Shown here piece after piece: positions 1 through 59,872 of a stretch of 59,872 nt of DNA (its first letter is position 1; each line of letters opens with the position of its first letter). A program made the translations under genes and the position numbers. Origin of the DNA: an uncultured Burkholderiales bacterium (GTDB lineage Bacteria; Pseudomonadota; Gammaproteobacteria; Burkholderiales; Burkholderiaceae_C). The notes under the pieces are model-generated. The model did not search any database and had not been told where the DNA came from. It worked only from the letters and a program-made list of their open reading frames with translations. The stretch is from NCBI GenBank assembly GCA_903861115.1, contig CAIOTD010000168.1, positions 1 through 59,872 on the forward strand, given 5' to 3'.

Positions 1-88
1 CCCGCATGGCAAAGCGGCCAACCGGGTCAGGTGGGGAACCAAGCAGCCCTAACTGTGGAGTCAGTGCCGGGGTCAAGGCTCGTCTTTT
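1..88 (+). ncRNA. ffs: 4.5S signal recognition particle RNA, 5' end missing
   Basis: The RNA scaffold of the bacterial SRP binds Ffh and targets inner-membrane proteins. The conserved domain IV is visible: GGTCAG at 25-30, a GGAA tetraloop at about 35-38 and AGCAGCC at 42-48, followed by GTGCCGGGGTCAAGG, the usual 3' strand. The 5' strand that pairs with the terminal GGCTCG lies outside the window, so the gene is truncated by the window edge. The 3' end near 88 is estimated from the short T run after the helix. No dnaX, a frequent neighbour of ffs, follows in this window. Confidence 0.85.
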
Positions 89-186
89 ATCACCCTCTCT
101 TCCCCCCCCTCTTGAGTGATGCCGTCTCTTGATGCGCCAAAACCCATCAAAGTATTTGATACACCCATAGCCCACCAGTTATTTGC

Positions 187-636
187 ATGATTTCCATTGA
201 ACGCATTGACCACATCGGCATTCGTGTCACTGAGCGCCAAAGGGCATTGGACTTTTATGCGTTGCTCGGATTTGAAGTTGAACTTGAGGTGGACTTTGAT
301 GCGGTCATTGTGCTTAAAAACACACAAGGCATCGAGCTCAATTTAATTGTCAATGGCGTGGACACCTTGGGCTCAAAAAATATCTTGATGGATGTTGAAC
401 ATAAGCACCCGGGCATCACCCATGTGGCCTTTGCCGTCGATGACATCACGGCGTGCAAAACGGACTTGATCGCAAAAGGCATTGTGATCACGCAAGGCCC
501 CGTGAGTTTTGGTGACGGTCATGTGTCCCTCTTTTTTAGAGATCCGGACAAAAACACCCTTGAGCTCAGGAGCAGACTCAAGAGCGGTGAAGAGGACACA
601 ATTGAGGGCTTGATCTTTTACGACCCCAAAGGCTAA
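187..636 (+). CDS. VOC-family (glyoxalase/dioxygenase superfamily) protein
   Basis: A 149-residue single-module protein of the vicinal oxygen chelate fold. The four positions that usually bind the metal are present: H9 (IDHIGIRV), E50 (GIELNLI), H79 (ITHVAFAV) and E126 (NTLEL), with the DPD-x-NTLEL ending typical of the family. Such proteins include lactoylglutathione lyase, methylmalonyl-CoA epimerase, extradiol dioxygenases and resistance proteins. The sequence does not say which reaction this one carries out. It stands alone between ffs and a convergent copper chaperone gene. The ATG at 187 is the only reasonable start. Confidence 0.85.
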   Translation: MISIERIDHIGIRVTERQRALDFYALLGFEVELEVDFDAVIVLKNTQGIELNLIVNGVDTLGSKNILMDVEHKHPGITHVAFAVDDITACKTDLIAKGIVITQGPVSFGDGHVSLFFRDPDKNTLELRSRLKSGEEDTIEGLIFYDPKG

Positions 637-674
637 AGCCCCGTGGTTTTACCAAGCAAGCGCGCCAAGCTGGG

Positions 675-1166
675 TCAGTGGTGATGATGATCGGCCCCGT
701 GCACCATGCCTGAACCTTCAGCGAATGCGGGTTGCAAGAGCACAGGTACCTTGAGCTCCATTTGAGTTTTCTTGCCCGCCGGATCTTGAAAGGTCAAGTG
801 CACATCAATTTGAGTGTCTTTTTCAAGGGTTTTCTTCAAATCCATGAGCATGATGTGATAACTCCCTGGTTTCAATTCAACCACGCTTCCAGCCCCTAAA
901 TCCAATCCGTTAGGCAATGCCGTCATCTTCATCACATTGTTGTCCATGCTCATTTGGTGCACCTCACTGACCTTGGCCACAGAGCTGCTGACAGCAATGA
1001 GTTTTGTGTTTGAAGAGGCCTTTAGGCTCATGAACACCCCAGTCGCATTTTGACCTTTCACACTGGCACGGGCCCAAGCATTGGAGACCGACACATTTTG
1101 AGCGTTCGCCAAAGCACTCAACAACAAAAACGCTAAAAACCAACCGCATTTTTTAAAAAGTGACAT
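675..1166 (-). CDS. Periplasmic copper chaperone, PCu(A)C family
   Basis: A secreted Cu(I)-binding protein of about 163 residues. PCu(A)C proteins pass copper to cytochrome oxidase or to SCO proteins in the periplasm. The start is taken at the internal ATG (1166), which has AGGATGG upstream and gives a clean signal peptide (MSLFKKCGWFLAFLLLSALA, cut near ANA-Q). The copper motif is present: H70, M79/M81, then YHIMLM with H104 and M106. The C-terminus carries an extra metal-binding tail, HGADHHHH. It is divergent from a TonB-dependent receptor gene, which hints at joint metal acquisition. An in-frame TTG further upstream would add 15 residues and spoil the signal peptide. Confidence 0.88.
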   Translation of the reverse strand: MSLFKKCGWFLAFLLLSALANAQNVSVSNAWARASVKGQNATGVFMSLKASSNTKLIAVSSSVAKVSEVHQMSMDNNVMKMTALPNGLDLGAGSVVELKPGSYHIMLMDLKKTLEKDTQIDVHLTFQDPAGKKTQMELKVPVLLQPAFAEGSGMVHGADHHHH

Positions 1167-1344
1167 GGTGCTTCCATCCTGATTAAGTGCTTGCATTTCA
1201 ACCAAAACCATTATCTCACAGGCTCAGAATTTTGATTGCACACGCACTCAAAGGGAAAACCTCAAGGGTTTGAGCGTTTAATCAATTTTAAAATGAACGT
1301 CTCTTTTCAGCACCGAACTCGTTTCATTTCCTTAGCCTGTTGCC

Positions 1345-3807
1345 ATGCACCTGCCAAAGCTTTCAAGCTCAGATCCACGCCACCTTGTGCTTGTTTTAGC
1401 ACTTGCAGGACAAAGCGCCCTTGCTCAAAATGACATTGAAAGCATCGAGATCATCGCGAGCACCCCAACAATTGGCGCGAGCGCCATCAAAAACACACTC
1501 GCCTCCAACATTCAGGTGGCCAATGGCGATGACATTGAAAACACAGGGTCCCTCAATTTAGCCGATTTTTTAAAAAACAATTTCACAAGCGTTCACATCA
1601 ACGACAACCAAGGCAACCCCTTTCAAGTTGATTTGAATTACAGGGGCTACAGCGCCTCCCCTTTGCTGGGCTCACCTCAAGGCATCTCCGTGTATGTCGA
1701 TGGCGTTAGAATGAATCAACCCTTTGGTGACATCGTTCAATGGGACTTGATACCCAACTCAGCCATTAAAAACATCGGCCTCTTTGCGGGTTCCAATCCG
1801 ATTTTTGGCATGAATACGTTGGGCGGGGCCCTCAGCATTCAGACCAAGGACGGCATGAGCTACCAAGGCAAAGAGGTCGAGATGAGCTTGGGCAGCTTTG
1901 GGCGAAAAAGCTTTGAGCTTGAGCACGGTGCCCTGCATTCAAATGGTCTGCACACTTATTTCAACTTCAAAGACTATCAAGATGCAGGCTGGCGTGATCA
2001 CTCCCCCTCAAGCGTTCAACAATTGTTTGGCAAACTGGGCTGGCATGATCGATCGACCGATCTGAAGCTTTCCTGGTCAACCATCTCCTCGGCGCTGAGC
2101 GGCAACGGCTTGCAGCAGCAAGAGCTTCTCCATGAAAACTATGCAAGCGTCTTTACACAGCCCGATCAAACACGAAACAAATCCTCCGTCTTGAACTTGG
2201 AGCTCAAACACACGCTCAGCGAAGACTGGTCGTTGTCGGGCAACACTTACCTCAGGCACATCTTCAGCAGCACCCTCAACGGAGACTTGAACGCCAACTC
2301 ATTGGCTGAAAAAGTCTACGGGTTCAACAGCGCCGAAGGCAACTGGCTTCTAGCCCATCAGCGACTGAACACCCAGGACTCAAATGGCCAAATGCCAAGC
2401 GCTGCAGGCACAGGTTTTCCATCGCTGCGCTGCATCGCTCAAGCCGCCATGAACACCGAGCCCAATGAAAAATGCGACGCGTTGATCAATCGCACTCAAA
2501 CGCAACAAAAAAGCCTGGGCCTGAACGCGCAATTGAACAGCAACGCTGAGCGCTTTGGTCGACCCAACCGCTTGAGTGTGGGTGCCTCGCTTGATCTTTC
2601 ACAGTCCATCTTTCTTCAACAAACTCAGTTTGCCTACCTCACCCCCGAGCGCTCAGTCATCGGGGTGAGCGCCTTTGCCGATGGATCACAAAACTCAGAA
2701 ACGGCGTTTGATCAACGCGTTCAACTCAAAGGTCAATCTCTGCATGCCAACCTCTTTGCCATGGATACACTGACGTTTCCTGCACAAAAAACCCATTTGA
2801 GCGCAGCCGCGATGTGGACACACACGCGAGTTGACAACACCGATTTGCTTTTCCCGTACGCCAACACTTATTCCTCCTTGGCGCTCCAAGGAGGGCTACA
2901 AAGAGGCAGCTTATCGGGCTCGAGCACCTATCAGCGATTGAACCCCGCGCTGGGCTTGTCTTACACACCAAGCCCATTGTTCAATCCCTTTGTGGGCTAC
3001 AGCGAGAGCTCTCGCGCCCCGACGTCCATTGAACTGGGTTGCGCAGACCCCAACTACGACTGCAGACTGCCCAACTCCATGTCAGGAGATCCACCTCTCA
3101 AGCAAGTGGTGACAAAAACTTGGGAGCTTGGCGTGCGGGGTCAACGCGAAGACAACACCCTTCAATGGAACGGTGCCTTCTTTGTTGCGCAAAATGATGC
3201 CGATATTTTGTTTGTCTCAAGCACCACCAATGCGGGATCAGGCTACTTTAAAAATTTTGGGCAAACCAGGCGACAAGGGGTTGAGATGGGCATCAAGGGC
3301 ACGCACAAAGGTTTCAATGCCGGACTCAACTTTACAAGCTTAAAAGCCACCTACCAAACCGCCGAGTCCATCGTGAGCAGTTTGAACCCCCAAGCCAATG
3401 CACAAGGACAAATCAACATTGCCCCTGGCAACACCATCCCTTTGATGACCTCCCATTTGCTCAACGCTCGCTTGGGCTACGCTTTTTCATCCCACTTCAA
3501 ATCAGGTCTGAGTCTTTCTGCCGTGGACTCAAGTTTCATGAGAGGCAATGAAAACAACCTTCCCACAGCCAAGGTCCCGGGTTACGCCGTCTTTAACTGG
3601 AACGGCTCGCTCAAGTTGAGTGAGGACGTGGCACTTTTTGCAAACGTCTTGAATTTATTTGATAAAAAGTTCAGCACCTCTGGCGCCATTGGAAACAATG
3701 CCTTTTCAAGCAGTGGCGGTTACAACAACGCCAACCTTGGCACCCTCTTTCAAGCGCCGGGAGCACCCCGAATGTTCAATCTTCACATGCGAATAGAGTT
3801 GCACTGA
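1345..3807 (+). CDS. TonB-dependent outer-membrane receptor
   Basis: An 820-residue outer-membrane gated channel that takes up a scarce ligand using TonB energy. A signal peptide (HLVLVLALAGQSALA) is followed by a possible TonB box (IESIEIIAS) and a plug domain at about 45-170. The plug includes the RGYSASPLLGSPQGISVYVDG and FGMNTLGGALSIQT segments typical of this class. The rest is an alternating beta-barrel. A stop at 1333 upstream forces the start at 1345. The final residue is His rather than the usual Phe. Four cysteines in extracellular-type loops (RCIAQ, EKCDA, GCADPNYDC) may form disulfides. The ligand is unknown; copper is a guess from the divergent PCu(A)C gene. Confidence 0.9.
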   Translation: MHLPKLSSSDPRHLVLVLALAGQSALAQNDIESIEIIASTPTIGASAIKNTLASNIQVANGDDIENTGSLNLADFLKNNFTSVHINDNQGNPFQVDLNYRGYSASPLLGSPQGISVYVDGVRMNQPFGDIVQWDLIPNSAIKNIGLFAGSNPIFGMNTLGGALSIQTKDGMSYQGKEVEMSLGSFGRKSFELEHGALHSNGLHTYFNFKDYQDAGWRDHSPSSVQQLFGKLGWHDRSTDLKLSWSTISSALSGNGLQQQELLHENYASVFTQPDQTRNKSSVLNLELKHTLSEDWSLSGNTYLRHIFSSTLNGDLNANSLAEKVYGFNSAEGNWLLAHQRLNTQDSNGQMPSAAGTGFPSLRCIAQAAMNTEPNEKCDALINRTQTQQKSLGLNAQLNSNAERFGRPNRLSVGASLDLSQSIFLQQTQFAYLTPERSVIGVSAFADGSQNSETAFDQRVQLKGQSLHANLFAMDTLTFPAQKTHLSAAAMWTHTRVDNTDLLFPYANTYSSLALQGGLQRGSLSGSSTYQRLNPALGLSYTPSPLFNPFVGYSESSRAPTSIELGCADPNYDCRLPNSMSGDPPLKQVVTKTWELGVRGQREDNTLQWNGAFFVAQNDADILFVSSTTNAGSGYFKNFGQTRRQGVEMGIKGTHKGFNAGLNFTSLKATYQTAESIVSSLNPQANAQGQINIAPGNTIPLMTSHLLNARLGYAFSSHFKSGLSLSAVDSSFMRGNENNLPTAKVPGYAVFNWNGSLKLSEDVALFANVLNLFDKKFSTSGAIGNNAFSSSGGYNNANLGTLFQAPGAPRMFNLHMRIELH

Positions 3808-3864
3808 GTCGTGCGCCCTAGGTTTGCTGGTGCGCCACAGCTTGAATGGGCCCACTCTATTTAT

Positions 3865-4536
3865 TTAGGCGCCACTTGCCTCACTCAAAGCTTCTTTCAT
3901 GGCATCCAAAAGAGTTTGTGGCTCTTGTGCACCTGAGACACCCAACTGAGCGTTGAAAATATAAAAAGGCACGCCATTGATGCCCAACTCACGAGCGGCC
4001 TTTTCTCTTTCTTGGACAGCTTGGTGAGCATGCTCGTTGCTAAGGCCCTCCTCGATGGCTGCACCCGACATGCCCGCGCTTTGAGCAATCGCTCTCAAAA
4101 CCTCCTTGCGGGTTAAATCCATGGCGTCCAAGAAATACGCCTTGAACAAAGCTTCAACCAAATTTGCCTGTGCCTCTTGTGACTGCGCTTGGGCAATCAG
4201 GCTGTGTGCGAGAAGGGTGTTGGGTTGGCGCTTGATTTGATCAAATTTAAAGTCAATACCGACCGATTGACCTACACCAGAGACTCTTTCATAAACAGAC
4301 AGTGACCGATCGCCAAATTTTTCTTTCAAATACTGCGACCGCTCAATTCCCTCGACTGGCAAATCGGGGTTCAATTGAAAGGCCGACCACCTCACCAACG
4401 GGGTGGGCTCAGAAGGAAACTGTTCTTTAAAGAGCGCCAATGCACTCTCCAAACGCCGCTTACCGATATAGCACCAAGGACACACCACATCAGATAAAAC
4501 ATCAATGATCAGAGGTGTTTTAACGGGCGTTGTCAT
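3865..4536 (-). CDS. FrnE-like DsbA family oxidoreductase
   Basis: A 223-residue thioredoxin-fold protein with an inserted helical domain, as in FrnE and 2-hydroxychromene-2-carboxylate isomerase relatives. The CPWC active site (C19-C22) follows the first beta strand, and the cis-proline loop is visible as GINGVPFYIF near residue 190. There is no signal peptide, so it is cytoplasmic, unlike classical DsbA. Family members act as thiol-disulfide isomerases, often in stress responses. It is transcribed divergently from trxA with a 143-bp shared promoter region and converges on the TonB receptor gene. Confidence 0.88.
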   Translation of the reverse strand: MTTPVKTPLIIDVLSDVVCPWCYIGKRRLESALALFKEQFPSEPTPLVRWSAFQLNPDLPVEGIERSQYLKEKFGDRSLSVYERVSGVGQSVGIDFKFDQIKRQPNTLLAHSLIAQAQSQEAQANLVEALFKAYFLDAMDLTRKEVLRAIAQSAGMSGAAIEEGLSNEHAHQAVQEREKAARELGINGVPFYIFNAQLGVSGAQEPQTLLDAMKEALSEASGA

Positions 4537-4679
4537 CTTAAGATCCTTGTTTCTTTAAAAATATGATGTTGATTTAACCACGAAGCGAGTGGGATTTTTT
4601 AGGACTTGAGCATTCCTTGCCCGTTTCTGTCAAAATAGAGCTTTTACAGTAACCATCTTCCCCTAGCTGAAAGATCCAA

Positions 4680-5012
4680 ATGGCCAACGAACTCATCAAG
4701 CACACCACAGATTCGACCTTTGAGGCCGATGTCCTTCAATCCAGTCAACCTGTGTTGGTCGATTACTGGGCCGAATGGTGCGGCCCTTGCAAGATGATTG
4801 CCCCCATTTTGGACGAAGTGGCGACGGGCTATGAGGGCAAGCTTCAAATCGCGAAAATGAATGTGGATGAAAATCGCGAAATCCCAGCCAAATTTGGTAT
4901 CCGTGGCATTCCTACACTCATGCTCTTCAAGGATGGCCAATTGGCCGCGACCAAAGTGGGCGCTTTGAGCAAAGCCCAATTGACCGCTTTCATTGATCAA
5001 CAGCTGACCTAA
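4680..5012 (+). CDS. trxA: Thioredoxin 1
   Basis: A cytoplasmic disulfide reductase supplying electrons to ribonucleotide reductase, PAPS reductase and methionine sulfoxide reductases. It is 110 residues, the family norm, with the active site WCGPCK (C34, C37), a buried Asp (VDYW) and the cis-proline loop RGIPTLM. It is followed at 5039 by an intrinsic terminator, so it is probably monocistronic. The trxA-rho order is common in proteobacteria. Confidence 0.97.
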
Positions 5013-5038
5013 GATCAGCAACTTGGCGATTCCCTCAC

Positions 5039-5062
5039 AAAGCACCTTCTAGGTGCTTTTTT
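5039..5062 (+). terminator. Rho-independent terminator of trxA
   Basis: A nine-base stem (AAAGCACCT with AGGTGCTTT), a TCT loop at 5048-5050 and a run of six T (5057-5062) lie 27 bases after the trxA stop. Confidence 0.88.
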
Positions 5063-5177
5063 CATGTAAATGACCCAAAAAAAGAATACTTTTGATTTCA
5101 TTTTATTAAGTCCCTGTTTTTCTTCGAATGCGCATGTGGCGCTGGCCCCAGAGAACTGACCTTGAAGTTAGGATGTG

Positions 5178-5206
5178 TTCACAAATTGTATTTTCTCTGA
5201 CATAAT
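5178..5206 (+). promoter_or_regulatory. Probable sigma-70 promoter of rho
   Basis: TTCACA (5178-5183) and CATAAT (5201-5206) are separated by exactly 17 bases. Each differs from consensus at one position. It would give a leader of about 115 bases before the rho ATG. A long leader fits the known autoregulation of rho by attenuation, but no attenuator structure was identified. The rest of the gap 5063-5327 holds no gene that I can see. Confidence 0.55.
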
Positions 5207-5327
5207 GCACACCAGTGACAAGAGCAACTACAAGCTTGCATCATTAACCGGTCTCGAGCCCTCGGCTCATAGCGTTTAGACCATTCCCCACAAACCTTAT
5301 CAACGAACTCCCATATGGAGTCTCTTC

Positions 5328-6590
5328 ATGCATCTGAACGAACTCAAGGCACTGCATGTGTCTGAAGTACTCAAACAAGCCGAAGTCCTGGAAATTGAAA
5401 ACACAGGGCGCATGCGCAAACAAGAACTCATGTTTGCAATCATTAAAAAAAGAGCGCGCGCAGGCGAGCAAGTCTTTGCCGACGGCGTTCTTGAAATTTT
5501 GCCCGATGGATTTGGCTTTCTAAGAAGTCCCGACACCAGCTACACCGCGAGCACGGACGACATCTACATCAGTCCAAGCCAAGTTCGCCGCTTCAATCTT
5601 CACACTGGTGACATGATTGAAGGCGAGGTAAGAATCCCTAAAGACGGAGAGCGTTATTTTGCCTTGACGAAACTCGACAAGGTCAATGGAGATCTGCCAG
5701 AGAACAATCGACACAAGATCATGTTCGAGAACTTGACGCCTCTCTTTCCTAAAGAGCAAATGCGTCTAGAACAAGACATCAAAGGCGAAGAAAACATCAC
5801 GGGCAGAATGATCGACATCATCGCCCCCATTGGAAAAGGTCAGCGTGCCCTCTTGGTCGCCCCCCCTAAAAGCGGCAAAACCGTCATGATGCAACACATT
5901 GCACATGCCATCACCGCCAATTATCCAGACTCACACATGATGGTCTTGCTCGTGGACGAGCGTCCCGAAGAGGTCACAGAGATGCAAAGAAGCGTCAAAG
6001 GTGAGGTCATTGCGTCCACCTTTGATGAGCCAGCAGCCCGACACGTTCACGTCGCCGAAATGGTGATCGAGCGCGCAAAGCGACTGACAGAACTCAAAAA
6101 AGACGTGGTGATCTTGCTCGACTCCATCACCCGTTTGGCTCGCGCTTACAACAACGTCGTGCCAAGCTCAGGCAAAGTTCTCACAGGGGGTGTCGATGCC
6201 AATGCACTGCAAAGACCTAAGCGCTTCTTTGGCGCCGCCAGAAACATCGAAGAAGGTGGCTCTCTCACCATCATCGCCACCGCACTGATCGATACCGGAT
6301 CCAGAATGGATGAGGTGATCTTTGAAGAGTTCAAAGGCACGGGCAACTGTGAAATTCATTTGGACCGCCGTCTTTATGAAAAACGCGTCTTTCCAGCCAT
6401 TCAACTCAACCGAAGTGGAACCCGACGTGAAGAGCTCTTGCTCGCACCTGAAATTCTGCAAAAAACGCGCATCTTGCGTCAATTCATCTACAACATGGAC
6501 GAAATTGAATCCATGGAGCTCATGCTTAAAAACATGCGTTCAACCAAAACCAACGTCGACTTCTTTGACCTCATGCGCCGAGGCGGTTAA
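5328..6590 (+). CDS. rho: Transcription termination factor Rho
   Basis: A hexameric RNA-dependent ATPase/helicase that ends transcription at untranslated RNA. At 420 residues it is close to the E. coli length (419). It has the N-terminal Rho_N helical part (1-45), the cold-shock-like RNA-binding domain (about 50-120, DGFGFLRSP) and the ATPase domain. Walker A is APPKSGKT at 178-185, Walker B is VVILLDS, and the R-loop region [17 protein letters not shown] is present. The start at ATG 5328 matches the family start MHLNELK. Confidence 0.98.
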
Positions 6591-6758
6591 TCGTTTAGTT
6601 TTCAATTTGACGGCTTGCTGGCCACTTTGTTACAACACTGTCGCCTTCAAGCCTTCCCTGTTAGACCCAAGCCCTACATTCCTGTTACAATCACAGGCTT
6701 TACGGAAAGTGCGCCAGATTGGCTGACGTGGCTACCGGCTTTACTCAAGGATGAGAAC

Positions 6759-7016
6759 ATGAAAGAAGGCATTCACCCCAATTACCGCGAAGTTTGCTTC
6801 GTCGATTTGTCCAATGGCTTTAAGTTTGTTACCCGCTCATGCGCTAACACCAAAGAAACCATCAAAATGGACGATGGCCGCGATTTGCCTTTGTACAAAT
6901 TGGACACATCAAGCGAGTCACATCCTTTTTACACAGGAACACAAAAATCTGTGGACAACATGGGTGGACGTGTTGAGCGCTTTAGAAACAAATACGGTAA
7001 AACAGCCGCAAAATAA
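6759..7016 (+). CDS. rpmE2: 50S ribosomal protein L31 type B
   Basis: A small ribosomal protein of 85 residues. The start [12 protein letters not shown], the segment [16 protein letters not shown] and the end [12 protein letters not shown] are diagnostic of the type B (zinc-independent) form. The CxC...CxxC zinc ribbon of the zinc-binding form is absent; its two cysteines are not arranged as metal ligands. The ATG at 6759 has AAGGATGAG just upstream. The rho-rpmE2 order is conserved in betaproteobacteria. The 168-base gap after rho contains TACAAT at 6686-6691, a possible -10 without a good -35. Confidence 0.95.
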
Positions 7017-7065
7017 TTGCGTTTTGTTGACCGCTTCTGACTTCGATTCCATCGGGGTCGGCATC

Positions 7066-7103
7066 AAGGCAGCACGGGTTCACCGCGCTGCCTTTGTTTT
7101 TTT
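7066..7103 (+). terminator. Rho-independent terminator of rpmE2
   Basis: AAGGCAGC (7066-7073) pairs with GCTGCCTT (7087-7094), with a further CGG/CCG pairing inside the loop. A T-rich run (TTTGTTTTTTT) follows. Confidence 0.85.
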
Positions 7104-7144
7104 GGGATTCATCCTCCCCCCCTTGCCTAAAAGGTGCCATTGAC

Positions 7145-8836
7145 TTGAAACAGCCAACACCAGCAATTGTCAGCCAAGAGGCGGTTCGCCGCTTGCCTCG
7201 CTTGGCGCTTTATGTCTTTTGCATTGCCTACGTCATTCCAGGGTTTTGGTTTCGCGAGGCGTGGAAATCGGTGGACCTCACATCCCTGGGTTTTATGTTG
7301 GAACTCGCGCACAACAAAAGCGATTGGTGGCACCCAACAGTCCAAGGACAAACACCCGAGCTCGATGCCTTGCTGCCCTATTGGCTGGGTGCTTGGTCCA
7401 TTCAATGGCTCACCCCCTTTGTGTCTGCAGCAAAGGCCTCTCGCGTGCCCTTCATTGGCATGTGCTTCATCGGCCTCAGCGCCACCTGGTACGCTGTGTA
7501 TGCGCTTTGCAAAAGCCAATACGCCCAACCCGTGGCCTTTGCATTTGGGGGTGAAGCCAACCACAAAGATTATGCAAGAGCCCTGGCGGACGCCGCCCTC
7601 TTGGCCCTGATATCTTGCCTTGGATTGGCGCAACCCATGCATGAGGTCACCCCCATGCTTGCGCAATTCACCTTTGTCACCATCGCCTTTGCTGCCCTTG
7701 CAAGCTTGCCCTATCACACGCGCTTGAGCCTTTGTGTGTGGGGTTTGGGCCTTGTGGGCTTGAGCCTGTCCGGCGCCCCAAGCTTGGCGCTCATGTTTGG
7801 ACTCATTGCAACCCTTCTTTGCTTTTTTGATACAGAGCTTCAAAGCCCCAAACAAAATGCACTTGCATTGCTTTTCATGGCCCTCTTGATCGCAGTCCTC
7901 ACGCCAAGCCACATGTGGCACTGGCGTGTGCAGTGGCCAGAAATGACCCTGGCGCATTGGCATGGTCAACTGCGACTGTGGCTGTGGTTCACCTGGCCCG
8001 CTTGGCCCTTGACCTTGTGGACGCTTTGGAGATGGCGACACCATTGGCTTGCAGCCAGACAAAGTCGACACCTCTTGATTCCTTTGTGTTTTGGAACGCT
8101 CTGCGCAATCAGCGCCATGCTCAGTGTGCCCCCAGAGCGCGTCTTGCTTTTGTCATTGCCCTTCTTTGCCGCATTGGCTGCATTTGCCTTACCGACCCTG
8201 CAAAGAAGCGTGAGCGCTTTGATTGACTGGTTCACCCTTATTTTCTTCAGTGGGTGCGCATTCATCATTTGGGTTGTTTGGTTGGCCATGCAAACCGGTT
8301 GGCCCCCACAACCAGCCGCGAATGTCGCAAGGCTCCTTCCAGGCTTCTTGCCAAGCTTTGGTCTAAGCGCCTTTGTCGTGGCGCTCTTGGCCACCTTCAC
8401 TTGGATTTGGCTCGTGCAGTGGAGAACGGGGCAGCACCGTTCGGCCATTTGGAAAAGCTTGGTGCTACCAGCCGCAGGCGCCGCACTTTGCTGGCTCTTG
8501 CTCATGTCTTTGTGGCTCCCGCTGTTGGACTATGCCAGAAGCTACGCGCCCATGGTTCAAGAGGTCGAGAAAAGCATTCCCTCAAAACGCCTGTGCTTAA
8601 AAGAGCTGAACGTGGCTCAGATCACCGCCTTCAAAATTCAAAGCACCCTTGAAATTGAGGCCTTTGACACACCTCAAAACTCGGCCTGTGAATGGGTGAT
8701 CGCAGAGAGCGATCGCAAAGGTCTAACCACCATTGCCCCTCAACTCAAGATTGAGGGATTTGAGTGGATCAAAACCATTGCCAGACCTTCTGACGACAAT
8801 CAAGAGATGGATCTCTTTAAGAAAATCAAGCCCTAG
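7145..8836 (+). CDS. Polytopic membrane protein, GT-C glycosyltransferase-like
   Basis: About 563 residues with ten or more hydrophobic segments and a short soluble C-terminal tail (about 500-563). The overall plan resembles GT-C/ArnT-PMT glycosyltransferases: a first membrane helix, a loop (WFREAWKSVDLTSLGFMLELA) with acidic residues, then PYWLGAWSIQ and many helices. Family members use lipid-linked sugars to modify lipid A or proteins at the periplasmic face. The similarity is one of layout, so the function is uncertain. No ATG fits. I chose TTG 7145 because AAAGGTG lies 8 bases upstream; the earlier TTG (7094) sits in the rpmE2 terminator. It is followed closely by a MATE gene (11-base gap). 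Confidence 0.6.
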   Translation: MKQPTPAIVSQEAVRRLPRLALYVFCIAYVIPGFWFREAWKSVDLTSLGFMLELAHNKSDWWHPTVQGQTPELDALLPYWLGAWSIQWLTPFVSAAKASRVPFIGMCFIGLSATWYAVYALCKSQYAQPVAFAFGGEANHKDYARALADAALLALISCLGLAQPMHEVTPMLAQFTFVTIAFAALASLPYHTRLSLCVWGLGLVGLSLSGAPSLALMFGLIATLLCFFDTELQSPKQNALALLFMALLIAVLTPSHMWHWRVQWPEMTLAHWHGQLRLWLWFTWPAWPLTLWTLWRWRHHWLAARQSRHLLIPLCFGTLCAISAMLSVPPERVLLLSLPFFAALAAFALPTLQRSVSALIDWFTLIFFSGCAFIIWVVWLAMQTGWPPQPAANVARLLPGFLPSFGLSAFVVALLATFTWIWLVQWRTGQHRSAIWKSLVLPAAGAALCWLLLMSLWLPLLDYARSYAPMVQEVEKSIPSKRLCLKELNVAQITAFKIQSTLEIEAFDTPQNSACEWVIAESDRKGLTTIAPQLKIEGFEWIKTIARPSDDNQEMDLFKKIKP

Positions 8837-8847
8837 AGCTGTGCAAA

Positions 8848-10212
8848 GTGACCCAAAAAACTGAGCGCAAACTCATTGTTGAACACGCCTCGACCATTTT
8901 GGTCGGGCAGCTTGCCGTCATGGCGTTTGGCATCACGGACACCTTGGTGGCGGGACGCTATGACCAAAAAGCCTTGGCCGCTTTGTCGGTCGGCTCTGCC
9001 GTTTATATCAGCGTCTTTGTCGCCTTGATGGGGGTCTTACAGGCCTTGCTGCCTGTTTTATCAGAAATGCATGGCGCCAAAAAACCGCTAGAGGTTGGAC
9101 GCCAGTTTAGACAAGGCTTTTATTTGCTCCTTGGGTCTTGCGCCCTAGGCATTGCCATTTTGCTAAGCCCCAATCTGATTTTAGAGTGGACCCAAGTGCC
9201 AGAGAACTTAAAGCACGACGTGAGCGCCTATCTCTCAGTGCTGAGCTTGGGGCTGCCCCTCGCCCTTTTGTTCAGGATGTTTGCGACCTTGAACCAAAGC
9301 ATTGGAAAACCCAAATTGGTGACCTGGATTCAAATCATCGGACTGCTGCTAAAAATTCCACTCTCCATTGCCTTTACTTTTGGCCTCTTTGAAATCCCGC
9401 CCTTGGGTGTCGTGGGGTGTGCGTGGGCCACTTTTTGGGTGAATTTGGCCATGGTGCTCCTGTGCTTGGGACTGCTTAAAAAACAAGCCCTCTACAAGCC
9501 CTATGACATCTGGAGAAGATTGGAAAAACCCGATTGGCGCAGCCTGAGCACCCTGCTTCGCATTGGACTGCCAAACGCCTTGTCCGTTGCTGTTGAAGTG
9601 ACGTCTTTCACCTTGATGGCGCTTTTCATCTCCAGACAAGGCACAACCGCTGCAGCCACCCATCAAATTGTGACAAGTCTGGCCGCTTTGCTGTACATGG
9701 CCCCCCTCTCTTTGTCCATCGCCACCAGTGCGAGAGTGAGTTTTTGGCTGGGCGCTGAAGATCCCCTCAAAGCACGCATGGTGATGAAGCAAGGCTTTCT
9801 TTTGGATTGGAGCTTGGCAACAATCGTGAGCGTATTGATTTATTTTTTAAACCCTTGGATTGCCCCCCTGTTTACAACACACCCTGAAGTTGTCTCAGCC
9901 GCTTCAGGCGTTTTGATTTGGCTCTCCTTGTACCACTTGGGAGACGCCACACAGGTGATGTGCTTCTTTATGCTCAGGTGCTACAAAATCACTGTCATGC
10001 CTTTGCTCATCTATTGCATTTTTCTTTGGGGCGTAGGCCTGATGGGCGGCTATCATTTGGCCTATGAAGGCTTAGAGATGCTGAATGTACCCGCCATGCC
10101 TTCTCCTAAGACATTTTGGCTCAGCAACACCGCAGCCGTTTTTACAGTGAGCATTTGCATGCTCACTTTGCTCAACTGGGTCTCAAAAAAATCAGTTCAA
10201 GAGCGCACTTGA
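8848..10212 (+). CDS. MATE family efflux transporter
   Basis: A 454-residue, 12-helix cation-coupled multidrug/toxin exporter of the inner membrane. The two-fold repeated MatE domain is visible. The first half starts with VGQLAVMAFGITDTLVAGRY and the second with LLRIGLPNALSVAVEVTSFTL. The start is GTG at 8848 (no upstream ATG). It probably shares a transcript with the preceding membrane protein. Its last 21 bases overlap the 3' end of the convergent phoR gene. Confidence 0.9.
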   Translation: MTQKTERKLIVEHASTILVGQLAVMAFGITDTLVAGRYDQKALAALSVGSAVYISVFVALMGVLQALLPVLSEMHGAKKPLEVGRQFRQGFYLLLGSCALGIAILLSPNLILEWTQVPENLKHDVSAYLSVLSLGLPLALLFRMFATLNQSIGKPKLVTWIQIIGLLLKIPLSIAFTFGLFEIPPLGVVGCAWATFWVNLAMVLLCLGLLKKQALYKPYDIWRRLEKPDWRSLSTLLRIGLPNALSVAVEVTSFTLMALFISRQGTTAAATHQIVTSLAALLYMAPLSLSIATSARVSFWLGAEDPLKARMVMKQGFLLDWSLATIVSVLIYFLNPWIAPLFTTHPEVVSAASGVLIWLSLYHLGDATQVMCFFMLRCYKITVMPLLIYCIFLWGVGLMGGYHLAYEGLEMLNVPAMPSPKTFWLSNTAAVFTVSICMLTLLNWVSKKSVQERT

Positions 10213-11571
10213 TTCACGCACCTCGATGCCTCTCACCCTGGTTTTTGGAAGCACCCAAGAAAACTCAGACCCCTTGCCCAGCACACTTTGGATGTGCATT
10301 TCACCCCCATGGCGTTGAATCACGTGCTTCACAATGGCCAAGCCCAAACCAGTGCCACCGGTTTCTCGAGAACGACTTCTATCCACCCTGTAAAAACGCT
10401 CGGTCAATCTCGGAATGTGCTCTGCAGCAATGCCCACCCCGTTGTCCTTCACAACAAAACGCCATTCGCCTGTGGGCAATATCAAACAATTGACGCGAAC
10501 TTGAGCCCCAAGAGGCGTGTAACGCAAAGCGTTGCTGATCAAATTGGACATGGCACTTTGAATTTCTGCCTTGTTACCAGAGATCTCAACCCCCCCCTCA
10601 GGCCCCTCGTACTCAAATATAAGTTCATGGGGGGCTTGCTCATCTTGTAAAAGTGTTTTGGACAAGCCCCTCGCTTCTACCTCGCAATTATTAAGCAACG
10701 CTTCCAAGGAAAACCAATCCAAGGCACTTGGCAAAGGACTGCCCTCCAATTTGGACAAGGTCAACAAATCCTGAACCAAAATTTGCATTCTGCTTGCTTG
10801 TTGCTGCATCAAAGCCAAATAGTGGGTTTGCTCCTCAGGCGCTAAGCGCAAGTTTTGCATCGTCTCGACAAATCCGGCCAAAACGGTCAAGGGCGTGCGA
10901 ATCTCATGAGACACATTGGCCACAAAATCTCGCCGCATCAACTCGGCTTGCTCCAATGCAGTGATATCTCGCGTCAACATCAGTTTGTGCCCGTCGCCAT
11001 AGGGAAACAATTGAAGTGAAATTTTAGAGTAATTTTGAAATTGACTTTGAACACCCTCGATAACGACCTCATGGTCATACACCAAAGAATGCGCATAAGC
11101 CGTGTAAGCGGGGTCTCTCACCAAGTTGCCAATGAGTTGATCTTTGTCGCGTTGTAAATCAATGCCCAGATGAACTTTGGCCATTTCATTGGACCATTCA
11201 ATCCGGCCCTCTGGATTGATCAACAAGACCCCGTGGGGGGAGGCCTGAATGGCCGCTAAAAACTCGGTCAATCGAGCGTTGCTTTTGAGCTTCTCTCGCT
11301 CACGCATCTTCACCACGCGCACGACTCTGTCTCCAATTTCGCCCCACACCCCTCTTAAAAAGGGAGGCGCTTGCAGATCATCACCTTTTAACCAAGACAA
11401 GGTCGTCGAGGCTCGGTTGATGTCAAACAAGTACAAGACAAAACAAGTCACCAACAAAGAAATGAAGGCACTTTCCCAATAATTCTTGATGGGCAACAAA
11501 ACCTCACCGACCAGTACACCGGCAAGCAAGAAAAGACTGAAAATAAATGTCCGCCAAAACATACTGTACAT
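10192..11571 (-). CDS. phoR: Phosphate regulon sensor histidine kinase PhoR
   Basis: The inner-membrane kinase/phosphatase of PhoB. Two N-terminal membrane helices lie at about 5-22 and 35-50. They are followed by the PhoR-specific linker (QAPPFLRGVWGEIGDRV), a PAS domain (about 98-200), the HisKA motif SHEIRTPLTVL with H222, and the HATPase with N-box NLISNALRYTP and G-boxes DNGVGI and GTGLGLAI. Length (459) and order fit the family. In most relatives phoR directly follows phoB. Here phoB is about 20.5 kb away (32065-32772), with a catabolic island between them, so phoR needs another promoter or read-through from the upstream Bug gene. The start could be ATG 11571 or 11562. Confidence 0.93.
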   Translation of the reverse strand: MYSMFWRTFIFSLFLLAGVLVGEVLLPIKNYWESAFISLLVTCFVLYLFDINRASTTLSWLKGDDLQAPPFLRGVWGEIGDRVVRVVKMREREKLKSNARLTEFLAAIQASPHGVLLINPEGRIEWSNEMAKVHLGIDLQRDKDQLIGNLVRDPAYTAYAHSLVYDHEVVIEGVQSQFQNYSKISLQLFPYGDGHKLMLTRDITALEQAELMRRDFVANVSHEIRTPLTVLAGFVETMQNLRLAPEEQTHYLALMQQQASRMQILVQDLLTLSKLEGSPLPSALDWFSLEALLNNCEVEARGLSKTLLQDEQAPHELIFEYEGPEGGVEISGNKAEIQSAMSNLISNALRYTPLGAQVRVNCLILPTGEWRFVVKDNGVGIAAEHIPRLTERFYRVDRSRSRETGGTGLGLAIVKHVIQRHGGEMHIQSVLGKGSEFSWVLPKTRVRGIEVRESSALLN

Positions 11572-11573
11572 CC

Positions 11574-11592
11574 GTGATCAATGCTGTGATCA
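11574..11592. repeat. Two GTGATCA boxes upstream of phoR
   Basis: GTGATCA occurs at 11574-11580 and 11586-11592, a 12-base period with a palindromic TGATCA core, directly ahead of the phoR start. ACTGTACA also occurs twice nearby (about 11564 and 11614). Whether this is an operator is unknown. Confidence 0.35.
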
Positions 11593-11671
11593 GTTAAAAA
11601 ATATCAATAGCAGACTGTACACGAATGAAGCAGGTGCGCTTGGTTAAAAAGTTCCCTTTTAAGAGAAATAT

Positions 11672-12667
11672 TTAAAAATTACTCAAATTCAGTGATTTGA
11701 TGATGGGCGTCAATTGACGCTCGTCTTGCCTGACGTAATGGGTGAACTCCTCGGGTCCCATGACGGTCGATTCTGCACCCAAGGTGACCAATAAATCCTG
11801 CGCCTTGCTGGAGGCCATGACCTTGGCAACCGCTTTGTACAGCTTGTCGACAATGAGTTTTGAGGTCCCTTGAGGTGCGGCCAAACCATTCCAAGACTCG
11901 GACAAATACCCAGCAAGACCAGACTCGGCAACCGTTGGCACATCAGGGAAAAGCAAAGAACGCTTGGCGCTGCCCATCGCAATAGGACGAAGCTTGCCAC
12001 TTTTGACATGCTGAATTTGCGGTGTGATGTTCACAAAGGATACCTCGACCTGCCCACTGAGCACCGCCATGACCGCAGGCGCAGCGCCCGCAAAAGGAAT
12101 GTGGGTGAGCTTGACCGAGGTCATGCTGTTGAACAATTCACCACTCAAATGAGGTCCCGTCCCATTGCCTGCAGACGCATAATTGAGTTTTCCTGGATTT
12201 TTCTTTGCGTATGCAATGAGCTCGGGCAAATTGTTGATGGGAACCGAAGGGTGAACAGAGATCAAATTGGGGACCGTTGCAAACATGGCCACCAAGACAA
12301 AGTCCTTTTTGGCGTCATAAGGCAACGCTGGATTGATGACCGATTGAACCACCATCGGCGCAACCGTGGCCAACAAAAATGTATACCCATCAGGCGCCGA
12401 TTTTGCAACCACATTGGCCCCAATCACGGTCCCGCCACCAGGTTTGTTTTCAACCAAAAACTGCTGCCCAAATTCAACCGTTAAACCCTCAGCTAGCATT
12501 CTCACAATGTTATCTGAAGGTCCACCTGGTGCATAAGGATTGACAATTTTCACAACCCGTTCGGGCCAATTTTGTGCAAAACCGCTGACCATCCCAAGCG
12601 TCATAAAAGCCAGAATACACGCTCGCAAAAGGAAATTGTTTTTTTGCATTTTTGGGTGTTGACTCAT
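11672..12667 (-). CDS. Bug/TctC-family periplasmic solute-binding protein (first of four)
   Basis: About 331 residues. Bug proteins bind carboxylates in the periplasm and normally serve tripartite tricarboxylate transporters (TctABC). The start at ATG 12667 is chosen for the strong AGGAG 7-8 bases upstream. It gives a basic N-terminus, a hydrophobic signal (ACILAFMTLGMVSGFAQ) and the mature start NWPERVVKIVNPYAPGGPSDN. Family signatures seen are YAPGGPSD, VENKPGGGTVIGA and LNYASAGNGTGPHLSGELF. No TctA or TctB gene lies nearby. It follows the flavin reductase gene with a 10-base gap and precedes phoR by 100 bases on the same strand. Confidence 0.92.
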   Translation of the reverse strand: MSQHPKMQKNNFLLRACILAFMTLGMVSGFAQNWPERVVKIVNPYAPGGPSDNIVRMLAEGLTVEFGQQFLVENKPGGGTVIGANVVAKSAPDGYTFLLATVAPMVVQSVINPALPYDAKKDFVLVAMFATVPNLISVHPSVPINNLPELIAYAKKNPGKLNYASAGNGTGPHLSGELFNSMTSVKLTHIPFAGAAPAVMAVLSGQVEVSFVNITPQIQHVKSGKLRPIAMGSAKRSLLFPDVPTVAESGLAGYLSESWNGLAAPQGTSKLIVDKLYKAVAKVMASSKAQDLLVTLGAESTVMGPEEFTHYVRQDERQLTPIIKSLNLSNF

Positions 12668-12677
12668 GCTGCCACTC

Positions 12678-13325
12678 CTATTTATTTTGATTGATCCAAC
12701 CCTCACCCCCTGGGGGTTTTTGAAGCATGGGTTTTTCAATGATCTCACCCATTTTGGCGTAATAGGGGCCCCCCATCCTCGCAATGGCCTTCAACTTGAT
12801 GGAGTCCACTCGACTGCCATCATAAATATCCTCTCTAAGGTGAAACGCGACCACTTCACCAATGTACAAAACGTTTCTGCCCGTGCCTAAAACCACTTTC
12901 TGGTCAAGCTTGCATTCCATTTGCACGGGCGTACAAGCAATTCGTGGCACCTTCACAATTTGACTGCTTAAAAGCTCGATGCCTAAAACATCCGTCTCAC
13001 TTGTTTCAGGTGGAAATTCCTGCGCACTTGCATGCATTTGATCCAAGCTCGCCTCGTCGGCAACATTGACTACAAATTCGCCCGTCTCTAAGATGTTTCT
13101 CGCCGTGTCTTTCAAGACACCAGATCGATCAGCGATGTTCACCGCCAACATGGGTGGATCTGTTGCCACGTAGTTGTAAGAGCTAAAAGGCGCTGCATTG
13201 ACCAAACCGTTGAGCCCCTTGGTGGTGATCCAAGCCACAGGCCTTGGAACGACACAGCCAACAACCAACTTATAAGCCTGCGCAGTGTCCAAACCTTTTG
13301 CGGACACATAAATAAATTTGCTCAT
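12678..13325 (-). CDS. Flavin reductase-like protein (FMN-binding split barrel)
   Basis: About 215 residues of the flavin_reduct split-barrel family, whose members reduce FMN/FAD for partner monooxygenases or are flavoproteins of unknown reaction. Seen: VVPRPVAWITT and NAAPFSSYNYVATDPPMLAVNI, the usual flavin-contacting strands, and the C-terminal MGGPYYAKMGEI of the larger subgroup. No monooxygenase partner is encoded nearby, so its role in the island is open. ATG 13325 is preferred over an adjacent TTG. It is transcribed divergently from the CMD gene across a palindrome-rich region. Confidence 0.85.
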   Translation of the reverse strand: MSKFIYVSAKGLDTAQAYKLVVGCVVPRPVAWITTKGLNGLVNAAPFSSYNYVATDPPMLAVNIADRSGVLKDTARNILETGEFVVNVADEASLDQMHASAQEFPPETSETDVLGIELLSSQIVKVPRIACTPVQMECKLDQKVVLGTGRNVLYIGEVVAFHLREDIYDGSRVDSIKLKAIARMGGPYYAKMGEIIEKPMLQKPPGGEGWINQNK

Positions 13326-13469
13326 CAACGCCTATCCAATCTGTCTATTAAATGTTCACCAAATGCTTGACCATATTACAGGAGTTCAGAAAAAAAATTT
13401 CAAACAAAGCAGATTTAAACCTAGGGGTTTACACAATTGCAATCCATGGCAGGAGGGGAAAAATATATT

Positions 13470-13516
13470 TTGATTTGAGTTGAAAATCAATTCATAATTC
13501 AACCCAATTTAAATTG
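13470..13516. promoter_or_regulatory. Palindrome cluster in a divergent promoter region
   Basis: Three inverted repeats overlap or adjoin in the gap between the flavin reductase (minus) and CMD (plus) genes. They are TTGATTT (13470-13476) with AAATCAA (13484-13490), GTTGAA (13479-13484) with TTCAAC (13498-13503), and the perfect 12-base palindrome CAATTTAAATTG (13505-13516), ending 9 bases before the CMD start codon. This looks like operator sites for a dimeric regulator, but the island encodes none that I recognise. Confidence 0.45.
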
Positions 13517-13525
13517 AAAGTCGGT

Positions 13526-14098
13526 ATGCCTAGAATTACGCTCCCATCGCCAGATCAAATGAACGAAGAACAGCTCAAAGTGTTCAATAAAATGATAGCA
13601 GGCCCCAGGGGCAAAGTTCAAGGCCCCATCAGAGCAGCCATACACAATGCAGAGCTCGCTGATCGTTGGCAAGCACTTGGCGCTCTTTTAAGATACAACA
13701 CGTCGCTCACCCCCCGATTGTCAGAAATTGCCATCTTGGTCACAGCAAGATCCTCTCAGTCTCCGTTTGAATGGTATGCCCACCGAATTGAGGCCGAAAA
13801 AATTGGGCTTGAAAAACACATCATCGAGTCCATCTTGACCCTTAATAAGTCACCCTCATTGGCCAAAGAAGAAGCCCTGGTGTTTGATTTTGCACTTGAA
13901 TTGTGTCAAACAAAGTCTGTCTCCAATTCAACCTATAAAAATGCCCTGGACCATTTTGGAGATAAAACAATCGTTGAGCTGACTGCCTTGGTGGGTTATT
14001 ACACCATGGTAGCCATGACCCTTAATGCGCATGAAATTCCTTTGCCTGAAGGCATCGAACCCGCATTTTTATTGCCACAACATACACTCGCATCATGA
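13526..14098 (+). CDS. Carboxymuconolactone decarboxylase (CMD/AhpD) family protein
   Basis: About 190 residues with one CMD domain (residues about 40-140). Seen: RLSEIAILVTARSSQSPFEWYAHRIEAEKIGL, quoted here as its two parts LSEIAILVTARSSQSPFEW and YAHRIEAEKIGL, and the later segment VELTALVGYYTMVAMTLNAHEI. The CxxC of peroxidase-type AhpD is absent, so it is not a peroxidase of that kind; it is closer to decarboxylase-like or orphan members. ATG 13526 is chosen over TTG 13514. Its end overlaps the next gene by ATGA, which implies translational coupling. Confidence 0.85.
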   Translation: MPRITLPSPDQMNEEQLKVFNKMIAGPRGKVQGPIRAAIHNAELADRWQALGALLRYNTSLTPRLSEIAILVTARSSQSPFEWYAHRIEAEKIGLEKHIIESILTLNKSPSLAKEEALVFDFALELCQTKSVSNSTYKNALDHFGDKTIVELTALVGYYTMVAMTLNAHEIPLPEGIEPAFLLPQHTLAS

Positions 14099-14901
14099 AT
14101 TCAAAATGGGATTGCCATGCCCACGTGTTTGGGCCATATGGTCGCTATCCTCTCGCCAGCGGCAGAAGTTACTCACCCAAGGAAGCATTGCTTGAAGACT
14201 ACATGAATTTGCTCAAGCGACTGGACCTTCAACATGGTGTTCTCGTGCATCCCAGTGCATATGGTCAATCCTTCGAGTTGCTGTTTGACTGCCTTGCGAA
14301 AGAAAAATCTCTCAGAGGTGTCATTGTGACCCAACCTTCAATTGAGATGGACCTCAAAGAGCTGCGGGACAAGGGCATCCGAGCCGCACGTTTTAGTGCA
14401 CGCAGTGGCGCGAGCACCAACTTCTTTGGAAGCGCAAGTTTTGAAGACTATCTTTCCTTGCGCACGAAACTCCGCGACGCTGGGCTTCATGCGGAACTGT
14501 GGACAGATTGCAAAATGTTGCCCCTCATTGAGAGTGAACTCATCAATTCACCCGTGGATGTTGTCATTGACCACATGGGCGGATTTGATGTCAATTTAGG
14601 AATTGATGACCCTGGGTTTCAATGTCTTTTGAGGTTAATGGCCAGCGGGAAAATTTGGCTAAAACTGTGTGCTTATAGAAACTTGCTTCAAGACGCCAAC
14701 ATGGAACGTGGACAAGTCTTCCATCAAAAATTGCTTCAAACCAATCCGGATCGATTGGTTTGGGGAACGGATTGGCCTCATTTGAACGTCTCACCACCAC
14801 CCCACACAAGCACATTGTTAGAAACACTTACAAAGTGGACCCCAGACGACGCGGTGCTTGCAAAAATTTTATCCAACAATCCTCAAAAACTTTATCAATG
14901 A
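14095..14901 (+). CDS. Amidohydrolase_2 family hydrolase, LigI (2-pyrone-4,6-dicarboxylate lactonase)-like
   Basis: A TIM-barrel hydrolase of 268 residues. The HxH motif CHAHVFGP, the RYPL...RSYSP segment, VIDHMGGFD and the C-terminal WGTDWPHLN match the LigI branch of Amidohydrolase_2, enzymes that open lactone rings of dicarboxylic acids such as 2-pyrone-4,6-dicarboxylate. The true substrate cannot be read from the sequence. It overlaps both neighbours by ATGA (14095-14098 and 14898-14901), forming a tight three-gene cassette with a CMD protein and a Bug binding protein. That arrangement suggests uptake and hydrolysis of the same compound. Confidence 0.82.
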   Translation: MNSKWDCHAHVFGPYGRYPLASGRSYSPKEALLEDYMNLLKRLDLQHGVLVHPSAYGQSFELLFDCLAKEKSLRGVIVTQPSIEMDLKELRDKGIRAARFSARSGASTNFFGSASFEDYLSLRTKLRDAGLHAELWTDCKMLPLIESELINSPVDVVIDHMGGFDVNLGIDDPGFQCLLRLMASGKIWLKLCAYRNLLQDANMERGQVFHQKLLQTNPDRLVWGTDWPHLNVSPPPHTSTLLETLTKWTPDDAVLAKILSNNPQKLYQ

Positions 14902-15881
14902 GACAACGTTTGACTTCTTTGTGCCGCTCCATTGCGATTGGAGCAGTGATTTTAGGCCTTCAATTGAACTGTCTGAGCTCTCCTTTGATTAAAAAGCCCA
15001 TTCGACTGATCGTGCCCTTCCCAGCAGGCGGTGCAACAGACATCATGGCTCGCGGCATTGCGATGGGACTTGCCAACGAGCTGGAGCAAACCGTAGTGGT
15101 GGAAAACAAAGGAGGTGCAGGGGGTGCTATTGCTGCTGAATACGTGGCCCACTCAACCCCAGATGGCACAACACTCTTGTTTGCAACCATGGGCGTCATG
15201 TCAATCAACCCAAGTTTGTACCCCAAGCTGAAATACGATCCACTCAAAGACTTCACACCCATCTCACTCACCCACCTGACTCCCAGGGTGCTCGTTGTCA
15301 ACTCGGCGCTCCCCGTCAAAAGTGTCGCAGAACTCATTGCATATGCCCTGAAAAAACCCGGGCAACTGACCTACGGCTCCTCAGGAAATGGGAGTTCAAG
15401 CCATCTGTCTGGGGCACTTTTTGAAAATCTCGCAAAAGTCGATCTGCTTCATATCCCATACAAAGGCAGCTCTTTGCTTTTAACGGATTTGATCTCGGCA
15501 CGCGTAGACATGGCCTTTGATGCTTATGCGGTTTACGAGGAGCACATCAAAAGCGGGAAATTAAGGCTGCTCGCCATCACCTCTAAAAAAAGGATGCCTT
15601 GGCTGCCCAACATCCCAACCCTCTCCGAGTCTGGCTTGCCCAACTACGAAGTAGCAAACTGGCTTGGAGTCGTTGCCCCCTCGGGACTGCCCAGTGAGAC
15701 GGCAAAAGGCATCAATACCGCTTTGATCAAAGTAATGGGCAACCCCAGCTTGAAACAACAACTCTTTGACATTGGCATTGAGCCCACGAGCTCTTCGCCT
15801 GAAGAGTTCACCCGAACGATTCAAAGTGAAAGCATCAAATGGGCAGAAATTGTCAAAAAGGCCAACATCACCCTTGATTGA
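14898..15881 (+). CDS. Bug/TctC-family periplasmic solute-binding protein (second)
   Basis: About 327 residues from ATG 14898, which overlaps the amidohydrolase stop by four bases. An N-terminal hydrophobic signal (SIAIGAVILGLQLNCLSS) is followed by IKKPIRLIVPFPAGGATDIMA, here PFPAGGATD as the ligand-loop motif, then VVENKGGAGGAIAAEYVA and LTYGSSGNGSSSHLSGALF. A cysteine near the end of the signal could make it a lipoprotein, but the lipobox is not convincing. Its cassette suggests that it captures the substrate of the LigI-like hydrolase. Confidence 0.92.
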   Translation: MRQRLTSLCRSIAIGAVILGLQLNCLSSPLIKKPIRLIVPFPAGGATDIMARGIAMGLANELEQTVVVENKGGAGGAIAAEYVAHSTPDGTTLLFATMGVMSINPSLYPKLKYDPLKDFTPISLTHLTPRVLVVNSALPVKSVAELIAYALKKPGQLTYGSSGNGSSSHLSGALFENLAKVDLLHIPYKGSSLLLTDLISARVDMAFDAYAVYEEHIKSGKLRLLAITSKKRMPWLPNIPTLSESGLPNYEVANWLGVVAPSGLPSETAKGINTALIKVMGNPSLKQQLFDIGIEPTSSSPEEFTRTIQSESIKWAEIVKKANITLD

Positions 15882-15909
15882 TGCATTCAAGCTTGCGATG
15901 TGCAAACCA

Positions 15910-16869
15910 TTACTCTAAGGTGATTTGACCTTTTTTGAGCACCAAGGCCCATTTCATTGACTCTTGCTGCATCAATTTCTTGTACTCCTCGGCCGATGAG
16001 CTCGTGGCGATTGCACCTTGATTGGCAATTTGTGTTTTGATCGCTGGTGTATTGAGTGTCAATGTCAGCGCTTCCCGCATTTTTTGAGTAATTGCGGCGG
16101 GCGTTCCATTTGACGCAACCATTCCATAGTTGGACTCCACAAACACCGAGGGAAATCCCAACTCAGCCGTTGTTGGCACATTGGGCAAGGCCTCCACTCG
16201 CTTCGAGCCTGACACGGCCAAGATCTTGACCCCTTTGCTGACAAACTGTAAAACGGCTGGCAAATCAGCAGACAAGACCTGCACTTCCCCAGCCAATAAG
16301 GCGGTCACTGCCGGTACGGCACCCTTGTAGGCGATGTGCATCATCTTGATGCCCGTCTCTTGAGCGAGCAACTCACTTCCTAAATGGGGCGTCGTGGCGT
16401 TGCCTGCAGATGCGTAATTCAACTTTCCCGGCTCCTTTTTTGCAAGCGCGATCAACTCTTGCAAATTGTTGACCGGCACTTTGGGGCCAACCGTGATCAC
16501 TTGAGGGACCTTGGCAATCAAAGAAACATAATTGATTTCTTCAAGGGTATAGGGCAACTTTTGTAAGTGAGGCAAAACGGTGATACCACCCGGCACACCA
16601 AAACCAAAGGTATAACCATCTGGCTCAGCCTTGATCGCCGCATCAAGTCCAATGGTGCCACTCGCCCCGGCTTTGTTATCGATCATCACCGCTTGACCCA
16701 AAATTTCACCGAGCTTTGGTGCAACTGTTCTGGCCAATTGATCGACTGGACCTCCAGGAGGATAGGGAACAATCAGTTTAATGGGTCGACTTGGCCAACT
16801 GGTTTGTGAGAAAGCCCATGATGACATGCATACACAAATGGCACCTAAAAGGATCTTGACTGTTTTCAT
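15910..16869 (-). CDS. Bug/TctC-family periplasmic solute-binding protein (third)
   Basis: 319 residues with a standard signal peptide (ILLGAICVCMSSWAFSQ). The Bug signatures VPYPPGGPVDQLART, IDNKAGASGTIGLDAA and LNYASAGNATTPHLGSELL are present. GGAG lies 6 bases before the ATG. It is the last gene of a ten-gene minus-strand run, 21 bases after the MaoC gene, so it probably delivers the substrate for that pathway. It converges on the second Bug gene with a 28-base gap. Confidence 0.92.
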   Translation of the reverse strand: MKTVKILLGAICVCMSSWAFSQTSWPSRPIKLIVPYPPGGPVDQLARTVAPKLGEILGQAVMIDNKAGASGTIGLDAAIKAEPDGYTFGFGVPGGITVLPHLQKLPYTLEEINYVSLIAKVPQVITVGPKVPVNNLQELIALAKKEPGKLNYASAGNATTPHLGSELLAQETGIKMMHIAYKGAVPAVTALLAGEVQVLSADLPAVLQFVSKGVKILAVSGSKRVEALPNVPTTAELGFPSVFVESNYGMVASNGTPAAITQKMREALTLTLNTPAIKTQIANQGAIATSSSAEEYKKLMQQESMKWALVLKKGQITLE

Positions 16870-16890
16870 GAGGGTCTCCGTTTATTAGAA

Positions 16891-17349
16891 TTAAAGTTCA
16901 TACAAAAGCAATATAAAGTCAGCAACAACACAGGGGCGCACCAGACCGTCCACTTCAAAGGTATTCAATGTAATGATTTTGGTCGCGTGATCACCAACTT
17001 CAGCAGATAACAACGTTTGGTGCAATTTGATGCGAGAACCAACACTCACGGGTTCAATGTAGCGAACTTTATTGGATCCATAATTCAAACCTTTCCCTCT
17101 TTGATTGATCTTAAAAATTTGTCTTTGTAAGAGAGGGATGAGTGAAAGAATGAACAAACCATGGGCAATGGTCTTCCCGTTGGGCATTTCATGTTTAGCT
17201 TTTTCTTCGTCAACATGTATCCAAAAGTCATCCCCCGTCAACGCTGCAAATTGTGAAATGTGACTTTGTTCTACAGTGAACCAATCGCTTTCTCCCAACG
17301 TCTGTCCAACGTGGTTTTTAAAATCCGAGGGTTTCTCAATGATCAACAT
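16891..17349 (-). CDS. MaoC-like (R)-specific enoyl-CoA hydratase
   Basis: A 152-residue hot-dog-fold dehydratase. The catalytic pair is kept: in TGDDFWIH an Asp is followed five residues later by His, as in PhaJ-type hydratases, although the usual N-P between them is replaced. HGLFILSLIPLL and VRYIEPVSVGS also fit the family. It would hydrate a 2-enoyl-CoA made by the neighbouring acyl-CoA dehydrogenase. Its ATG lies one base after the stop of the fused dehydrogenase gene, so the two are coupled. Confidence 0.87.
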   Translation of the reverse strand: MLIIEKPSDFKNHVGQTLGESDWFTVEQSHISQFAALTGDDFWIHVDEEKAKHEMPNGKTIAHGLFILSLIPLLQRQIFKINQRGKGLNYGSNKVRYIEPVSVGSRIKLHQTLLSAEVGDHATKIITLNTFEVDGLVRPCVVADFILLLYEL

Positions 17350-17350
17350 G

Positions 17351-19669
17351 TTAATTCGGTAAATTTAAAACGGATTTACTGAGAATATTGCGCTGAATTT
17401 CATTGCTACCTGCAAAAATTTTAGCGCCCATGGCATTGAAAAGTGGTGAAACCACATGCATATCGATGTCAGCACAATGTTCTTTGATGCATGCGTATTC
17501 CTGTGCGGCATCCATGAGCAAGAGGGCCAGACGCTCATAAGTTTCAGTGGACCAGATCTTAAGCATTGATATGCTCGCAGGCAACATCTCTCCTTTTTTC
17601 GCAATGGCAGCAAAGGTCGTATAAGCCGATATCAAGTCTTCGGTATCAAGCTGAAGATCAATGTATTTGGAACGAAAAATTGGGTCCTCAAACAAATTCA
17701 ATTTATGCGCAATTTTTTCCACTTGATGGATGGTATGTTGTGAATGCTTTGGACTGCCTGTGAACAAACGCTCAAAGCCAAGCAACGCCTTTGCAATCGT
17801 CCACCCCTCATTGATCTGACCGACAAGATTCTCAACGGGTACCAAAACATTGTCAAAGAAAACTTCACAAAAATCCGTTTCTCCCGCAATGTTCTCAATG
17901 GATCGAACTGTAATGCCTGGCGACTTCAAGTCCACCAATAAAAAACTAATCCCTGCTTGTTTTTTAACCGTTTTATCTGTTCGAACCAACATGAACATGT
18001 GCGTGCCGTCTAAGCCCCAAGTTGTCCAAATTTTTTGTCCATTGACCTTAAAGAAGTCCCCCTCTTGTATTGCACTGGTTTGAACAGCGGCCAAATCTGA
18101 ACCTGCATTGGGCTCAGAGTAACCTTGTGTCCAGATGTGCTCGCCCGCAAGAATTTTCGGCAAGAAACGCTTGATTTGCTCATCTGTTCCAAACCGCATC
18201 AAGATGGGACCCACCATCACGAGGCCTTGATCCGGACACCTTGCAACTCCCCACGACTCGGTCTCCTCAATATATGCAATTAGTTTTTCAGGCGAAAGCC
18301 CCATACCACCAAACTCTTTTGGCCAAGCGGGTGCAAGCCACCCCAAACGCGACAAGGTCAAGTACCACTCTTTTGACTCATCCCAATTTTGGCGATAAGG
18401 CAAGTAGCGGCGTTCTTCAGGGTAAAACTGCTTAAAAATACTTCGAACAACTTGTCTGAACGCATGGTCATCCAAAGTGTTCCAATCCACATTTTTTTCA
18501 AAATCAGTCAAACTAATACTGTCAGCGGAATGATGCGATGGTATGAGAAAAGTCGAGGTGAATTCTGAATACCTTTTTTTATGAAAAGATACATTGCCAA
18601 ATTGGGCACTTAAAAACATGGCTCTTTTAAAATACCGGCCTACATCATACTCATTGGTCGTACCAATGGCTCCGTGAAAATGTATTGCTGTTTTCGTGAG
18701 TCCTAAAGCCATGCTTGCACATCGAGCTTTCAATCGACTAACACAAGAACCTAAATATTTCGCATCCTCACCTTGATTCTCAAATTGACGAATCACATCT
18801 GAGAAAGAAAATTTTGAAAGCTCAAGCTCAATGAGTAAATCAACCATCCTGTGTTGAATGGCTTGATTGCTACCAATGGGCTTGGAAAACTGAATTCTTG
18901 TGCGCAAATACTCGCAAGTCATCTCCATGACCCGCTCTGATAAGCCAATCAGCTGAGCGCATTGAATCAAAATTGTTTTTTCTATTGCTTTTAAAATCAA
19001 ATTTAATACATCTTGCCCAGCGTGTAAGATATTCGCATTGGGCACATCGCAGGCTTTAAAAATAAGATCGTGGCTTTTTAAACCATCTACACCGCTACTA
19101 GAGAACCCATCAACACCTGCCGTGGTGACAGGTACCCAAACAACTGAACAGATCCCCTGCGCTTGCCCAACAACCAACCAGCCGTCAATCTCCGTGCCCG
19201 GGCGTAAAAACCGCTTGGCGCCATTTATTTGAACCAAAGAGCCATGCGTTGAAACAGTGGTCTTGATGTTTTGAGAAAAAACGTCGCCGACCTGCTCTTG
19301 TGCGGCCAAAGCAACGACCAAATCACCAGAGATAATTTTGGCCATCAATTCATTTCTGAGAGGCGTATCTCTCAACCCAAGAAGAACTTGAAGAGGTAAA
19401 AACGAAGCATCCCAAATTGGCTCAGGCAGTAATTCTTGTCCACAAACTTGAGCCATTGCACAAACGATACTTAAATCCAAGCCCAATCCACCGTTCTCTT
19501 CAGGTACACAGGCTCCCAACCAACCCATATCAGCAATTTCAGACCAAACTTTTCGATCGAACTCAAGTCCCCTTTTCTCTAAGTCGCGTCCACGCTTGCG
19601 TTGATCCTTGGCCTTTAAATACGTCAAGGCACTGTCTTGATAAATTTGAATTGAATCTTGATCGATCAC
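17351..19669 (-). CDS. Tandem fusion of two acyl-CoA dehydrogenases
   Basis: A 772-residue flavoprotein, twice the normal length. Residues 1 to about 370 form one acyl-CoA dehydrogenase unit (GWLGACVPEENGGLGLDLS ... HGAIGTTNEYDVGRYFKRA). About 395-772 form a second (GWLAPAWPKEFGGMGLSPE ... FAGSNEIQRNILSKSVLNLP). Only the second keeps the flavin motif SEPNAGSD (about 518-525) and GQKIWTTWG; the first lacks it. The catalytic Glu of the YEGTSE motif is replaced by Ala in the second unit. This mirrors heteromeric alpha2-beta2 dehydrogenases of steroid and dicarboxylate pathways (ChsE and PimC/PimD types), here joined in one chain. The substrate is probably bulky or branched, by inference. Confidence 0.88.
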   Translation of the reverse strand: MIDQDSIQIYQDSALTYLKAKDQRKRGRDLEKRGLEFDRKVWSEIADMGWLGACVPEENGGLGLDLSIVCAMAQVCGQELLPEPIWDASFLPLQVLLGLRDTPLRNELMAKIISGDLVVALAAQEQVGDVFSQNIKTTVSTHGSLVQINGAKRFLRPGTEIDGWLVVGQAQGICSVVWVPVTTAGVDGFSSSGVDGLKSHDLIFKACDVPNANILHAGQDVLNLILKAIEKTILIQCAQLIGLSERVMEMTCEYLRTRIQFSKPIGSNQAIQHRMVDLLIELELSKFSFSDVIRQFENQGEDAKYLGSCVSRLKARCASMALGLTKTAIHFHGAIGTTNEYDVGRYFKRAMFLSAQFGNVSFHKKRYSEFTSTFLIPSHHSADSISLTDFEKNVDWNTLDDHAFRQVVRSIFKQFYPEERRYLPYRQNWDESKEWYLTLSRLGWLAPAWPKEFGGMGLSPEKLIAYIEETESWGVARCPDQGLVMVGPILMRFGTDEQIKRFLPKILAGEHIWTQGYSEPNAGSDLAAVQTSAIQEGDFFKVNGQKIWTTWGLDGTHMFMLVRTDKTVKKQAGISFLLVDLKSPGITVRSIENIAGETDFCEVFFDNVLVPVENLVGQINEGWTIAKALLGFERLFTGSPKHSQHTIHQVEKIAHKLNLFEDPIFRSKYIDLQLDTEDLISAYTTFAAIAKKGEMLPASISMLKIWSTETYERLALLLMDAAQEYACIKEHCADIDMHVVSPLFNAMGAKIFAGSNEIQRNILSKSVLNLPN

Positions 19670-19687
19670 AACAATATCTTTCCGTCA

Positions 19688-20908
19688 TCAAATGACTTTT
19701 TGAAGCCTTAAATCATCAACCTGTGATTGATTAAAATTCAGCAACTCTTTGAGTATTTCCTGTGTATGCTGCCCAAGTGTAGGGGGCGCCAAATCATAAA
19801 CATTGGGGGTTTCAGAAAAATTGATCGGGTTTGCAATTTGAGGGATCTTTCCGAGTGTTGAATGATCCATTTCAAACTGAACGCTTCGGTGCTTAATTTG
19901 AGGATCACTGAACACGTCGGCAAACTCATTGATGGGCCCACTTGGAACGCCAGATCGCTCAAACGATGTGTACCAAAAGTCCAGCGTATTGCTTTTGATC
20001 ACCTGTTCAAGCTGAGGAATTAAGGCGTCTTTGTTTTTAACGCGCATTTGATTGGTTTTGAATCTGTCATCAAGAGGCAAATGAGCCAAGCCAAGCACTT
20101 CACAAAATTTGATGAATTGACTGTCATTGCCGACCGTGACCATGATGGTTCCATCTGAACACTCAAAGGATTGATAAGGACAAGTGATTGGAGAGGCATT
20201 GCCCAAACGTTTAGGCTGCTCACCCGAGACCAAATACATCATGCCTAAATGCGACAAGGATGCCACTTGGGCATCAAACAAGGCCAAGTCAATGTGCTGC
20301 CCTCTATTTGAAACGGCGTCGCGATGTCTCAAAGCAGCAAGAATTGCACACACGGCATAAAAGCCGGCCGTGATATCGCCGATCGCAAATCCAGTTCTCA
20401 CCGGACCGCCTCCGGCATCGGTATCGGCTTTGCCTGTGATACTCATCAAACCGCTCATGGCTTGAAAAATCGGATCGTAACCAGGTCGGTGGCTGTAAGG
20501 GCCACTTTGACCAAATCCACTGATTGAGCAATAAATTAGTTTCGGATTGATAGATTTCAAAGAAGCGTAATCCAGGCCAAAGCGTTCTAAATCTTTGGGC
20601 TTGAAATTCTCAACCAAAACATCGGATTGTTTGACCAAGGCCTTAATGATGTCTTGACCTGAAGTCGAAGAAATATCAAGGGTGATCGATTTTTTTCCTC
20701 GGTTCATCGCGATGAAAGAGGATGTTTCCTGGGTGGCTTGTCCCGTTGTATCTGTCAAAGGAATGCCTTGATAGCGAACATCATCGCCTTTAGACGGTCT
20801 TTCGACTTTAATGACTTCTGCACCAAAATCAGCCAACATCTGGGTAGCCCAAGGACCTGAGAAAACTCGGCTCAAGTCCAACACCCTGATTCCATTTAAG
20901 CTACTCAT
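19688..20908 (-). CDS. CaiB/BaiF family CoA-transferase (first)
   Basis: A 406-residue family III CoA-transferase, which moves CoA between carboxylic acids through an Asp-linked anhydride. Seen: VLDLSRVFSGPWATQMLADFG, cited here as SRVFSGPWATQMLADFGA, EVIKVERP, MNRGKKSITLD, and the catalytic Asp D145 in RPGYDPIFQAMSG. GGGPVRTGFAIGDITAG is the usual second signature. It sits 18 bases upstream of the fused dehydrogenase gene, so it probably activates that enzyme's substrate. It is closely related in layout to the second transferase at 22368-23588, but only moderately similar in sequence. Confidence 0.93.
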   Translation of the reverse strand: MSSLNGIRVLDLSRVFSGPWATQMLADFGAEVIKVERPSKGDDVRYQGIPLTDTTGQATQETSSFIAMNRGKKSITLDISSTSGQDIIKALVKQSDVLVENFKPKDLERFGLDYASLKSINPKLIYCSISGFGQSGPYSHRPGYDPIFQAMSGLMSITGKADTDAGGGPVRTGFAIGDITAGFYAVCAILAALRHRDAVSNRGQHIDLALFDAQVASLSHLGMMYLVSGEQPKRLGNASPITCPYQSFECSDGTIMVTVGNDSQFIKFCEVLGLAHLPLDDRFKTNQMRVKNKDALIPQLEQVIKSNTLDFWYTSFERSGVPSGPINEFADVFSDPQIKHRSVQFEMDHSTLGKIPQIANPINFSETPNVYDLAPPTLGQHTQEILKELLNFNQSQVDDLRLQKVI

Positions 20909-20935
20909 TGAAATCCCTTGAATGTGATCAACATA

Positions 20936-21541
20936 TCAGCCTTCAACGGGCAATGTATTTTGTACACTGGGACGCTTCTCGATTGCAGCGTACCACTCAG
21001 CCAGTTTTGAAGCTTTGCTTCGCCAACCAAGGGCTTCAAATCGATAATCCAAATACCCCAATGCACAAACGACCGCCACAATACCAATCGTAAAACCAGA
21101 GGAGCGAATAGCCTCGACCTCTTTTTCTAGCACGTCCAAAGTTGCCATCACTTTTAACTCAAAGGCCGCCATGAGTGAGTCAAGTGGGACAACCCTTTCT
21201 CTTTCATTTCTCCATAAAATCAATGCATCTAACAAACCGTCCCCTAGTGCGTGCCAGCGAAGAGCTTGCCATTTTTCGTTTTGACCAGACGGGAACAATG
21301 TACCCTTGTACAAATCATTTAGGTATTCACAAATAACCACTGAATCAAATAGCTTTGTTCCATCACTTAAAACAAGTGTCGGAATTTTGGACAAAGGATT
21401 GTCAACCATCAAGGCCTTGTTGGGCTGCGTCATGGCGGCAACGGAGCGCACCAATTCAATATCTTTTGCCGCGTGAAGCTCCTCTATGAGAATCATCACT
21501 TTTCGGACATACGGTGATTTTGGGGACCAATGTAATTTCAT
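20936..21541 (-). CDS. Glutathione S-transferase family protein
   Basis: 201 residues. The N-terminal thioredoxin-like domain (1-75) has SPKSPYVRKVMILIEE, NPLSKIPTLVL with the cis-proline, and DGTKLFDSVVICEYL, the glutathione gamma-Glu site. An all-helical C-terminal half follows (about 85-201). It lies inside the catabolic operon between a CoA-transferase and a crotonase. GSTs in such settings act as isomerases or in thioether cleavage, but nothing here fixes the role. Confidence 0.87.
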   Translation of the reverse strand: MKLHWSPKSPYVRKVMILIEELHAAKDIELVRSVAAMTQPNKALMVDNPLSKIPTLVLSDGTKLFDSVVICEYLNDLYKGTLFPSGQNEKWQALRWHALGDGLLDALILWRNERERVVPLDSLMAAFELKVMATLDVLEKEVEAIRSSGFTIGIVAVVCALGYLDYRFEALGWRSKASKLAEWYAAIEKRPSVQNTLPVEG

Positions 21542-21558
21542 TTTTTTGACTTTTTCTG

Positions 21559-22335
21559 TTAACGACCAACAAATTGAGGAAGGCGCTTTTCCTTGAATGC
21601 ATTTTGAGCCTCTTTGGCGTCATCGGTTTTAGATATTTGCGCGGTCATATCTTGTTCATAGCGATAACCATCGCGCAAACTCAAATCCTCCACGACGTTC
21701 AACGTGTGCTTGATCATTTTTGTGGAAATGGGACTCTTTGCTGCGATGGTTGCGGCAAGTTCTAATGCCTTGCTCATTAACTCCTCTTGAGGAACACAAA
21801 ACTCTATCACCCCAAGACGTAGCAATTCTTTTGCATCCACTCTATAACCGGTCAACGCCATTCGCCTTAATCTCGAATGACTAAATAAACGCTCTGCGTG
21901 CTTGCATCCGCCAAGCAAGCCAACGTCAACCTCTGGCAAACCCACGGTGGCATTTTCAGAAGCCAACAAAATATCACTCGAAGCGATCATGGCCATGCCA
22001 GAGCCCAACGCAGCGCCATTGATCGCGGCGATCACAGGCTTGGTGCACTCACGGATGGCATGAAAACACTCCCGAGTTCTTCGCGAATGAGCCGTCAAAT
22101 CTCCTGGGCCTTTGATATTTTGTGCTCTTGCCTTCAGATCCGCTCCAGCACAAAACACCTTTCCCTTGGCCGTCAGCACCACCACCCTCACGTCATCAAT
22201 CTCAGAGATTTGATCCAATGCATGGGTGAGCTCATCATTCAATGTTCGCGTCAACGCATTGACAGGTGGGCTGTTCATCGTGAGCACCGCCACATGATCC
22301 CTGACGGAGACCTCTAACTCTTTATATTCAAACAT
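21559..22335 (-). CDS. Enoyl-CoA hydratase/isomerase (crotonase) family protein
   Basis: 258 residues. The oxyanion-hole segments KVFCAGADLKARA and AAINGAALGSGMAMI are clear, as is the PEVDVGL segment holding the second acid residue. The first catalytic Glu of true enoyl-CoA hydratases (in GGGCELA, rat E144) is replaced: NGAALGSGMAMIAS has Ala there. The glycine-rich loop is also altered (GLLGGCKHAERL). It may thus be an isomerase, hydrolase or lyase rather than a hydratase. It is seventeen bases upstream of the GST gene in the same operon. Confidence 0.88.
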   Translation of the reverse strand: MFEYKELEVSVRDHVAVLTMNSPPVNALTRTLNDELTHALDQISEIDDVRVVVLTAKGKVFCAGADLKARAQNIKGPGDLTAHSRRTRECFHAIRECTKPVIAAINGAALGSGMAMIASSDILLASENATVGLPEVDVGLLGGCKHAERLFSHSRLRRMALTGYRVDAKELLRLGVIEFCVPQEELMSKALELAATIAAKSPISTKMIKHTLNVVEDLSLRDGYRYEQDMTAQISKTDDAKEAQNAFKEKRLPQFVGR

Positions 22336-22367
22336 GTTTTGCCTATCAAAGTTTTAACTGTAATTGC

Positions 22368-23588
22368 TTAAATGACACGGTCTTTGCTTAAGTTTTGGAT
22401 TTCCTCATCAGAAAAGCCCAAGTCACTCAATATTTTGACGGTATGCTGCCCCAGAAGCGGTGGCGCTTGGTCGACTTTGATGCTTGCATTTTTAAAGTGA
22501 AACGGCGTCATCACCTGGGAGACTTTGCCTGAGACTGGATGATCCAACTGTCTGACCATTTTTCGGTGAACAATTTGTGGATCATTCAAAGCCTCGGCAA
22601 CAGAGTTGATTGGCCCACAAGGCACCTCTGCGGACTCCATTTTCTCTGTCCAAAATGCACGCGTATTTTTAAGAAATGCAGCGTCAAGGTGAGGCCTCAA
22701 TTCGAGTTGGTTTTTGACCCTGAGTGCGTTCGTTTTGAACCGGTCGTCCACCGATAACTCCGGCAAACCCAAGGCGTTGCAAAGGCTCACAAATTGACCA
22801 TCATTGCCAACCGCCAACACCACCTGTCCATCAGAGCACTTAAAAACATCTTGAGGTTGTATATTGGGGTGCGCGTTGCCCCCTCTGACTGGCGTTTTTC
22901 CCGTCATCAGAAAATTCATCGCTTGATTAGAGAGCAAACCCACCTGTACATCCAACATTGACATGTCGATGTACTCACCCTCCCCCGTGACCTCGCGGTT
23001 AGAGAGCGCGGCCAATATACCAATCGTGGCATAACTCCCAGTAATCAAATCGATGATAGGAATGCCTACCTTTTGCGGGCCACCACCAGGATTTTGATCC
23101 TTCTCGCCCGTGACACTCATCAACCCCCCCATGGCTTGAATTAAAAAATCATAGGCCAAGTGACTTGATTTTGGTCCTGTTTGACCAAAACCGGTGATCG
23201 AGCAATAAATTATTTTTTCGTTGACTTTTTTTATACTTTCATAATCCAAGTTGTAACGCTCAAGGGTTCCAACCTTGTAATTTTCCAAAATGATATCCGC
23301 TTCTTTTGCCAACGCCCTAATAATTTCTTGACCTTTGGGTTGGGAGATATCGACCGTGATGGATTCTTTCCCTCGATTGACGCCTAAGTAATAGCCAGAT
23401 TCTTTTGAGTTTTCACCGTTTTCATCCTTTAAAAAAGGAGGCCCCCAGGCTCTGGTATCGTCCCCAGCGCCTGGCCTTTCGACCTTGATCACTTGAGCGC
23501 CCAAATCTGCCAATATCTGACCAGACCAAGGACCGGCGAGAACCCTGCTTAAATCCAAAACTTTGATGTGCGATAGTAAGTGCTTCAA
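22368..23588 (-). CDS. CaiB/BaiF family CoA-transferase (second)
   Basis: 406 residues. Seen: VLDLSRVLAGPWSGQILADLG, cited as RVLAGPWSGQILADLGAQ, VIKVERPGAGDDTRAWGPPF, VNRGKESITVD, and the catalytic Asp D147 in HLAYDFLIQAMGG. GGGPQKVGIPIIDLITG follows. The family includes succinyl-CoA, oxalate and carnitine transferases; the acid handled here is unknown. It lies between the acyl-CoA dehydrogenase and crotonase genes (32-base gap to the latter). A 74-base spacer separates it from the dehydrogenase gene upstream. Confidence 0.93.
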   Translation of the reverse strand: MKHLLSHIKVLDLSRVLAGPWSGQILADLGAQVIKVERPGAGDDTRAWGPPFLKDENGENSKESGYYLGVNRGKESITVDISQPKGQEIIRALAKEADIILENYKVGTLERYNLDYESIKKVNEKIIYCSITGFGQTGPKSSHLAYDFLIQAMGGLMSVTGEKDQNPGGGPQKVGIPIIDLITGSYATIGILAALSNREVTGEGEYIDMSMLDVQVGLLSNQAMNFLMTGKTPVRGGNAHPNIQPQDVFKCSDGQVVLAVGNDGQFVSLCNALGLPELSVDDRFKTNALRVKNQLELRPHLDAAFLKNTRAFWTEKMESAEVPCGPINSVAEALNDPQIVHRKMVRQLDHPVSGKVSQVMTPFHFKNASIKVDQAPPLLGQHTVKILSDLGFSDEEIQNLSKDRVI

Positions 23589-23662
23589 TTGTTGCCTTTA
23601 TGATTGTGTTTGTTATTCGCTTTTATTGAGCGCTTGAATTGATGTGTATGATTGCACAGTCC

Positions 23663-24856
23663 CTAGTATGACCGCTCTAGACCCAAAACGTGTTGTGCAA
23701 TATAAGCCAAAATCATATTTGTAGAAATTGGTGCAATTTGATAGAGACGACTCTCTCGCCACTTTCGCTCCAATTCATACTCCTTGGCAAATGAATATCC
23801 ACCAAGCGTCTGCATGGCCACATCAGCCGCCTTGAACGCAGCCTCTGAAGCCACCAACTTCGCTATATTTGCAGCCTCGCCACACTCTTGTTTGGCATCA
23901 AACAAGGCTGCGGCCTTGCGACACATCGTATCGGCCACTTCTAACTCTATGTGCGCTCTTGCCAAAGGAAATTGGACACCTTGGTTCTTGCCAATACTTC
24001 GGCCAAATACGGTTCGATTGTTTGCATAGTTCACCGCATGGTTCAAGCACCAACGACCATCTCCTACGGCTTCAGTACCGACCAAAATACGCTCAGCATT
24101 CATGCCGTCTAAAATATATTTAAATCCTTTTCCCTCTTGTCCGATTAAATTCTCAGCTGGCACGCGAAGCTGATCAAAAAAAACCTCCGTTGCACCATGA
24201 TTGATCATGGCATCTATTGGACGAATCTCTACACCTCGACCAAGACTTTCCTTCAAGTCGACAATAAAAACAGATAAGCCATCCGTTTTTTTAACCACCT
24301 CACCAAGGGGTGTCGTTCTGGCCAATAAAAGCATCAAGTCTGAGTGCAAGGCTCTTGAGGTCCAAACCTTTTGGCCACTCACCACATAGTGATCCCCTTG
24401 TTTGATGGCCATGGTCTTTAAACTCGTTGTGTCTGAACCCGAAGTGGGCTCGGTCACACCAAACGCTTGCAAACGCAACTCACCGCTGGCAATTTTTGGA
24501 AGATAGTGATTTTTCTGCGCGTCACTTCCGTGTCTCAGCAAGGTGCCCATGATGTACATCTGGGCGTGTCCTTGACTGGCCACGCAACCACTTGCATTGA
24601 TTTCCTCCAAAATAACTGCGGCGGCCCTGATGGGCAACCCTGAACCACCATACTCCTCGGGGATCAAGGAAGCCAGAAATCCCGCTTTCGTGAGCGCTTC
24701 GATGAATTCAGTTGGATAGCTTGAATCATCTTCCAGCGCTCTCCAATAGCTTCCAGGAAACTGAGCACAAATGCGCTGAACAGCATCCCTAAGCTCAGGA
24801 TAGTCTCGCCCCAAGGGCATTGAAACTTCGTCGTCATTGTTATTTAAATTCAACAT
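23663..24856 (-). CDS. Acyl-CoA dehydrogenase family protein
   Basis: A 397-residue single-unit flavoprotein that oxidises an acyl-CoA to the 2-enoyl-CoA. Seen: GFLASLIPEEYGGSGLPIR, the flavin/substrate motif VTEPTSGSDTTSLKT, QKVWTSRALHSDLMLLLAR and TLGGYSFAKEYELERKWRES. The usual C-terminal catalytic motif YEGTSEIQ is replaced by APISTNMI, as in a common Burkholderiales subgroup, so the base must lie elsewhere or the reaction differs. Its start is 3 bases from the stop of the MmgE/PrpD gene, so the pair is coupled. Confidence 0.91.
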   Translation of the reverse strand: MLNLNNNDDEVSMPLGRDYPELRDAVQRICAQFPGSYWRALEDDSSYPTEFIEALTKAGFLASLIPEEYGGSGLPIRAAAVILEEINASGCVASQGHAQMYIMGTLLRHGSDAQKNHYLPKIASGELRLQAFGVTEPTSGSDTTSLKTMAIKQGDHYVVSGQKVWTSRALHSDLMLLLARTTPLGEVVKKTDGLSVFIVDLKESLGRGVEIRPIDAMINHGATEVFFDQLRVPAENLIGQEGKGFKYILDGMNAERILVGTEAVGDGRWCLNHAVNYANNRTVFGRSIGKNQGVQFPLARAHIELEVADTMCRKAAALFDAKQECGEAANIAKLVASEAAFKAADVAMQTLGGYSFAKEYELERKWRESRLYQIAPISTNMILAYIAQHVLGLERSY

Positions 24857-24859
24857 TTT

Positions 24860-26308
24860 TTACTTTTGTTTAAAATTGAAAAGTGGACGGATGCTTTTCA
24901 TATCCTGAAGATCGACGAGTTGTTCATACAACCCAATGGCTTCAGATTCTCGGCCCTTTAAACCGCCATAACTGCAACAGTCTAAAAATTTTTCTTTCAG
25001 TGCGTCTTTTGTCAATGGCAAAAAAGCGTTTCCTCTTGGAAATCTAATATCACCTGAATCAATGACTTGTCCATTTTTTAAATGGATCACCACTCGATCG
25101 TTGAGTGAAAAGGCAGGATCAATTGGACACTTGGTATCAACTAAATCGACCTCAACTCTTTTCATAAGTTCTTGCACCTCACTCAACTGAACAAAAGCAT
25201 CGGTGAGCTCAGCCAGACCCACCTTCCCCACCAACAAGGCACAGGCCACCGAAAACTCCAAACTGAACTTTGCCTCTAAACCATTTTGTGGCAGATGATT
25301 TCTCAACATAGAAGCTTGTGCTGGGCCTATAAAAGCTTGAACCTTCAGAACCGCCTCATGACCCAATCCATGACTCTTCACTGCATCCAACACGCCGTCC
25401 ACGACACGATGCGCAGAGTAGCAGATGGGGTACTGCTTAATGGATACCCTTGAGCCTGCAATTCTTGAAGTGCTTAAACAACTTGCCGGACTGTCCAAAT
25501 CGACTTGTCCCTTTGGAGATATTGCATTTAGAAATCCAGCGGGCGACTCGAATACAGCACTTGAAGCGGTCATGCCAGTTTTTGCATGCATCACGGCCTC
25601 AATCGCATTGGAGACAGCACGGCCCGCCTGCATGGGCTTGGACATCGAGCCAAAGTTGGCGGTCAACCCTGAAGCCATGCTGGCCGCCAATGAAATGGCA
25701 TGGGTTGATTGCTTGGCGTTCAATCGGTAGAGGTGTGCAACCGCCGCAGCGCACGCAACTGTGCCCAAAACGGCGGTTGGGTGCCAGCCCTTTAAATGGT
25801 ATTGATCGCTCTCGCGACTCAACAACTCAGCCCAAACCTCATAACCCACCCAGTAGGCTTGCAGGACTTGCTCGCCTGATGCATCCACTGCATGGCCGAC
25901 TGCAAAAACCGCGGGCCCCAACACCACACTTGGATGACCCGAAAGGGCTACATCATCGTAGTCCAAGGCATGTCCAAGCGTTGCATTTAAGAATCCGGCG
26001 TCTTGGGGTCTTAGATACGCGTCAAAGACTGGCACAGGAGAGAAGCGCTCAAAGTTGGATGCCTCTTCATTGATTGCCTTGTTGACAGCGCCTTGCTCTT
26101 TGAAAAAATTAAACAACATGGCCGCTACAGGCTCATTCTTTCCAGCAAACATTGTGGCGACCGTATCGGCCAGACCCATTTTGATGATTTCAAACGCCTC
26201 GCGCCTTTGAGCTTGCAGCTTTGGGGTTTCAACAGCGCCCGCGCCCAGAGAAAAAAATGGTTGGCTGATGAACTGCCCCAATTCAGCAGATAATCCCAAT
26301 CGGTTCAT
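24860..26308 (-). CDS. MmgE/PrpD family protein
   Basis: 482 residues. The family holds 2-methylcitrate dehydratase (PrpD), cis-aconitate decarboxylase and iminodisuccinate epimerase, all acting on branched or tricarboxylic acids. Seen: the helical N-terminal domain with LNATLGHALDYDDVALSGHPS, cited as GHALDYDDVALSGHPS, GWHPTAVLGTVACAAA, and a C-terminal alpha/beta domain. With CoA-transferases and dehydrogenases beside it, a branched dicarboxylic or tricarboxylic substrate is plausible, but that is inference. It is followed after 3 bases by the acyl-CoA dehydrogenase gene. Confidence 0.9.
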   Translation of the reverse strand: MNRLGLSAELGQFISQPFFSLGAGAVETPKLQAQRREAFEIIKMGLADTVATMFAGKNEPVAAMLFNFFKEQGAVNKAINEEASNFERFSPVPVFDAYLRPQDAGFLNATLGHALDYDDVALSGHPSVVLGPAVFAVGHAVDASGEQVLQAYWVGYEVWAELLSRESDQYHLKGWHPTAVLGTVACAAAVAHLYRLNAKQSTHAISLAASMASGLTANFGSMSKPMQAGRAVSNAIEAVMHAKTGMTASSAVFESPAGFLNAISPKGQVDLDSPASCLSTSRIAGSRVSIKQYPICYSAHRVVDGVLDAVKSHGLGHEAVLKVQAFIGPAQASMLRNHLPQNGLEAKFSLEFSVACALLVGKVGLAELTDAFVQLSEVQELMKRVEVDLVDTKCPIDPAFSLNDRVVIHLKNGQVIDSGDIRFPRGNAFLPLTKDALKEKFLDCCSYGGLKGRESEAIGLYEQLVDLQDMKSIRPLFNFKQK

Positions 26309-26365
26309 AGAAGTCCTTCGTAAAGCTTTGCTTGAATGATTTAACGGCTCAAGTTGGGATCATTT

Positions 26366-27541
26366 TTATCCCGCGTCATTGACCGAACCAAGCCATGTCT
26401 GACTGTCTTGACCCAATTTGGGCGGCGGGCCATAGGGCGCTGGACGAACACCATTAAAACTCAAGGGAAGCCCCAAAAACTTCATCCCAGTGCCCGGCAC
26501 CTCTTGAACCAAACCCAGCTCCTTCGTTTGCTCATGCTCAAGCATTTGTGCTAAGTTTTGTATGGGCGCACAGGGGACACCCTGATCTTCGAGCACTTGC
26601 TGCCAATGGGCGGAGGGTTGATCCGCCAAGACTTGATCAATCAGGGCATAAAGTTCTTTGCTGTTCCTCACCCGATCCGGATTGGTTAAAAACCGTGGAT
26701 CCTTGGCCCATTGCGGGTGACCCAAGGCTTGCGAAAGAGCTCGAAACAGATCATCGCTACCCGCAGCAATGACCAACTCACCATCCAAGACTTGGTAGGC
26801 CTTGTAAGGAACAATACCTGGCGCACCGGAGCCTTGTTTGGGACTTAATTCACCGCTTGCTAAAAACTGGGCTGCAAGCAAAGACACCCACTGTGTTGCG
26901 GTTTCATACAAAGAAACATCAATGCATTGCCCTTGTCCAGTTTCTTTCTTGTTTAAGAGCGCGCTCAAAATACCAATGACTGACCACATGCCTGTGCCCA
27001 TGTCAACAATCGAGGCACCAACTCTAACCGATGGTCGCCCGACCTCTCCCGTTGTGCTCATGATCCCACCAAAGGCTTGCATCAATGGGTCATAGCCTGG
27101 TTTGGATTTCAATGGGCCTTGCTGTCCAAAGGCACCCAAATTGCAATAAATCAACGCGGGCTTTAAAGCCAACAGCGTTGGTCCATCAAGGCCCAACTCC
27201 TCGACATGACCAGGGCGCAAATTTTGAACCACGACATCGGCTTTGCTCACAATCAAATCAATCAATGCTGCTCTTTGTCGCTCATCTCTCAGATCACAAA
27301 CCACCGAATCCTTGTTGCGATTAAGTGCCTGGAAAAAAGCAGAGGCGCCTTCCCAAAAAGGGGGCCCCCAGCGCCTGGCATCGTCTCCCTGCGGTTTTTC
27401 TACTTTGATCACCCGTGCGCCTAACTCAGCGAGTATTTGAGCGGCGTAGGGTGCAGCAACACTGCTGCCCAGTTCGACCACAATCAGATCTTTGAAGGCG
27501 TTTGAAAATAAATGGGGTGAATTCATGAAAGGGTTCAACAA
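26366..27541 (-). CDS. CaiB/BaiF family CoA-transferase (third)
   Basis: 391 residues, more distant from the other two. Seen: VVELGSSVAAPYAAQILAELG, cited as SVAAPYAAQILAELGARV, IKVEKPQGDDARRWGPPFW, LNRNKDSVVCDL and the catalytic Asp D151 in KPGYDPLMQAFGG. A TTG start at 27541 is preferred because AGGAG lies 7 bases upstream; the alternative ATG at 27526 has no ribosome-binding site and would drop five residues. It is the first gene of the ten-gene run and lies 57 bases from the MmgE/PrpD gene. Confidence 0.9.
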   Translation of the reverse strand: MLNPFMNSPHLFSNAFKDLIVVELGSSVAAPYAAQILAELGARVIKVEKPQGDDARRWGPPFWEGASAFFQALNRNKDSVVCDLRDERQRAALIDLIVSKADVVVQNLRPGHVEELGLDGPTLLALKPALIYCNLGAFGQQGPLKSKPGYDPLMQAFGGIMSTTGEVGRPSVRVGASIVDMGTGMWSVIGILSALLNKKETGQGQCIDVSLYETATQWVSLLAAQFLASGELSPKQGSGAPGIVPYKAYQVLDGELVIAAGSDDLFRALSQALGHPQWAKDPRFLTNPDRVRNSKELYALIDQVLADQPSAHWQQVLEDQGVPCAPIQNLAQMLEHEQTKELGLVQEVPGTGMKFLGLPLSFNGVRPAPYGPPPKLGQDSQTWLGSVNDAG

Positions 27542-27737
27542 ACGGGTGCTCCTCTTGACGGTCCAAGAGCAAAGACGCAGACCTCTTCAAAAGAAATTGG
27601 CTCAATAAGAAGCAATTCATTCTAGGGCGCCACAAAGCCCTGTCAATGGGTTTTCTACCCAGCAAGAAAAGCAATAATTGGTGATCTAATTCTTCAATTG
27701 ATAAAGTTTTAATCATTTTTTTACTTAGGTAGGTCCC

Positions 27738-28793
27738 ATGTCACACGACCCAACTCAAACTGTTTTCACCCCCATTTCAGCCTTCAACTCAAAGCGACGC
27801 GAGTACCTCAAAGCGCACATGCTCCTCGCCCTTGCTAGCACGGGCGTGCTCTCCTCGCCCTTGACGCATGCAGCCGATGCCCCAAAGAGCACCTACCCCA
27901 CCAGACCCATCAAAATGATCGTACCTTGGCCTCCAGGACAAGCCACCGACTTGGCTGCTCGGGTTTTGAGTCAAGAGCTGTCCAAGCTCATCGGTACACA
28001 AATCATCATTGACAACAAAGCCGGTGCAGGTGGTGGAATTGGAACCGATGCGGTCGCCAAATCTGCCGCCGATGGATACACCATTTTGGCTGGATCAAGT
28101 GGCCCAGTCACAGTGAGTCCTTTGCTACAAAAAACCCCTTATGACGTTGAAAAAGAACTGGTACCAGTGGCCATGCTGGGCTTGTCCCCTTATGTCTTGG
28201 TCACAGCCATGAATTTCCCAGCCAAGGACATCAAAGAGTTGGTGGAGATGTTCAAAGCCAGTCCTGGCAAATACACCTTTGCCACTTCTGGCACAGGTGC
28301 CACAGCTCACCTGATCACGGAAGCGTTCAATGCCGCACTGGGCATTCAAGGTGTTCATATTCCGTACAAAGGTTCTATTCCAGCGCTCACCGATGTGGTC
28401 AGCGGGCAAGTGAATTACTGCATTGAGACGGCTGCCTCTGTCATACCTTTGATTCGGGGCGGCAAGCTCAAGCCCTATGGTGTTTCATTAGAAAAAGGCA
28501 GCTCTGTGACGCCCGGAATTCCAGCAATGTCCAGCACATTGGATTTACCTGGATTTGACATGGGTGCTTGGCTCGGCCTCATGGTGCCCACTGGAACGCC
28601 TAAGGATGTGATAGAAAAAATTGCCCTGGCCACTGAAAAAGCCATGTCCTCAGCCGAGGTCAAACAAGCCTTCAACACGATCGCGTTGGAAATTGACTAC
28701 CGACGCAGCGATGAATTCATCAAGTACTTGAAAAACATCAAAACCGCATTTTCTGATGTGATCAAGAAAAACAACATCAAAGTCGACGCCTAG
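27738..28793 (+). CDS. Bug/TctC-family solute-binding protein with Tat-like signal (fourth)
   Basis: 351 residues. The N-terminus is longer than in the other three and contains SKRREYLKAHMLLALASTG, a twin-arginine pattern followed by a moderately hydrophobic stretch and an AxA-like site (THAADA). It may therefore be exported folded by Tat, unlike its Sec-type relatives. Mature signatures are MIVPWPPGQATDLAARV, IDNKAGAGGGIGTDAVAKS and FATSGTGATAHLITEAF. It is on the plus strand between two minus-strand operons and its stop overlaps the stop of the convergent ligase gene by four bases. Confidence 0.92.
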   Translation: MSHDPTQTVFTPISAFNSKRREYLKAHMLLALASTGVLSSPLTHAADAPKSTYPTRPIKMIVPWPPGQATDLAARVLSQELSKLIGTQIIIDNKAGAGGGIGTDAVAKSAADGYTILAGSSGPVTVSPLLQKTPYDVEKELVPVAMLGLSPYVLVTAMNFPAKDIKELVEMFKASPGKYTFATSGTGATAHLITEAFNAALGIQGVHIPYKGSIPALTDVVSGQVNYCIETAASVIPLIRGGKLKPYGVSLEKGSSVTPGIPAMSSTLDLPGFDMGAWLGLMVPTGTPKDVIEKIALATEKAMSSAEVKQAFNTIALEIDYRRSDEFIKYLKNIKTAFSDVIKKNNIKVDA

Positions 28794-30409
28794 GTCTTGT
28801 TGCTCGCCAAGCGCTGAACTTTTGGATAGGGACCGTCCAAGAGTTCATAGTGCGACAAGACCAATTCACGGACTTTCTTGCGACTGATCTTGCCCTGCGG
28901 GTTTCTAGGAAGCGCCTTGAAGTCGATCAAAATTCTGGGCTGCTTGTATTTGGACAATGCGTTCAATCGAGCGTTTAGCTCCTGCGTCCATTCAGCGCCA
29001 ACCCCTTCGGCCACTGCAATAATCACTTCGCCCCAGTATTCGGAGGCCAAAGAGGTGATACAAACTGTATCCCACTGCGCAGAGCCTGCGAGCAACAATT
29101 CAATTTCATCGGGATTGACGCGGTAGCCCCCCGTTTTGATCACATCAGCGATTCGTCCGGTGAGCATTAGGCGACCCTTGTCATCAAAATATCCCAAGTC
29201 TCCCGTAGCATGCCAGCCCTCGTGCTCGTGCTCGATCACACCGTCAGGATTGAGCAAACAACAAGACATCTGCGGCGCTCTTAGATAAATTTCGCCTTGC
29301 GCTCGGTCAGCTCCAAGGTCCGCCTCCTCTTGACCCTCTAATTCGGCGCGAGGCACAATTTTCATCTCAACCCCCGCTTGAGGCCAACCCACACAAGCGC
29401 CAGCCGGTAGCGGCTTTGTTTGATAAAAATCGTGCGTTTGCTCGGGGGTTAAAACCGTGATCGGGTTGACGCACTCGGACTTGCCAAAGGTCACCCTCAC
29501 CACAGGACCAAACATCTCATGGGCCTTGTCGTACAGCCCCTTGGACAAGGGTTGGGTACCGGTGAAGATACATTTAACCCCCTTGAACACACGCCCCTCA
29601 TGACCTTGAATCAGTTTTCCTAAAACAGTGGGAGGCGCAAAAATATACTGCAGGGCGTCGCTCTCCAAAAGCGGTGTAATTTTTGGTAAATCGACACCAT
29701 TCAAAAGCACCACCTCCGCACCAAAATCAGCCCAGGCAAAGGTCATCAAAGAAGCACCGTGAACAAAGGGCGTCATCAAAAGAAGCTTGGATCCCTTTTG
29801 TGGAACAAAGGGCATTGAAGCCTTTAACATTTGTTCTGCGATCCACCGTCTTTGATGGGAGTAGACAACACCTTTGGGTTTGCCGGTCGTGCCGGATGTG
29901 AATAAAATTCTCCCCCAATCCTCAGACTTGACGCTTGGCAGAACCTCCACCCCATGGGCGTCATTTTTGATCTGCAAGTCCATCTCAGCTCTCAACGCTT
30001 CAATGCTAAGGACGCTAAAGCCAAGCTGGGTCAACTGAGTGCGTTTATTTTCATAAGTGACAATCCATTTGAACTTGGCGACATCCGCACACCACTGGAG
30101 CTCATCTGGGGTGCTGCTGAAATTCAAGGGTACCTCTGCGGCTCCATTTAACTTGATGCCGTAAGTGATCCAAATGGCATCCAGGTGGTTCGGTAGCAAA
30201 GACGCAACCGGCTCGGCACTTTTTATGCCGTTTTGGGTCAAGACTTTGGCAAGCGCATGGGCAAAGACATTCAATTCATTGAAGGTCAAGGATTCATTGG
30301 CACCGTCTGACGCAAAGGTGCGAGGACCGAATTTTTGCGCCAACTGGTTCAAACTCTCAGACCAGTTGATGTGTGCGATAGAGGTCTGTGAAGAGAAATT
30401 GATGGGCAT
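28790..30409 (-). CDS. AMP-forming acyl-CoA synthetase/ligase
   Basis: 539 residues of the ANL superfamily. The P-loop ILFTSGTTGKPKGVVYSH lies at about 168-185. YLRAPQ, GWHATGDLGYFD, the hinge GRIADVIKTGGYRVNPDEIE and the C-terminal lysine segment NPQGKISRKKVRE are all present, so it should be active. It would adenylate a carboxylic acid and load CoA. It lies 39 bases downstream of the D-aminoacylase-like gene, so the pair may release an acid from an N-acyl compound and then activate it. Confidence 0.92.
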   Translation of the reverse strand: MPINFSSQTSIAHINWSESLNQLAQKFGPRTFASDGANESLTFNELNVFAHALAKVLTQNGIKSAEPVASLLPNHLDAIWITYGIKLNGAAEVPLNFSSTPDELQWCADVAKFKWIVTYENKRTQLTQLGFSVLSIEALRAEMDLQIKNDAHGVEVLPSVKSEDWGRILFTSGTTGKPKGVVYSHQRRWIAEQMLKASMPFVPQKGSKLLLMTPFVHGASLMTFAWADFGAEVVLLNGVDLPKITPLLESDALQYIFAPPTVLGKLIQGHEGRVFKGVKCIFTGTQPLSKGLYDKAHEMFGPVVRVTFGKSECVNPITVLTPEQTHDFYQTKPLPAGACVGWPQAGVEMKIVPRAELEGQEEADLGADRAQGEIYLRAPQMSCCLLNPDGVIEHEHEGWHATGDLGYFDDKGRLMLTGRIADVIKTGGYRVNPDEIELLLAGSAQWDTVCITSLASEYWGEVIIAVAEGVGAEWTQELNARLNALSKYKQPRILIDFKALPRNPQGKISRKKVRELVLSHYELLDGPYPKVQRLASNKT

Positions 30410-30448
30410 GGGTTGATTTAAAAATTCAAGGGTTCAATTTTGAGGCGC

Positions 30449-31972
30449 TTAAAAAGCGCTCGTGAACTTGTTCGTGTGATCTTGGTGACCCAAGACATGA
30501 CCCGAAAAACGCCCAGTCGCTCGTCCGTCTTGGTAGACCATTTCACCGTTGACCCAGACGCCTAGGATACCTCTTGAGGCCGCAACTGGGCGTTCGTAGC
30601 TAGAAACAGCATCGACTTGTTCAGGGTCGAAGAGCGTCAAATCTGCGTAGTAACCCACACGAATTTCACCGCGACCGCTCAATCTAAAATTTTTAGCTGT
30701 GGTCGATGTCATTTTTCTGATGGCACTTTCAAGTGGAAACAAGCCCAAAGTTCGACTGTAATGCCCAAGCACTTTGGTGAAAGAGCCCCAAAGCCTTGGA
30801 TGTGGAAATTCATCATGCGGCAAGCCGTCTGATCCGATCATCACCTGTGGGTGCGACAAAATGGTTTGTACATCTGACTCATCCATTCGAAAATAAATGG
30901 CGCCAGCGGGATCTAGTCGCTGGATGGTCTCCTCTTCGTTGAGTTCCAGCTTTTGAGCAATGGCAGACAAATCTTTGCCCGCCATTTCAGGCATGGCCTT
31001 AGACCACGTCACAATGACTCTAGAAGCCGTCAAGGCGCGATCAAAACTCAAGATGGTAGAGCTTGCAGGATAAGGGTAGCAATCAAAACAAATTTCTTGG
31101 CTGCCTTGATGGGCCTGAATATGGTCCAAAGCGCGCGATGACTGACCATAATTTTTAACACCAACCACTTTTAGATGCGAGATGATCACAGGGGCATCCA
31201 CCTCTCGACCCACTAAAAAACTCTCATCCAAGGACGCCAAAAGACCCCCTGCTTCGTCTCTCATGTGGGTGCAGTAGACCCCTTTTGATGCCTTCAATGG
31301 CCTACAAATTTCAATGACTTCTTGCGTGCTTGCAGCCTTAGCCGGCTCGTAATAAAGGCCTGTGGACACGCCAATGGCTCCGGCATTCAAAGCCTCACTG
31401 ACTTGCTCACGCATGGCTGAAATTTCTGCCTCATTGGCCTCTCGATTTAAATCCTCCATGACCGCAACTCTGAGAGTCGTGTGACCCACCAACAGTGCAC
31501 AGTTGATGGCAGAAGGTTGATCCCTCAAGGCTTGAACATAGGATGCAAAGTCCTTGAAACGAAACCAATCGCCTGATTCGTCAAGAAGATTGAGAGGCGG
31601 CGTCACCGCCTTTTCAAATGCCTTGGGCATTGGGGCCAAGGAGATACCGCAATTGCCGGCAATCACGGTCGTTACACCCTGACTCAATTTAGGCATCATT
31701 TGAGGATCAGACAACAAAAGGCGATCGTCATGCGTGTGCGCATCGATAAAGCCAGGTGACAGGACCATGCCCTTGGCGTCAAAAACAAGCTTTGAATGGG
31801 CCATTTGTGCTTTTAATGCACAAGCACTCTCTTGTTGATGCTCATCGAAAACGCCGACAATTTTGTCGGCGAGGATGGCAACAGCCCCCTTGAATCGTGC
31901 TGTACCCGTGCCATCGATGATGGACGCATTGAATATGAGTAAATCGACAAGATCCACGGGTAAGTCTGCCAT
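30449..31972 (-). CDS. D-aminoacylase / N-acyl-D-amino-acid deacylase family amidohydrolase
   Basis: 507 residues. Seen: the metal-binding GFIDAHTHDD, the family-specific metal-bridging Cys in VIAGNCGISLAPM, YCTHMRDEAGG and VIISHLKVVG, each with a metal-ligand His, and the catalytic Asp in MIGSDGLPHDEFPHPR. The family hydrolyses N-acyl-D-amino acids or related cyclic amides, and many members are uncharacterised. It lies 92 bases downstream of phoB on the same strand, so transcription from the pst operon could run into it. Confidence 0.88.
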   Translation of the reverse strand: MADLPVDLVDLLIFNASIIDGTGTARFKGAVAILADKIVGVFDEHQQESACALKAQMAHSKLVFDAKGMVLSPGFIDAHTHDDRLLLSDPQMMPKLSQGVTTVIAGNCGISLAPMPKAFEKAVTPPLNLLDESGDWFRFKDFASYVQALRDQPSAINCALLVGHTTLRVAVMEDLNREANEAEISAMREQVSEALNAGAIGVSTGLYYEPAKAASTQEVIEICRPLKASKGVYCTHMRDEAGGLLASLDESFLVGREVDAPVIISHLKVVGVKNYGQSSRALDHIQAHQGSQEICFDCYPYPASSTILSFDRALTASRVIVTWSKAMPEMAGKDLSAIAQKLELNEEETIQRLDPAGAIYFRMDESDVQTILSHPQVMIGSDGLPHDEFPHPRLWGSFTKVLGHYSRTLGLFPLESAIRKMTSTTAKNFRLSGRGEIRVGYYADLTLFDPEQVDAVSSYERPVAASRGILGVWVNGEMVYQDGRATGRFSGHVLGHQDHTNKFTSAF

Positions 31973-32064
31973 TGCCCCATTTTAAGGCAACATACCCTTG
32001 GGATTCACCCGATCAACACAGGTGTTTTCACCAAGCTCACTTGCAAAGTGGCCTTAAAATTTTC

Positions 32065-32772
32065 TTAGGCTGCGTCAGCGATTTGAACTTGAGCAGTGAA
32101 TCGGTACCCTGCACCCCTGACCGTCTCAATCATGGGCCCAGCAGCGCCCAAAGACTCTCGCAAACGCTTCACATGCACATCGACCGTGCGCTCCTCAATG
32201 AACACGTGGTCACCCCAAATTTTGTCAAGGAGTTGAGATCGTGAATGCACACGCTCTGCATGGCGCATCAAATAATTCAACAGCTTGAATTCTGTGGGAC
32301 CAATCTTAAGGGCCACGTCTCTGAAGTTAACCCGATAAGTTGCTCCATCCAGCGTCAAGTCACCCACAGTCACCGTGTCCAAAGCCTGCTCTGGGGCGCG
32401 TCTTCTGAGGACCGCACGAATGCGTGCCAACAACTCCTGCGTTGAAAAGGGCTTGGTGATGTAATCATCTGCGCCGGCATCTAGCCCAGAGACCTTGTCG
32501 CTCTCATCGCTTCGGGCGGTCAACATCACAATAGGAACGCTTTTGACCCTTGGATCGGCTCTCCAGCGCTTGGCCAACGTCACGCCGCTTTGACCAGGTA
32601 GCATCCAATCGAGCAAGATGATATCGGGCAAAATGGTGTCAATCTCTCTTTGCGCCGACTCGCCATCTTCGGCCCAAATAGGGGTCAGCCCATTGTGACG
32701 CAGATTGACAGCAATCAACTCTGCAATGGAAGACTCATCTTCTACGATTAGAACTCTAGGAGGATGTCTCAT
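32065..32772 (-). CDS. phoB: Phosphate regulon response regulator PhoB
   Basis: 235 residues. The receiver domain has the acidic pair E11-D12, phosphoacceptor D55 (LLDWMLPG) and the Lys in YITKPFS. The OmpR-type winged helix covers about 130-230 (RSQLLDKIWGDHVFIEERTVDVHV). It binds Pho boxes when phosphorylated. It is the last pst-operon gene before the island, 15 bases after phoU. Its cognate kinase gene phoR is displaced to 10192-11571. Confidence 0.96.
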   Translation of the reverse strand: MRHPPRVLIVEDESSIAELIAVNLRHNGLTPIWAEDGESAQREIDTILPDIILLDWMLPGQSGVTLAKRWRADPRVKSVPIVMLTARSDESDKVSGLDAGADDYITKPFSTQELLARIRAVLRRRAPEQALDTVTVGDLTLDGATYRVNFRDVALKIGPTEFKLLNYLMRHAERVHSRSQLLDKIWGDHVFIEERTVDVHVKRLRESLGAAGPMIETVRGAGYRFTAQVQIADAA

Positions 32773-32787
32773 GTCAATGGTTAATTT

Positions 32788-33489
32788 TTATTGAAGGGTG
32801 GACTCAATTTGCTCAATGGAGGTGTGGCGCACATCCGCGCCTTTCACAATGTAGATGATCAGTTCAGCAATGTTTTTAGCATGGTCCCCAATTCGCTCAA
32901 TGGCTTTGGCAATGAAGAGCAAATCAAGACTGGCAGAAATGGTTCTTGCATCTTCCATCATGTAAGTGATCAAAATTCTCAAAAATCCATCAAATTCAGC
33001 GTCGATCAAATTGTCTTCTTTCAGGATCGACAATGCAGTCTTGGTGTCCAAGCGTGCAAATGCATCCAACGCTTTTCTTAAAATAGAACTGGCCATCTCT
33101 GAGGCCACTCGGAGCTCTGAGGCAGGAAGTGCGCGGCTGTTTCCACTGTGAATGATGGACTTGACCATGCGTGCGATTTTCTCGGCCTCATCACCCGCGC
33201 GCTCCAAATTGGCAGTGGTTTTTGAGATGGCCATCAAAAGTCTCAAGTCCACCGCTGTGGGTTGCCTGCGGCCAATGATGGAGGTCAAATCTCGATCAAT
33301 CTCAACTTCTAAAGCGTTGACCCTTGCCTCGTTTTCTATCACGTGGTCAGCCACTTCAGCACTGAACTGAGAAAGTGCATAGACGGCTTGCCTGATTTGC
33401 GATTCAACCAACCCGCCTAGCTCCATGACGCGAGAGGAGACACTATTGAGTTCGGAGTCAAATTGCGTTGAGAGGTGTTTATCTGCCAT
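32788..33489 (-). CDS. phoU: Phosphate signalling protein PhoU
   Basis: 233 residues, forming two three-helix PhoU repeats. Each carries a metal-contact motif: ERAGDEAEKIARMV in the first and ERIGDHAKNIAELI in the second. PhoU links the Pst transporter to PhoR and limits phosphate uptake and Pho activation. It lies between pstB (42-base gap) and phoB. Confidence 0.96.
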   Translation of the reverse strand: MADKHLSTQFDSELNSVSSRVMELGGLVESQIRQAVYALSQFSAEVADHVIENEARVNALEVEIDRDLTSIIGRRQPTAVDLRLLMAISKTTANLERAGDEAEKIARMVKSIIHSGNSRALPASELRVASEMASSILRKALDAFARLDTKTALSILKEDNLIDAEFDGFLRILITYMMEDARTISASLDLLFIAKAIERIGDHAKNIAELIIYIVKGADVRHTSIEQIESTLQ

Positions 33490-33531
33490 GAGTAATTCCT
33501 AAAATTCTGATCAATTTAATTTTATTCAATT

Positions 33532-34308
33532 TCAACCAAAGCGACCCGTGATGTAGTCCTCTGTCTCTTTTCTTTGAGGCTTGAAGAACATTTGCTCAGT
33601 GGGTCCAAATTCAACCAAGTCACCCAAATACATGTAGGCTGTAAAGTCGCTGCATCGTGCTGCTTGCTGCATGTTATGGGTCACAATCACGACGGTGTAG
33701 TCTTGCTTCAACTCAATGATCAACTCCTCAACTTTGGCCGTTGAGATGGGGTCCAGCGCTGAACAGGGCTCATCGAGCAACAACACCTCAGGCTTGATGG
33801 CAATGCCGCGAGCAATGCACAATCGCTGCTGCTGCCCACCCGACAGTCCCGAGCCACTTTGCTGCAACTTGTCTTTGACTTCACCCCAGAGAGCTGCTTT
33901 TCTTAAAGCCCACTCCACGCGGTCTTCCATCTCACTTTTGGACAAATTTTCGAATAACTTTACGCCAAATGCAATGTTGTCAAAAATCGACATTGGAAAG
34001 GGTGTTGGCTTTTGAAAAACCATCCCAACCTTGGCCCTGATCAATGCCACATCGTCTTTGGAGGTCAATAAGTTTTCACCGTCAAGAACAATTGAACCTT
34101 CCGCGCGCTGCTCAGGATAGAGTTCAAACATGCGGTTGAATGTTCTGAGCAGGGTTGACTTGCCGCAACCTGACGGTCCAATGAAGGCGGTTACTTTGTT
34201 TTCAGGAATTTCTAAATTTATATTTTTAAGAGCATGGAATTTTCCATAATAAAAATTTAAATTTTGAACCGAAATTTTGGACTGAGTAATTGTTTCTGCT
34301 TGCATCAT
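33532..34308 (-). CDS. pstB: Phosphate ABC transporter ATP-binding protein
   Basis: 258 residues. Walker A is GPSGCGKST (44-52), then the Q-loop VFQKPTPFP, the signature [15 protein letters not shown], Walker [14 protein letters not shown] and the switch His in [15 protein letters not shown]. It energises high-affinity phosphate import with PstA/PstC. The gene begins ATGATG; the second ATG (34305) has better spacing to the weak GGA upstream, so the start is uncertain by one codon. Confidence 0.97.
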
Positions 34309-34323
34309 GATTCCATTAGAAAT

Positions 34324-35172
34324 TTAAGTTTTTTGTCGAGTAACAACTCGAGCCAAAATATTCAGACCTAAAACAGCCACGGTGATTAAAAATACACCTG
34401 CCCATGCCAATTCCTGCCAATTTTGGTAGGGGCTCATGGCAAATTTAAAGATGGTGACAGGCAGACTTGCGACCGGTCCACTCAAACTAGATGTCCAAAA
34501 TTGATTGTTTAAGGAAGTAAACAACAAAGGTGCTGTCTCCCCTGAGATGCGTGCCACGGCCAACAAAATACCCGTGACCACACCTGAGCGCGCCGCCTTT
34601 AAGGTAATTCCCATGATCACCTTCCATTTAGGCGCACCCAACGCATAGGCGGCCTCTCTGAGCCCTGGCGGCACCAACAGCAACATGTTCTCTGTGGTTC
34701 GAATGACCACAGGAATCACAATCAATGCCAAGGCCAAAATACCTGCCCAGCCGGAAAAAGTATTGAAGCGCGCAACCACCAGCGTGTAGACAAATAAGCC
34801 AATGACAATGGACGGCGCGGACAGCAAAATTTCGTTGACAAAGCGTGTGACATTGGAGAGTTGACCCTTGGGGTTGTACTCGGCCAAATAGATGCCTGCC
34901 ATGACACCAATGGGTGTGCCCACAAAGGTGGCCAACATGACCATGACAAAAGATCCGTAGATCGCATTGGCAATGCCACCTGGATCATTGGGAGCGGGGG
35001 TCATTTCAGTCAATGTGGCCATGTTCAAGCCATGAAGACCCAAGAAAATGGTTTGCCACAAAATCCAGATGAGCCAAATCAAGCCAAATGCCATGGCCGC
35101 CATGGACAAAAAAATGGCGATCTGATTGGTTCTTTTTCTGGATTCGAACTTAGCGACTCTATCTTGACTCAT
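34324..35172 (-). CDS. pstA: Phosphate ABC transporter permease PstA
   Basis: 282 residues with six membrane helices. The binding-protein-dependent permease loop [20 protein letters not shown] is the contact site for PstB. The N-terminal half contains [15 protein letters not shown]. It overlaps pstC by four bases (35169-35172), which implies translational coupling. Confidence 0.96.
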
Positions 35173-36206
35173 GATGAGGTCCCTTCGTTTCTGCGCATTC
35201 TTGCCAGCAGTAATTTAGACAATGACAAGACCACAAAGGTAATGAAAAACAAGACCAAGCCCAAATAAATGAGTGAGGCCTGATGAAGCCCTGTTGACGC
35301 TTCAGCAAACTCGTTGGCCAATGCAGAGGTGATGCTGTTGGCCGGCTCGAAGAAGCTGATTGAGTTGAGTTGGTTCATGTTACCAATCACAAAGGTAACG
35401 GCCATGGTTTCTCCAAGCGCTCGACCCAACCCCAGCATGATGCCACCAATCACACCCGCTTTTGTATAAGGCAACACCACCTTAGAGACCACCTCCCATG
35501 TGGTGGATCCCAGGCCGTAAGCAGATTCTTTGAGCAAAGGAGGCGTCACCTCAAATACATCGCGCATCACAGACGCGATAAAGGGGATGATCATGATGGC
35601 CAAAATGATGCCCGCAGAAAGAATACCAATTCCAACGGGAGGACCACCCACCAAAGCACCAACGATGGGAACTGAGCCCAAGAGTTTTTGCAATGGAATT
35701 TGAACATAGGCGGATAAAATAGGACCAAAAACAAGCAGGCCCCACATGCCATAAACAATCGAGGGAATGGCAGCCAACAACTCAATGGCTGTGCCGAGTG
35801 GCCTTTTGAGCCAAGCGGGCGAAAGTTCGGTTAAAAATAAGGCGATTCCAAAACTCACTGGAACCGCAATCGCCAAGGCGATGATGGACGTGGCCAATGT
35901 GCCATAGATCATCACAAGGCCCCCAAATTCGCTTTGAACGGGGTCCCAGACGCTTCGGGTGAGAAAGCCCAAGCCATATTCATGTATGGCTGGCCAAGCG
36001 CCACTGATCAATGAAAGCAAAATGCCCAAAAGCATCGCAAGTGTCAAACAAGCCGCCGACAAAGCCGCCCAACCGAACAATCGGTCTACGAGGCCATTGA
36101 CTCTTTGACTGGGTTTACCGGCAGAAGTATTCATTCGCGAATGAGAAAGTTGATTTGAAGAGCTTGAGTCAGGAACTCCATCTCCTAAGGGATGCTGATA
36201 ACTCAT
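35169..36206 (-). CDS. pstC: Phosphate ABC transporter permease PstC
   Basis: 345 residues, six membrane helices and an unusually long polar N-terminal extension (about 40 residues, rich in Ser, Gln, Asn). The EAA-type loop is [20 protein letters not shown]. It pairs with PstA to form the membrane channel. It follows pstS with a 30-base gap that contains no strong terminator. Confidence 0.96.
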
Positions 36207-36236
36207 GGAGTTCCTGATGTTCTAAAGTTTTATCAA

Positions 36237-37265
36237 TTAAAACGCAATGGCTTTACCCGAAGCGTCCTTGATTTGTGACCATGACTTGCGAATGGCGTCT
36301 TTCACTGAAACGGGCATGGGAACGTAGTCCAAATCGTCAGCAGTTTTGTCACCGTTTTTGTAAGCCCAGTCAAAGAACTTCAATGAAGAAGTGGCATTGA
36401 GAGGCTTGTCTTGAACTTTGTGCATCAAAATAAATGTTGCACCAGTGATGGGCCAAGAGTCTTTGCCAGGCTGGTTTGTCAAAATTTGATAGAAGCTTTT
36501 GGCCCAATCTGCACCAGCAGCAGCGGCTTTGAACGCTGTGTCATCAGGATCAACAAAAGTGCCAGCGCTGTTTTTCAACTTGGCGTAGGTCATTTTGTTT
36601 TGCTTAACGTATGAGTACTCAACATAACCAATTGAATTGGGAATGCGGGTCACAAAGGCGGACACGCCCTCATTGCCCTTGCCACCCAAGCCCACTGGCC
36701 AATTGGGTGCAGTGCTCTCGCCAACCTTTGTTTTCCATTCTGCACTGACTTTGCTCAAGTAGTTGGTAAAGATGAAGGAAGTGCCTGAACCATCAGAACG
36801 TCTAACTGGGGCAATCAAGGCATCTGGCAAGCTCAAAGTAGGATTCAAAGCCTTGATAGCGGCATCGTCCCATTTTGTGATTTTTCCCAAATAAATATCG
36901 GCCAACAACTCACCGGTCAACAGCAATTTACCAGGAGCAACGCCTGCGATGTTAACGACTGGAATCACGCCGCCAATGACCGTTGGAAATTGAACTTGAC
37001 CTTTTTTGGTCAACTCTTCATCTGTCAAAGGCATGTCTGATGCACCGAAATCAACGGTCTTGGCATCGATTTGCTTGATGCCAGCACCAGACCCCACGGA
37101 CTGGTAATTGACCTTGATGGATGTCGCCTTGTTGTAATCAGCGGCCCACTTGCTGTACAAAGGTGCTGGAAAGGAGGCACCTGCTCCAGTGATGTCTTGA
37201 GCCAAAGCCGTATTGACACCAAAGGCTGCCAATAAAGCAGCAACCATTGTTAAACGCTTAATCAT
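36237..37265 (-). CDS. pstS: Periplasmic phosphate-binding protein PstS
   Basis: About 342 residues. The start is taken at the second ATG (37265), since AGGAAAC lies 5 bases before it and it gives a normal signal peptide (LTMVAALLAAFGVNTALAQ). The mature protein begins DITGAGASFPAPLYSKWA, and it keeps the phosphate-binding segments VGSGAGIKQ, DFGASDMPLT and RRSDGSGTSFIF. First gene of pstSCAB-phoU-phoB. A Pho box lies just upstream. Confidence 0.96.
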   Translation of the reverse strand: MIKRLTMVAALLAAFGVNTALAQDITGAGASFPAPLYSKWAADYNKATSIKVNYQSVGSGAGIKQIDAKTVDFGASDMPLTDEELTKKGQVQFPTVIGGVIPVVNIAGVAPGKLLLTGELLADIYLGKITKWDDAAIKALNPTLSLPDALIAPVRRSDGSGTSFIFTNYLSKVSAEWKTKVGESTAPNWPVGLGGKGNEGVSAFVTRIPNSIGYVEYSYVKQNKMTYAKLKNSAGTFVDPDDTAFKAAAAGADWAKSFYQILTNQPGKDSWPITGATFILMHKVQDKPLNATSSLKFFDWAYKNGDKTADDLDYVPMPVSVKDAIRKSWSQIKDASGKAIAF

Positions 37266-37300
37266 GAATTGTTTCCTCATAAGTTAATGAAAGCTTGGTC

Positions 37301-37334
37301 ACTTTATTCGTTTTATGTGACATTAATATGACTA
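37301..37334 (-). promoter_or_regulatory. Pho box and -10 of the pstS promoter
   Basis: On the minus strand TAGTCATATTAATGTCAC (37334 to 37317) matches the PhoB site pattern CTGTCATNNNNCTGTCAT: two GTCA cores with an 11-base period and an AT spacer. Ten bases downstream TAAAGT (37306 to 37301) can serve as -10, the spacing expected when PhoB replaces a -35. It faces pstS. Confidence 0.75.
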
Positions 37335-37378
37335 AACACACAAAAACCAGCCTTTAACGTCAACAAATCTCACACCTT

Positions 37379-37412
37379 GCGTCACTCTTTTGTCATATTT
37401 CGATCATATGAT
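37379..37412 (+). promoter_or_regulatory. Pho box and -10 of the ppx promoter
   Basis: On the plus strand GTCA at 37381, GTCA at 37392 and ATCA at 37403 form three 11-base repeats. The box GCGTCACTCTTTTGTCAT (37379-37396) is followed after 10 bases by TATGAT (37407-37412), exactly as at pstS but in the opposite direction. Transcription would begin near 37419, 45 bases before the ppx start. Confidence 0.65.
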
Positions 37413-37463
37413 AGCTGATTGCTTAAAATAAGCGACTTGTCCACCCTCACAGAATTTTTCATA

Positions 37464-38966
37464 ATGCAAAATGGCGCACTCTTAGCCGCTGTAGATTTAG
37501 GATCAAACAGTTACAGGTTAGAAATTGGCAGACTTGAACATGGGCATGTTCACCGAACCGAATACATCAAAGAAACCATTCGTCAAGGCAATGGCCTGGA
37601 TGAAAACAGGAACTTATCGCTTGAAGCCATGCAAAGAGGTTGGGACTGTTTGGCTCGCTTTGCAGAGCGCATGTCCGGGCTTGAGAAAAAGAATGTACGT
37701 GCAGTGGCCACCCAAACTTTAAGAGAAGCCAAAAACAGAGACCTGTTCTTGGAGCAAGCCAGCGTCATTTTGGGCTTTCCCATTGAGGTCATTTCAGGTC
37801 GTGAAGAAGCCAGACTGATTTATCAAGGTGTCTCTCACCTCCTGCCCCAGTCCAAGGAAAACCGTTTGGTGGTGGACATTGGTGGCAGATCAACAGAAAT
37901 CATCTTGGGTCAAAACTTAAACCCAAGCGTCATGGAGTCCTACAGAACTGGAAGCGTCGCTTGGAGCATGAAATACTTCAAGGAAGATGTCTTCAGTGCT
38001 GCTGCCTTCGAAAAAGCGGAGATTGCTGCAAAGGCGGTGCTGGATGAAGCCGTGACGCTTTACCCCAAAGAAAGCTGGGACCAAGCCTATGGCTCCTCTG
38101 GCACCATAGGAGCCGTGTGCGACGTGCTCTTTGCAAACGGCTGGAACCCCGATGAGATCACCCGATCCGGATTGGCCTGGCTTAAAAAATCTCTCATCCG
38201 AGCTGGCGACTCTAGCAATTTGCGCCTTGAGGGCCTGAAGGATGATAGGAAAGCGGTGATTGGAGGGGGCATCTCTGTTTTAAAAGCGGTCTTTGATATC
38301 CTCGAAATTGATACCATGCACTATGCCCATGGGGCGCTCAGACACGGCGTTCTATATGATTTGATTGATCGTGAGGACGAACACTACGATGTGAGAAGCA
38401 TCACCATCACAAGGCTTCAAAAGGCTTTTGGTGTCGATACCCAGCAATCCAAAAGAGTCAGCCTGGTTGCCAACCATTTGTTTGATCAACTCAACATCAA
38501 AGAAACAGATCAATCTGAACAAAGCAAACTCAAAAAGAAACTCTCCTGGGCCTCTGATTTACACGAAATCGGAATGGTGATCTCACACAGTGATTACCAC
38601 AAGCATGGCGCTTATATTTTGGACCAAAGTGACACGCCTGGATTCACAATCCCAGAGTTGCACCGGTTAGGGCTTTTGGTTCTGGGACACAGAGGAAAAT
38701 TAAGAAAACTCAATATCAACTTTGATGACGAAGGCTTTTGCCAGCAATTGATGTGCCTCAGATTGGCGGTCATTTTGTGCCACGCAAGACGCGAACCAGA
38801 CTACAAGAACTTGAAAATCAAAGCCTCTAAAAAGAGTCCGAAGACAGTTGACTTAGAAATCTCAGAGCAGTGGATACAGGCTTATCCGCAATCCTTTCAC
38901 CTGCTCTACATTGAGACCCAGTCGTGGCTTAAAACCAGCTGGGACCTCAAAGTCAATACCCATTGA
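37464..38966 (+). CDS. ppx: Exopolyphosphatase, Ppx/GppA family
   Basis: About 500 residues. It removes terminal phosphates from polyphosphate or acts on pppGpp. Seen: the ASKHA phosphate-binding segments AVDLGSNSYRLEIGR and VVDIGGRSTEIILG, the RxNGLDE loop (RQGNGLDENRNL), the YGSSGTIGAV segment, and the C-terminal HD-like region (WASDLHEIGMVISHSDYHKH). ATG 37464 gives the normal family start; an upstream TTG would add 15 residues. It is divergent from pstS and carries its own candidate Pho box. Confidence 0.93.
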   Translation: MQNGALLAAVDLGSNSYRLEIGRLEHGHVHRTEYIKETIRQGNGLDENRNLSLEAMQRGWDCLARFAERMSGLEKKNVRAVATQTLREAKNRDLFLEQASVILGFPIEVISGREEARLIYQGVSHLLPQSKENRLVVDIGGRSTEIILGQNLNPSVMESYRTGSVAWSMKYFKEDVFSAAAFEKAEIAAKAVLDEAVTLYPKESWDQAYGSSGTIGAVCDVLFANGWNPDEITRSGLAWLKKSLIRAGDSSNLRLEGLKDDRKAVIGGGISVLKAVFDILEIDTMHYAHGALRHGVLYDLIDREDEHYDVRSITITRLQKAFGVDTQQSKRVSLVANHLFDQLNIKETDQSEQSKLKKKLSWASDLHEIGMVISHSDYHKHGAYILDQSDTPGFTIPELHRLGLLVLGHRGKLRKLNINFDDEGFCQQLMCLRLAVILCHARREPDYKNLKIKASKKSPKTVDLEISEQWIQAYPQSFHLLYIETQSWLKTSWDLKVNTH

Positions 38967-38999
38967 TTTTTCACCACAAAACAAATGAAGAGATTGAAC

Positions 39000-39461
39000 T
39001 CAAATCAAATCGGCATTTTGTACAGCATGCAGGTTTGTGTGAGTTTCATTGTTTTTTTGTTTAGATTTGAACCACCAAACAGAGGCTTTTTTGATCGAGC
39101 ACTCACCCACTTTCATATCAAACAACTTGGCCACCACTTGGCCCAAATAAGGTTGATGGCCCACCACCAACACAGCACTTTTTGATACCGGCCATTGCGC
39201 CAACGACAAGACCTCATCAGGATGACCGTTGGGCGAGAGCTCCTCTCTTAATTTGTATCGACGCCCCAAAGCCATCACCGTTTGCTCACAACGCGTAGCA
39301 GGACTGCAAAATATTCGCGTGCCTTGTGGCAGCACCCGATCAAGCCATGTGGACATGCGTGCGGCCTGTCTTTCCCCTTTCGGTGTCAAGAAGCGGTCCA
39401 TGTCGTTGCCACCTTCTTCCAAGTCAATGGCCTCAGCGTGTCTCCATAAGATCAAATCCAT
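39000..39461 (-). CDS. sixA: Phosphohistidine phosphatase SixA
   Basis: About 153 residues of the short histidine-phosphatase (phosphoglycerate mutase-like) family. Catalytic RHA in LILWRHAEA begins the protein, the second His lies in VLVVGHQPYLGQVV, and FCSPATRCEQT contains the conserved Arg. SixA dephosphorylates HPt-type phosphohistidine proteins. ATG 39461 is chosen because GGAG lies 6 bases upstream. It lies between convergent ppx and co-directional ppk (31-base gap to the ppk stop). Confidence 0.9.
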   Translation of the reverse strand: MDLILWRHAEAIDLEEGGNDMDRFLTPKGERQAARMSTWLDRVLPQGTRIFCSPATRCEQTVMALGRRYKLREELSPNGHPDEVLSLAQWPVSKSAVLVVGHQPYLGQVVAKLFDMKVGECSIKKASVWWFKSKQKNNETHTNLHAVQNADLI

Positions 39462-39492
39462 CATGAGCTCCAACAGTTTATGCGTTTGCGAT

Positions 39493-41550
39493 CTATTTCT
39501 TGGCCTCGTACCGTCTCATCAATGCGGCCTGTGCACTGTGCTCGACTTTTCCTGGTCCCAACACAGGTTTGACATATTTTCCATCGGCTTGAAGACTCCA
39601 CGCATCCTTTGCATCTCCAAGATAGGCCAATAAACATTCATCAATCAGTCTTTGTCTGAGTTCAGGATCCAAGACAGGCCAAGCAATCTCCACTCGACGC
39701 AGCATATTGCGGTTCATCCAGTCGGCACTAGAGAGGTACAAACTCTCTTCATCTTCAATGGCAAAGTAAAAAACTCGGGAGTGCTCTAAAAACCTTCCAA
39801 TGATGGAACGCACCTTGATATTTTCAGTTTGCCCTGGCACTTGTGCAGACAAAATACAGGCCCCTCGAACGATCACATCAATCAGCACACCACAATGACT
39901 TGCATCCATCAAGGCTTTTGCAAGCCGCTCATCTGTTAAGGAGTTCATCTTGAGCACAATGCGGCCTCTCTTGCCCCGCAAGGTGCTGGCTGCCACTGAT
40001 TTGATGAATTTAATCAACTGATCATGCAAGTGAAAAGGCGCCACCAGCAGATGATTCAACTTGGGCAAGGGGCTTTGGCTGGCCAAGTGCACAAACACTT
40101 GTTCAACATCGGCGGTCATTTTGACATCCGCTGTCAACATGCTGATATCGGTGTAGAGCTTGGCCGTTCTTGAGTTGTAATTGCCAGTCGACAAATGGGC
40201 ATACCTCACCAACTTCTTTCCCTCCTTGCGGGTAATGAGAAGCATTTTGGCGTGCGTCTTTAAGCCCACCACACCATAAACCACTTGTGCACCAATCGAT
40301 TCCAATCTTTCTGACCAGTTGATATTGGCCTCTTCATCGAACCGGGCCTTCAATTCCACCACGGCAGTGACCTCTTTGCCCCTGCGAACCGCTTCCCTTA
40401 AAAGGTCCATCAACTCAGAGTCCGCACCCGTGCGATAAATGGTTTGCTTAATGGCCAAGACGTTGGGGTCGTTGACCGCTTCTTTTAAAAAAGCCAAGAC
40501 CGCAGAAAAACTTTCATAGGGTTGATGGATCAGGATGTCCCTTTTCTTGAGCTGATTGAAAATAGGTTCAAGGCTCGTATAGGTCTTGGGAAAGGAAGCT
40601 TTGTAGGGCTTGAACAAAAGCGCTGGCATATCCACCAGATCAATCATTTGACTGAGTCTGACCAAATTGACAGGTCCGTGAACTCGGTACAGAGCAGTCT
40701 CAGGCAATTGAAACTGTTTGAGTAGGAAGCGATAAAGGTCTTGCGAACATCCAGACGACACCTCAAGCCTCACAGCTTGACCAAACTGCCTTTGCTCCAA
40801 ACCTTGGCGCAGCGCAGTTCTTAAATTTTGAACGTCTTCCTCATCGACTGCCAGCTCTGAATCCCGGGTGACTCTAAACTGAGAGAACTGCCCTACATGT
40901 CTTCCTGGAAAAAGATCGCTCAAGTGCGCCCGAATGACACTGCTCAACGCAACAAAGTAATTCTTCTTACCCACCACTCTTTCAGGCATTTTTATGATGC
41001 GGGGAAGCACTCGGGGCACCTTCACAATGGCAATTTCATTTTCTCGACCAAAGGCGTCTTGACCTGACAGTCTGACAATAAAGTTCAGGGATTTATTGGC
41101 AACTGTTGGAAAGGGGTGTGCTGGATCTAGGCTGACGGGCACCAAGAGGGGTTTGACCTCTTGATCAAAATACTGCTTGACCCATTTTTTTTGAAGCACC
41201 GTGCGCTCACCGTGAGAGAGCAACTTGATGCCCTTGCTTGCGAAGTCAGCAAGCAAATGATCGTTGTACAAAGCGTACTGTTCATCGACCAAACGATGCG
41301 CCAATTCGGAGAGCTTTAAAAAGGAATGGCTGCTGTAAAGAGCTTTGCTTTCGTGATGATGGACTGCTCGTAAATGCAATGCCATTCTGACTTCAAAAAA
41401 TTCATCCAAATTGGAGGACACGATGCACAAATACCGCAGTCGCTCCAAAAGAGGCACGTCAACGCGTCTGGCCCAATCAAGCACCCGCTCATTGAAGGCC
41501 AAAAAACTCTCGTCTCGAGGCAAAAACTCATGGTCTTTAGGGTTACTCAA
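39493..41550 (-). CDS. ppk: Polyphosphate kinase 1
   Basis: 685 residues, standard length. It makes polyphosphate reversibly from ATP. The N, head, C1 and C2 domains are recognisable. The catalytic His is in YAHLSTGNYNSRTAKLYTD, and the second conserved His segment DASHCGVLIDVIVRGAC and the segment RIVLKMNSLTDE are present. ppx, sixA and ppk form a polyphosphate neighbourhood next to the pst genes. I saw no convincing Pho box in the 181 bases upstream. Confidence 0.96.
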   Translation of the reverse strand: MSNPKDHEFLPRDESFLAFNERVLDWARRVDVPLLERLRYLCIVSSNLDEFFEVRMALHLRAVHHHESKALYSSHSFLKLSELAHRLVDEQYALYNDHLLADFASKGIKLLSHGERTVLQKKWVKQYFDQEVKPLLVPVSLDPAHPFPTVANKSLNFIVRLSGQDAFGRENEIAIVKVPRVLPRIIKMPERVVGKKNYFVALSSVIRAHLSDLFPGRHVGQFSQFRVTRDSELAVDEEDVQNLRTALRQGLEQRQFGQAVRLEVSSGCSQDLYRFLLKQFQLPETALYRVHGPVNLVRLSQMIDLVDMPALLFKPYKASFPKTYTSLEPIFNQLKKRDILIHQPYESFSAVLAFLKEAVNDPNVLAIKQTIYRTGADSELMDLLREAVRRGKEVTAVVELKARFDEEANINWSERLESIGAQVVYGVVGLKTHAKMLLITRKEGKKLVRYAHLSTGNYNSRTAKLYTDISMLTADVKMTADVEQVFVHLASQSPLPKLNHLLVAPFHLHDQLIKFIKSVAASTLRGKRGRIVLKMNSLTDERLAKALMDASHCGVLIDVIVRGACILSAQVPGQTENIKVRSIIGRFLEHSRVFYFAIEDEESLYLSSADWMNRNMLRRVEIAWPVLDPELRQRLIDECLLAYLGDAKDAWSLQADGKYVKPVLGPGKVEHSAQAALMRRYEAKK

Positions 41551-41731
41551 ATCGCTTTTCCTATTAGGCTCAATTTATTCAAAGATGGAGGAGATTTTAA
41601 GTCAATTGACAGCCAAAGTGTGTCAAAGAGCCTGCTAAAGGAGACCCGAATTGAGTTCTATCGCAAGGGAATGGGGCAAGAACCATGAAGAAAGCCCATG
41701 ACATCATCTCAAGGGCCGCATCAGGGTGGAT

Positions 41732-42769
41732 TCAACGCTTGCTGGACTGGACCAAATAGCTCAAGAACAAATCACTTGCACGCTTCCAATCAAAGTCCAG
41801 AGCCCTTTGCCTGGCTTCGGATCGATTGATCTGAAGAGCTTCTTGAACAGCGGTTTCTAATTCGTCGTTCATCGCGCCGCCCAAAGTTCTTTCAAGCGCA
41901 TCCCTTTTCTCAAGCACTTGGAGTGGCCCATCCACCGGGAACGCCGCCACAGGCGTACCTGTGCTCATCGATTCAAGCATGACCAAGCCAAACGTTTCGT
42001 TGAGACTGGAGAAAACAAACACATCGGCCGCACCATACACCCGCGCCAAGGTCTTTCGATCCAAAACACCTAACCAGCGGACATTATCATAAGAGGCCTT
42101 TAAATCTTCAAGCACCGGCCCCACACCACAAACCACTTTGCTGCCCTTTAAATTCAAATTTAAAAAAGCTTTGATATTTTTCTCGTAGGAAACTCGTCCC
42201 ACATACAAGGAAATGGGTCTTTCAAGTCCGCTCAGTTGCTCCAACTCCAAAGGTCTCTCTTGGTACTGAAAAAGCTCGGTGTCCACCCCATGCGTCCAAG
42301 CTCTCAGATTTCTGAAACCCCGCCCCTCCAGCATCTTTAAAACACCAAGGGTTGGCACCATCACGCCTTGAGAGTGCTTGTGAAAATGACGCATCAAGGC
42401 ATAACCCATGAACAAGGGCACCTTCAATGCGGCTTTCAAAATCTCTGGAAACTTGGTGTGAAAGGCTGTGGTGTATGACCAGTTGTTTTTCTTGGCCGCC
42501 TTTCTTGCCGCCCATCCCAAAGGGCCTTCGGTCGCAAGGTGCAGGGCATCGGGGTTGAAGTCGGCGAGAATCTCCGTGAGTTTTTGATAAGGCTTGACCG
42601 CCAAATCAATGCCCTGGTAGCCTGGGCAGGGTCGGTGATCAAAGAGGTAAGGATGAATGACCAGCACTTCATGCCCTGCCCCCTCCAGTCTTTGCACCAA
42701 CTCGATGAGCGTGGTCACAACGCCATTGACCTGGGGTGACCAGGCATCGCTCACCAGTGCTATTTTCAT
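41732..42769 (-). CDS. GT4-family glycosyltransferase, candidate glycolipid synthase (Agt-like)
   Basis: 345 residues, GT-B fold. The N-terminal half starts MKIALVSDAWSPQVNGVV, typical of diacylglycerol- or mannose-transferring GT4 enzymes (MgtA/PimB-like). The C-terminal half has YVGRVSYEKNIKAFL and the nucleotide-sugar EX7E motif in NETFGLVMLESMSTGTPV. In the setting of a PlcP-like phosphoesterase gene 12 bases upstream, it probably adds a sugar to the diacylglycerol that PlcP releases, yielding a phosphate-free glycolipid. Alternatively it is a general mannosyltransferase of lipid or polysaccharide synthesis. Confidence 0.85.
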   Translation of the reverse strand: MKIALVSDAWSPQVNGVVTTLIELVQRLEGAGHEVLVIHPYLFDHRPCPGYQGIDLAVKPYQKLTEILADFNPDALHLATEGPLGWAARKAAKKNNWSYTTAFHTKFPEILKAALKVPLFMGYALMRHFHKHSQGVMVPTLGVLKMLEGRGFRNLRAWTHGVDTELFQYQERPLELEQLSGLERPISLYVGRVSYEKNIKAFLNLNLKGSKVVCGVGPVLEDLKASYDNVRWLGVLDRKTLARVYGAADVFVFSSLNETFGLVMLESMSTGTPVAAFPVDGPLQVLEKRDALERTLGGAMNDELETAVQEALQINRSEARQRALDFDWKRASDLFLSYLVQSSKR

Positions 42770-42781
42770 GCACGGACTCCT

Positions 42782-43549
42782 TTATGCTTCCACCAACTCA
42801 TGGGCTGGATCCTCCATGGTCAAGGGGTCCCAAAAAAGCAGTTCCAAGGCGCCATCAAAATGCTCAACCAATGCAGATCGACTCTCCACCCAGTCACCAT
42901 CGTTGCAATACAAAACACCCTCAATGTCTCTGATCTGAGCGCGGTGAATGTGACCACAAACGACCCCCTGAAATCCCCGTCGTTTGGCTTCTTGGGCCAA
43001 GGCGTCCTCAAACGACGTCACGTAATTCAACGCCGATTTGACCTTGTGTTTCAAGTAGGCCGACAAAGACCAGTATGGCAAGCCCAAATGATTTCTCAAT
43101 TTGGCCAAGTAGCGATTGAGTTTTAAGGTGAGTTCATACAAATTGTCACCCACGTGCGCCAACCATTTGGCATACTGAACAACCGCATCAAAATAGTCAC
43201 CATGGGTGAGCCACAAGCGCCGCCCATCGGCCAAGGTGTGCTCGGCTTCCTCAAGCAACTCCACACCACCAAACTGGTGATTCACAAATTGCCTGGCAAA
43301 CTCATCGTGGTTACCGGGCACATAAACGACACGTGTACCCTTTCTAGCTCGACGCAGCAACTTTTGAATCACATCGTTGTGCGCTTGAGGCCAATGCCAC
43401 CTTCTCTTGAGTTGCCAACCGTCAACAATATCACCAACCAAATAAAGATAATCGCTGCTGTTGTGTTTTAAAAAACTCAGCAGTGCATCTGCCTGACAAC
43501 CCGGTGTCCCCAGGTGCAAATCCGATATAAAAATGGCTCTGTAATGCAT
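42782..43549 (-). CDS. PlcP/LpxH-like metallophosphoesterase
   Basis: 255 residues, calcineurin-like fold. All metal ligands are present: D10 and H12 (ISDLHLGT), D40 (VGDIVDGW), N80-H81-D82 (PGNHDE), H116 (THGDYF), H200 and H202 (CGHIH). The stretch KRRWHWPQAHNDVIQKLLRR is characteristic of the clade commonly annotated UDP-2,3-diacylglucosamine diphosphatase, which also contains PlcP, the phospholipase C used in lipid remodelling under phosphate limitation. Its place between an OlsB-like and a glycosyltransferase gene favours PlcP, but lipid A processing (LpxH) cannot be excluded. The start ATG 43549 overlaps the preceding stop by one base (TGATG). Confidence 0.82.
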   Translation of the reverse strand: MHYRAIFISDLHLGTPGCQADALLSFLKHNSSDYLYLVGDIVDGWQLKRRWHWPQAHNDVIQKLLRRARKGTRVVYVPGNHDEFARQFVNHQFGGVELLEEAEHTLADGRRLWLTHGDYFDAVVQYAKWLAHVGDNLYELTLKLNRYLAKLRNHLGLPYWSLSAYLKHKVKSALNYVTSFEDALAQEAKRRGFQGVVCGHIHRAQIRDIEGVLYCNDGDWVESRSALVEHFDGALELLFWDPLTMEDPAHELVEA

Positions 43550-44391
43550 CAAGCACCTAAAAAATGCTTTCTGTAGCGGCTGGGTAAATCGGCAATTCTC
43601 ATAAGCATGGGCAAATCGGCTGTATTGAAATCTGGATCCCAAGCGGGTGCACCCAAGATTTTTGCACCCAGTCTGAGGTATCCCTTGATCAATGCGGGGG
43701 GTTCAACGCTCACTGGGGCCTCAAACTGATCCACCGGCAACGCCAAACGGGGCCAAACTTGAAGTTCAATGGGCGCCAAATGGGTTTGTTTGAGCTGATT
43801 CCAAATACTGGCTGCAGCCTCGCCGCTCACCACACCGTTGTGTAACATGGGAATGCTGGCACAGCCAATCATGGTGTCCAAATTGTTTCTGACCATGAAC
43901 TCGGCCAAAGCACCCCAAAGCGCCATGATCACGGCACCTTGTCTGTAATCAGGATGCACGCAACTTCTGCCCAACTCCACCATGCGCTCTCTTAAAGACC
44001 TCAGGCGTGTCAAATCAAATTCTGTATCGGTGTAATTGCCACCCAAGCGCTTGGACTGCGCAGGTGTTAAGACGCGGTAAGTCCCCACCACCTCTTGCGT
44101 GACTTGATCACGAACAATCAAATGCTCACAATAATCGTCAAACAAGTCAATATCATGGTTGGGCAATGAACTGCTGATGCGAGCACCCATTTCGCCCGCA
44201 AAAATATCGTACCGGAGTCGCTGAGCCGCTCTCACCTCATCTTGGTGCTGCGCCCACGAAACAGAAATGCCGCCACGCTCAAGAGTTTTGGCTTCAGCCC
44301 CAGAATTGGATTGATTTTGGCTTGGATGAAGTAACCCCCGAGGTAAGGCAATGGGGGACAAATCGATCGTCGGTGTTGGCAATTCCTTCAT
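43549..44391 (-). CDS. OlsB-like L-ornithine N-alpha-acyltransferase (GNAT fold)
   Basis: About 280 residues. Seen: AAQRLRYDIFAGEMGARI, FDDYCEHLIVRD, VVGTYRVLTP and ELGRSCVHPDYRQGAVIMAL, all typical of the OlsB/hemolysin-like acyltransferases. These take 3-hydroxyacyl-ACP to acylate ornithine, the first step to phosphate-free ornithine lipids. An OlsA partner is not in the window. ATG 44391 is chosen because AGGAG lies 5 bases upstream. It is coupled to the PlcP-like gene by a TGATG junction. Other GNAT acyltransferases of this group exist, so ornithine is probable, not proven. Confidence 0.78.
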   Translation of the reverse strand: MKELPTPTIDLSPIALPRGLLHPSQNQSNSGAEAKTLERGGISVSWAQHQDEVRAAQRLRYDIFAGEMGARISSSLPNHDIDLFDDYCEHLIVRDQVTQEVVGTYRVLTPAQSKRLGGNYTDTEFDLTRLRSLRERMVELGRSCVHPDYRQGAVIMALWGALAEFMVRNNLDTMIGCASIPMLHNGVVSGEAAASIWNQLKQTHLAPIELQVWPRLALPVDQFEAPVSVEPPALIKGYLRLGAKILGAPAWDPDFNTADLPMLMRIADLPSRYRKHFLGA

Positions 44392-44436
44392 GAACACTCC
44401 TTATGGTTGGTTGCATGAAGTGTGATGAATTTCTAT

Positions 44437-44474
44437 GACACGATCGTGTCTTTCATGTGAAACATTTTTGACAA
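44437..44474 (-). promoter_or_regulatory. Palindrome and weak Pho-box candidate upstream of olsB-like gene
   Basis: GACACGATCGTGTC (44437-44450) is a perfect 14-base palindrome. Next to it, on the minus strand, TTGTCAAAAATGTTTCAC (44474 to 44457) has GTCA and TTCA cores 11 bases apart, a possible degenerate Pho box. There is no good -10 at the expected distance, so the Pho assignment is weak. The palindrome could be an operator. Confidence 0.35.
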
Positions 44475-44502
44475 ATCAAGTCATTTTGATTTCAAACGGC
44501 AG

Positions 44503-45828
44503 TCAAATGAGTGCAGATAGCGCTTGGGCCACGCTATGCGCTGTGCTTAAGTCGGTTGCTTCGACCATGACACGCACCAAGGGCTCTGTGCCACTTGCGC
44601 GAATCAAAATACGCCCCTTGTCCCCCAGTTCTCGCTCATGGTGCGCAATCAATGCATTGAGTTGCTCACTGGCTTTCCATGCCGCTGGCCCCCGATAGGG
44701 CACGTTGAGCAGCACTTGCGGAAACAAGGCCACCTCTTTCAATAATTCAGCAGGATCTTTTTTGGCACGCAGACACGTCTGAAGCACTTGCAAAGCGCTG
44801 ATCAAGCCGTCCCCCGTTGAGTGTTTGTCCAAGGCCAACAAATGACCAGACCCTTCACCACCCAAAACCCAGCCCTTGTCCTCTAAAGCTTCAAGCACAT
44901 AGCGATCCCCAACCTTTGCTCGAATGAACTGAAGACCCATTTTTTCAATGGCATTCTCCACCGCTTTGTTGGTCATCAAGGTGCCCACCACCCCACCGAG
45001 TTGTTCGCCTTTGGCCACGCGCTCGCTGGTCATCAAATAAAGCAACTCATCGCCATTGAAGAGTCGACCATGGCGGTCCACAAACTGCAAGCGATCAGCG
45101 TCTCCATCCAAGGCCACCCCAAAGTCAGCCCCTTTCTCTTTGACCATTGCAATCAAGGCCTCAGGATGGGTGGCCCCGACGCCGTCGTTGATGTTCATGC
45201 CGTTTGGACTGCAGCCCAAGGTGTGCACTTCAGCACCCAACTCATGAAACACGGCGGGGGCAATTTGATAGGCCGCGCCATGGGCGGCATCGACCACAAT
45301 CTTCAATCCCTTCAGGGTCAAATCGCCATCAAATGAGGATTTACAAAATTCAATGTAGCGCCCCGCTGCATCGTTCAATCGTTTCGTTTTACCAAGATCC
45401 ACCGATTCCACCCAAACAGGCGCCTGGTCCAACATCATCTCGACATCACTCTCCCATTGATCGCTCAATTTACTGCCTTTGGAGGAGAAGAATTTGATGC
45501 CGTTGTCGTGAAAGGGATTGTGGCTGGCGCTGATCACCACACCAAGACTTGCACGTTGAGCTCTGGTGAGATAGGCCACACCCGGTGTTGGCAATGGCCC
45601 CAAGAGAATCACGTCCACACCAGCAGAATTAAAACCCGACTCCAAGGCCGACTCGAGCATGTAGCCCGATATCCGCGTGTCTTTGCCAATGAGGACCACA
45701 GGCCTGTCCTCTGTGTTTTTTAGAACTCGCCCCACACAATGGGCCAACTTCAAGATGAAGTCTGGCGCAATGGGCGCTTTTCCCACGTGACCACGGATGC
45801 CATCGGTACCAAAATATTTTCTGCTCAT
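44503..45828 (-). CDS. glmM: Phosphoglucosamine mutase
   Basis: 441 residues. It converts glucosamine-6-phosphate to glucosamine-1-phosphate for peptidoglycan and lipopolysaccharide. The phosphoserine is S102 in VISASHNP, the magnesium loop is DGDADRLQF, the sugar loop is GGEGSGHL and the phosphate-binding end is [12 protein letters not shown]. It follows folP (64-base gap), as in most proteobacteria. Confidence 0.97.
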
Positions 45829-45892
45829 GGGTTTTCACTCAATGAATAATGAATCAATGTTAAGCACTTCTTGGTGTGGGTGTCTTTTGAGC

Positions 45893-46780
45893 TTATCGCG
45901 CATGCAATGGAGGACCCAAGCCACTGGCATGCAACCAGACCTGAAGAGCCTCCATTGTAGGGGCGACATCATGCACCCTGATCACCTGAGCACCTCGCTC
46001 CATGGCCAACACCGCGGCGACAACGCTTGAGTTCACTCGCTGGTCCACCTCCTGGCCCGTGACCGCCCCCAAAGAGGACTTTCTAGACCATCCAATCAAC
46101 AGCGGCAAGTGCTGAATGTGCAAGAGATTTTGTTGTCTTAACAACGTGAAATTTTGCGCCACTGTTTTTCCAAAACCAATGCCCGGATCCAGCATCAAAC
46201 GCCCTTTTTCTATGCCTTGAGCCAAGCACGACTGCACACGTTCACCTAAGAACGCATTCACCTGGGCCACCACATCCCCTTGCATGGGAGAGAGTTGCAT
46301 GGTTTTGGGCTCAGCGTGCATGTGCATCAAACACACCCCACACTCAAACCGGCTCACCACCTCCAACGCGCGGCTTTGCCGAAGGGCCCAAATGTCGTTG
46401 ATGATGTCCACCCCCATCTCAAGTGCACGCAACATGATCTCTGGCTTGTAGGTGTCCACTGAAACAGGCACGCCCCAAGTGATCACCTCTTTCAGCACGG
46501 GCTCTAAACGCCGCCACTCCTCCTCCAAAGGCACCATGCCAGCGCCTGGGCGGGTCGACTCCGCGCCTATGTCCAAGAGATCCGCACCCGCTTTGAGTTG
46601 GAAGGCCGCGTGATCAAGGGAATTTTGAATCCAACCCTGGGCGCCGCTTTGAGTGGCGACATCGCTCATCGTGTGTGTGGCAAAGGAGTCTGGCGTGACG
46701 TTCACAATCGCCATGATCTTGGGACGCAAAAGATCGATCTCAAAACGCGTTGTCTTCCAAACAGAAAAGCTCTGTGTCAT
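45893..46780 (-). CDS. folP: Dihydropteroate synthase
   Basis: About 295 residues. It joins p-aminobenzoate to the pterin in folate synthesis; target of sulfonamides. Seen: IMAIVNVTPDSF, LLDIGAESTRPGAG, INDIW and LDPGIGFGKT, IGWSRKSSLG and the final RVHDV. The start is uncertain: ATG 46780 gives a normal length, but two TTG codons upstream (46807 and 46816) are in frame. An intrinsic terminator lies between ftsH and this gene. Confidence 0.95.
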   Translation of the reverse strand: MTQSFSVWKTTRFEIDLLRPKIMAIVNVTPDSFATHTMSDVATQSGAQGWIQNSLDHAAFQLKAGADLLDIGAESTRPGAGMVPLEEEWRRLEPVLKEVITWGVPVSVDTYKPEIMLRALEMGVDIINDIWALRQSRALEVVSRFECGVCLMHMHAEPKTMQLSPMQGDVVAQVNAFLGERVQSCLAQGIEKGRLMLDPGIGFGKTVAQNFTLLRQQNLLHIQHLPLLIGWSRKSSLGAVTGQEVDQRVNSSVVAAVLAMERGAQVIRVHDVAPTMEALQVWLHASGLGPPLHAR

Positions 46781-46832
46781 GGGAGCGTCTTGGTCAACTG
46801 ATTTCAATGGGTTCAAAGCAATGGATTCACTT

Positions 46833-46867
46833 AAAAAAAAGCCCCGAACATCCGAAGAGTTGGGGCC
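46833..46867 (-). terminator. Rho-independent terminator downstream of ftsH
   Basis: On the minus strand GCCCCAAC pairs with GTTCGGGGC (one bulged C) around a loop containing TCTTCGGAT, followed by eight T (46840 to 46833). It lies 27 bases after the ftsH stop and before folP, so folP and glmM would need read-through or their own promoter. Confidence 0.78.
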
Positions 46868-46893
46868 TAGCAGTTCAGGTGCCTGCGAAGGCG

Positions 46894-48807
46894 TTAAACC
46901 GGGTGTGTGGCAGGCGTTGGGTGCACAGCAGGGGTTCCACCGCCACCATCGCCAGAAGGGGGCACGCGAGGCGTCCAGTCTTTGGGCGGCCTTGGAGGAC
47001 GGCCCGCCATGATGTCGTCGAGTTGCTCGGTGTCAATGGTCTCCCACTCCAAGAGCGCCTTGGCCATGGCGTGCATGTGATCCGAGTGTTCCTCAATCAA
47101 GCGACGGGCCAATGCATATTGGTTGTCGATGATTTTGCGCACCTCTTGGTCCACCTTTTGCATGGTCGACTCGCTCATATTGGTGGTCTTGGTCACGGAG
47201 CGACCCAAGAACACTTCGCCTTCATTTTCTGCATAGACCATGGGGCCGAGAGCCTCGGTCATGCCGTAGCGCATGACCATGTCTCTGGCAATTTGCGTGG
47301 CCCGCTCAAAGTCGTTGCTCGCACCGGTGGTCATTTGGTTCATGAACACTTCTTCAGCAATTCGACCACCAAAGAGCATGCTGATTTGATTGAGCATGTA
47401 TTCACGGTCGTAGCTGTAGCGATCCTTCTCAGGCAAACTCATCGTGACACCCAAAGCTCTGCCTCTTGGGATGATGGTGACCTTGTGAACGGGGTCGCAC
47501 TTGGGCAACAATTTACCAATCAAGGCATGGCCTGATTCGTGATAAGCCGTGTTGGTTCTCTCCTCCTCAGGCATGACCATGCTTTTGCGCTCGGGACCCA
47601 TGAGGATCTTGTCCTTGGCTTTTTCAAAGTCCACCATCTCCACCACTCTGGCATTCCTGCGAGCGGCCATCAAGGCCGCTTCGTTGCAAAGGTTGGCCAA
47701 ATCAGCGCCACTCATGCCAGGCGTGCCGCGGGCAATCACGCTGGGTTGCACATCTTGACCGATTGGCACTTTGCGCATGTGAACGTTCAAAATTTGCTCA
47801 CGACCTCTGATGTCTGGCAAGGTCACATAAACTTGCCTGTCAAAACGACCTGGCCTTAAAAGGGCCGCATCTAAAATATCGGGGCGATTGGTGGCCGCCA
47901 CCACAATCACGCCTAAATTGGTCTCAAAGCCGTCCATTTCAACGAGCATTTGATTGAGGGTCTGTTCGCGCTCATCATTGCCGCCACCCAAGCCCGCGCC
48001 CCTTTGGCGACCCACGGCATCGATTTCGTCAATAAAAATAATACAAGGTGCATTCTTTTTGGCGTTCTCAAACATGTCGCGAACGCGAGCAGCGCCCACG
48101 CCCACGAACATCTCGACAAAGTCTGAACCCGAGATGCTAAAAAAGGGCACCTTGGCTTCACCCGCAATGCCTTTGGCCAGCAAAGTCTTGCCCGTTCCAG
48201 GCGGGCCCACCAAGAGCAGACCTCTTGGAATGCGACCCCCCAGCTTTTGAAACTTTTGGGGATCTTTTAAAAAGTCCACCACTTCCTTGACCTCTTCCTT
48301 GGCCTCATCGCATCCGGCCACATCCGCAAAGGTCACGGTGTTGTTGTTCTCATCGAGCATTCGCGCTTTGCTTTTGCCAAAACTAAACGCGCCGCCTTTG
48401 CCGCCCCCTTGCATTTGACGCATGAAGTAAATCCACACACCAATCAAGAGCAACATGGGTCCCCAACTGACCAAGAGGGTCATGATGAGAGAGCCCTCTT
48501 CGCGAGGCTTGACATCAAACTTCACGCCATTGGCAATCAAGTCACCCACCAAACCCCGGTCCAAATAGGTCGCATTGGTGCGAACTTTTCTTTCGTCGTT
48601 GGTCACAGCAATGATTTCTGTGCCCCCTTGACCCTCTTGAATGGTGGCTGTTTTAATGCGCTTGGATTTGACCTCTTCAAGAAAGTCAGAGTAGCCCATG
48701 TAAGTGGCGCTGCCAGCGGCGGTTTTGTCAAACTGCTTGAACACCGTAAAGAGGACGAGCGCAATGACGAGCCATACGGCAACTTTTGAGAACCATTGAT
48801 TATTCAA
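46894..48807 (-). CDS. ftsH: ATP-dependent zinc metalloprotease FtsH
   Basis: About 637 residues. It is a membrane AAA+ protease that degrades LpxC, sigma-32 and faulty membrane proteins. Two N-terminal membrane helices are seen ([12 protein letters not shown] and [10 protein letters not shown]), then the AAA domain with Walker A GPPGTGKT (about 201-208), Walker [11 protein letters not shown], and the zinc site HESGH near 420. The start is TTG 48807 ([11 protein letters not shown] aligns with the family MNNQWFSK), supported by GGAG 6 bases upstream. No ATG is available. It is followed by a terminator. Confidence 0.96.
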
Positions 48808-48844
48808 TGAAGGCTCCAATCGGAAATAAAACACAAAAGACTGA

Positions 48845-48881
48845 CAAACATATGCACCCCATTTTAGGCATTTCAAGGGCG
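48845..48881 (-). promoter_or_regulatory. Candidate heat-shock (sigma-32) promoter of ftsH
   Basis: On the minus strand CGCCCTTGAA (48881 to 48872) matches the -35 pattern CNCCCTTGAA. CATATGTTTG (48854 to 48845) matches the -10 pattern CYTATNTNNG at all but one fixed position. The spacing is one or two bases longer than usual. It would give a leader of about 30 bases before the TTG start. ftsH is a sigma-32 gene in E. coli. Confidence 0.45.
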
Positions 48882-49067
48882 TAGAAAACTATTTTCCAAC
48901 ATTTAATCCCCTTTTTGGAGCCTGCCAGCCACAAATTCGCGACGGGCTTTGCTTTTTCCCCACTCGGCTTCACGCCAAATCGGTGCAAGCCCTCAGTGCA
49001 GCATGGTTTCAAGACGCACTAAAGTGCACACATCAAGCCCCTAATACCCCTATAAAGCAAGGTGCTT

Positions 49068-49751
49068 TTAGGTTGTTCGGTCTGCCTTGATTTTGTCCAA
49101 CTTCAGGCCCATGCCGACCAAAAAGGTCTCAGAAGACTTGTCCCTTGATGCCTTGGGTTTGATGGGCTTGACCTTCAGAAAATGGTCTTTGAAGAGTTTG
49201 ACCAATTGGCTGTAGCCACTGCCATGAAAGACCTTGACCACCAAGGCCCCTTCGGGCTTCATGTGCCCGATGCAAAACTCAAGAGCAAGCTCCACCAAAT
49301 GCTCAATGCGAGCCGCGTCCGAGGACTCGATGCCAGATAAATTGGGGGCCATATCTGAGACCACCACATCGGCCATCCGACCAAGCATGGCTTCTTGCAA
49401 GGCCAAAGACACCTCCGGCTCTCTGAAGTCGCCCTGCATGAACGTCACCCCTTCAACAGCGTCCATCGGCAAGAGATCAAGCGCCAAAATGGTCCCATTC
49501 AACGCGCCAACTGCTGCACCTTCGGGCGACAACTTTCTTCTCAAGTACTGACTCCAAGCGCCCGGTGCACTGCCCAAATCGACCACCAAGTCGCCAGGCT
49601 TGATGAGTTTGAGTTGCTCATCGATCTCTTTGAGCTTGTAGGCTGCACGCGCGCGGTAGCCCTCTTTCTTTGCCAACTTGACGTACGTGTCGTTGACATG
49701 GTCGTTTAACCACGCTTTATTGACTTTTTTGCTTTTAGTATTGATCTTCAA
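49068..49751 (-). CDS. rlmE: 23S rRNA 2'-O-methyltransferase (U2552), RlmE/FtsJ
   Basis: 227 residues. Seen: [14 protein letters not shown] with the catalytic Lys, the AdoMet motif [26 protein letters not shown] with the catalytic Asp, [10 protein letters not shown] with the second Lys and [15 protein letters not shown] with the Glu. The start is TTG 49751 (no ATG in range), with GGAAG upstream. It heads towards ftsH on the same strand; the 260-base gap between them contains the ftsH promoter and no further gene that I can support. Confidence 0.95.
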
Positions 49752-49788
49752 TGAAGTGTCTTCCCTTTAACGGTGGATAATACCCATT

Positions 49789-50262
49789 ATGACTGCAATT
49801 ATTCTTACCCCCGCCCTAAGACGTGAGCGCCGTGCGCTTGCCCACCATCTTGACCCCGTCGTGATGATCGGCTCTGATGGACTCACCGCCGCCGTGATCA
49901 AGGAAGTGGACCACGCCTTGAGTGCCCATGGACTCATCAAGGTGCGCGTTCATGGAGACGACCGCAAAGCTCGAGAGGAAATGTACCTCGCCTTGGCCGA
50001 CCAATTGAACGCGGCGCCCATTCAGCACATTGGTAAACTTTTTGTGCTTTGGCGCTATCAACCGCCCAAAGAGCACGTGATCGATGAAGATCGCAAACCC
50101 GGCCCAAGAGACTTCAAGGTCTTGAAATACTCCTCGCGCGGTGGCCAACGCCCCGAAGTGCGCACCCTCAGGGTGCTTGGCAACCAACGTCTCACCCCAG
50201 GCGGTCAAGTCAAACGTGCCAAACCCAAACAAAAGTCGATCAAAAAATCTTCTTTGGGTTGA
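49789..50262 (+). CDS. yhbY: YhbY-family RNA-binding protein (CRS1-YhbY/CRM domain)
   Basis: 157 residues. The CRM domain occupies about 5-100: RRERRALAHHLDPVVMIG, GLTAAVIKEVDHAL, HGLIKVRV and the final FVLWRYQPP. A basic, disordered tail follows (VKRAKPKQKSIKKSS). YhbY associates with pre-50S particles. It is divergent from rlmE with only 37 bases between them, a conserved ribosome-assembly pair. Confidence 0.92.
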   Translation: MTAIILTPALRRERRALAHHLDPVVMIGSDGLTAAVIKEVDHALSAHGLIKVRVHGDDRKAREEMYLALADQLNAAPIQHIGKLFVLWRYQPPKEHVIDEDRKPGPRDFKVLKYSSRGGQRPEVRTLRVLGNQRLTPGGQVKRAKPKQKSIKKSSLG

Positions 50263-50265
50263 GCC

Positions 50266-50724
50266 CTACGGCTGCAAAGCGCTTTCAAAGCAGCGCTTTG
50301 CATCTTGGATGAGCAAGGCGCCCGACAACAACCACATCAGCGCAAAGGCCAAACTGCCCATGGCGTGCCAAAGAGCGCGGTTCCCGCCCGCCTTGATCTG
50401 AGGAATGATGCCCCAAAGCATGGCCGCACTCACCAGCAAGGCCAAGAGCCCGAGAGGCAACACCGAGGACTTGGAGGCGCCACTGCCTTTTCCTGATTTT
50501 GACCGCACCCACAAAGCGCACGCAACGCTCAAACAAGCACACACCAAGCTCAACTGCGCGCTCCAAACAAACAAGCTTGCAGCAACACGGCCTGCGGTCT
50601 CTTTGAGTTCAAGGCTTTTAAAAAGAAGGGGCACCACCACAGCCCCAATGGCCCCAAGCGCACCCCACCAAAACGCAAACAGTAAAAACCGAGCTCTAGA
50701 GAGCACAAGAAAAAGTATTTTCAA
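50266..50724 (-). CDS. DUF4149-like integral membrane protein
   Basis: 152 residues, four hydrophobic segments (about 8-32, 48-70, 88-106, 122-142). It resembles the DUF4149/TMEM205-like proteins that commonly lie near greA and yhbY in Burkholderiales; function unknown. WWGALGAIGAVVVPLLF is the most characteristic part. It starts 39 bases after the greA stop and converges on yhbY with a 3-base gap. Confidence 0.75.
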   Translation of the reverse strand: MKILFLVLSRARFLLFAFWWGALGAIGAVVVPLLFKSLELKETAGRVAASLFVWSAQLSLVCACLSVACALWVRSKSGKGSGASKSSVLPLGLLALLVSAAMLWGIIPQIKAGGNRALWHAMGSLAFALMWLLSGALLIQDAKRCFESALQP

Positions 50725-50731
50725 AACATCA

Positions 50732-50748
50732 GGGGAACGGTGTTCCCC
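50732..50748 (-). other. Strong hairpin between greA and the DUF4149-like gene
   Basis: GGGGAAC (50732-50738) and GTTCCCC (50742-50748) form a perfect seven-base stem with a three-base loop. On the minus strand it is followed only by TGATGTTTT, so it is at best a weak terminator or an RNA-processing site separating the two genes. Confidence 0.45.
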
Positions 50749-50763
50749 CCTTTGAGTGGCGGC

Positions 50764-51240
50764 TTAAAGATAAGAGACGGAGACGATTTCATAACGCTTC
50801 TCACCCCCAGGGGCTTGAACGATGGCCAAGTCCCCCTCCTCTTTGCCAATGAGCGCTCGAGCAATGGGGCTGGAGATGTTGATCAAGCCCAGCTTCAAAT
50901 CCGCCTCATCCTCGCCCACAATCTGGTACTTGACTTGCTCAGAGGTGCTCTCCTCCTCGAGCATCACCGTCGCACCAAAGACCACCTTGCCATCGGCATC
51001 GACCGCCGAGGGGTCAATGATCTGAGCCATGGAGAGCTTGCTTTCCACCTCTTGAATGCGACCCTCAATGAACCCTTGACGATCTTTGGCGGCATCGTAT
51101 TCAGCGTTCTCGCTCAAATCACCCTGTGCTCTCGCCTCAGCAATCGCATTGATCACCGAGGGGCGGTCCACCGTCTTCAAACGATGGAGCTCTTCCTTGA
51201 GCTTTTCTGCACCCTTTTTTGTAATGGGAATCGTTGCCAT
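50764..51240 (-). CDS. greA: Transcript cleavage factor GreA
   Basis: 158 residues from ATG 51240 ([10 protein letters not shown]), the family start. The coiled coil covers about 1-75, with the acidic tip [17 protein letters not shown] that enters the polymerase secondary channel. The C-terminal FKBP-like domain ends [19 protein letters not shown]. It rescues backtracked RNA polymerase. A terminator just upstream separates it from carB. Confidence 0.97.
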
Positions 51241-51256
51241 GGTCTTCAAATCCTAA

Positions 51257-51290
51257 AGAAAAAACCGCCGGGAAATTGAATTTCCAGCGG
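51257..51290 (-). terminator. Rho-independent terminator between carB and greA
   Basis: On the minus strand CCGCTGGAAAT pairs with ATTTCCCGGCGG around a TCA loop (one mismatch), followed by six T. It ends the carAB transcript about 160 bases after the carB stop, just before greA. Confidence 0.8.
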
Positions 51291-51450
51291 TGTCAAATGA
51301 ACCAATGATCTTCTTGATCACGCTTTGCCAGCCGATGCGCACGCTCTACACTTGGAGCGCACCTCTCGGCTTTGAGGCCAGCTGTCTATTATGAACCAAA
51401 ATGCGCCCCTCAAAGCCCCCTTAGAGGCCCCGCCAAGGCACACTTTGGTA

Positions 51451-54400
51451 TCAATGCAACTGCGCGTGCAGCTCCTGAATGGAATAAACCTCAAGGTGAT
51501 CCATGTACTTCATGCCCTGCACCGCCGCTTGAGCGCCCGCAATGGTTGTAAATGTCGTGACCCGGGCCAAAAGTGCGGACGTGCGAATTTGCCTGGAGTC
51601 GGCAATGGCGTTTCTTCTCTCCTCGACGGTGTTGATCACCAACGCCACTTCGTTGTTCTTGATCATATCCACCACATGGGGGCGACCTTCGGTCACCTTG
51701 TTCACGAGCGTGACTTCAATGCCTGCAGCCCTGATGGCCAAGGCCGTCCCCTTGGTGGCCACCAACTCAAAGCCCATCGCAACCAACTCCTTGGCAATCA
51801 ACACCGCCTTGGGTTTATCGGCATTTTTCACGGTCAAGAATACTTTTTTGATCGCATCTTTGGGTGAAGGCAACTTGGTACCCGCCGCAATTTGACTCTT
51901 GACAAAGGCCTCACCAAAGGTCTTGCCCACGCCCATGACTTCGCCCGTGGACTTCATCTCAGGCCCCAAAATCGTGTCCACCCCTGGGAACTTCACAAAG
52001 GGAAAGACCGCTTCTTTGACGCTGAAATAAGGAGGATTGACCTCATGGAGAATGCCTTGTGAGGCCAAGGACTGCCCAGCCATGCAGCGGGCGGCCACTT
52101 TGGCCAACTGTATGCCTGTGGCTTTGGAGACGTAAGGGACCGTTCTTGACGCCCGTGGATTGACCTCAAGGACATAGATCACGTCCTGATCGTTTTGTTT
52201 TTGAATGGCAAACTGCACATTCATCAAACCCACCACATTGAGCGCCTTGGCCATGGCTGCGGTCTGACGTTTGAGCTCATCAATGGTGCCTTGGGACAAC
52301 GAGTAAGGCGGTAAAGAGCAGGCCGAGTCGCCGCTGTGCACGCCCGCTTGCTCGATGTGCTCCATCACACCCCCAATGAAGGTGACTTGACCATCACTCA
52401 AACAATCCACATCACACTCAATCGCATCGTTCAAGAACCGGTCCAAGAGCACCGGTGAGTCATGGCTCACTTTGACCGCCTCACGCATGTAGCGCTCAAG
52501 GTCTCTTTGCTCATGCACAATTTCCATGGCTCGCCCACCCAGCACGTAACTGGGACGCACCACCAAGGGGTAGCCCAAAATCTCTGCCCTCTCCAAGGCC
52601 TCAGTTTCTGTCCTGGCCGTGGCATTGGGCGGCTGTCTCAAGCCCAGTTCGTGCAATAACTTTTGAAATCTCTCTCGGTCCTCGGCCGCGTCAATCATGT
52701 CGGGACTTGTACCAATGATGGGCACGCCCGCGGCCTCCAGACCCAGCGCCAATTTCAAAGGCGTTTGCCCACCGTACTGAACGATCACACCAAAGGGTTT
52801 TTCTTTGTCCACAATCTCAAGAACATCCTCCAGCGTCAAAGGCTCAAAGTAGAGCCTGTCGCTCGTGTCGTAATCGGTTGACACGGTCTCTGGGTTGCAG
52901 TTGACCATGATGGTCTCGTAGCCATCTTCTCGCAAAGCCATGGCTGCGTGAACACAGCAGTAATCAAATTCAATCCCTTGCCCAATTCGGTTAGGGCCAC
53001 CACCGAGCACCATGATTTTTTTGGCATTGGTGGGAGCGGCCTCACACTCTTGATCGTAAGTGGAGTACATGTAAGCTGTTTTGGTCTCAAACTCCGCTGC
53101 ACACGTGTCCACCCGTTTGTAAACGGGGCGAATGCCTTTGACGTGACGCTCTTGGCGCACTTGGGCTTCGGTGGTCTTGAGCAACTTGGCCAATCGACGA
53201 TCTGAAAACCCTTTTTGCTTGAGTTGCCTCAACTCTTGCGTTGAGATCGCCCCTAAACTTGAGCGCTCAAGTTCCAACTCAATTTTTACAATCTCTTCGA
53301 TTTGTCTCAAAAACCAAGGATCGATCTTGGTGAGGTCAAACACCTCTTGCACAGACATGCCCAAAGCAAATGCATCCCCCACATACCAAATGCGATCGGG
53401 ACCTGGGGCCCCCAGCTCTTTTTCTAAAACCTCTCGGTCTTGGGTCTTTTCGTTCATCCCGTCAACACCCACCTCAAGCCCTCTGAGCGCTTTTTGGAAG
53501 GACTCTTGAAAGGTTCGCCCCATCGCCATCACTTCTCCCACAGACTTCATCTGTGTGGTCAAACGTGAGTCGGCTTGTGGAAACTTCTCAAATGCAAAAC
53601 GCGGTATTTTGGTGACCACGTAGTCAATGCTTGGCTCAAAACTCGCAGGCGTTTGTCCACCGGTGATGTCATTTTTGAGCTCATCCAAGGTGTATCCCAC
53701 CGCCAACTTGGCAGCCACTTTGGCAATCGGAAAACCCGTCGCCTTGGAGGCCAACGCTGAGGAGCGAGAGACCCTTGGGTTCATCTCAATGACCACCATT
53801 CTGCCGTCCACGGGGTTGATGGAGAACTGCACATTGGAGCCTCCCGTGTCCACGCCAATTTCTCTAAGAACGGCCAGTGAGGCGTTCCTCAAAATCTGAT
53901 ACTCTTTGTCCGTGAGGGTCTGCGCGGGCGCCACGGTGATTGAATCCCCCGTGTGGACCCCCATGGGGTCCAAATTCTCAATGGAGCACACGATGATGCA
54001 GTTGTCCGCCTTGTCGCGCACCACTTCCATCTCGTACTCTTTCCAACCCAAAAGCGACTCTTCAATGAGCAACTCGTGCGTCGGTGAGGCTTCAAGACCG
54101 CGCTTGCAAATGGTCTCAAACTCTTCGGCGTTGTAGGCAATGCCGCCCCCCGTGCCCCCCAAAGTAAAACTGGGGCGAATGACCACAGGAAAGCCAACGG
54201 TCTTTTGAACATCCCAAGCCTCTTGCAAGGAGTGCGCAATGCCTGACCTGGCCGAGCCCAAGCCAATTTTGCTCATGGCGTCCTTGAACTTCAGGCGGTC
54301 TTCGGCCTTGTCAATCGCCTCTGGTGTGGCGCCGATCAATTCAACCTTGTACTTGTCCAAAATGCCGTGGTGCCACAAGTCCAATGCACAATTGAGCGCC

Positions 54401-54681
54401 GTTTGCCCACCCATCGTGGGCAAAATGGCGTCTGGCTTTTCCTTGGCAATGATTTTCTCAACCGTTTGCCAAGTGATGGGTTCAATGTAGGTGACATCCG
54501 CCGTTGCGGGGTCGGTCATGATCGTGGCGGGATTGCTGTTGATCAAAATGACCTTGTAGCCTTCCTCTCGCAAAGCTTTACAGGCCTGAACACCGGAGTA
54601 ATCAAACTCACACGCCTGTCCAATAATGATGGGGCCAGCCCCGATGATCAAAATACTTTTAAGGTCTTGTCTTTTAGGCAT
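51451..54681 (-). CDS. carB: Carbamoyl-phosphate synthase large subunit
   Basis: 1076 residues. It makes carbamoyl phosphate for arginine and pyrimidine synthesis. Two homologous ATP-grasp halves are seen: [20 protein letters not shown] starts the first and [19 protein letters not shown] the second. The C-terminal MGS-like allosteric domain (after about 940, [20 protein letters not shown]) binds UMP/ornithine. Its start overlaps the carA stop by eight bases. Confidence 0.98.
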
Positions 54682-55846
54682 GGGTAGTGGTCTCCATCAA
54701 CTGGATGAAGCGATCAAACAGGTAAGCAATGTCATGGGGTCCAGGGGAAGCCTCTGGATGCCCCTGAAAACAAAAGGCAGGTTGATCGGTTCTTTGCAAA
54801 CCTTGCAAGGAACCATCAAAAAGAGAAACGTGCGTGACCTTCAAATTGGCTGGCAACTCGGTGGCATCCACTGCAAAACCGTGGTTTTGAGAAGTGATGC
54901 ACACACGCCCCGTGTCCAAGTCCTTCACAGGGTGGTTTGCACCGTGGTGGCCAAACTTCATTTTGTAGGTCTTTGCACCGCTGGCCAAGGCCATGATCTG
55001 GTGACCCAAACAAATACCAAAGGTCGGGATGCCTTGATTGATCAAGGTTTTGGCCGCTTCAATGGCGTAATCACAGGGCTCGGGGTCGCCAGGACCATTG
55101 GAGAGAAAAATACCATCGGGGTTCAGGGCCAAGACCTCTTTGACCGAGGTCTTGGCAGGCACGACAGTGACTTCGCAGCCGCGCTCAACCAGCATGCGCA
55201 AGATGTTCTTCTTGACACCAAAATCAAACGCCACCACTTTCAATTGAGCGCCTTGAGGCTTTGCGTACCCCGCGCCCAATTGCCACTCCCCTTCTTCAAA
55301 GCGATAAGTGCTGTGCGTGCTCACCTCTTGGGCCAAATCAAGCCCGGCCATGCTCTTGGCCGATTGAGCCAACTCAATGGCTTTGGCAATGTGCTCAGGG
55401 GTGATGGATTGACCCATCTCTAACGCCACAATGGCACCATTTTGTGCACCCTTGGTCCTCAAGACACGCGTCAAAGCTCGGGTATCGATGCCACAAATAC
55501 CGAGTTTGTTTTCAGATTTGAGGTAGTTTTCTAAGGACTGCTCACTTCTGAAGTTCGAAGGCGCCTGAGGCAAATCCTTGATGATCAAACCTTGCGCATG
55601 GATTTGAGTGGACTCGCAATCCTCGGCATTGATGCCGTAGTTGCCTATGTGTGGGTAGGTCAAGGTCACCAGTTGATGGGCATAGCTTGGATCGGTCAAT
55701 ATTTCTTGATAGCCCGTCATGGAGGTGTTGAAAACAACCTCTCCGACGGTTTGACCTGAGGCGCCAAGGCTGTGGCCTTCAAAGACTGTGCCGTCTGCTA
55801 ACGCCAAAATGGCTGGTGGGGTTTTACCCTGAAGAGACAAAAGCAC
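54674..55846 (-). CDS. carA: Carbamoyl-phosphate synthase small (glutaminase) subunit
   Basis: 390 residues. The N-terminal domain has [14 protein letters not shown] and [19 protein letters not shown]. The class I glutamine amidotransferase domain has the nucleophile Cys in [11 protein letters not shown] and the His/Glu of GHPEASPGP. It delivers ammonia to CarB. The start is GTG 55846 with GGAG 6 bases upstream. It has a long leader (about 155 bases) with a candidate UTP-sensitive promoter. Confidence 0.97.
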
Positions 55847-56275
55847 TGGGTTCTCCGTATGTGTTCGGTGACGCCCTTAGCGCACACAAATTGTCTTCAT
55901 CTCGCAAATGACGCGCTAGAAGCTTGTGCTTTTGGCTTTGGTGAATGCTAAACTTGTTTGAGCTTGGGGGCGTGCAGTAATGTAATGAATGCTTAAAAAA
56001 GCCTCCCATTATAGTGCACCCAGCCCTTCGGTTGGGACAGGCCGGCCGCTATATTTTTTCAGAGCTGAACCCTTTTTTTCTTGCATTTCACCCGCCCTTC
56101 TCAATGAATGCGCAGCAAGGCCATCCTTTTGTGCATGGCTGAGCCCGTGCGTTTGGCGTGGATCAAATTAAACCCATAGTTCACTTTTTGAAAGGACAAA
56201 GCGGTTGACCCAACAACAAGACCCCCCCCAAAAGTCTCAAGCCGTCTTTATTCAAACTCGCCGGCAAAGCCATTT
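55847..56275. other. Gap of 429 bases upstream of carA
   Basis: It holds the carA leader and promoter in its lower part and a 7-bp hairpin (CCCAGCC with GGTTGGG, about 56018-56035) beside the -10. From about 56045 to 56275, downstream of the SpoU methyltransferase gene, I see no gene, no RNA gene and no convincing terminator. Confidence 0.5.
55995..56013 (-). promoter_or_regulatory. carA -10 element with T-tract at the start site
   Basis: On the minus strand a perfect TATAAT (56013 to 56008) is followed by GGGAGGC and then six T (56000 to 55995). The likely start falls at 56002-56001, directly before the T run. This resembles UTP-sensitive start-site choice and stuttering at pyrimidine genes such as E. 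coli codBA and upp. The -35 is weak. Confidence 0.45.
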
Positions 56276-57085
56276 CTAAACAATCGATTGACCCATCACG
56301 GCACTGCTGTACACACAAATAGAGGCCGCAACAGCCACGTTCAACGACTCTTGCCCATGCGTTTGCATGATGCGAATATGCTGATCGGCTTTGTTCATCA
56401 AACTCGCACTCAAGCCCTGACCTTCGTGCCCCATCAACCAAGCACAGGGGTGGGGCAAGCTGCCCTTGGCCACCAATTCATGAAGGTACTCACCTTGGTG
56501 AGAACTGGTCGCCAAAAAGGGCACCCTCAACTGCTCCAAATCGGTTTCTTGCAAAGACTCCACCAAGCGAAGAGAAAAATGAGCGCCCATCCCTGCACGC
56601 AGCACCTTGCCGCTCCAAAGCGCCGCACTGCCCTTGATGGCCAAGACCTGCGTGCAGCCCATGGCGGCGGCCGTTCTGAGAATCGCGCCCACGTTGCCCG
56701 CATCTTGAAGTCGGTCCAAAATCAAGGTCATGCAGCCCGAAACCATGTCTTGAACTTGGGGCAACTCACACTCAAAACCAAAGTGTGCGCTCGAACCCAA
56801 AGCACTGATGGACTCAAAGAGGCCATCAGACATCAACACATTTTGTTCGGCCACCGCCTTGAACGTGCTGCCAAGGCTTGGCCAAATCGACTCTGAAAAC
56901 ACCGCACGCTTGACCTTCACACCCTTGTCCACTGCAGCTTGGCAAAGGTGCTCACCTTCAATCCAAAAAGTTTGGGTTTGACGGTAATGAGCGCTCTCTT
57001 GGGCCAGCCTCCTGAGCGCTTTGAGTGCTGCATTGTCTTTGGACGTGATCAACAAGGGCTCATCGCGCGTGAAAGGCGTTGTCAT
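56276..57085 (-). CDS. SpoU/TrmH-family RNA 2'-O-ribose methyltransferase
   Basis: About 269 residues from ATG 57085, which overlaps the rnhB stop by four bases. The N-terminal substrate-binding domain (1-100: [19 protein letters not shown]) is followed by the trefoil-knot SPOUT domain with motif 1 [20 protein letters not shown], motif 2 [10 protein letters not shown] and motif 3 [13 protein letters not shown]. It methylates rRNA or tRNA; the RlmB/TsnR-like N-terminus favours 23S rRNA, but the target is not certain. Confidence 0.9.
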
Positions 57086-57738
57086 CCGGGGATCCCTTTT
57101 AATTTCGCAAGCACCTTGGCAACTGGCGCAAAGGTTTTTCTGTGCCAAGGCGTCACGCCCAAGTCGAGCAAAGCGCGTTGATGTTGTGCGGTGCCATAGC
57201 CCTTGTGAGAGGCGAAACCGTAACCGGGAAACTCTTTGTCGATGCCATGGCACCAGCGGTCGCGGTGCACCTTGGCCAAGATGGACGCCGCTTGAATGGC
57301 AGGAACGTAATCATCCCCGCCCACCAAGGTGAGAACGCGCATGGGCAACTGGGGCGGACGGTTGCCATCGACCAAAACCACTTGGGGCGTTGCGCCAAGA
57401 CCCAACACCGCTCGTCTCATGGCCAGCAAAGTTGCTTGCAAAATATTCAACGCATCAATCTCTTCAATGCTCGCCTCTTGTACACAATAAGACAATGCCC
57501 GAGCTTTGATCTCCAACTCCAATTGATCGCGTTTTTTTTCAGTCAACTTCTTGGAGTCGGCCAAGCCTTCAATCGGGCGAGCCGGATCCAAGATCACCGC
57601 AGCCGCCACCACAGGACCGACCCAAGGACCTCGACCTGCCTCGTCAACGCCGGCCACCAACACATCGCTCGACAAAAGGGCCTGCAGCTCCTCGTCAAAG
57701 AGCGCAGACACAGGACGCGGCACAAGCTTTTGGATCAT
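57082..57738 (-). CDS. rnhB: Ribonuclease HII
   Basis: 218 residues. It removes ribonucleotides from DNA and RNA of RNA/DNA hybrids. The metal site includes the Asp and Glu of [14 protein letters not shown], the later Asp in VLVDGNRPP and the fourth acid in [21 protein letters not shown] is diagnostic. Its start overlaps the lpxB stop by four bases (57735-57738) and its stop overlaps the methyltransferase gene, giving a coupled run lpxA-lpxB-rnhB-methyltransferase. Confidence 0.97.
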
Positions 57739-58916
57739 GGCAACTCACTCGCAGAGTCCTTGTGGACAGCCCTCTTAGAGCGCGTCAAAAGGGAATGTAT
57801 CGCATCGGCACACAAGGTGGGGGTGTCTTTCTTGAGGCTTTGATGCAGCGCTTTGAATCGCTCGACCAACTGTGCCACCCGAGAGGCCTGATTGAACCAT
57901 TTGAGGGTTTCATGCGCTAAATTTTTAGGCGTGCACTCGGACTGCAGCAACTCAGGGACCACAAACTCTTCACACAAAATATTGGGCAGTCCCACCCAGG
58001 GTTGCAGTCTTTGGCGCTTGATGATTTGCCATGAAAACGCATTCATGTGGTACGCAATGACCATGGGTTTTTTAAACAGCGCCGCCTCAAGTGTTGCTGT
58101 TCCACTGGCCACCATGGCCACATCGCACGCCGCCAAACACGCATGCGAGCGCCCAACCAAGAGCGTGCACAGAGCACTCATTTGAGTTTCTCGCAAAACG
58201 CCCTGGATAAAAGGCACGCCCGAGGCCGGCGTCGGCAACACAAATCGGACCTCGGGTTTGACTTTGTGAATTTCTTGGGCGGCCAATAAAAAACGTCGCG
58301 TCATGTGCTCGATTTCACTTTGACGACTGCCAGGCAACAAGGCCACAAGGGGGACATGCGCCGCCAATCCCAAGGATTTTCTAGCTTGAAGGGGATCGAC
58401 CTCTTCAGCAATGACTTGGGCCAAGGGATGCCCCACAAACGTGGCCTCAATGCCTTGCTGAGCCAAAAGCTTGGGCTCAAAGGGAAACAAACACAAGACA
58501 TGGTCGACACTTTGCGCAATGCTGTGCACACGCTTGGCGCGCCATGCCCAGATGGAGGGACACACAAACTGCACGCTCAGCACCCCTTTGAGCTTAAAGC
58601 GCCGGGCCAAATCCAAGTTGAAATCCGGTGCATCAATGCCAATGAAGACATCGGGCGCGTGGCGCATGCTGCCATTGAACAATTGATCTCGGATGCCCAC
58701 AATTTCTTTGTAATGTTTGAGGACTTCAAAGTAGCCTCGCACGGCCAATTTCTTGTAAGACCACTTGGACTGAAAACCCAAGGCCTCCATTTGCGGCCCC
58801 CCAATGCCTTCAAAGCTTGAATGGGCAAAACGCTCCTGCAGACCTCGCATCATCAACGATGCGAGCAAGTCCCCAGACACCTCCCCCGCCACCATCGCAA
58901 AATTCAAACGCTCCAT
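57735..58916 (-). CDS. lpxB: Lipid A disaccharide synthase
   Basis: About 393 residues, GT19 family. It condenses UDP-diacylglucosamine with lipid X. The start at ATG 58916 ([20 protein letters not shown]) matches the family; AAAGGTG lies upstream. Seen: [48 protein letters not shown] and [19 protein letters not shown]. An upstream TTG (58964) would add 16 residues without similarity. Confidence 0.96.
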
Positions 58917-58969
58917 GTGGGCTTGCACCTTTGTTATCAAAACGTTTGCGCCGTCATCCGTCAAACGGT

Positions 58970-59764
58970 TCAGCGCACAATGCCACGTGTGGGAGGCGTT
59001 TGCTTTAAAAAGTCCAGCATGTCTTGGACATCATTTTTGGCCTCCGGGTGGGTGAGCTTCAAGCCTTCAATTTGAACGATGGCCTCAGACAAGCTCAATT
59101 GATCTCGGTACAAGTATTTGTGCATCATCTTGACCGCATGGATTCTTCGCTCCTCAAAGCCTCGCCGCTTCAAACCCTCAAAATTCATGGAGCGTGCATT
59201 CGCCGGTTGACCTTGCGCCATCACAAAGGGTGGCAGATCCGCAAAAAGGAGAGCGTTCATGGCGGTAAAACTGTGTTTGCCAATGCGACAAAACTGATGC
59301 ACCACCGTAAAGCCACCCAGGATCACCCAGTCTTCAACGACCACGTGTCCAGCGAGTTGCGTGTTGTTGGCAAAAATGGTTTGGTTGCCCACCTGGCAAT
59401 CGTGGGCCAAATGCACATAGGCCATGATCCAATTGTCGTCGCCAATGCTGGTCACGCCTCGGTCGTTGGCGGTCCCGATGTTGAAGGTACAAAACTCACG
59501 GATCGTGTTTCTCGCCCCTATTTGCAAGCGCGTGGGCTCGCCTGCGTATTTTTTATCTTGAGGCACCGCACCCAAGGAATTGAATTGAAAGATTTGGTTC
59601 TTTTCACCGATCTGGGTGTGCCCTTCAATCACACAGTGAGGACCAATTTGTGTGTCGCGCGCAATTTTTACATGGGGGCCAATGCATGTATAGGCCCCAA
59701 CGCTCACGCTGCTATCGAGCTCAGCTTTTGGATCAATCAATGCGGTGGGATGAATCAGGCTCAT
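58970..59764 (-). CDS. lpxA: UDP-N-acetylglucosamine acyltransferase
   Basis: 264 residues. It carries out the first step of lipid A synthesis. The left-handed beta-helix of hexapeptide repeats is plain (IHPTALIDPKAELDSSVSVG, cited as its first 20 residues). The catalytic His lies in MAYVHLAHDCQVG, and the C-terminal helical domain follows GLKRRGF. It lies between fabZ and lpxB, the standard order. Confidence 0.97.
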   Translation of the reverse strand: MSLIHPTALIDPKAELDSSVSVGAYTCIGPHVKIARDTQIGPHCVIEGHTQIGEKNQIFQFNSLGAVPQDKKYAGEPTRLQIGARNTIREFCTFNIGTANDRGVTSIGDDNWIMAYVHLAHDCQVGNQTIFANNTQLAGHVVVEDWVILGGFTVVHQFCRIGKHSFTAMNALLFADLPPFVMAQGQPANARSMNFEGLKRRGFEERRIHAVKMMHKYLYRDQLSLSEAIVQIEGLKLTHPEAKNDVQDMLDFLKQTPPTRGIVR

Positions 59765-59815
59765 GGCGTCAAAATGTGGGTGGATAAAATAAAGAAGACC
59801 TCAACCATTGAACGA

Positions 59816-59872
59816 TTATTTTGAAATGGCTTTGACCGTGCACATCAACTGCGCTTCGGTGGCCAACTCATC
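59816..59872 (-). CDS. fabZ: 3-hydroxyacyl-ACP dehydratase FabZ, C-terminal end only
   Basis: The last 18 codons and TAA stop of a minus-strand gene cut by the window edge. The peptide DELATEAQLMCTVKAISK matches the conserved FabZ C-terminus (typical form D-G-xx-AEAxLMCxV). Its place upstream of lpxA, with a 51-base gap, fits the fabZ-lpxA-lpxB order. Confidence 0.85.
   Translation of the reverse strand, partial: DELATEAQLMCTVKAISK

Follow-up and report, generated by a model that had tools for sequence, protein, structure and literature searches.

A catabolic gene island lies between phoB and phoR in a clade of Burkholderiales bacteria

What becomes of phosphate signalling when the gene for the sensor kinase PhoR is parted from that for its regulator, PhoB? 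What is known quantitatively about the Pho switch comes from Escherichia coli, where both proteins are described as co-made from one autoregulated promoter (PMC3812086, PMC6194859), with PhoR at about a tenth of the amount of PhoB (PMC6194859). The window analysed here (the whole 59,872-nucleotide stretch, from an uncultured Burkholderiales bacterium) encodes the same kinase and regulator families and has its regulator under a Pho box, but in place of the shared promoter described for E. coli it has phoR 20.5 kb away, behind other transcription units.

Both genes score above the curated cut-offs of their families (Table 1), and PF00512, PF02518 and PF11808 (the HisKA, HATPase and PhoR domains) are all found in PhoR, which confirms the original prediction of its identity. 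The predicted minus-strand pst-phoU-phoB run with phoR apart was likewise confirmed from the scanned phoB, phoR and pstS; pstC, pstA, pstB and phoU are named from that prediction, from gene order and from the position that relatives conserve for them. The absence of a second phoR also held: in the window's genome, which is 91.6% complete and in 200 contigs, one of ten matches is of phoR grade (1028 bits), the next best reaching 55 bits at 28% identity. Two details needed adjustment. The catalytic histidine is residue 222, as predicted, when counted from the first ATG; because the other four members of the clade described below align to the ATG at M4, translation probably begins at 11562, which makes the histidine residue 219. 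The large gap is real and measures 20,493 bp from the first ATG of phoR to the stop of phoB (20,496 by search coordinates), where the prediction gave about 19.3 kb of coding island; both genes lie on the minus strand. With 20.5 kb between them, they do not form a phoBR operon in the sense of adjacent genes on one strand.

Table 1. Features of the phoR-pstS region of the window
Feature	Coordinates	Strand	Evidence or remark
phoR, sensor histidine kinase	10192..11571	-	TIGR02966, 360.4 bits (cut-off 334.2); single copy
tctC1-phoR gap, 100 bp	11572..11671	-	no Pho box
tctC1 (TctC-type receptor) and flavin reductase, unit adjoining phoR	11672..13328	-	PF03401, PF01613; order identical in 5/5 clade genomes, tctC1 adjoining phoR in 5/5
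CMD-like protein, amidohydrolase 2, TctC receptor	13514..15881	+	Pfam scan (CMD-like score below cut-off); block present, on the opposite strand, in 5/5 clade genomes
tctC3, TctC receptor	15910..16869	-	PF03401; among the five clade genomes only in the window's
maoC, fused acyl-CoA dehydrogenase (772 aa), CoA transferase III	16891..20908	-	only G000 and G104; GC3 0.42-0.45
gst, ech (enoyl-CoA hydratase), coaT2 (CoA transferase III), acad2 (acyl-CoA dehydrogenase), MmgE/PrpD, coaT3 (CoA transferase III)	20936..27541	-	profile scans; ech, acad2, mmgE, coaT3 in 5/5 clade genomes, gst and coaT2 in 4/5
tctC4, TctC receptor	27738..28793	+	PF03401; 5/5 clade genomes
acs (AMP-binding acyl-CoA synthetase) and amh3 (amidohydrolase 3), first genes past phoB	28790..31972	-	each in 4/5 clade genomes
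phoB-amh3 gap with TTGGTGAAAACACC at 32021-32034, then a TTAAAAT-like hexamer	31973..32064	-	candidate island promoter
phoB, response regulator	32065..32772	-	TIGR02154, 319.5 bits (cut-off 296.2)
phoU, pstB, pstA, pstC, pstS, same-strand run with phoB last	32788..37280	-	PstS, NF008171
Pho box TAGTCATATTAATGTCACA before pstS	37316..37334	-	29.6 bits, the window's top score

Relatives were compared by counting as adjacent two genes on one contig and strand with a gap below 1.5 kb. Of the 84 genomes searched in the tool-defined genus, 70 list both genes (among the other 14, three list only phoR, two only phoB and nine neither), and by this measure phoB and phoR adjoin in 61 of the 70; in the order they adjoin in 28 of the 30 that list both (32 searched). 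In the rest of the family they adjoin in 129 of 130, a count of the genomes listed for both genes that leaves out 17 per side in one list only and three genus members. In G229, the family exception, the contig ends 173 bp from phoB; those in the order have the genes tail to tail (G065) or on two contigs (G056). The nine non-adjacent genomes of the genus comprise five that carry the island, two with a second kind of split, and two (G042, G046) whose genes lie near contig ends and whose arrangement is unreadable. The usual order of the family is pst-phoU-phoB-phoR, and every gene and flank of it is kept in the window, with the separation as the difference. The empty site that the original prediction proposed to look for thus exists: relatives have adjacent phoB and phoR between the same flanks, so the reading of the island as a derived insertion is well supported. 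A separated order in all close relatives, the finding that would have pointed to an old rearrangement, is true of the four nearest genomes and false for the genus; the insertion is therefore clade-wide and not recent.

The carriers are the window's genome (G000) and the four nearest to it by PhoR (G104, G100, G018, G029), which a six-protein FastTree tree of 15 genomes splits from the other ten with support 1.000. The island is collinear, with the same flanks, on a single contig in four of them; in G029 it lies at the ends of two contigs. Its content varies. In the window it holds 18 genes for enzymes and solute receptors, and the distance between phoB and phoR is 13.8 kb in G018, 15.4 kb in G100, 19.8 kb in G104 and 20.5 kb in G000. 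The predicted 20-kb island is thus an insertion, but its description as such was too simple, with a gap of 13.8-20.5 kb and a low-GC3 maoC block in only two of the genomes. GC3 spans 0.42-0.45 in that block, 0.44-0.58 in the remaining genes of the island and 0.50-0.64 in the flanking genes measured. In agreement with the prediction that no integrase or repeat explains the insertion, Pfam and NCBIfam scans of 18 ORFs of the island matched neither an integrase nor a transposase family; the many smaller or overlapping ORFs are additional to that set (75 ORFs of at least 60 aa overlap the phoB-phoR stretch). The flanking marks of a mobile genomic island are absent too: there is no tRNA in the window, no word shared by the two junction gaps reaches 8 bp, and the imperfect repeats within 10100-33000, which form 13 direct and 11 inverted families, include none in either junction region.

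The island could be either a relocated module of the genus or a horizontal gain. At 1e-40, MmgE matches occur in 16/84 genomes of the genus: the five with the island, seven with 50-54% across the part that matches, and four weaker ones with 32-36%. The seven carry parts of the module (acad2, mmgE and coaT3, in some also acs and tctC4) in stretches devoid of pho genes. A search of 398 other family genomes found no MmgE donor at 1e-130, a harsh threshold that leaves room for a distant one.

Does phoR nevertheless remain under the control that phoB has kept? The only useful Pho-box model was a matrix built from nine relatives, four of them clade members, with the window's pstS site held out, although the G104 training site is identical to it; a generic consensus with three mismatches allowed matched 4 times, where chance alone predicts 5.7. 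The best score before the window's phoR is -2.9 bits, against 29.6 before pstS, and by sequence phoR does not stand behind a Pho-box promoter there. For the best site in 160 nt the null has a median of -3.8, with 5.0 at 95% and 8.7 at 99%. Between tblastn hits the tctC1-phoR gap of the other four clade genomes measures 108-114 bp. A 12-mer within it, TTCGTGTACAGT (11614-11625), is kept in 4/5 genomes and missing in G029, and is a candidate promoter or operator; it occurs once in the genome, hence no regulon can be read from it. At the other end of the island, GGTGWAAACACC, within TTGGTGAAAACACC, is kept in all five genomes; TTGGTGAAAACACC itself, with at most one mismatch, gave 7 matches and its reversed control 4, which is uninformative. 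Consensus scans for promoters (9 vs 6.4 and 7 vs 9.4) and terminators (5 vs 9.1 and 14 vs 12.2) were given no weight because their counts lay near shuffled means.

We favour, as the probable account, a single insertion after which phoB kept its Pho-box feedback and phoR passed to a local or island promoter that responds little to phosphate. On this account a catabolic block was inserted a single time into what had been a short gap between phoB and phoR, in the five genomes' ancestor, most simply by recombination of a chromosomal cluster; phoR itself did not move: its convergent neighbours matE-7094-rho stayed. With the Pho box retained ahead of the pst-phoU-phoB run, phosphate starvation should still lead PhoB to boost its own production. 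The gene for PhoR now lies behind flavin reductase-tctC1, with a leader of 100-114 bp that has no conserved Pho box, and two opposite-strand blocks separate it from the pst-phoB transcripts in all five genomes; its level is therefore expected to be largely phosphate-independent. PhoR would then probably have lost the feedback to which its partner PhoB is still subject, and the PhoR:PhoB ratio would fall on PhoB induction, unlike the fixed ratio of the E. coli operon.

Among other accounts, the least credible is that the island or phoR was wrongly joined in assembly or binning. All clade evidence comes from metagenome bins (four so identified by record title, the window's by its contig count) and the window's genome is fragmented and incomplete, but G104, G100 and G018, whose record titles name different isolates, show the same order and flanks on contigs of 92, 183 and 82 kb, so this reading is already contradicted. 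Hardly more probable is a phoR that is dispensable and decaying, with PhoB served by another kinase. The genome has nine further kinase-like matches, and phoR/matE distance ratios run from 1.27 to 1.81 in the ten island pairs, which matches the upper part of the range in other pairs (0.80-1.76) and could reflect some relaxation; phoR/7094 ratios of 0.90-1.17 give no sign of it. Against decay, the reading frame is free of stops in 5/5 clade genomes, and w is 0.074 and 0.080 in two island-clade pairs, similar to the 0.103, 0.038 and 0.072 of three adjacent-gene pairs, so that phoR is under purifying selection. Compared with the window's PhoR, clade members retain 91-100% of the His domain but 58-96% of the membrane part. 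Because PhoR is intact, best kept in its His domain and under selection, it probably still works with PhoB.

A split of no regulatory effect, with a PhoB site close to phoR, or read-through, keeping the gene under Pho control, is unlikely, though less so than these two. In G018 a Pho-box-like site next to phoR scores 11.1 bits, which exceeds the 99% null, although it points away from the gene, and a co-directional island unit, flavin reductase-tctC1, precedes phoR and could read into it. The leaders of the other four clade genomes score only -5.2 to 2.3 bits, the 2.3 belonging to G029, the sister of G018, and the two opposite-strand blocks between phoB and phoR, of which tctC4 is one, would oppose read-through from pst-phoB. 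The predicted uncoupling of the kinase from Pho control fits the window's leader and the opposed units and is tempered by the G018 site; the Pho-box scan does not exclude indirect control. Of the consequences suggested with that prediction, weaker induction of PhoR and control by island promoters, either may hold. We consider more doubtful still a regulatory gain that links carbon and phosphate use, with amh3-acs under Pho read-through or PhoR under a catabolic signal. It would suit the position of amh3-acs on the strand of phoB, 92 bp past it, across a gap in which no terminator-like site was found, and that of tctC1 before phoR in 5/5 genomes. The conserved candidate promoter element before amh3 and the absence of amh3 from G029 speak against it, as do the best island Pho-box scores (5.0-11.1 in four genomes), which are within or below the 9.4-17.9 of random 59.9-kb sequences.

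A phoB that ends a PhoB-activated pst-phoU unit (pstCAB-phoUB), with phoR named apart, is described for Caulobacter crescentus (PMC11208175). The likeness extends to both features, but the part of that account available to us mentions no catabolic insertion, whereas here the split is derived and caused by one. Among open PMC papers, no title or start of abstract described a split phoB-phoR. Within the same tool-defined genus, G109 and G085 have lost the adjacency in another way, independently of the island: the pst-phoU-phoB block left, ilvD-rmuC lies downstream of phoB, and phoR follows glmM at a distance of 46-69 bp between tblastn hits. Sister species have extra genes on the other side of phoR. 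Taken jointly, and as a tentative reading that we hold to be rather unlikely as a whole, uncoupling would have arisen at least twice in the genus by different routes and persisted through speciation under selection, the neighbourhood of phoR being a settling spot for catabolic genes on either side; a phosphate-blind PhoR level may be favoured in these lineages, and through the island the amount of PhoR may depend on a carbon substrate. With two separations in one group, and relatives with adjacent genes as controls, the role of co-expression in the phosphate response would thus be testable by comparison between species.

The original prediction that catabolic genes split phoB from phoR is borne out in the window, which is contig C168 entire (host genome 2.79 Mb, 200 contigs, 91.6% complete). 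Pfam and NCBIfam scans of the 18 ORFs between the two genes gave three CoA transferases, two acyl-CoA dehydrogenases, MmgE/PrpD, enoyl-CoA hydratase, MaoC, acyl-CoA synthetase, glutathione transferase, two amidohydrolases, flavin reductase, a CMD-like protein scoring below the Pfam cut-off and four TctC-type receptors, and among these 18 no integrase, regulator, membrane transporter or TctA/TctB membrane part. One dehydrogenase is a 772-aa fusion whose halves give PimD-like, then PimC-like NCBIfam matches, both below cut-off.

Features of the phoB-phoR region and related loci
Feature	Location	Strand	Remark
580-aa ORF	window 7094-8836
phoR	window 10192-11571	minus	above curated family cut-off
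Four TctC-type receptor genes, one island	window 11672-28793
Reversed island blocks	window 13514-15881, 27738-28793
Fused acyl-CoA dehydrogenase	window 17351-19669
phoB	window 32065-32772	minus	above curated family cut-off
Site facing ppx	window 37390-37408		14.0 bits
Candidate lipid genes	window 41732-44503
Class II aldolase, phoR-matE interval, G094	L113:11918-12730		270 aa; 91% identical to copy in G026
Other extra phoR-matE genes	L072:15-1955, L074:6226-6738
Second-split loci	L115, L116, L117, L155		G109 and G085

The separation is an insertion of this block, not a relocation of phoR. The empty site to be looked for in relatives was found in six (G021, G023, G092, G094, G038, G015), where phoB and phoR are adjacent, with matE, the 580-aa ORF and rho beyond phoR and phoU-pst-ppx beyond phoB; since the flanks are the same, phoR stayed put and the block came in. 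An old rearrangement common to all close relatives would fit the four nearest genomes, which share the separated order, but not the genus, where the pair is adjacent in 61 of 70 genomes with both genes listed (84 searched; G042 and G046 have phoB/phoR at contig ends and an unassignable arrangement). Adjacency also prevails elsewhere in the family (129 of 130 among matches listed, 200 genomes searched) and in the order (28/30 with both genes listed, 32 searched). On single contigs the distance is 20.5 kb in the window's genome (G000), 19.8 in G104, 15.4 in G100 and 13.8 in G018; in G029 the island genes lie at two contig ends. A tree of 15 genomes built from six proteins sets these five apart from the remaining ten (support 1.000), and the PhoR tree likewise separates them. 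A single insertion predating their divergence is the simplest history. It was not recent, as PhoR of the other four is only 78-91% identical to the window's.

All five share ten island genes (tctC1, flavin reductase, cmd, amh2, tctC2, ech, acad2, mmgE, coaT3, tctC4). Among them G018 is without acs and coaT2, G100 without gst and G029 without amh3 (its contig break falls between coaT3 and tctC4), and tctC3 is confined to the window's genome. Restriction of maoC, the fused dehydrogenase and coaT1 to G000 and G104, with low GC3 (0.42-0.45), fits a later insertion. Parts of the module occur elsewhere in seven further genus members (tblastn identity: mmgE 48-50%, acad2 64-69%, coaT3 60-67%).

Independently of the island, G109 and G085 show a second split. 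There phoR lies behind folP-glmM homologues, at a distance of 46 and 69 bp between the tblastn matches, and pst-phoU-phoB on another contig, with ilvD and rmuC following phoB past a lactonase gene in G109 and immediately in G085. A Pho box of 13.4 bits lies 93 bp upstream of the pstS match in G109; the G085 contig begins inside pstA, which places that region outside the sequence. In the window, domains identify homologues beyond pstS that we take to be folP and glmM.

Catabolic genes settled next to phoR more than once. In the sister species G094, G026, G032 and G021 the phoB-phoR gap is 241-323 bp (genus median 30), and we conjecture that widening possibly predated the insertion, though the gaps align poorly. 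These species carry additional genes on phoR's matE side: the class II aldolase in G094 with its copy in G026, a TctC receptor gene adjoining phoR in G026 and a DUF2127 protein in G021. Flank order is thus kept, yet the flanks carry other insertions. Where the relatives' stretches extend far enough, the 580-aa ORF again sits between rho and matE; neither NCBIfam (E up to 1e-10) nor Pfam (E up to 1e-5) gave a match to it.

What drives phoR we infer from sequence. With a matrix built from pstS boxes of nine relatives (the window's box was held out, yet G104's training site is identical to it), the window's highest site is a 29.6-bit Pho box upstream of pstS. The second-best faces ppx, and this exopolyphosphatase gene may be Pho-controlled too, at a score within chance for the whole window (five random 59.9-kb sequences peaked at 9.4-17.9 bits). 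Ahead of phoR the top scores reach -2.9 (G000), -5.2 (G104), 11.1 (G018), 2.3 (G029) and -1.9 bits (G100), where the 99% point of the null for 160 nt lies at 8.7 bits; G018's site is oriented away from phoR and absent in its sister G029. Island-wide maxima are 6.5 (G000), 5.0 (G104), 11.1 (G018) and 10.5 bits (G100), to be set beside the 9.4-17.9 bits of the random 59.9-kb sequences. Two island blocks run opposite to any pst-phoB transcript in all five genomes. phoR's island neighbour is always tctC1; the phoR leader measures 100-114 bp and in four of the five contains the 12-mer TTCGTGTACAGT.

Elsewhere in the window, a GNAT acyltransferase (PF13444; presumably OlsB-like), a calcineurin-like phosphoesterase (presumably PlcP-like) and a GT4 glycosyltransferase are preceded by clustered Pho-box-like sites of 12.2, 10.1 and 6.7 bits, and G104, G100 and G018 have comparable sites; these genes may form a Pho-controlled membrane-lipid renovation unit.

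Judged by its sequence, PhoR appears still to work, and it probably acts on PhoB. Two island pairs give phoR a selection ratio w of 0.074 and 0.080, three adjacent pairs 0.103, 0.038 and 0.072, and the second-split pair 0.133, with 0.142 for matE; these are simple NG86 counts, and some dS values exceed 1. Within the island clade, His domains match the window's at 91-100% identity. The phoR/matE distance ratio is high in island pairs (1.27-1.81; other pairs 0.80-1.76) but that of phoR to the 580-aa ORF is not elevated (0.90-1.17), so a mild change in phoR's evolutionary rate is conceivable.

Uncoupled kinases are already known. Passages on E. coli describe phoBR as one positively autoregulated unit (PMC3812086, PMC6194859) with PhoR at about a tenth of PhoB (PMC6194859), an account of Caulobacter names a PhoB-activated pst-phoU-phoB unit separately from phoR (PMC11208175), and a survey of prokaryotes is quoted as classing ~40% of two-component genes as orphans under a 200-bp rule (PMC3018481). 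New, as far as literature searches show, are the insertion route and the second occurrence within one genus, which has thus lost adjacency by two routes while otherwise keeping it.
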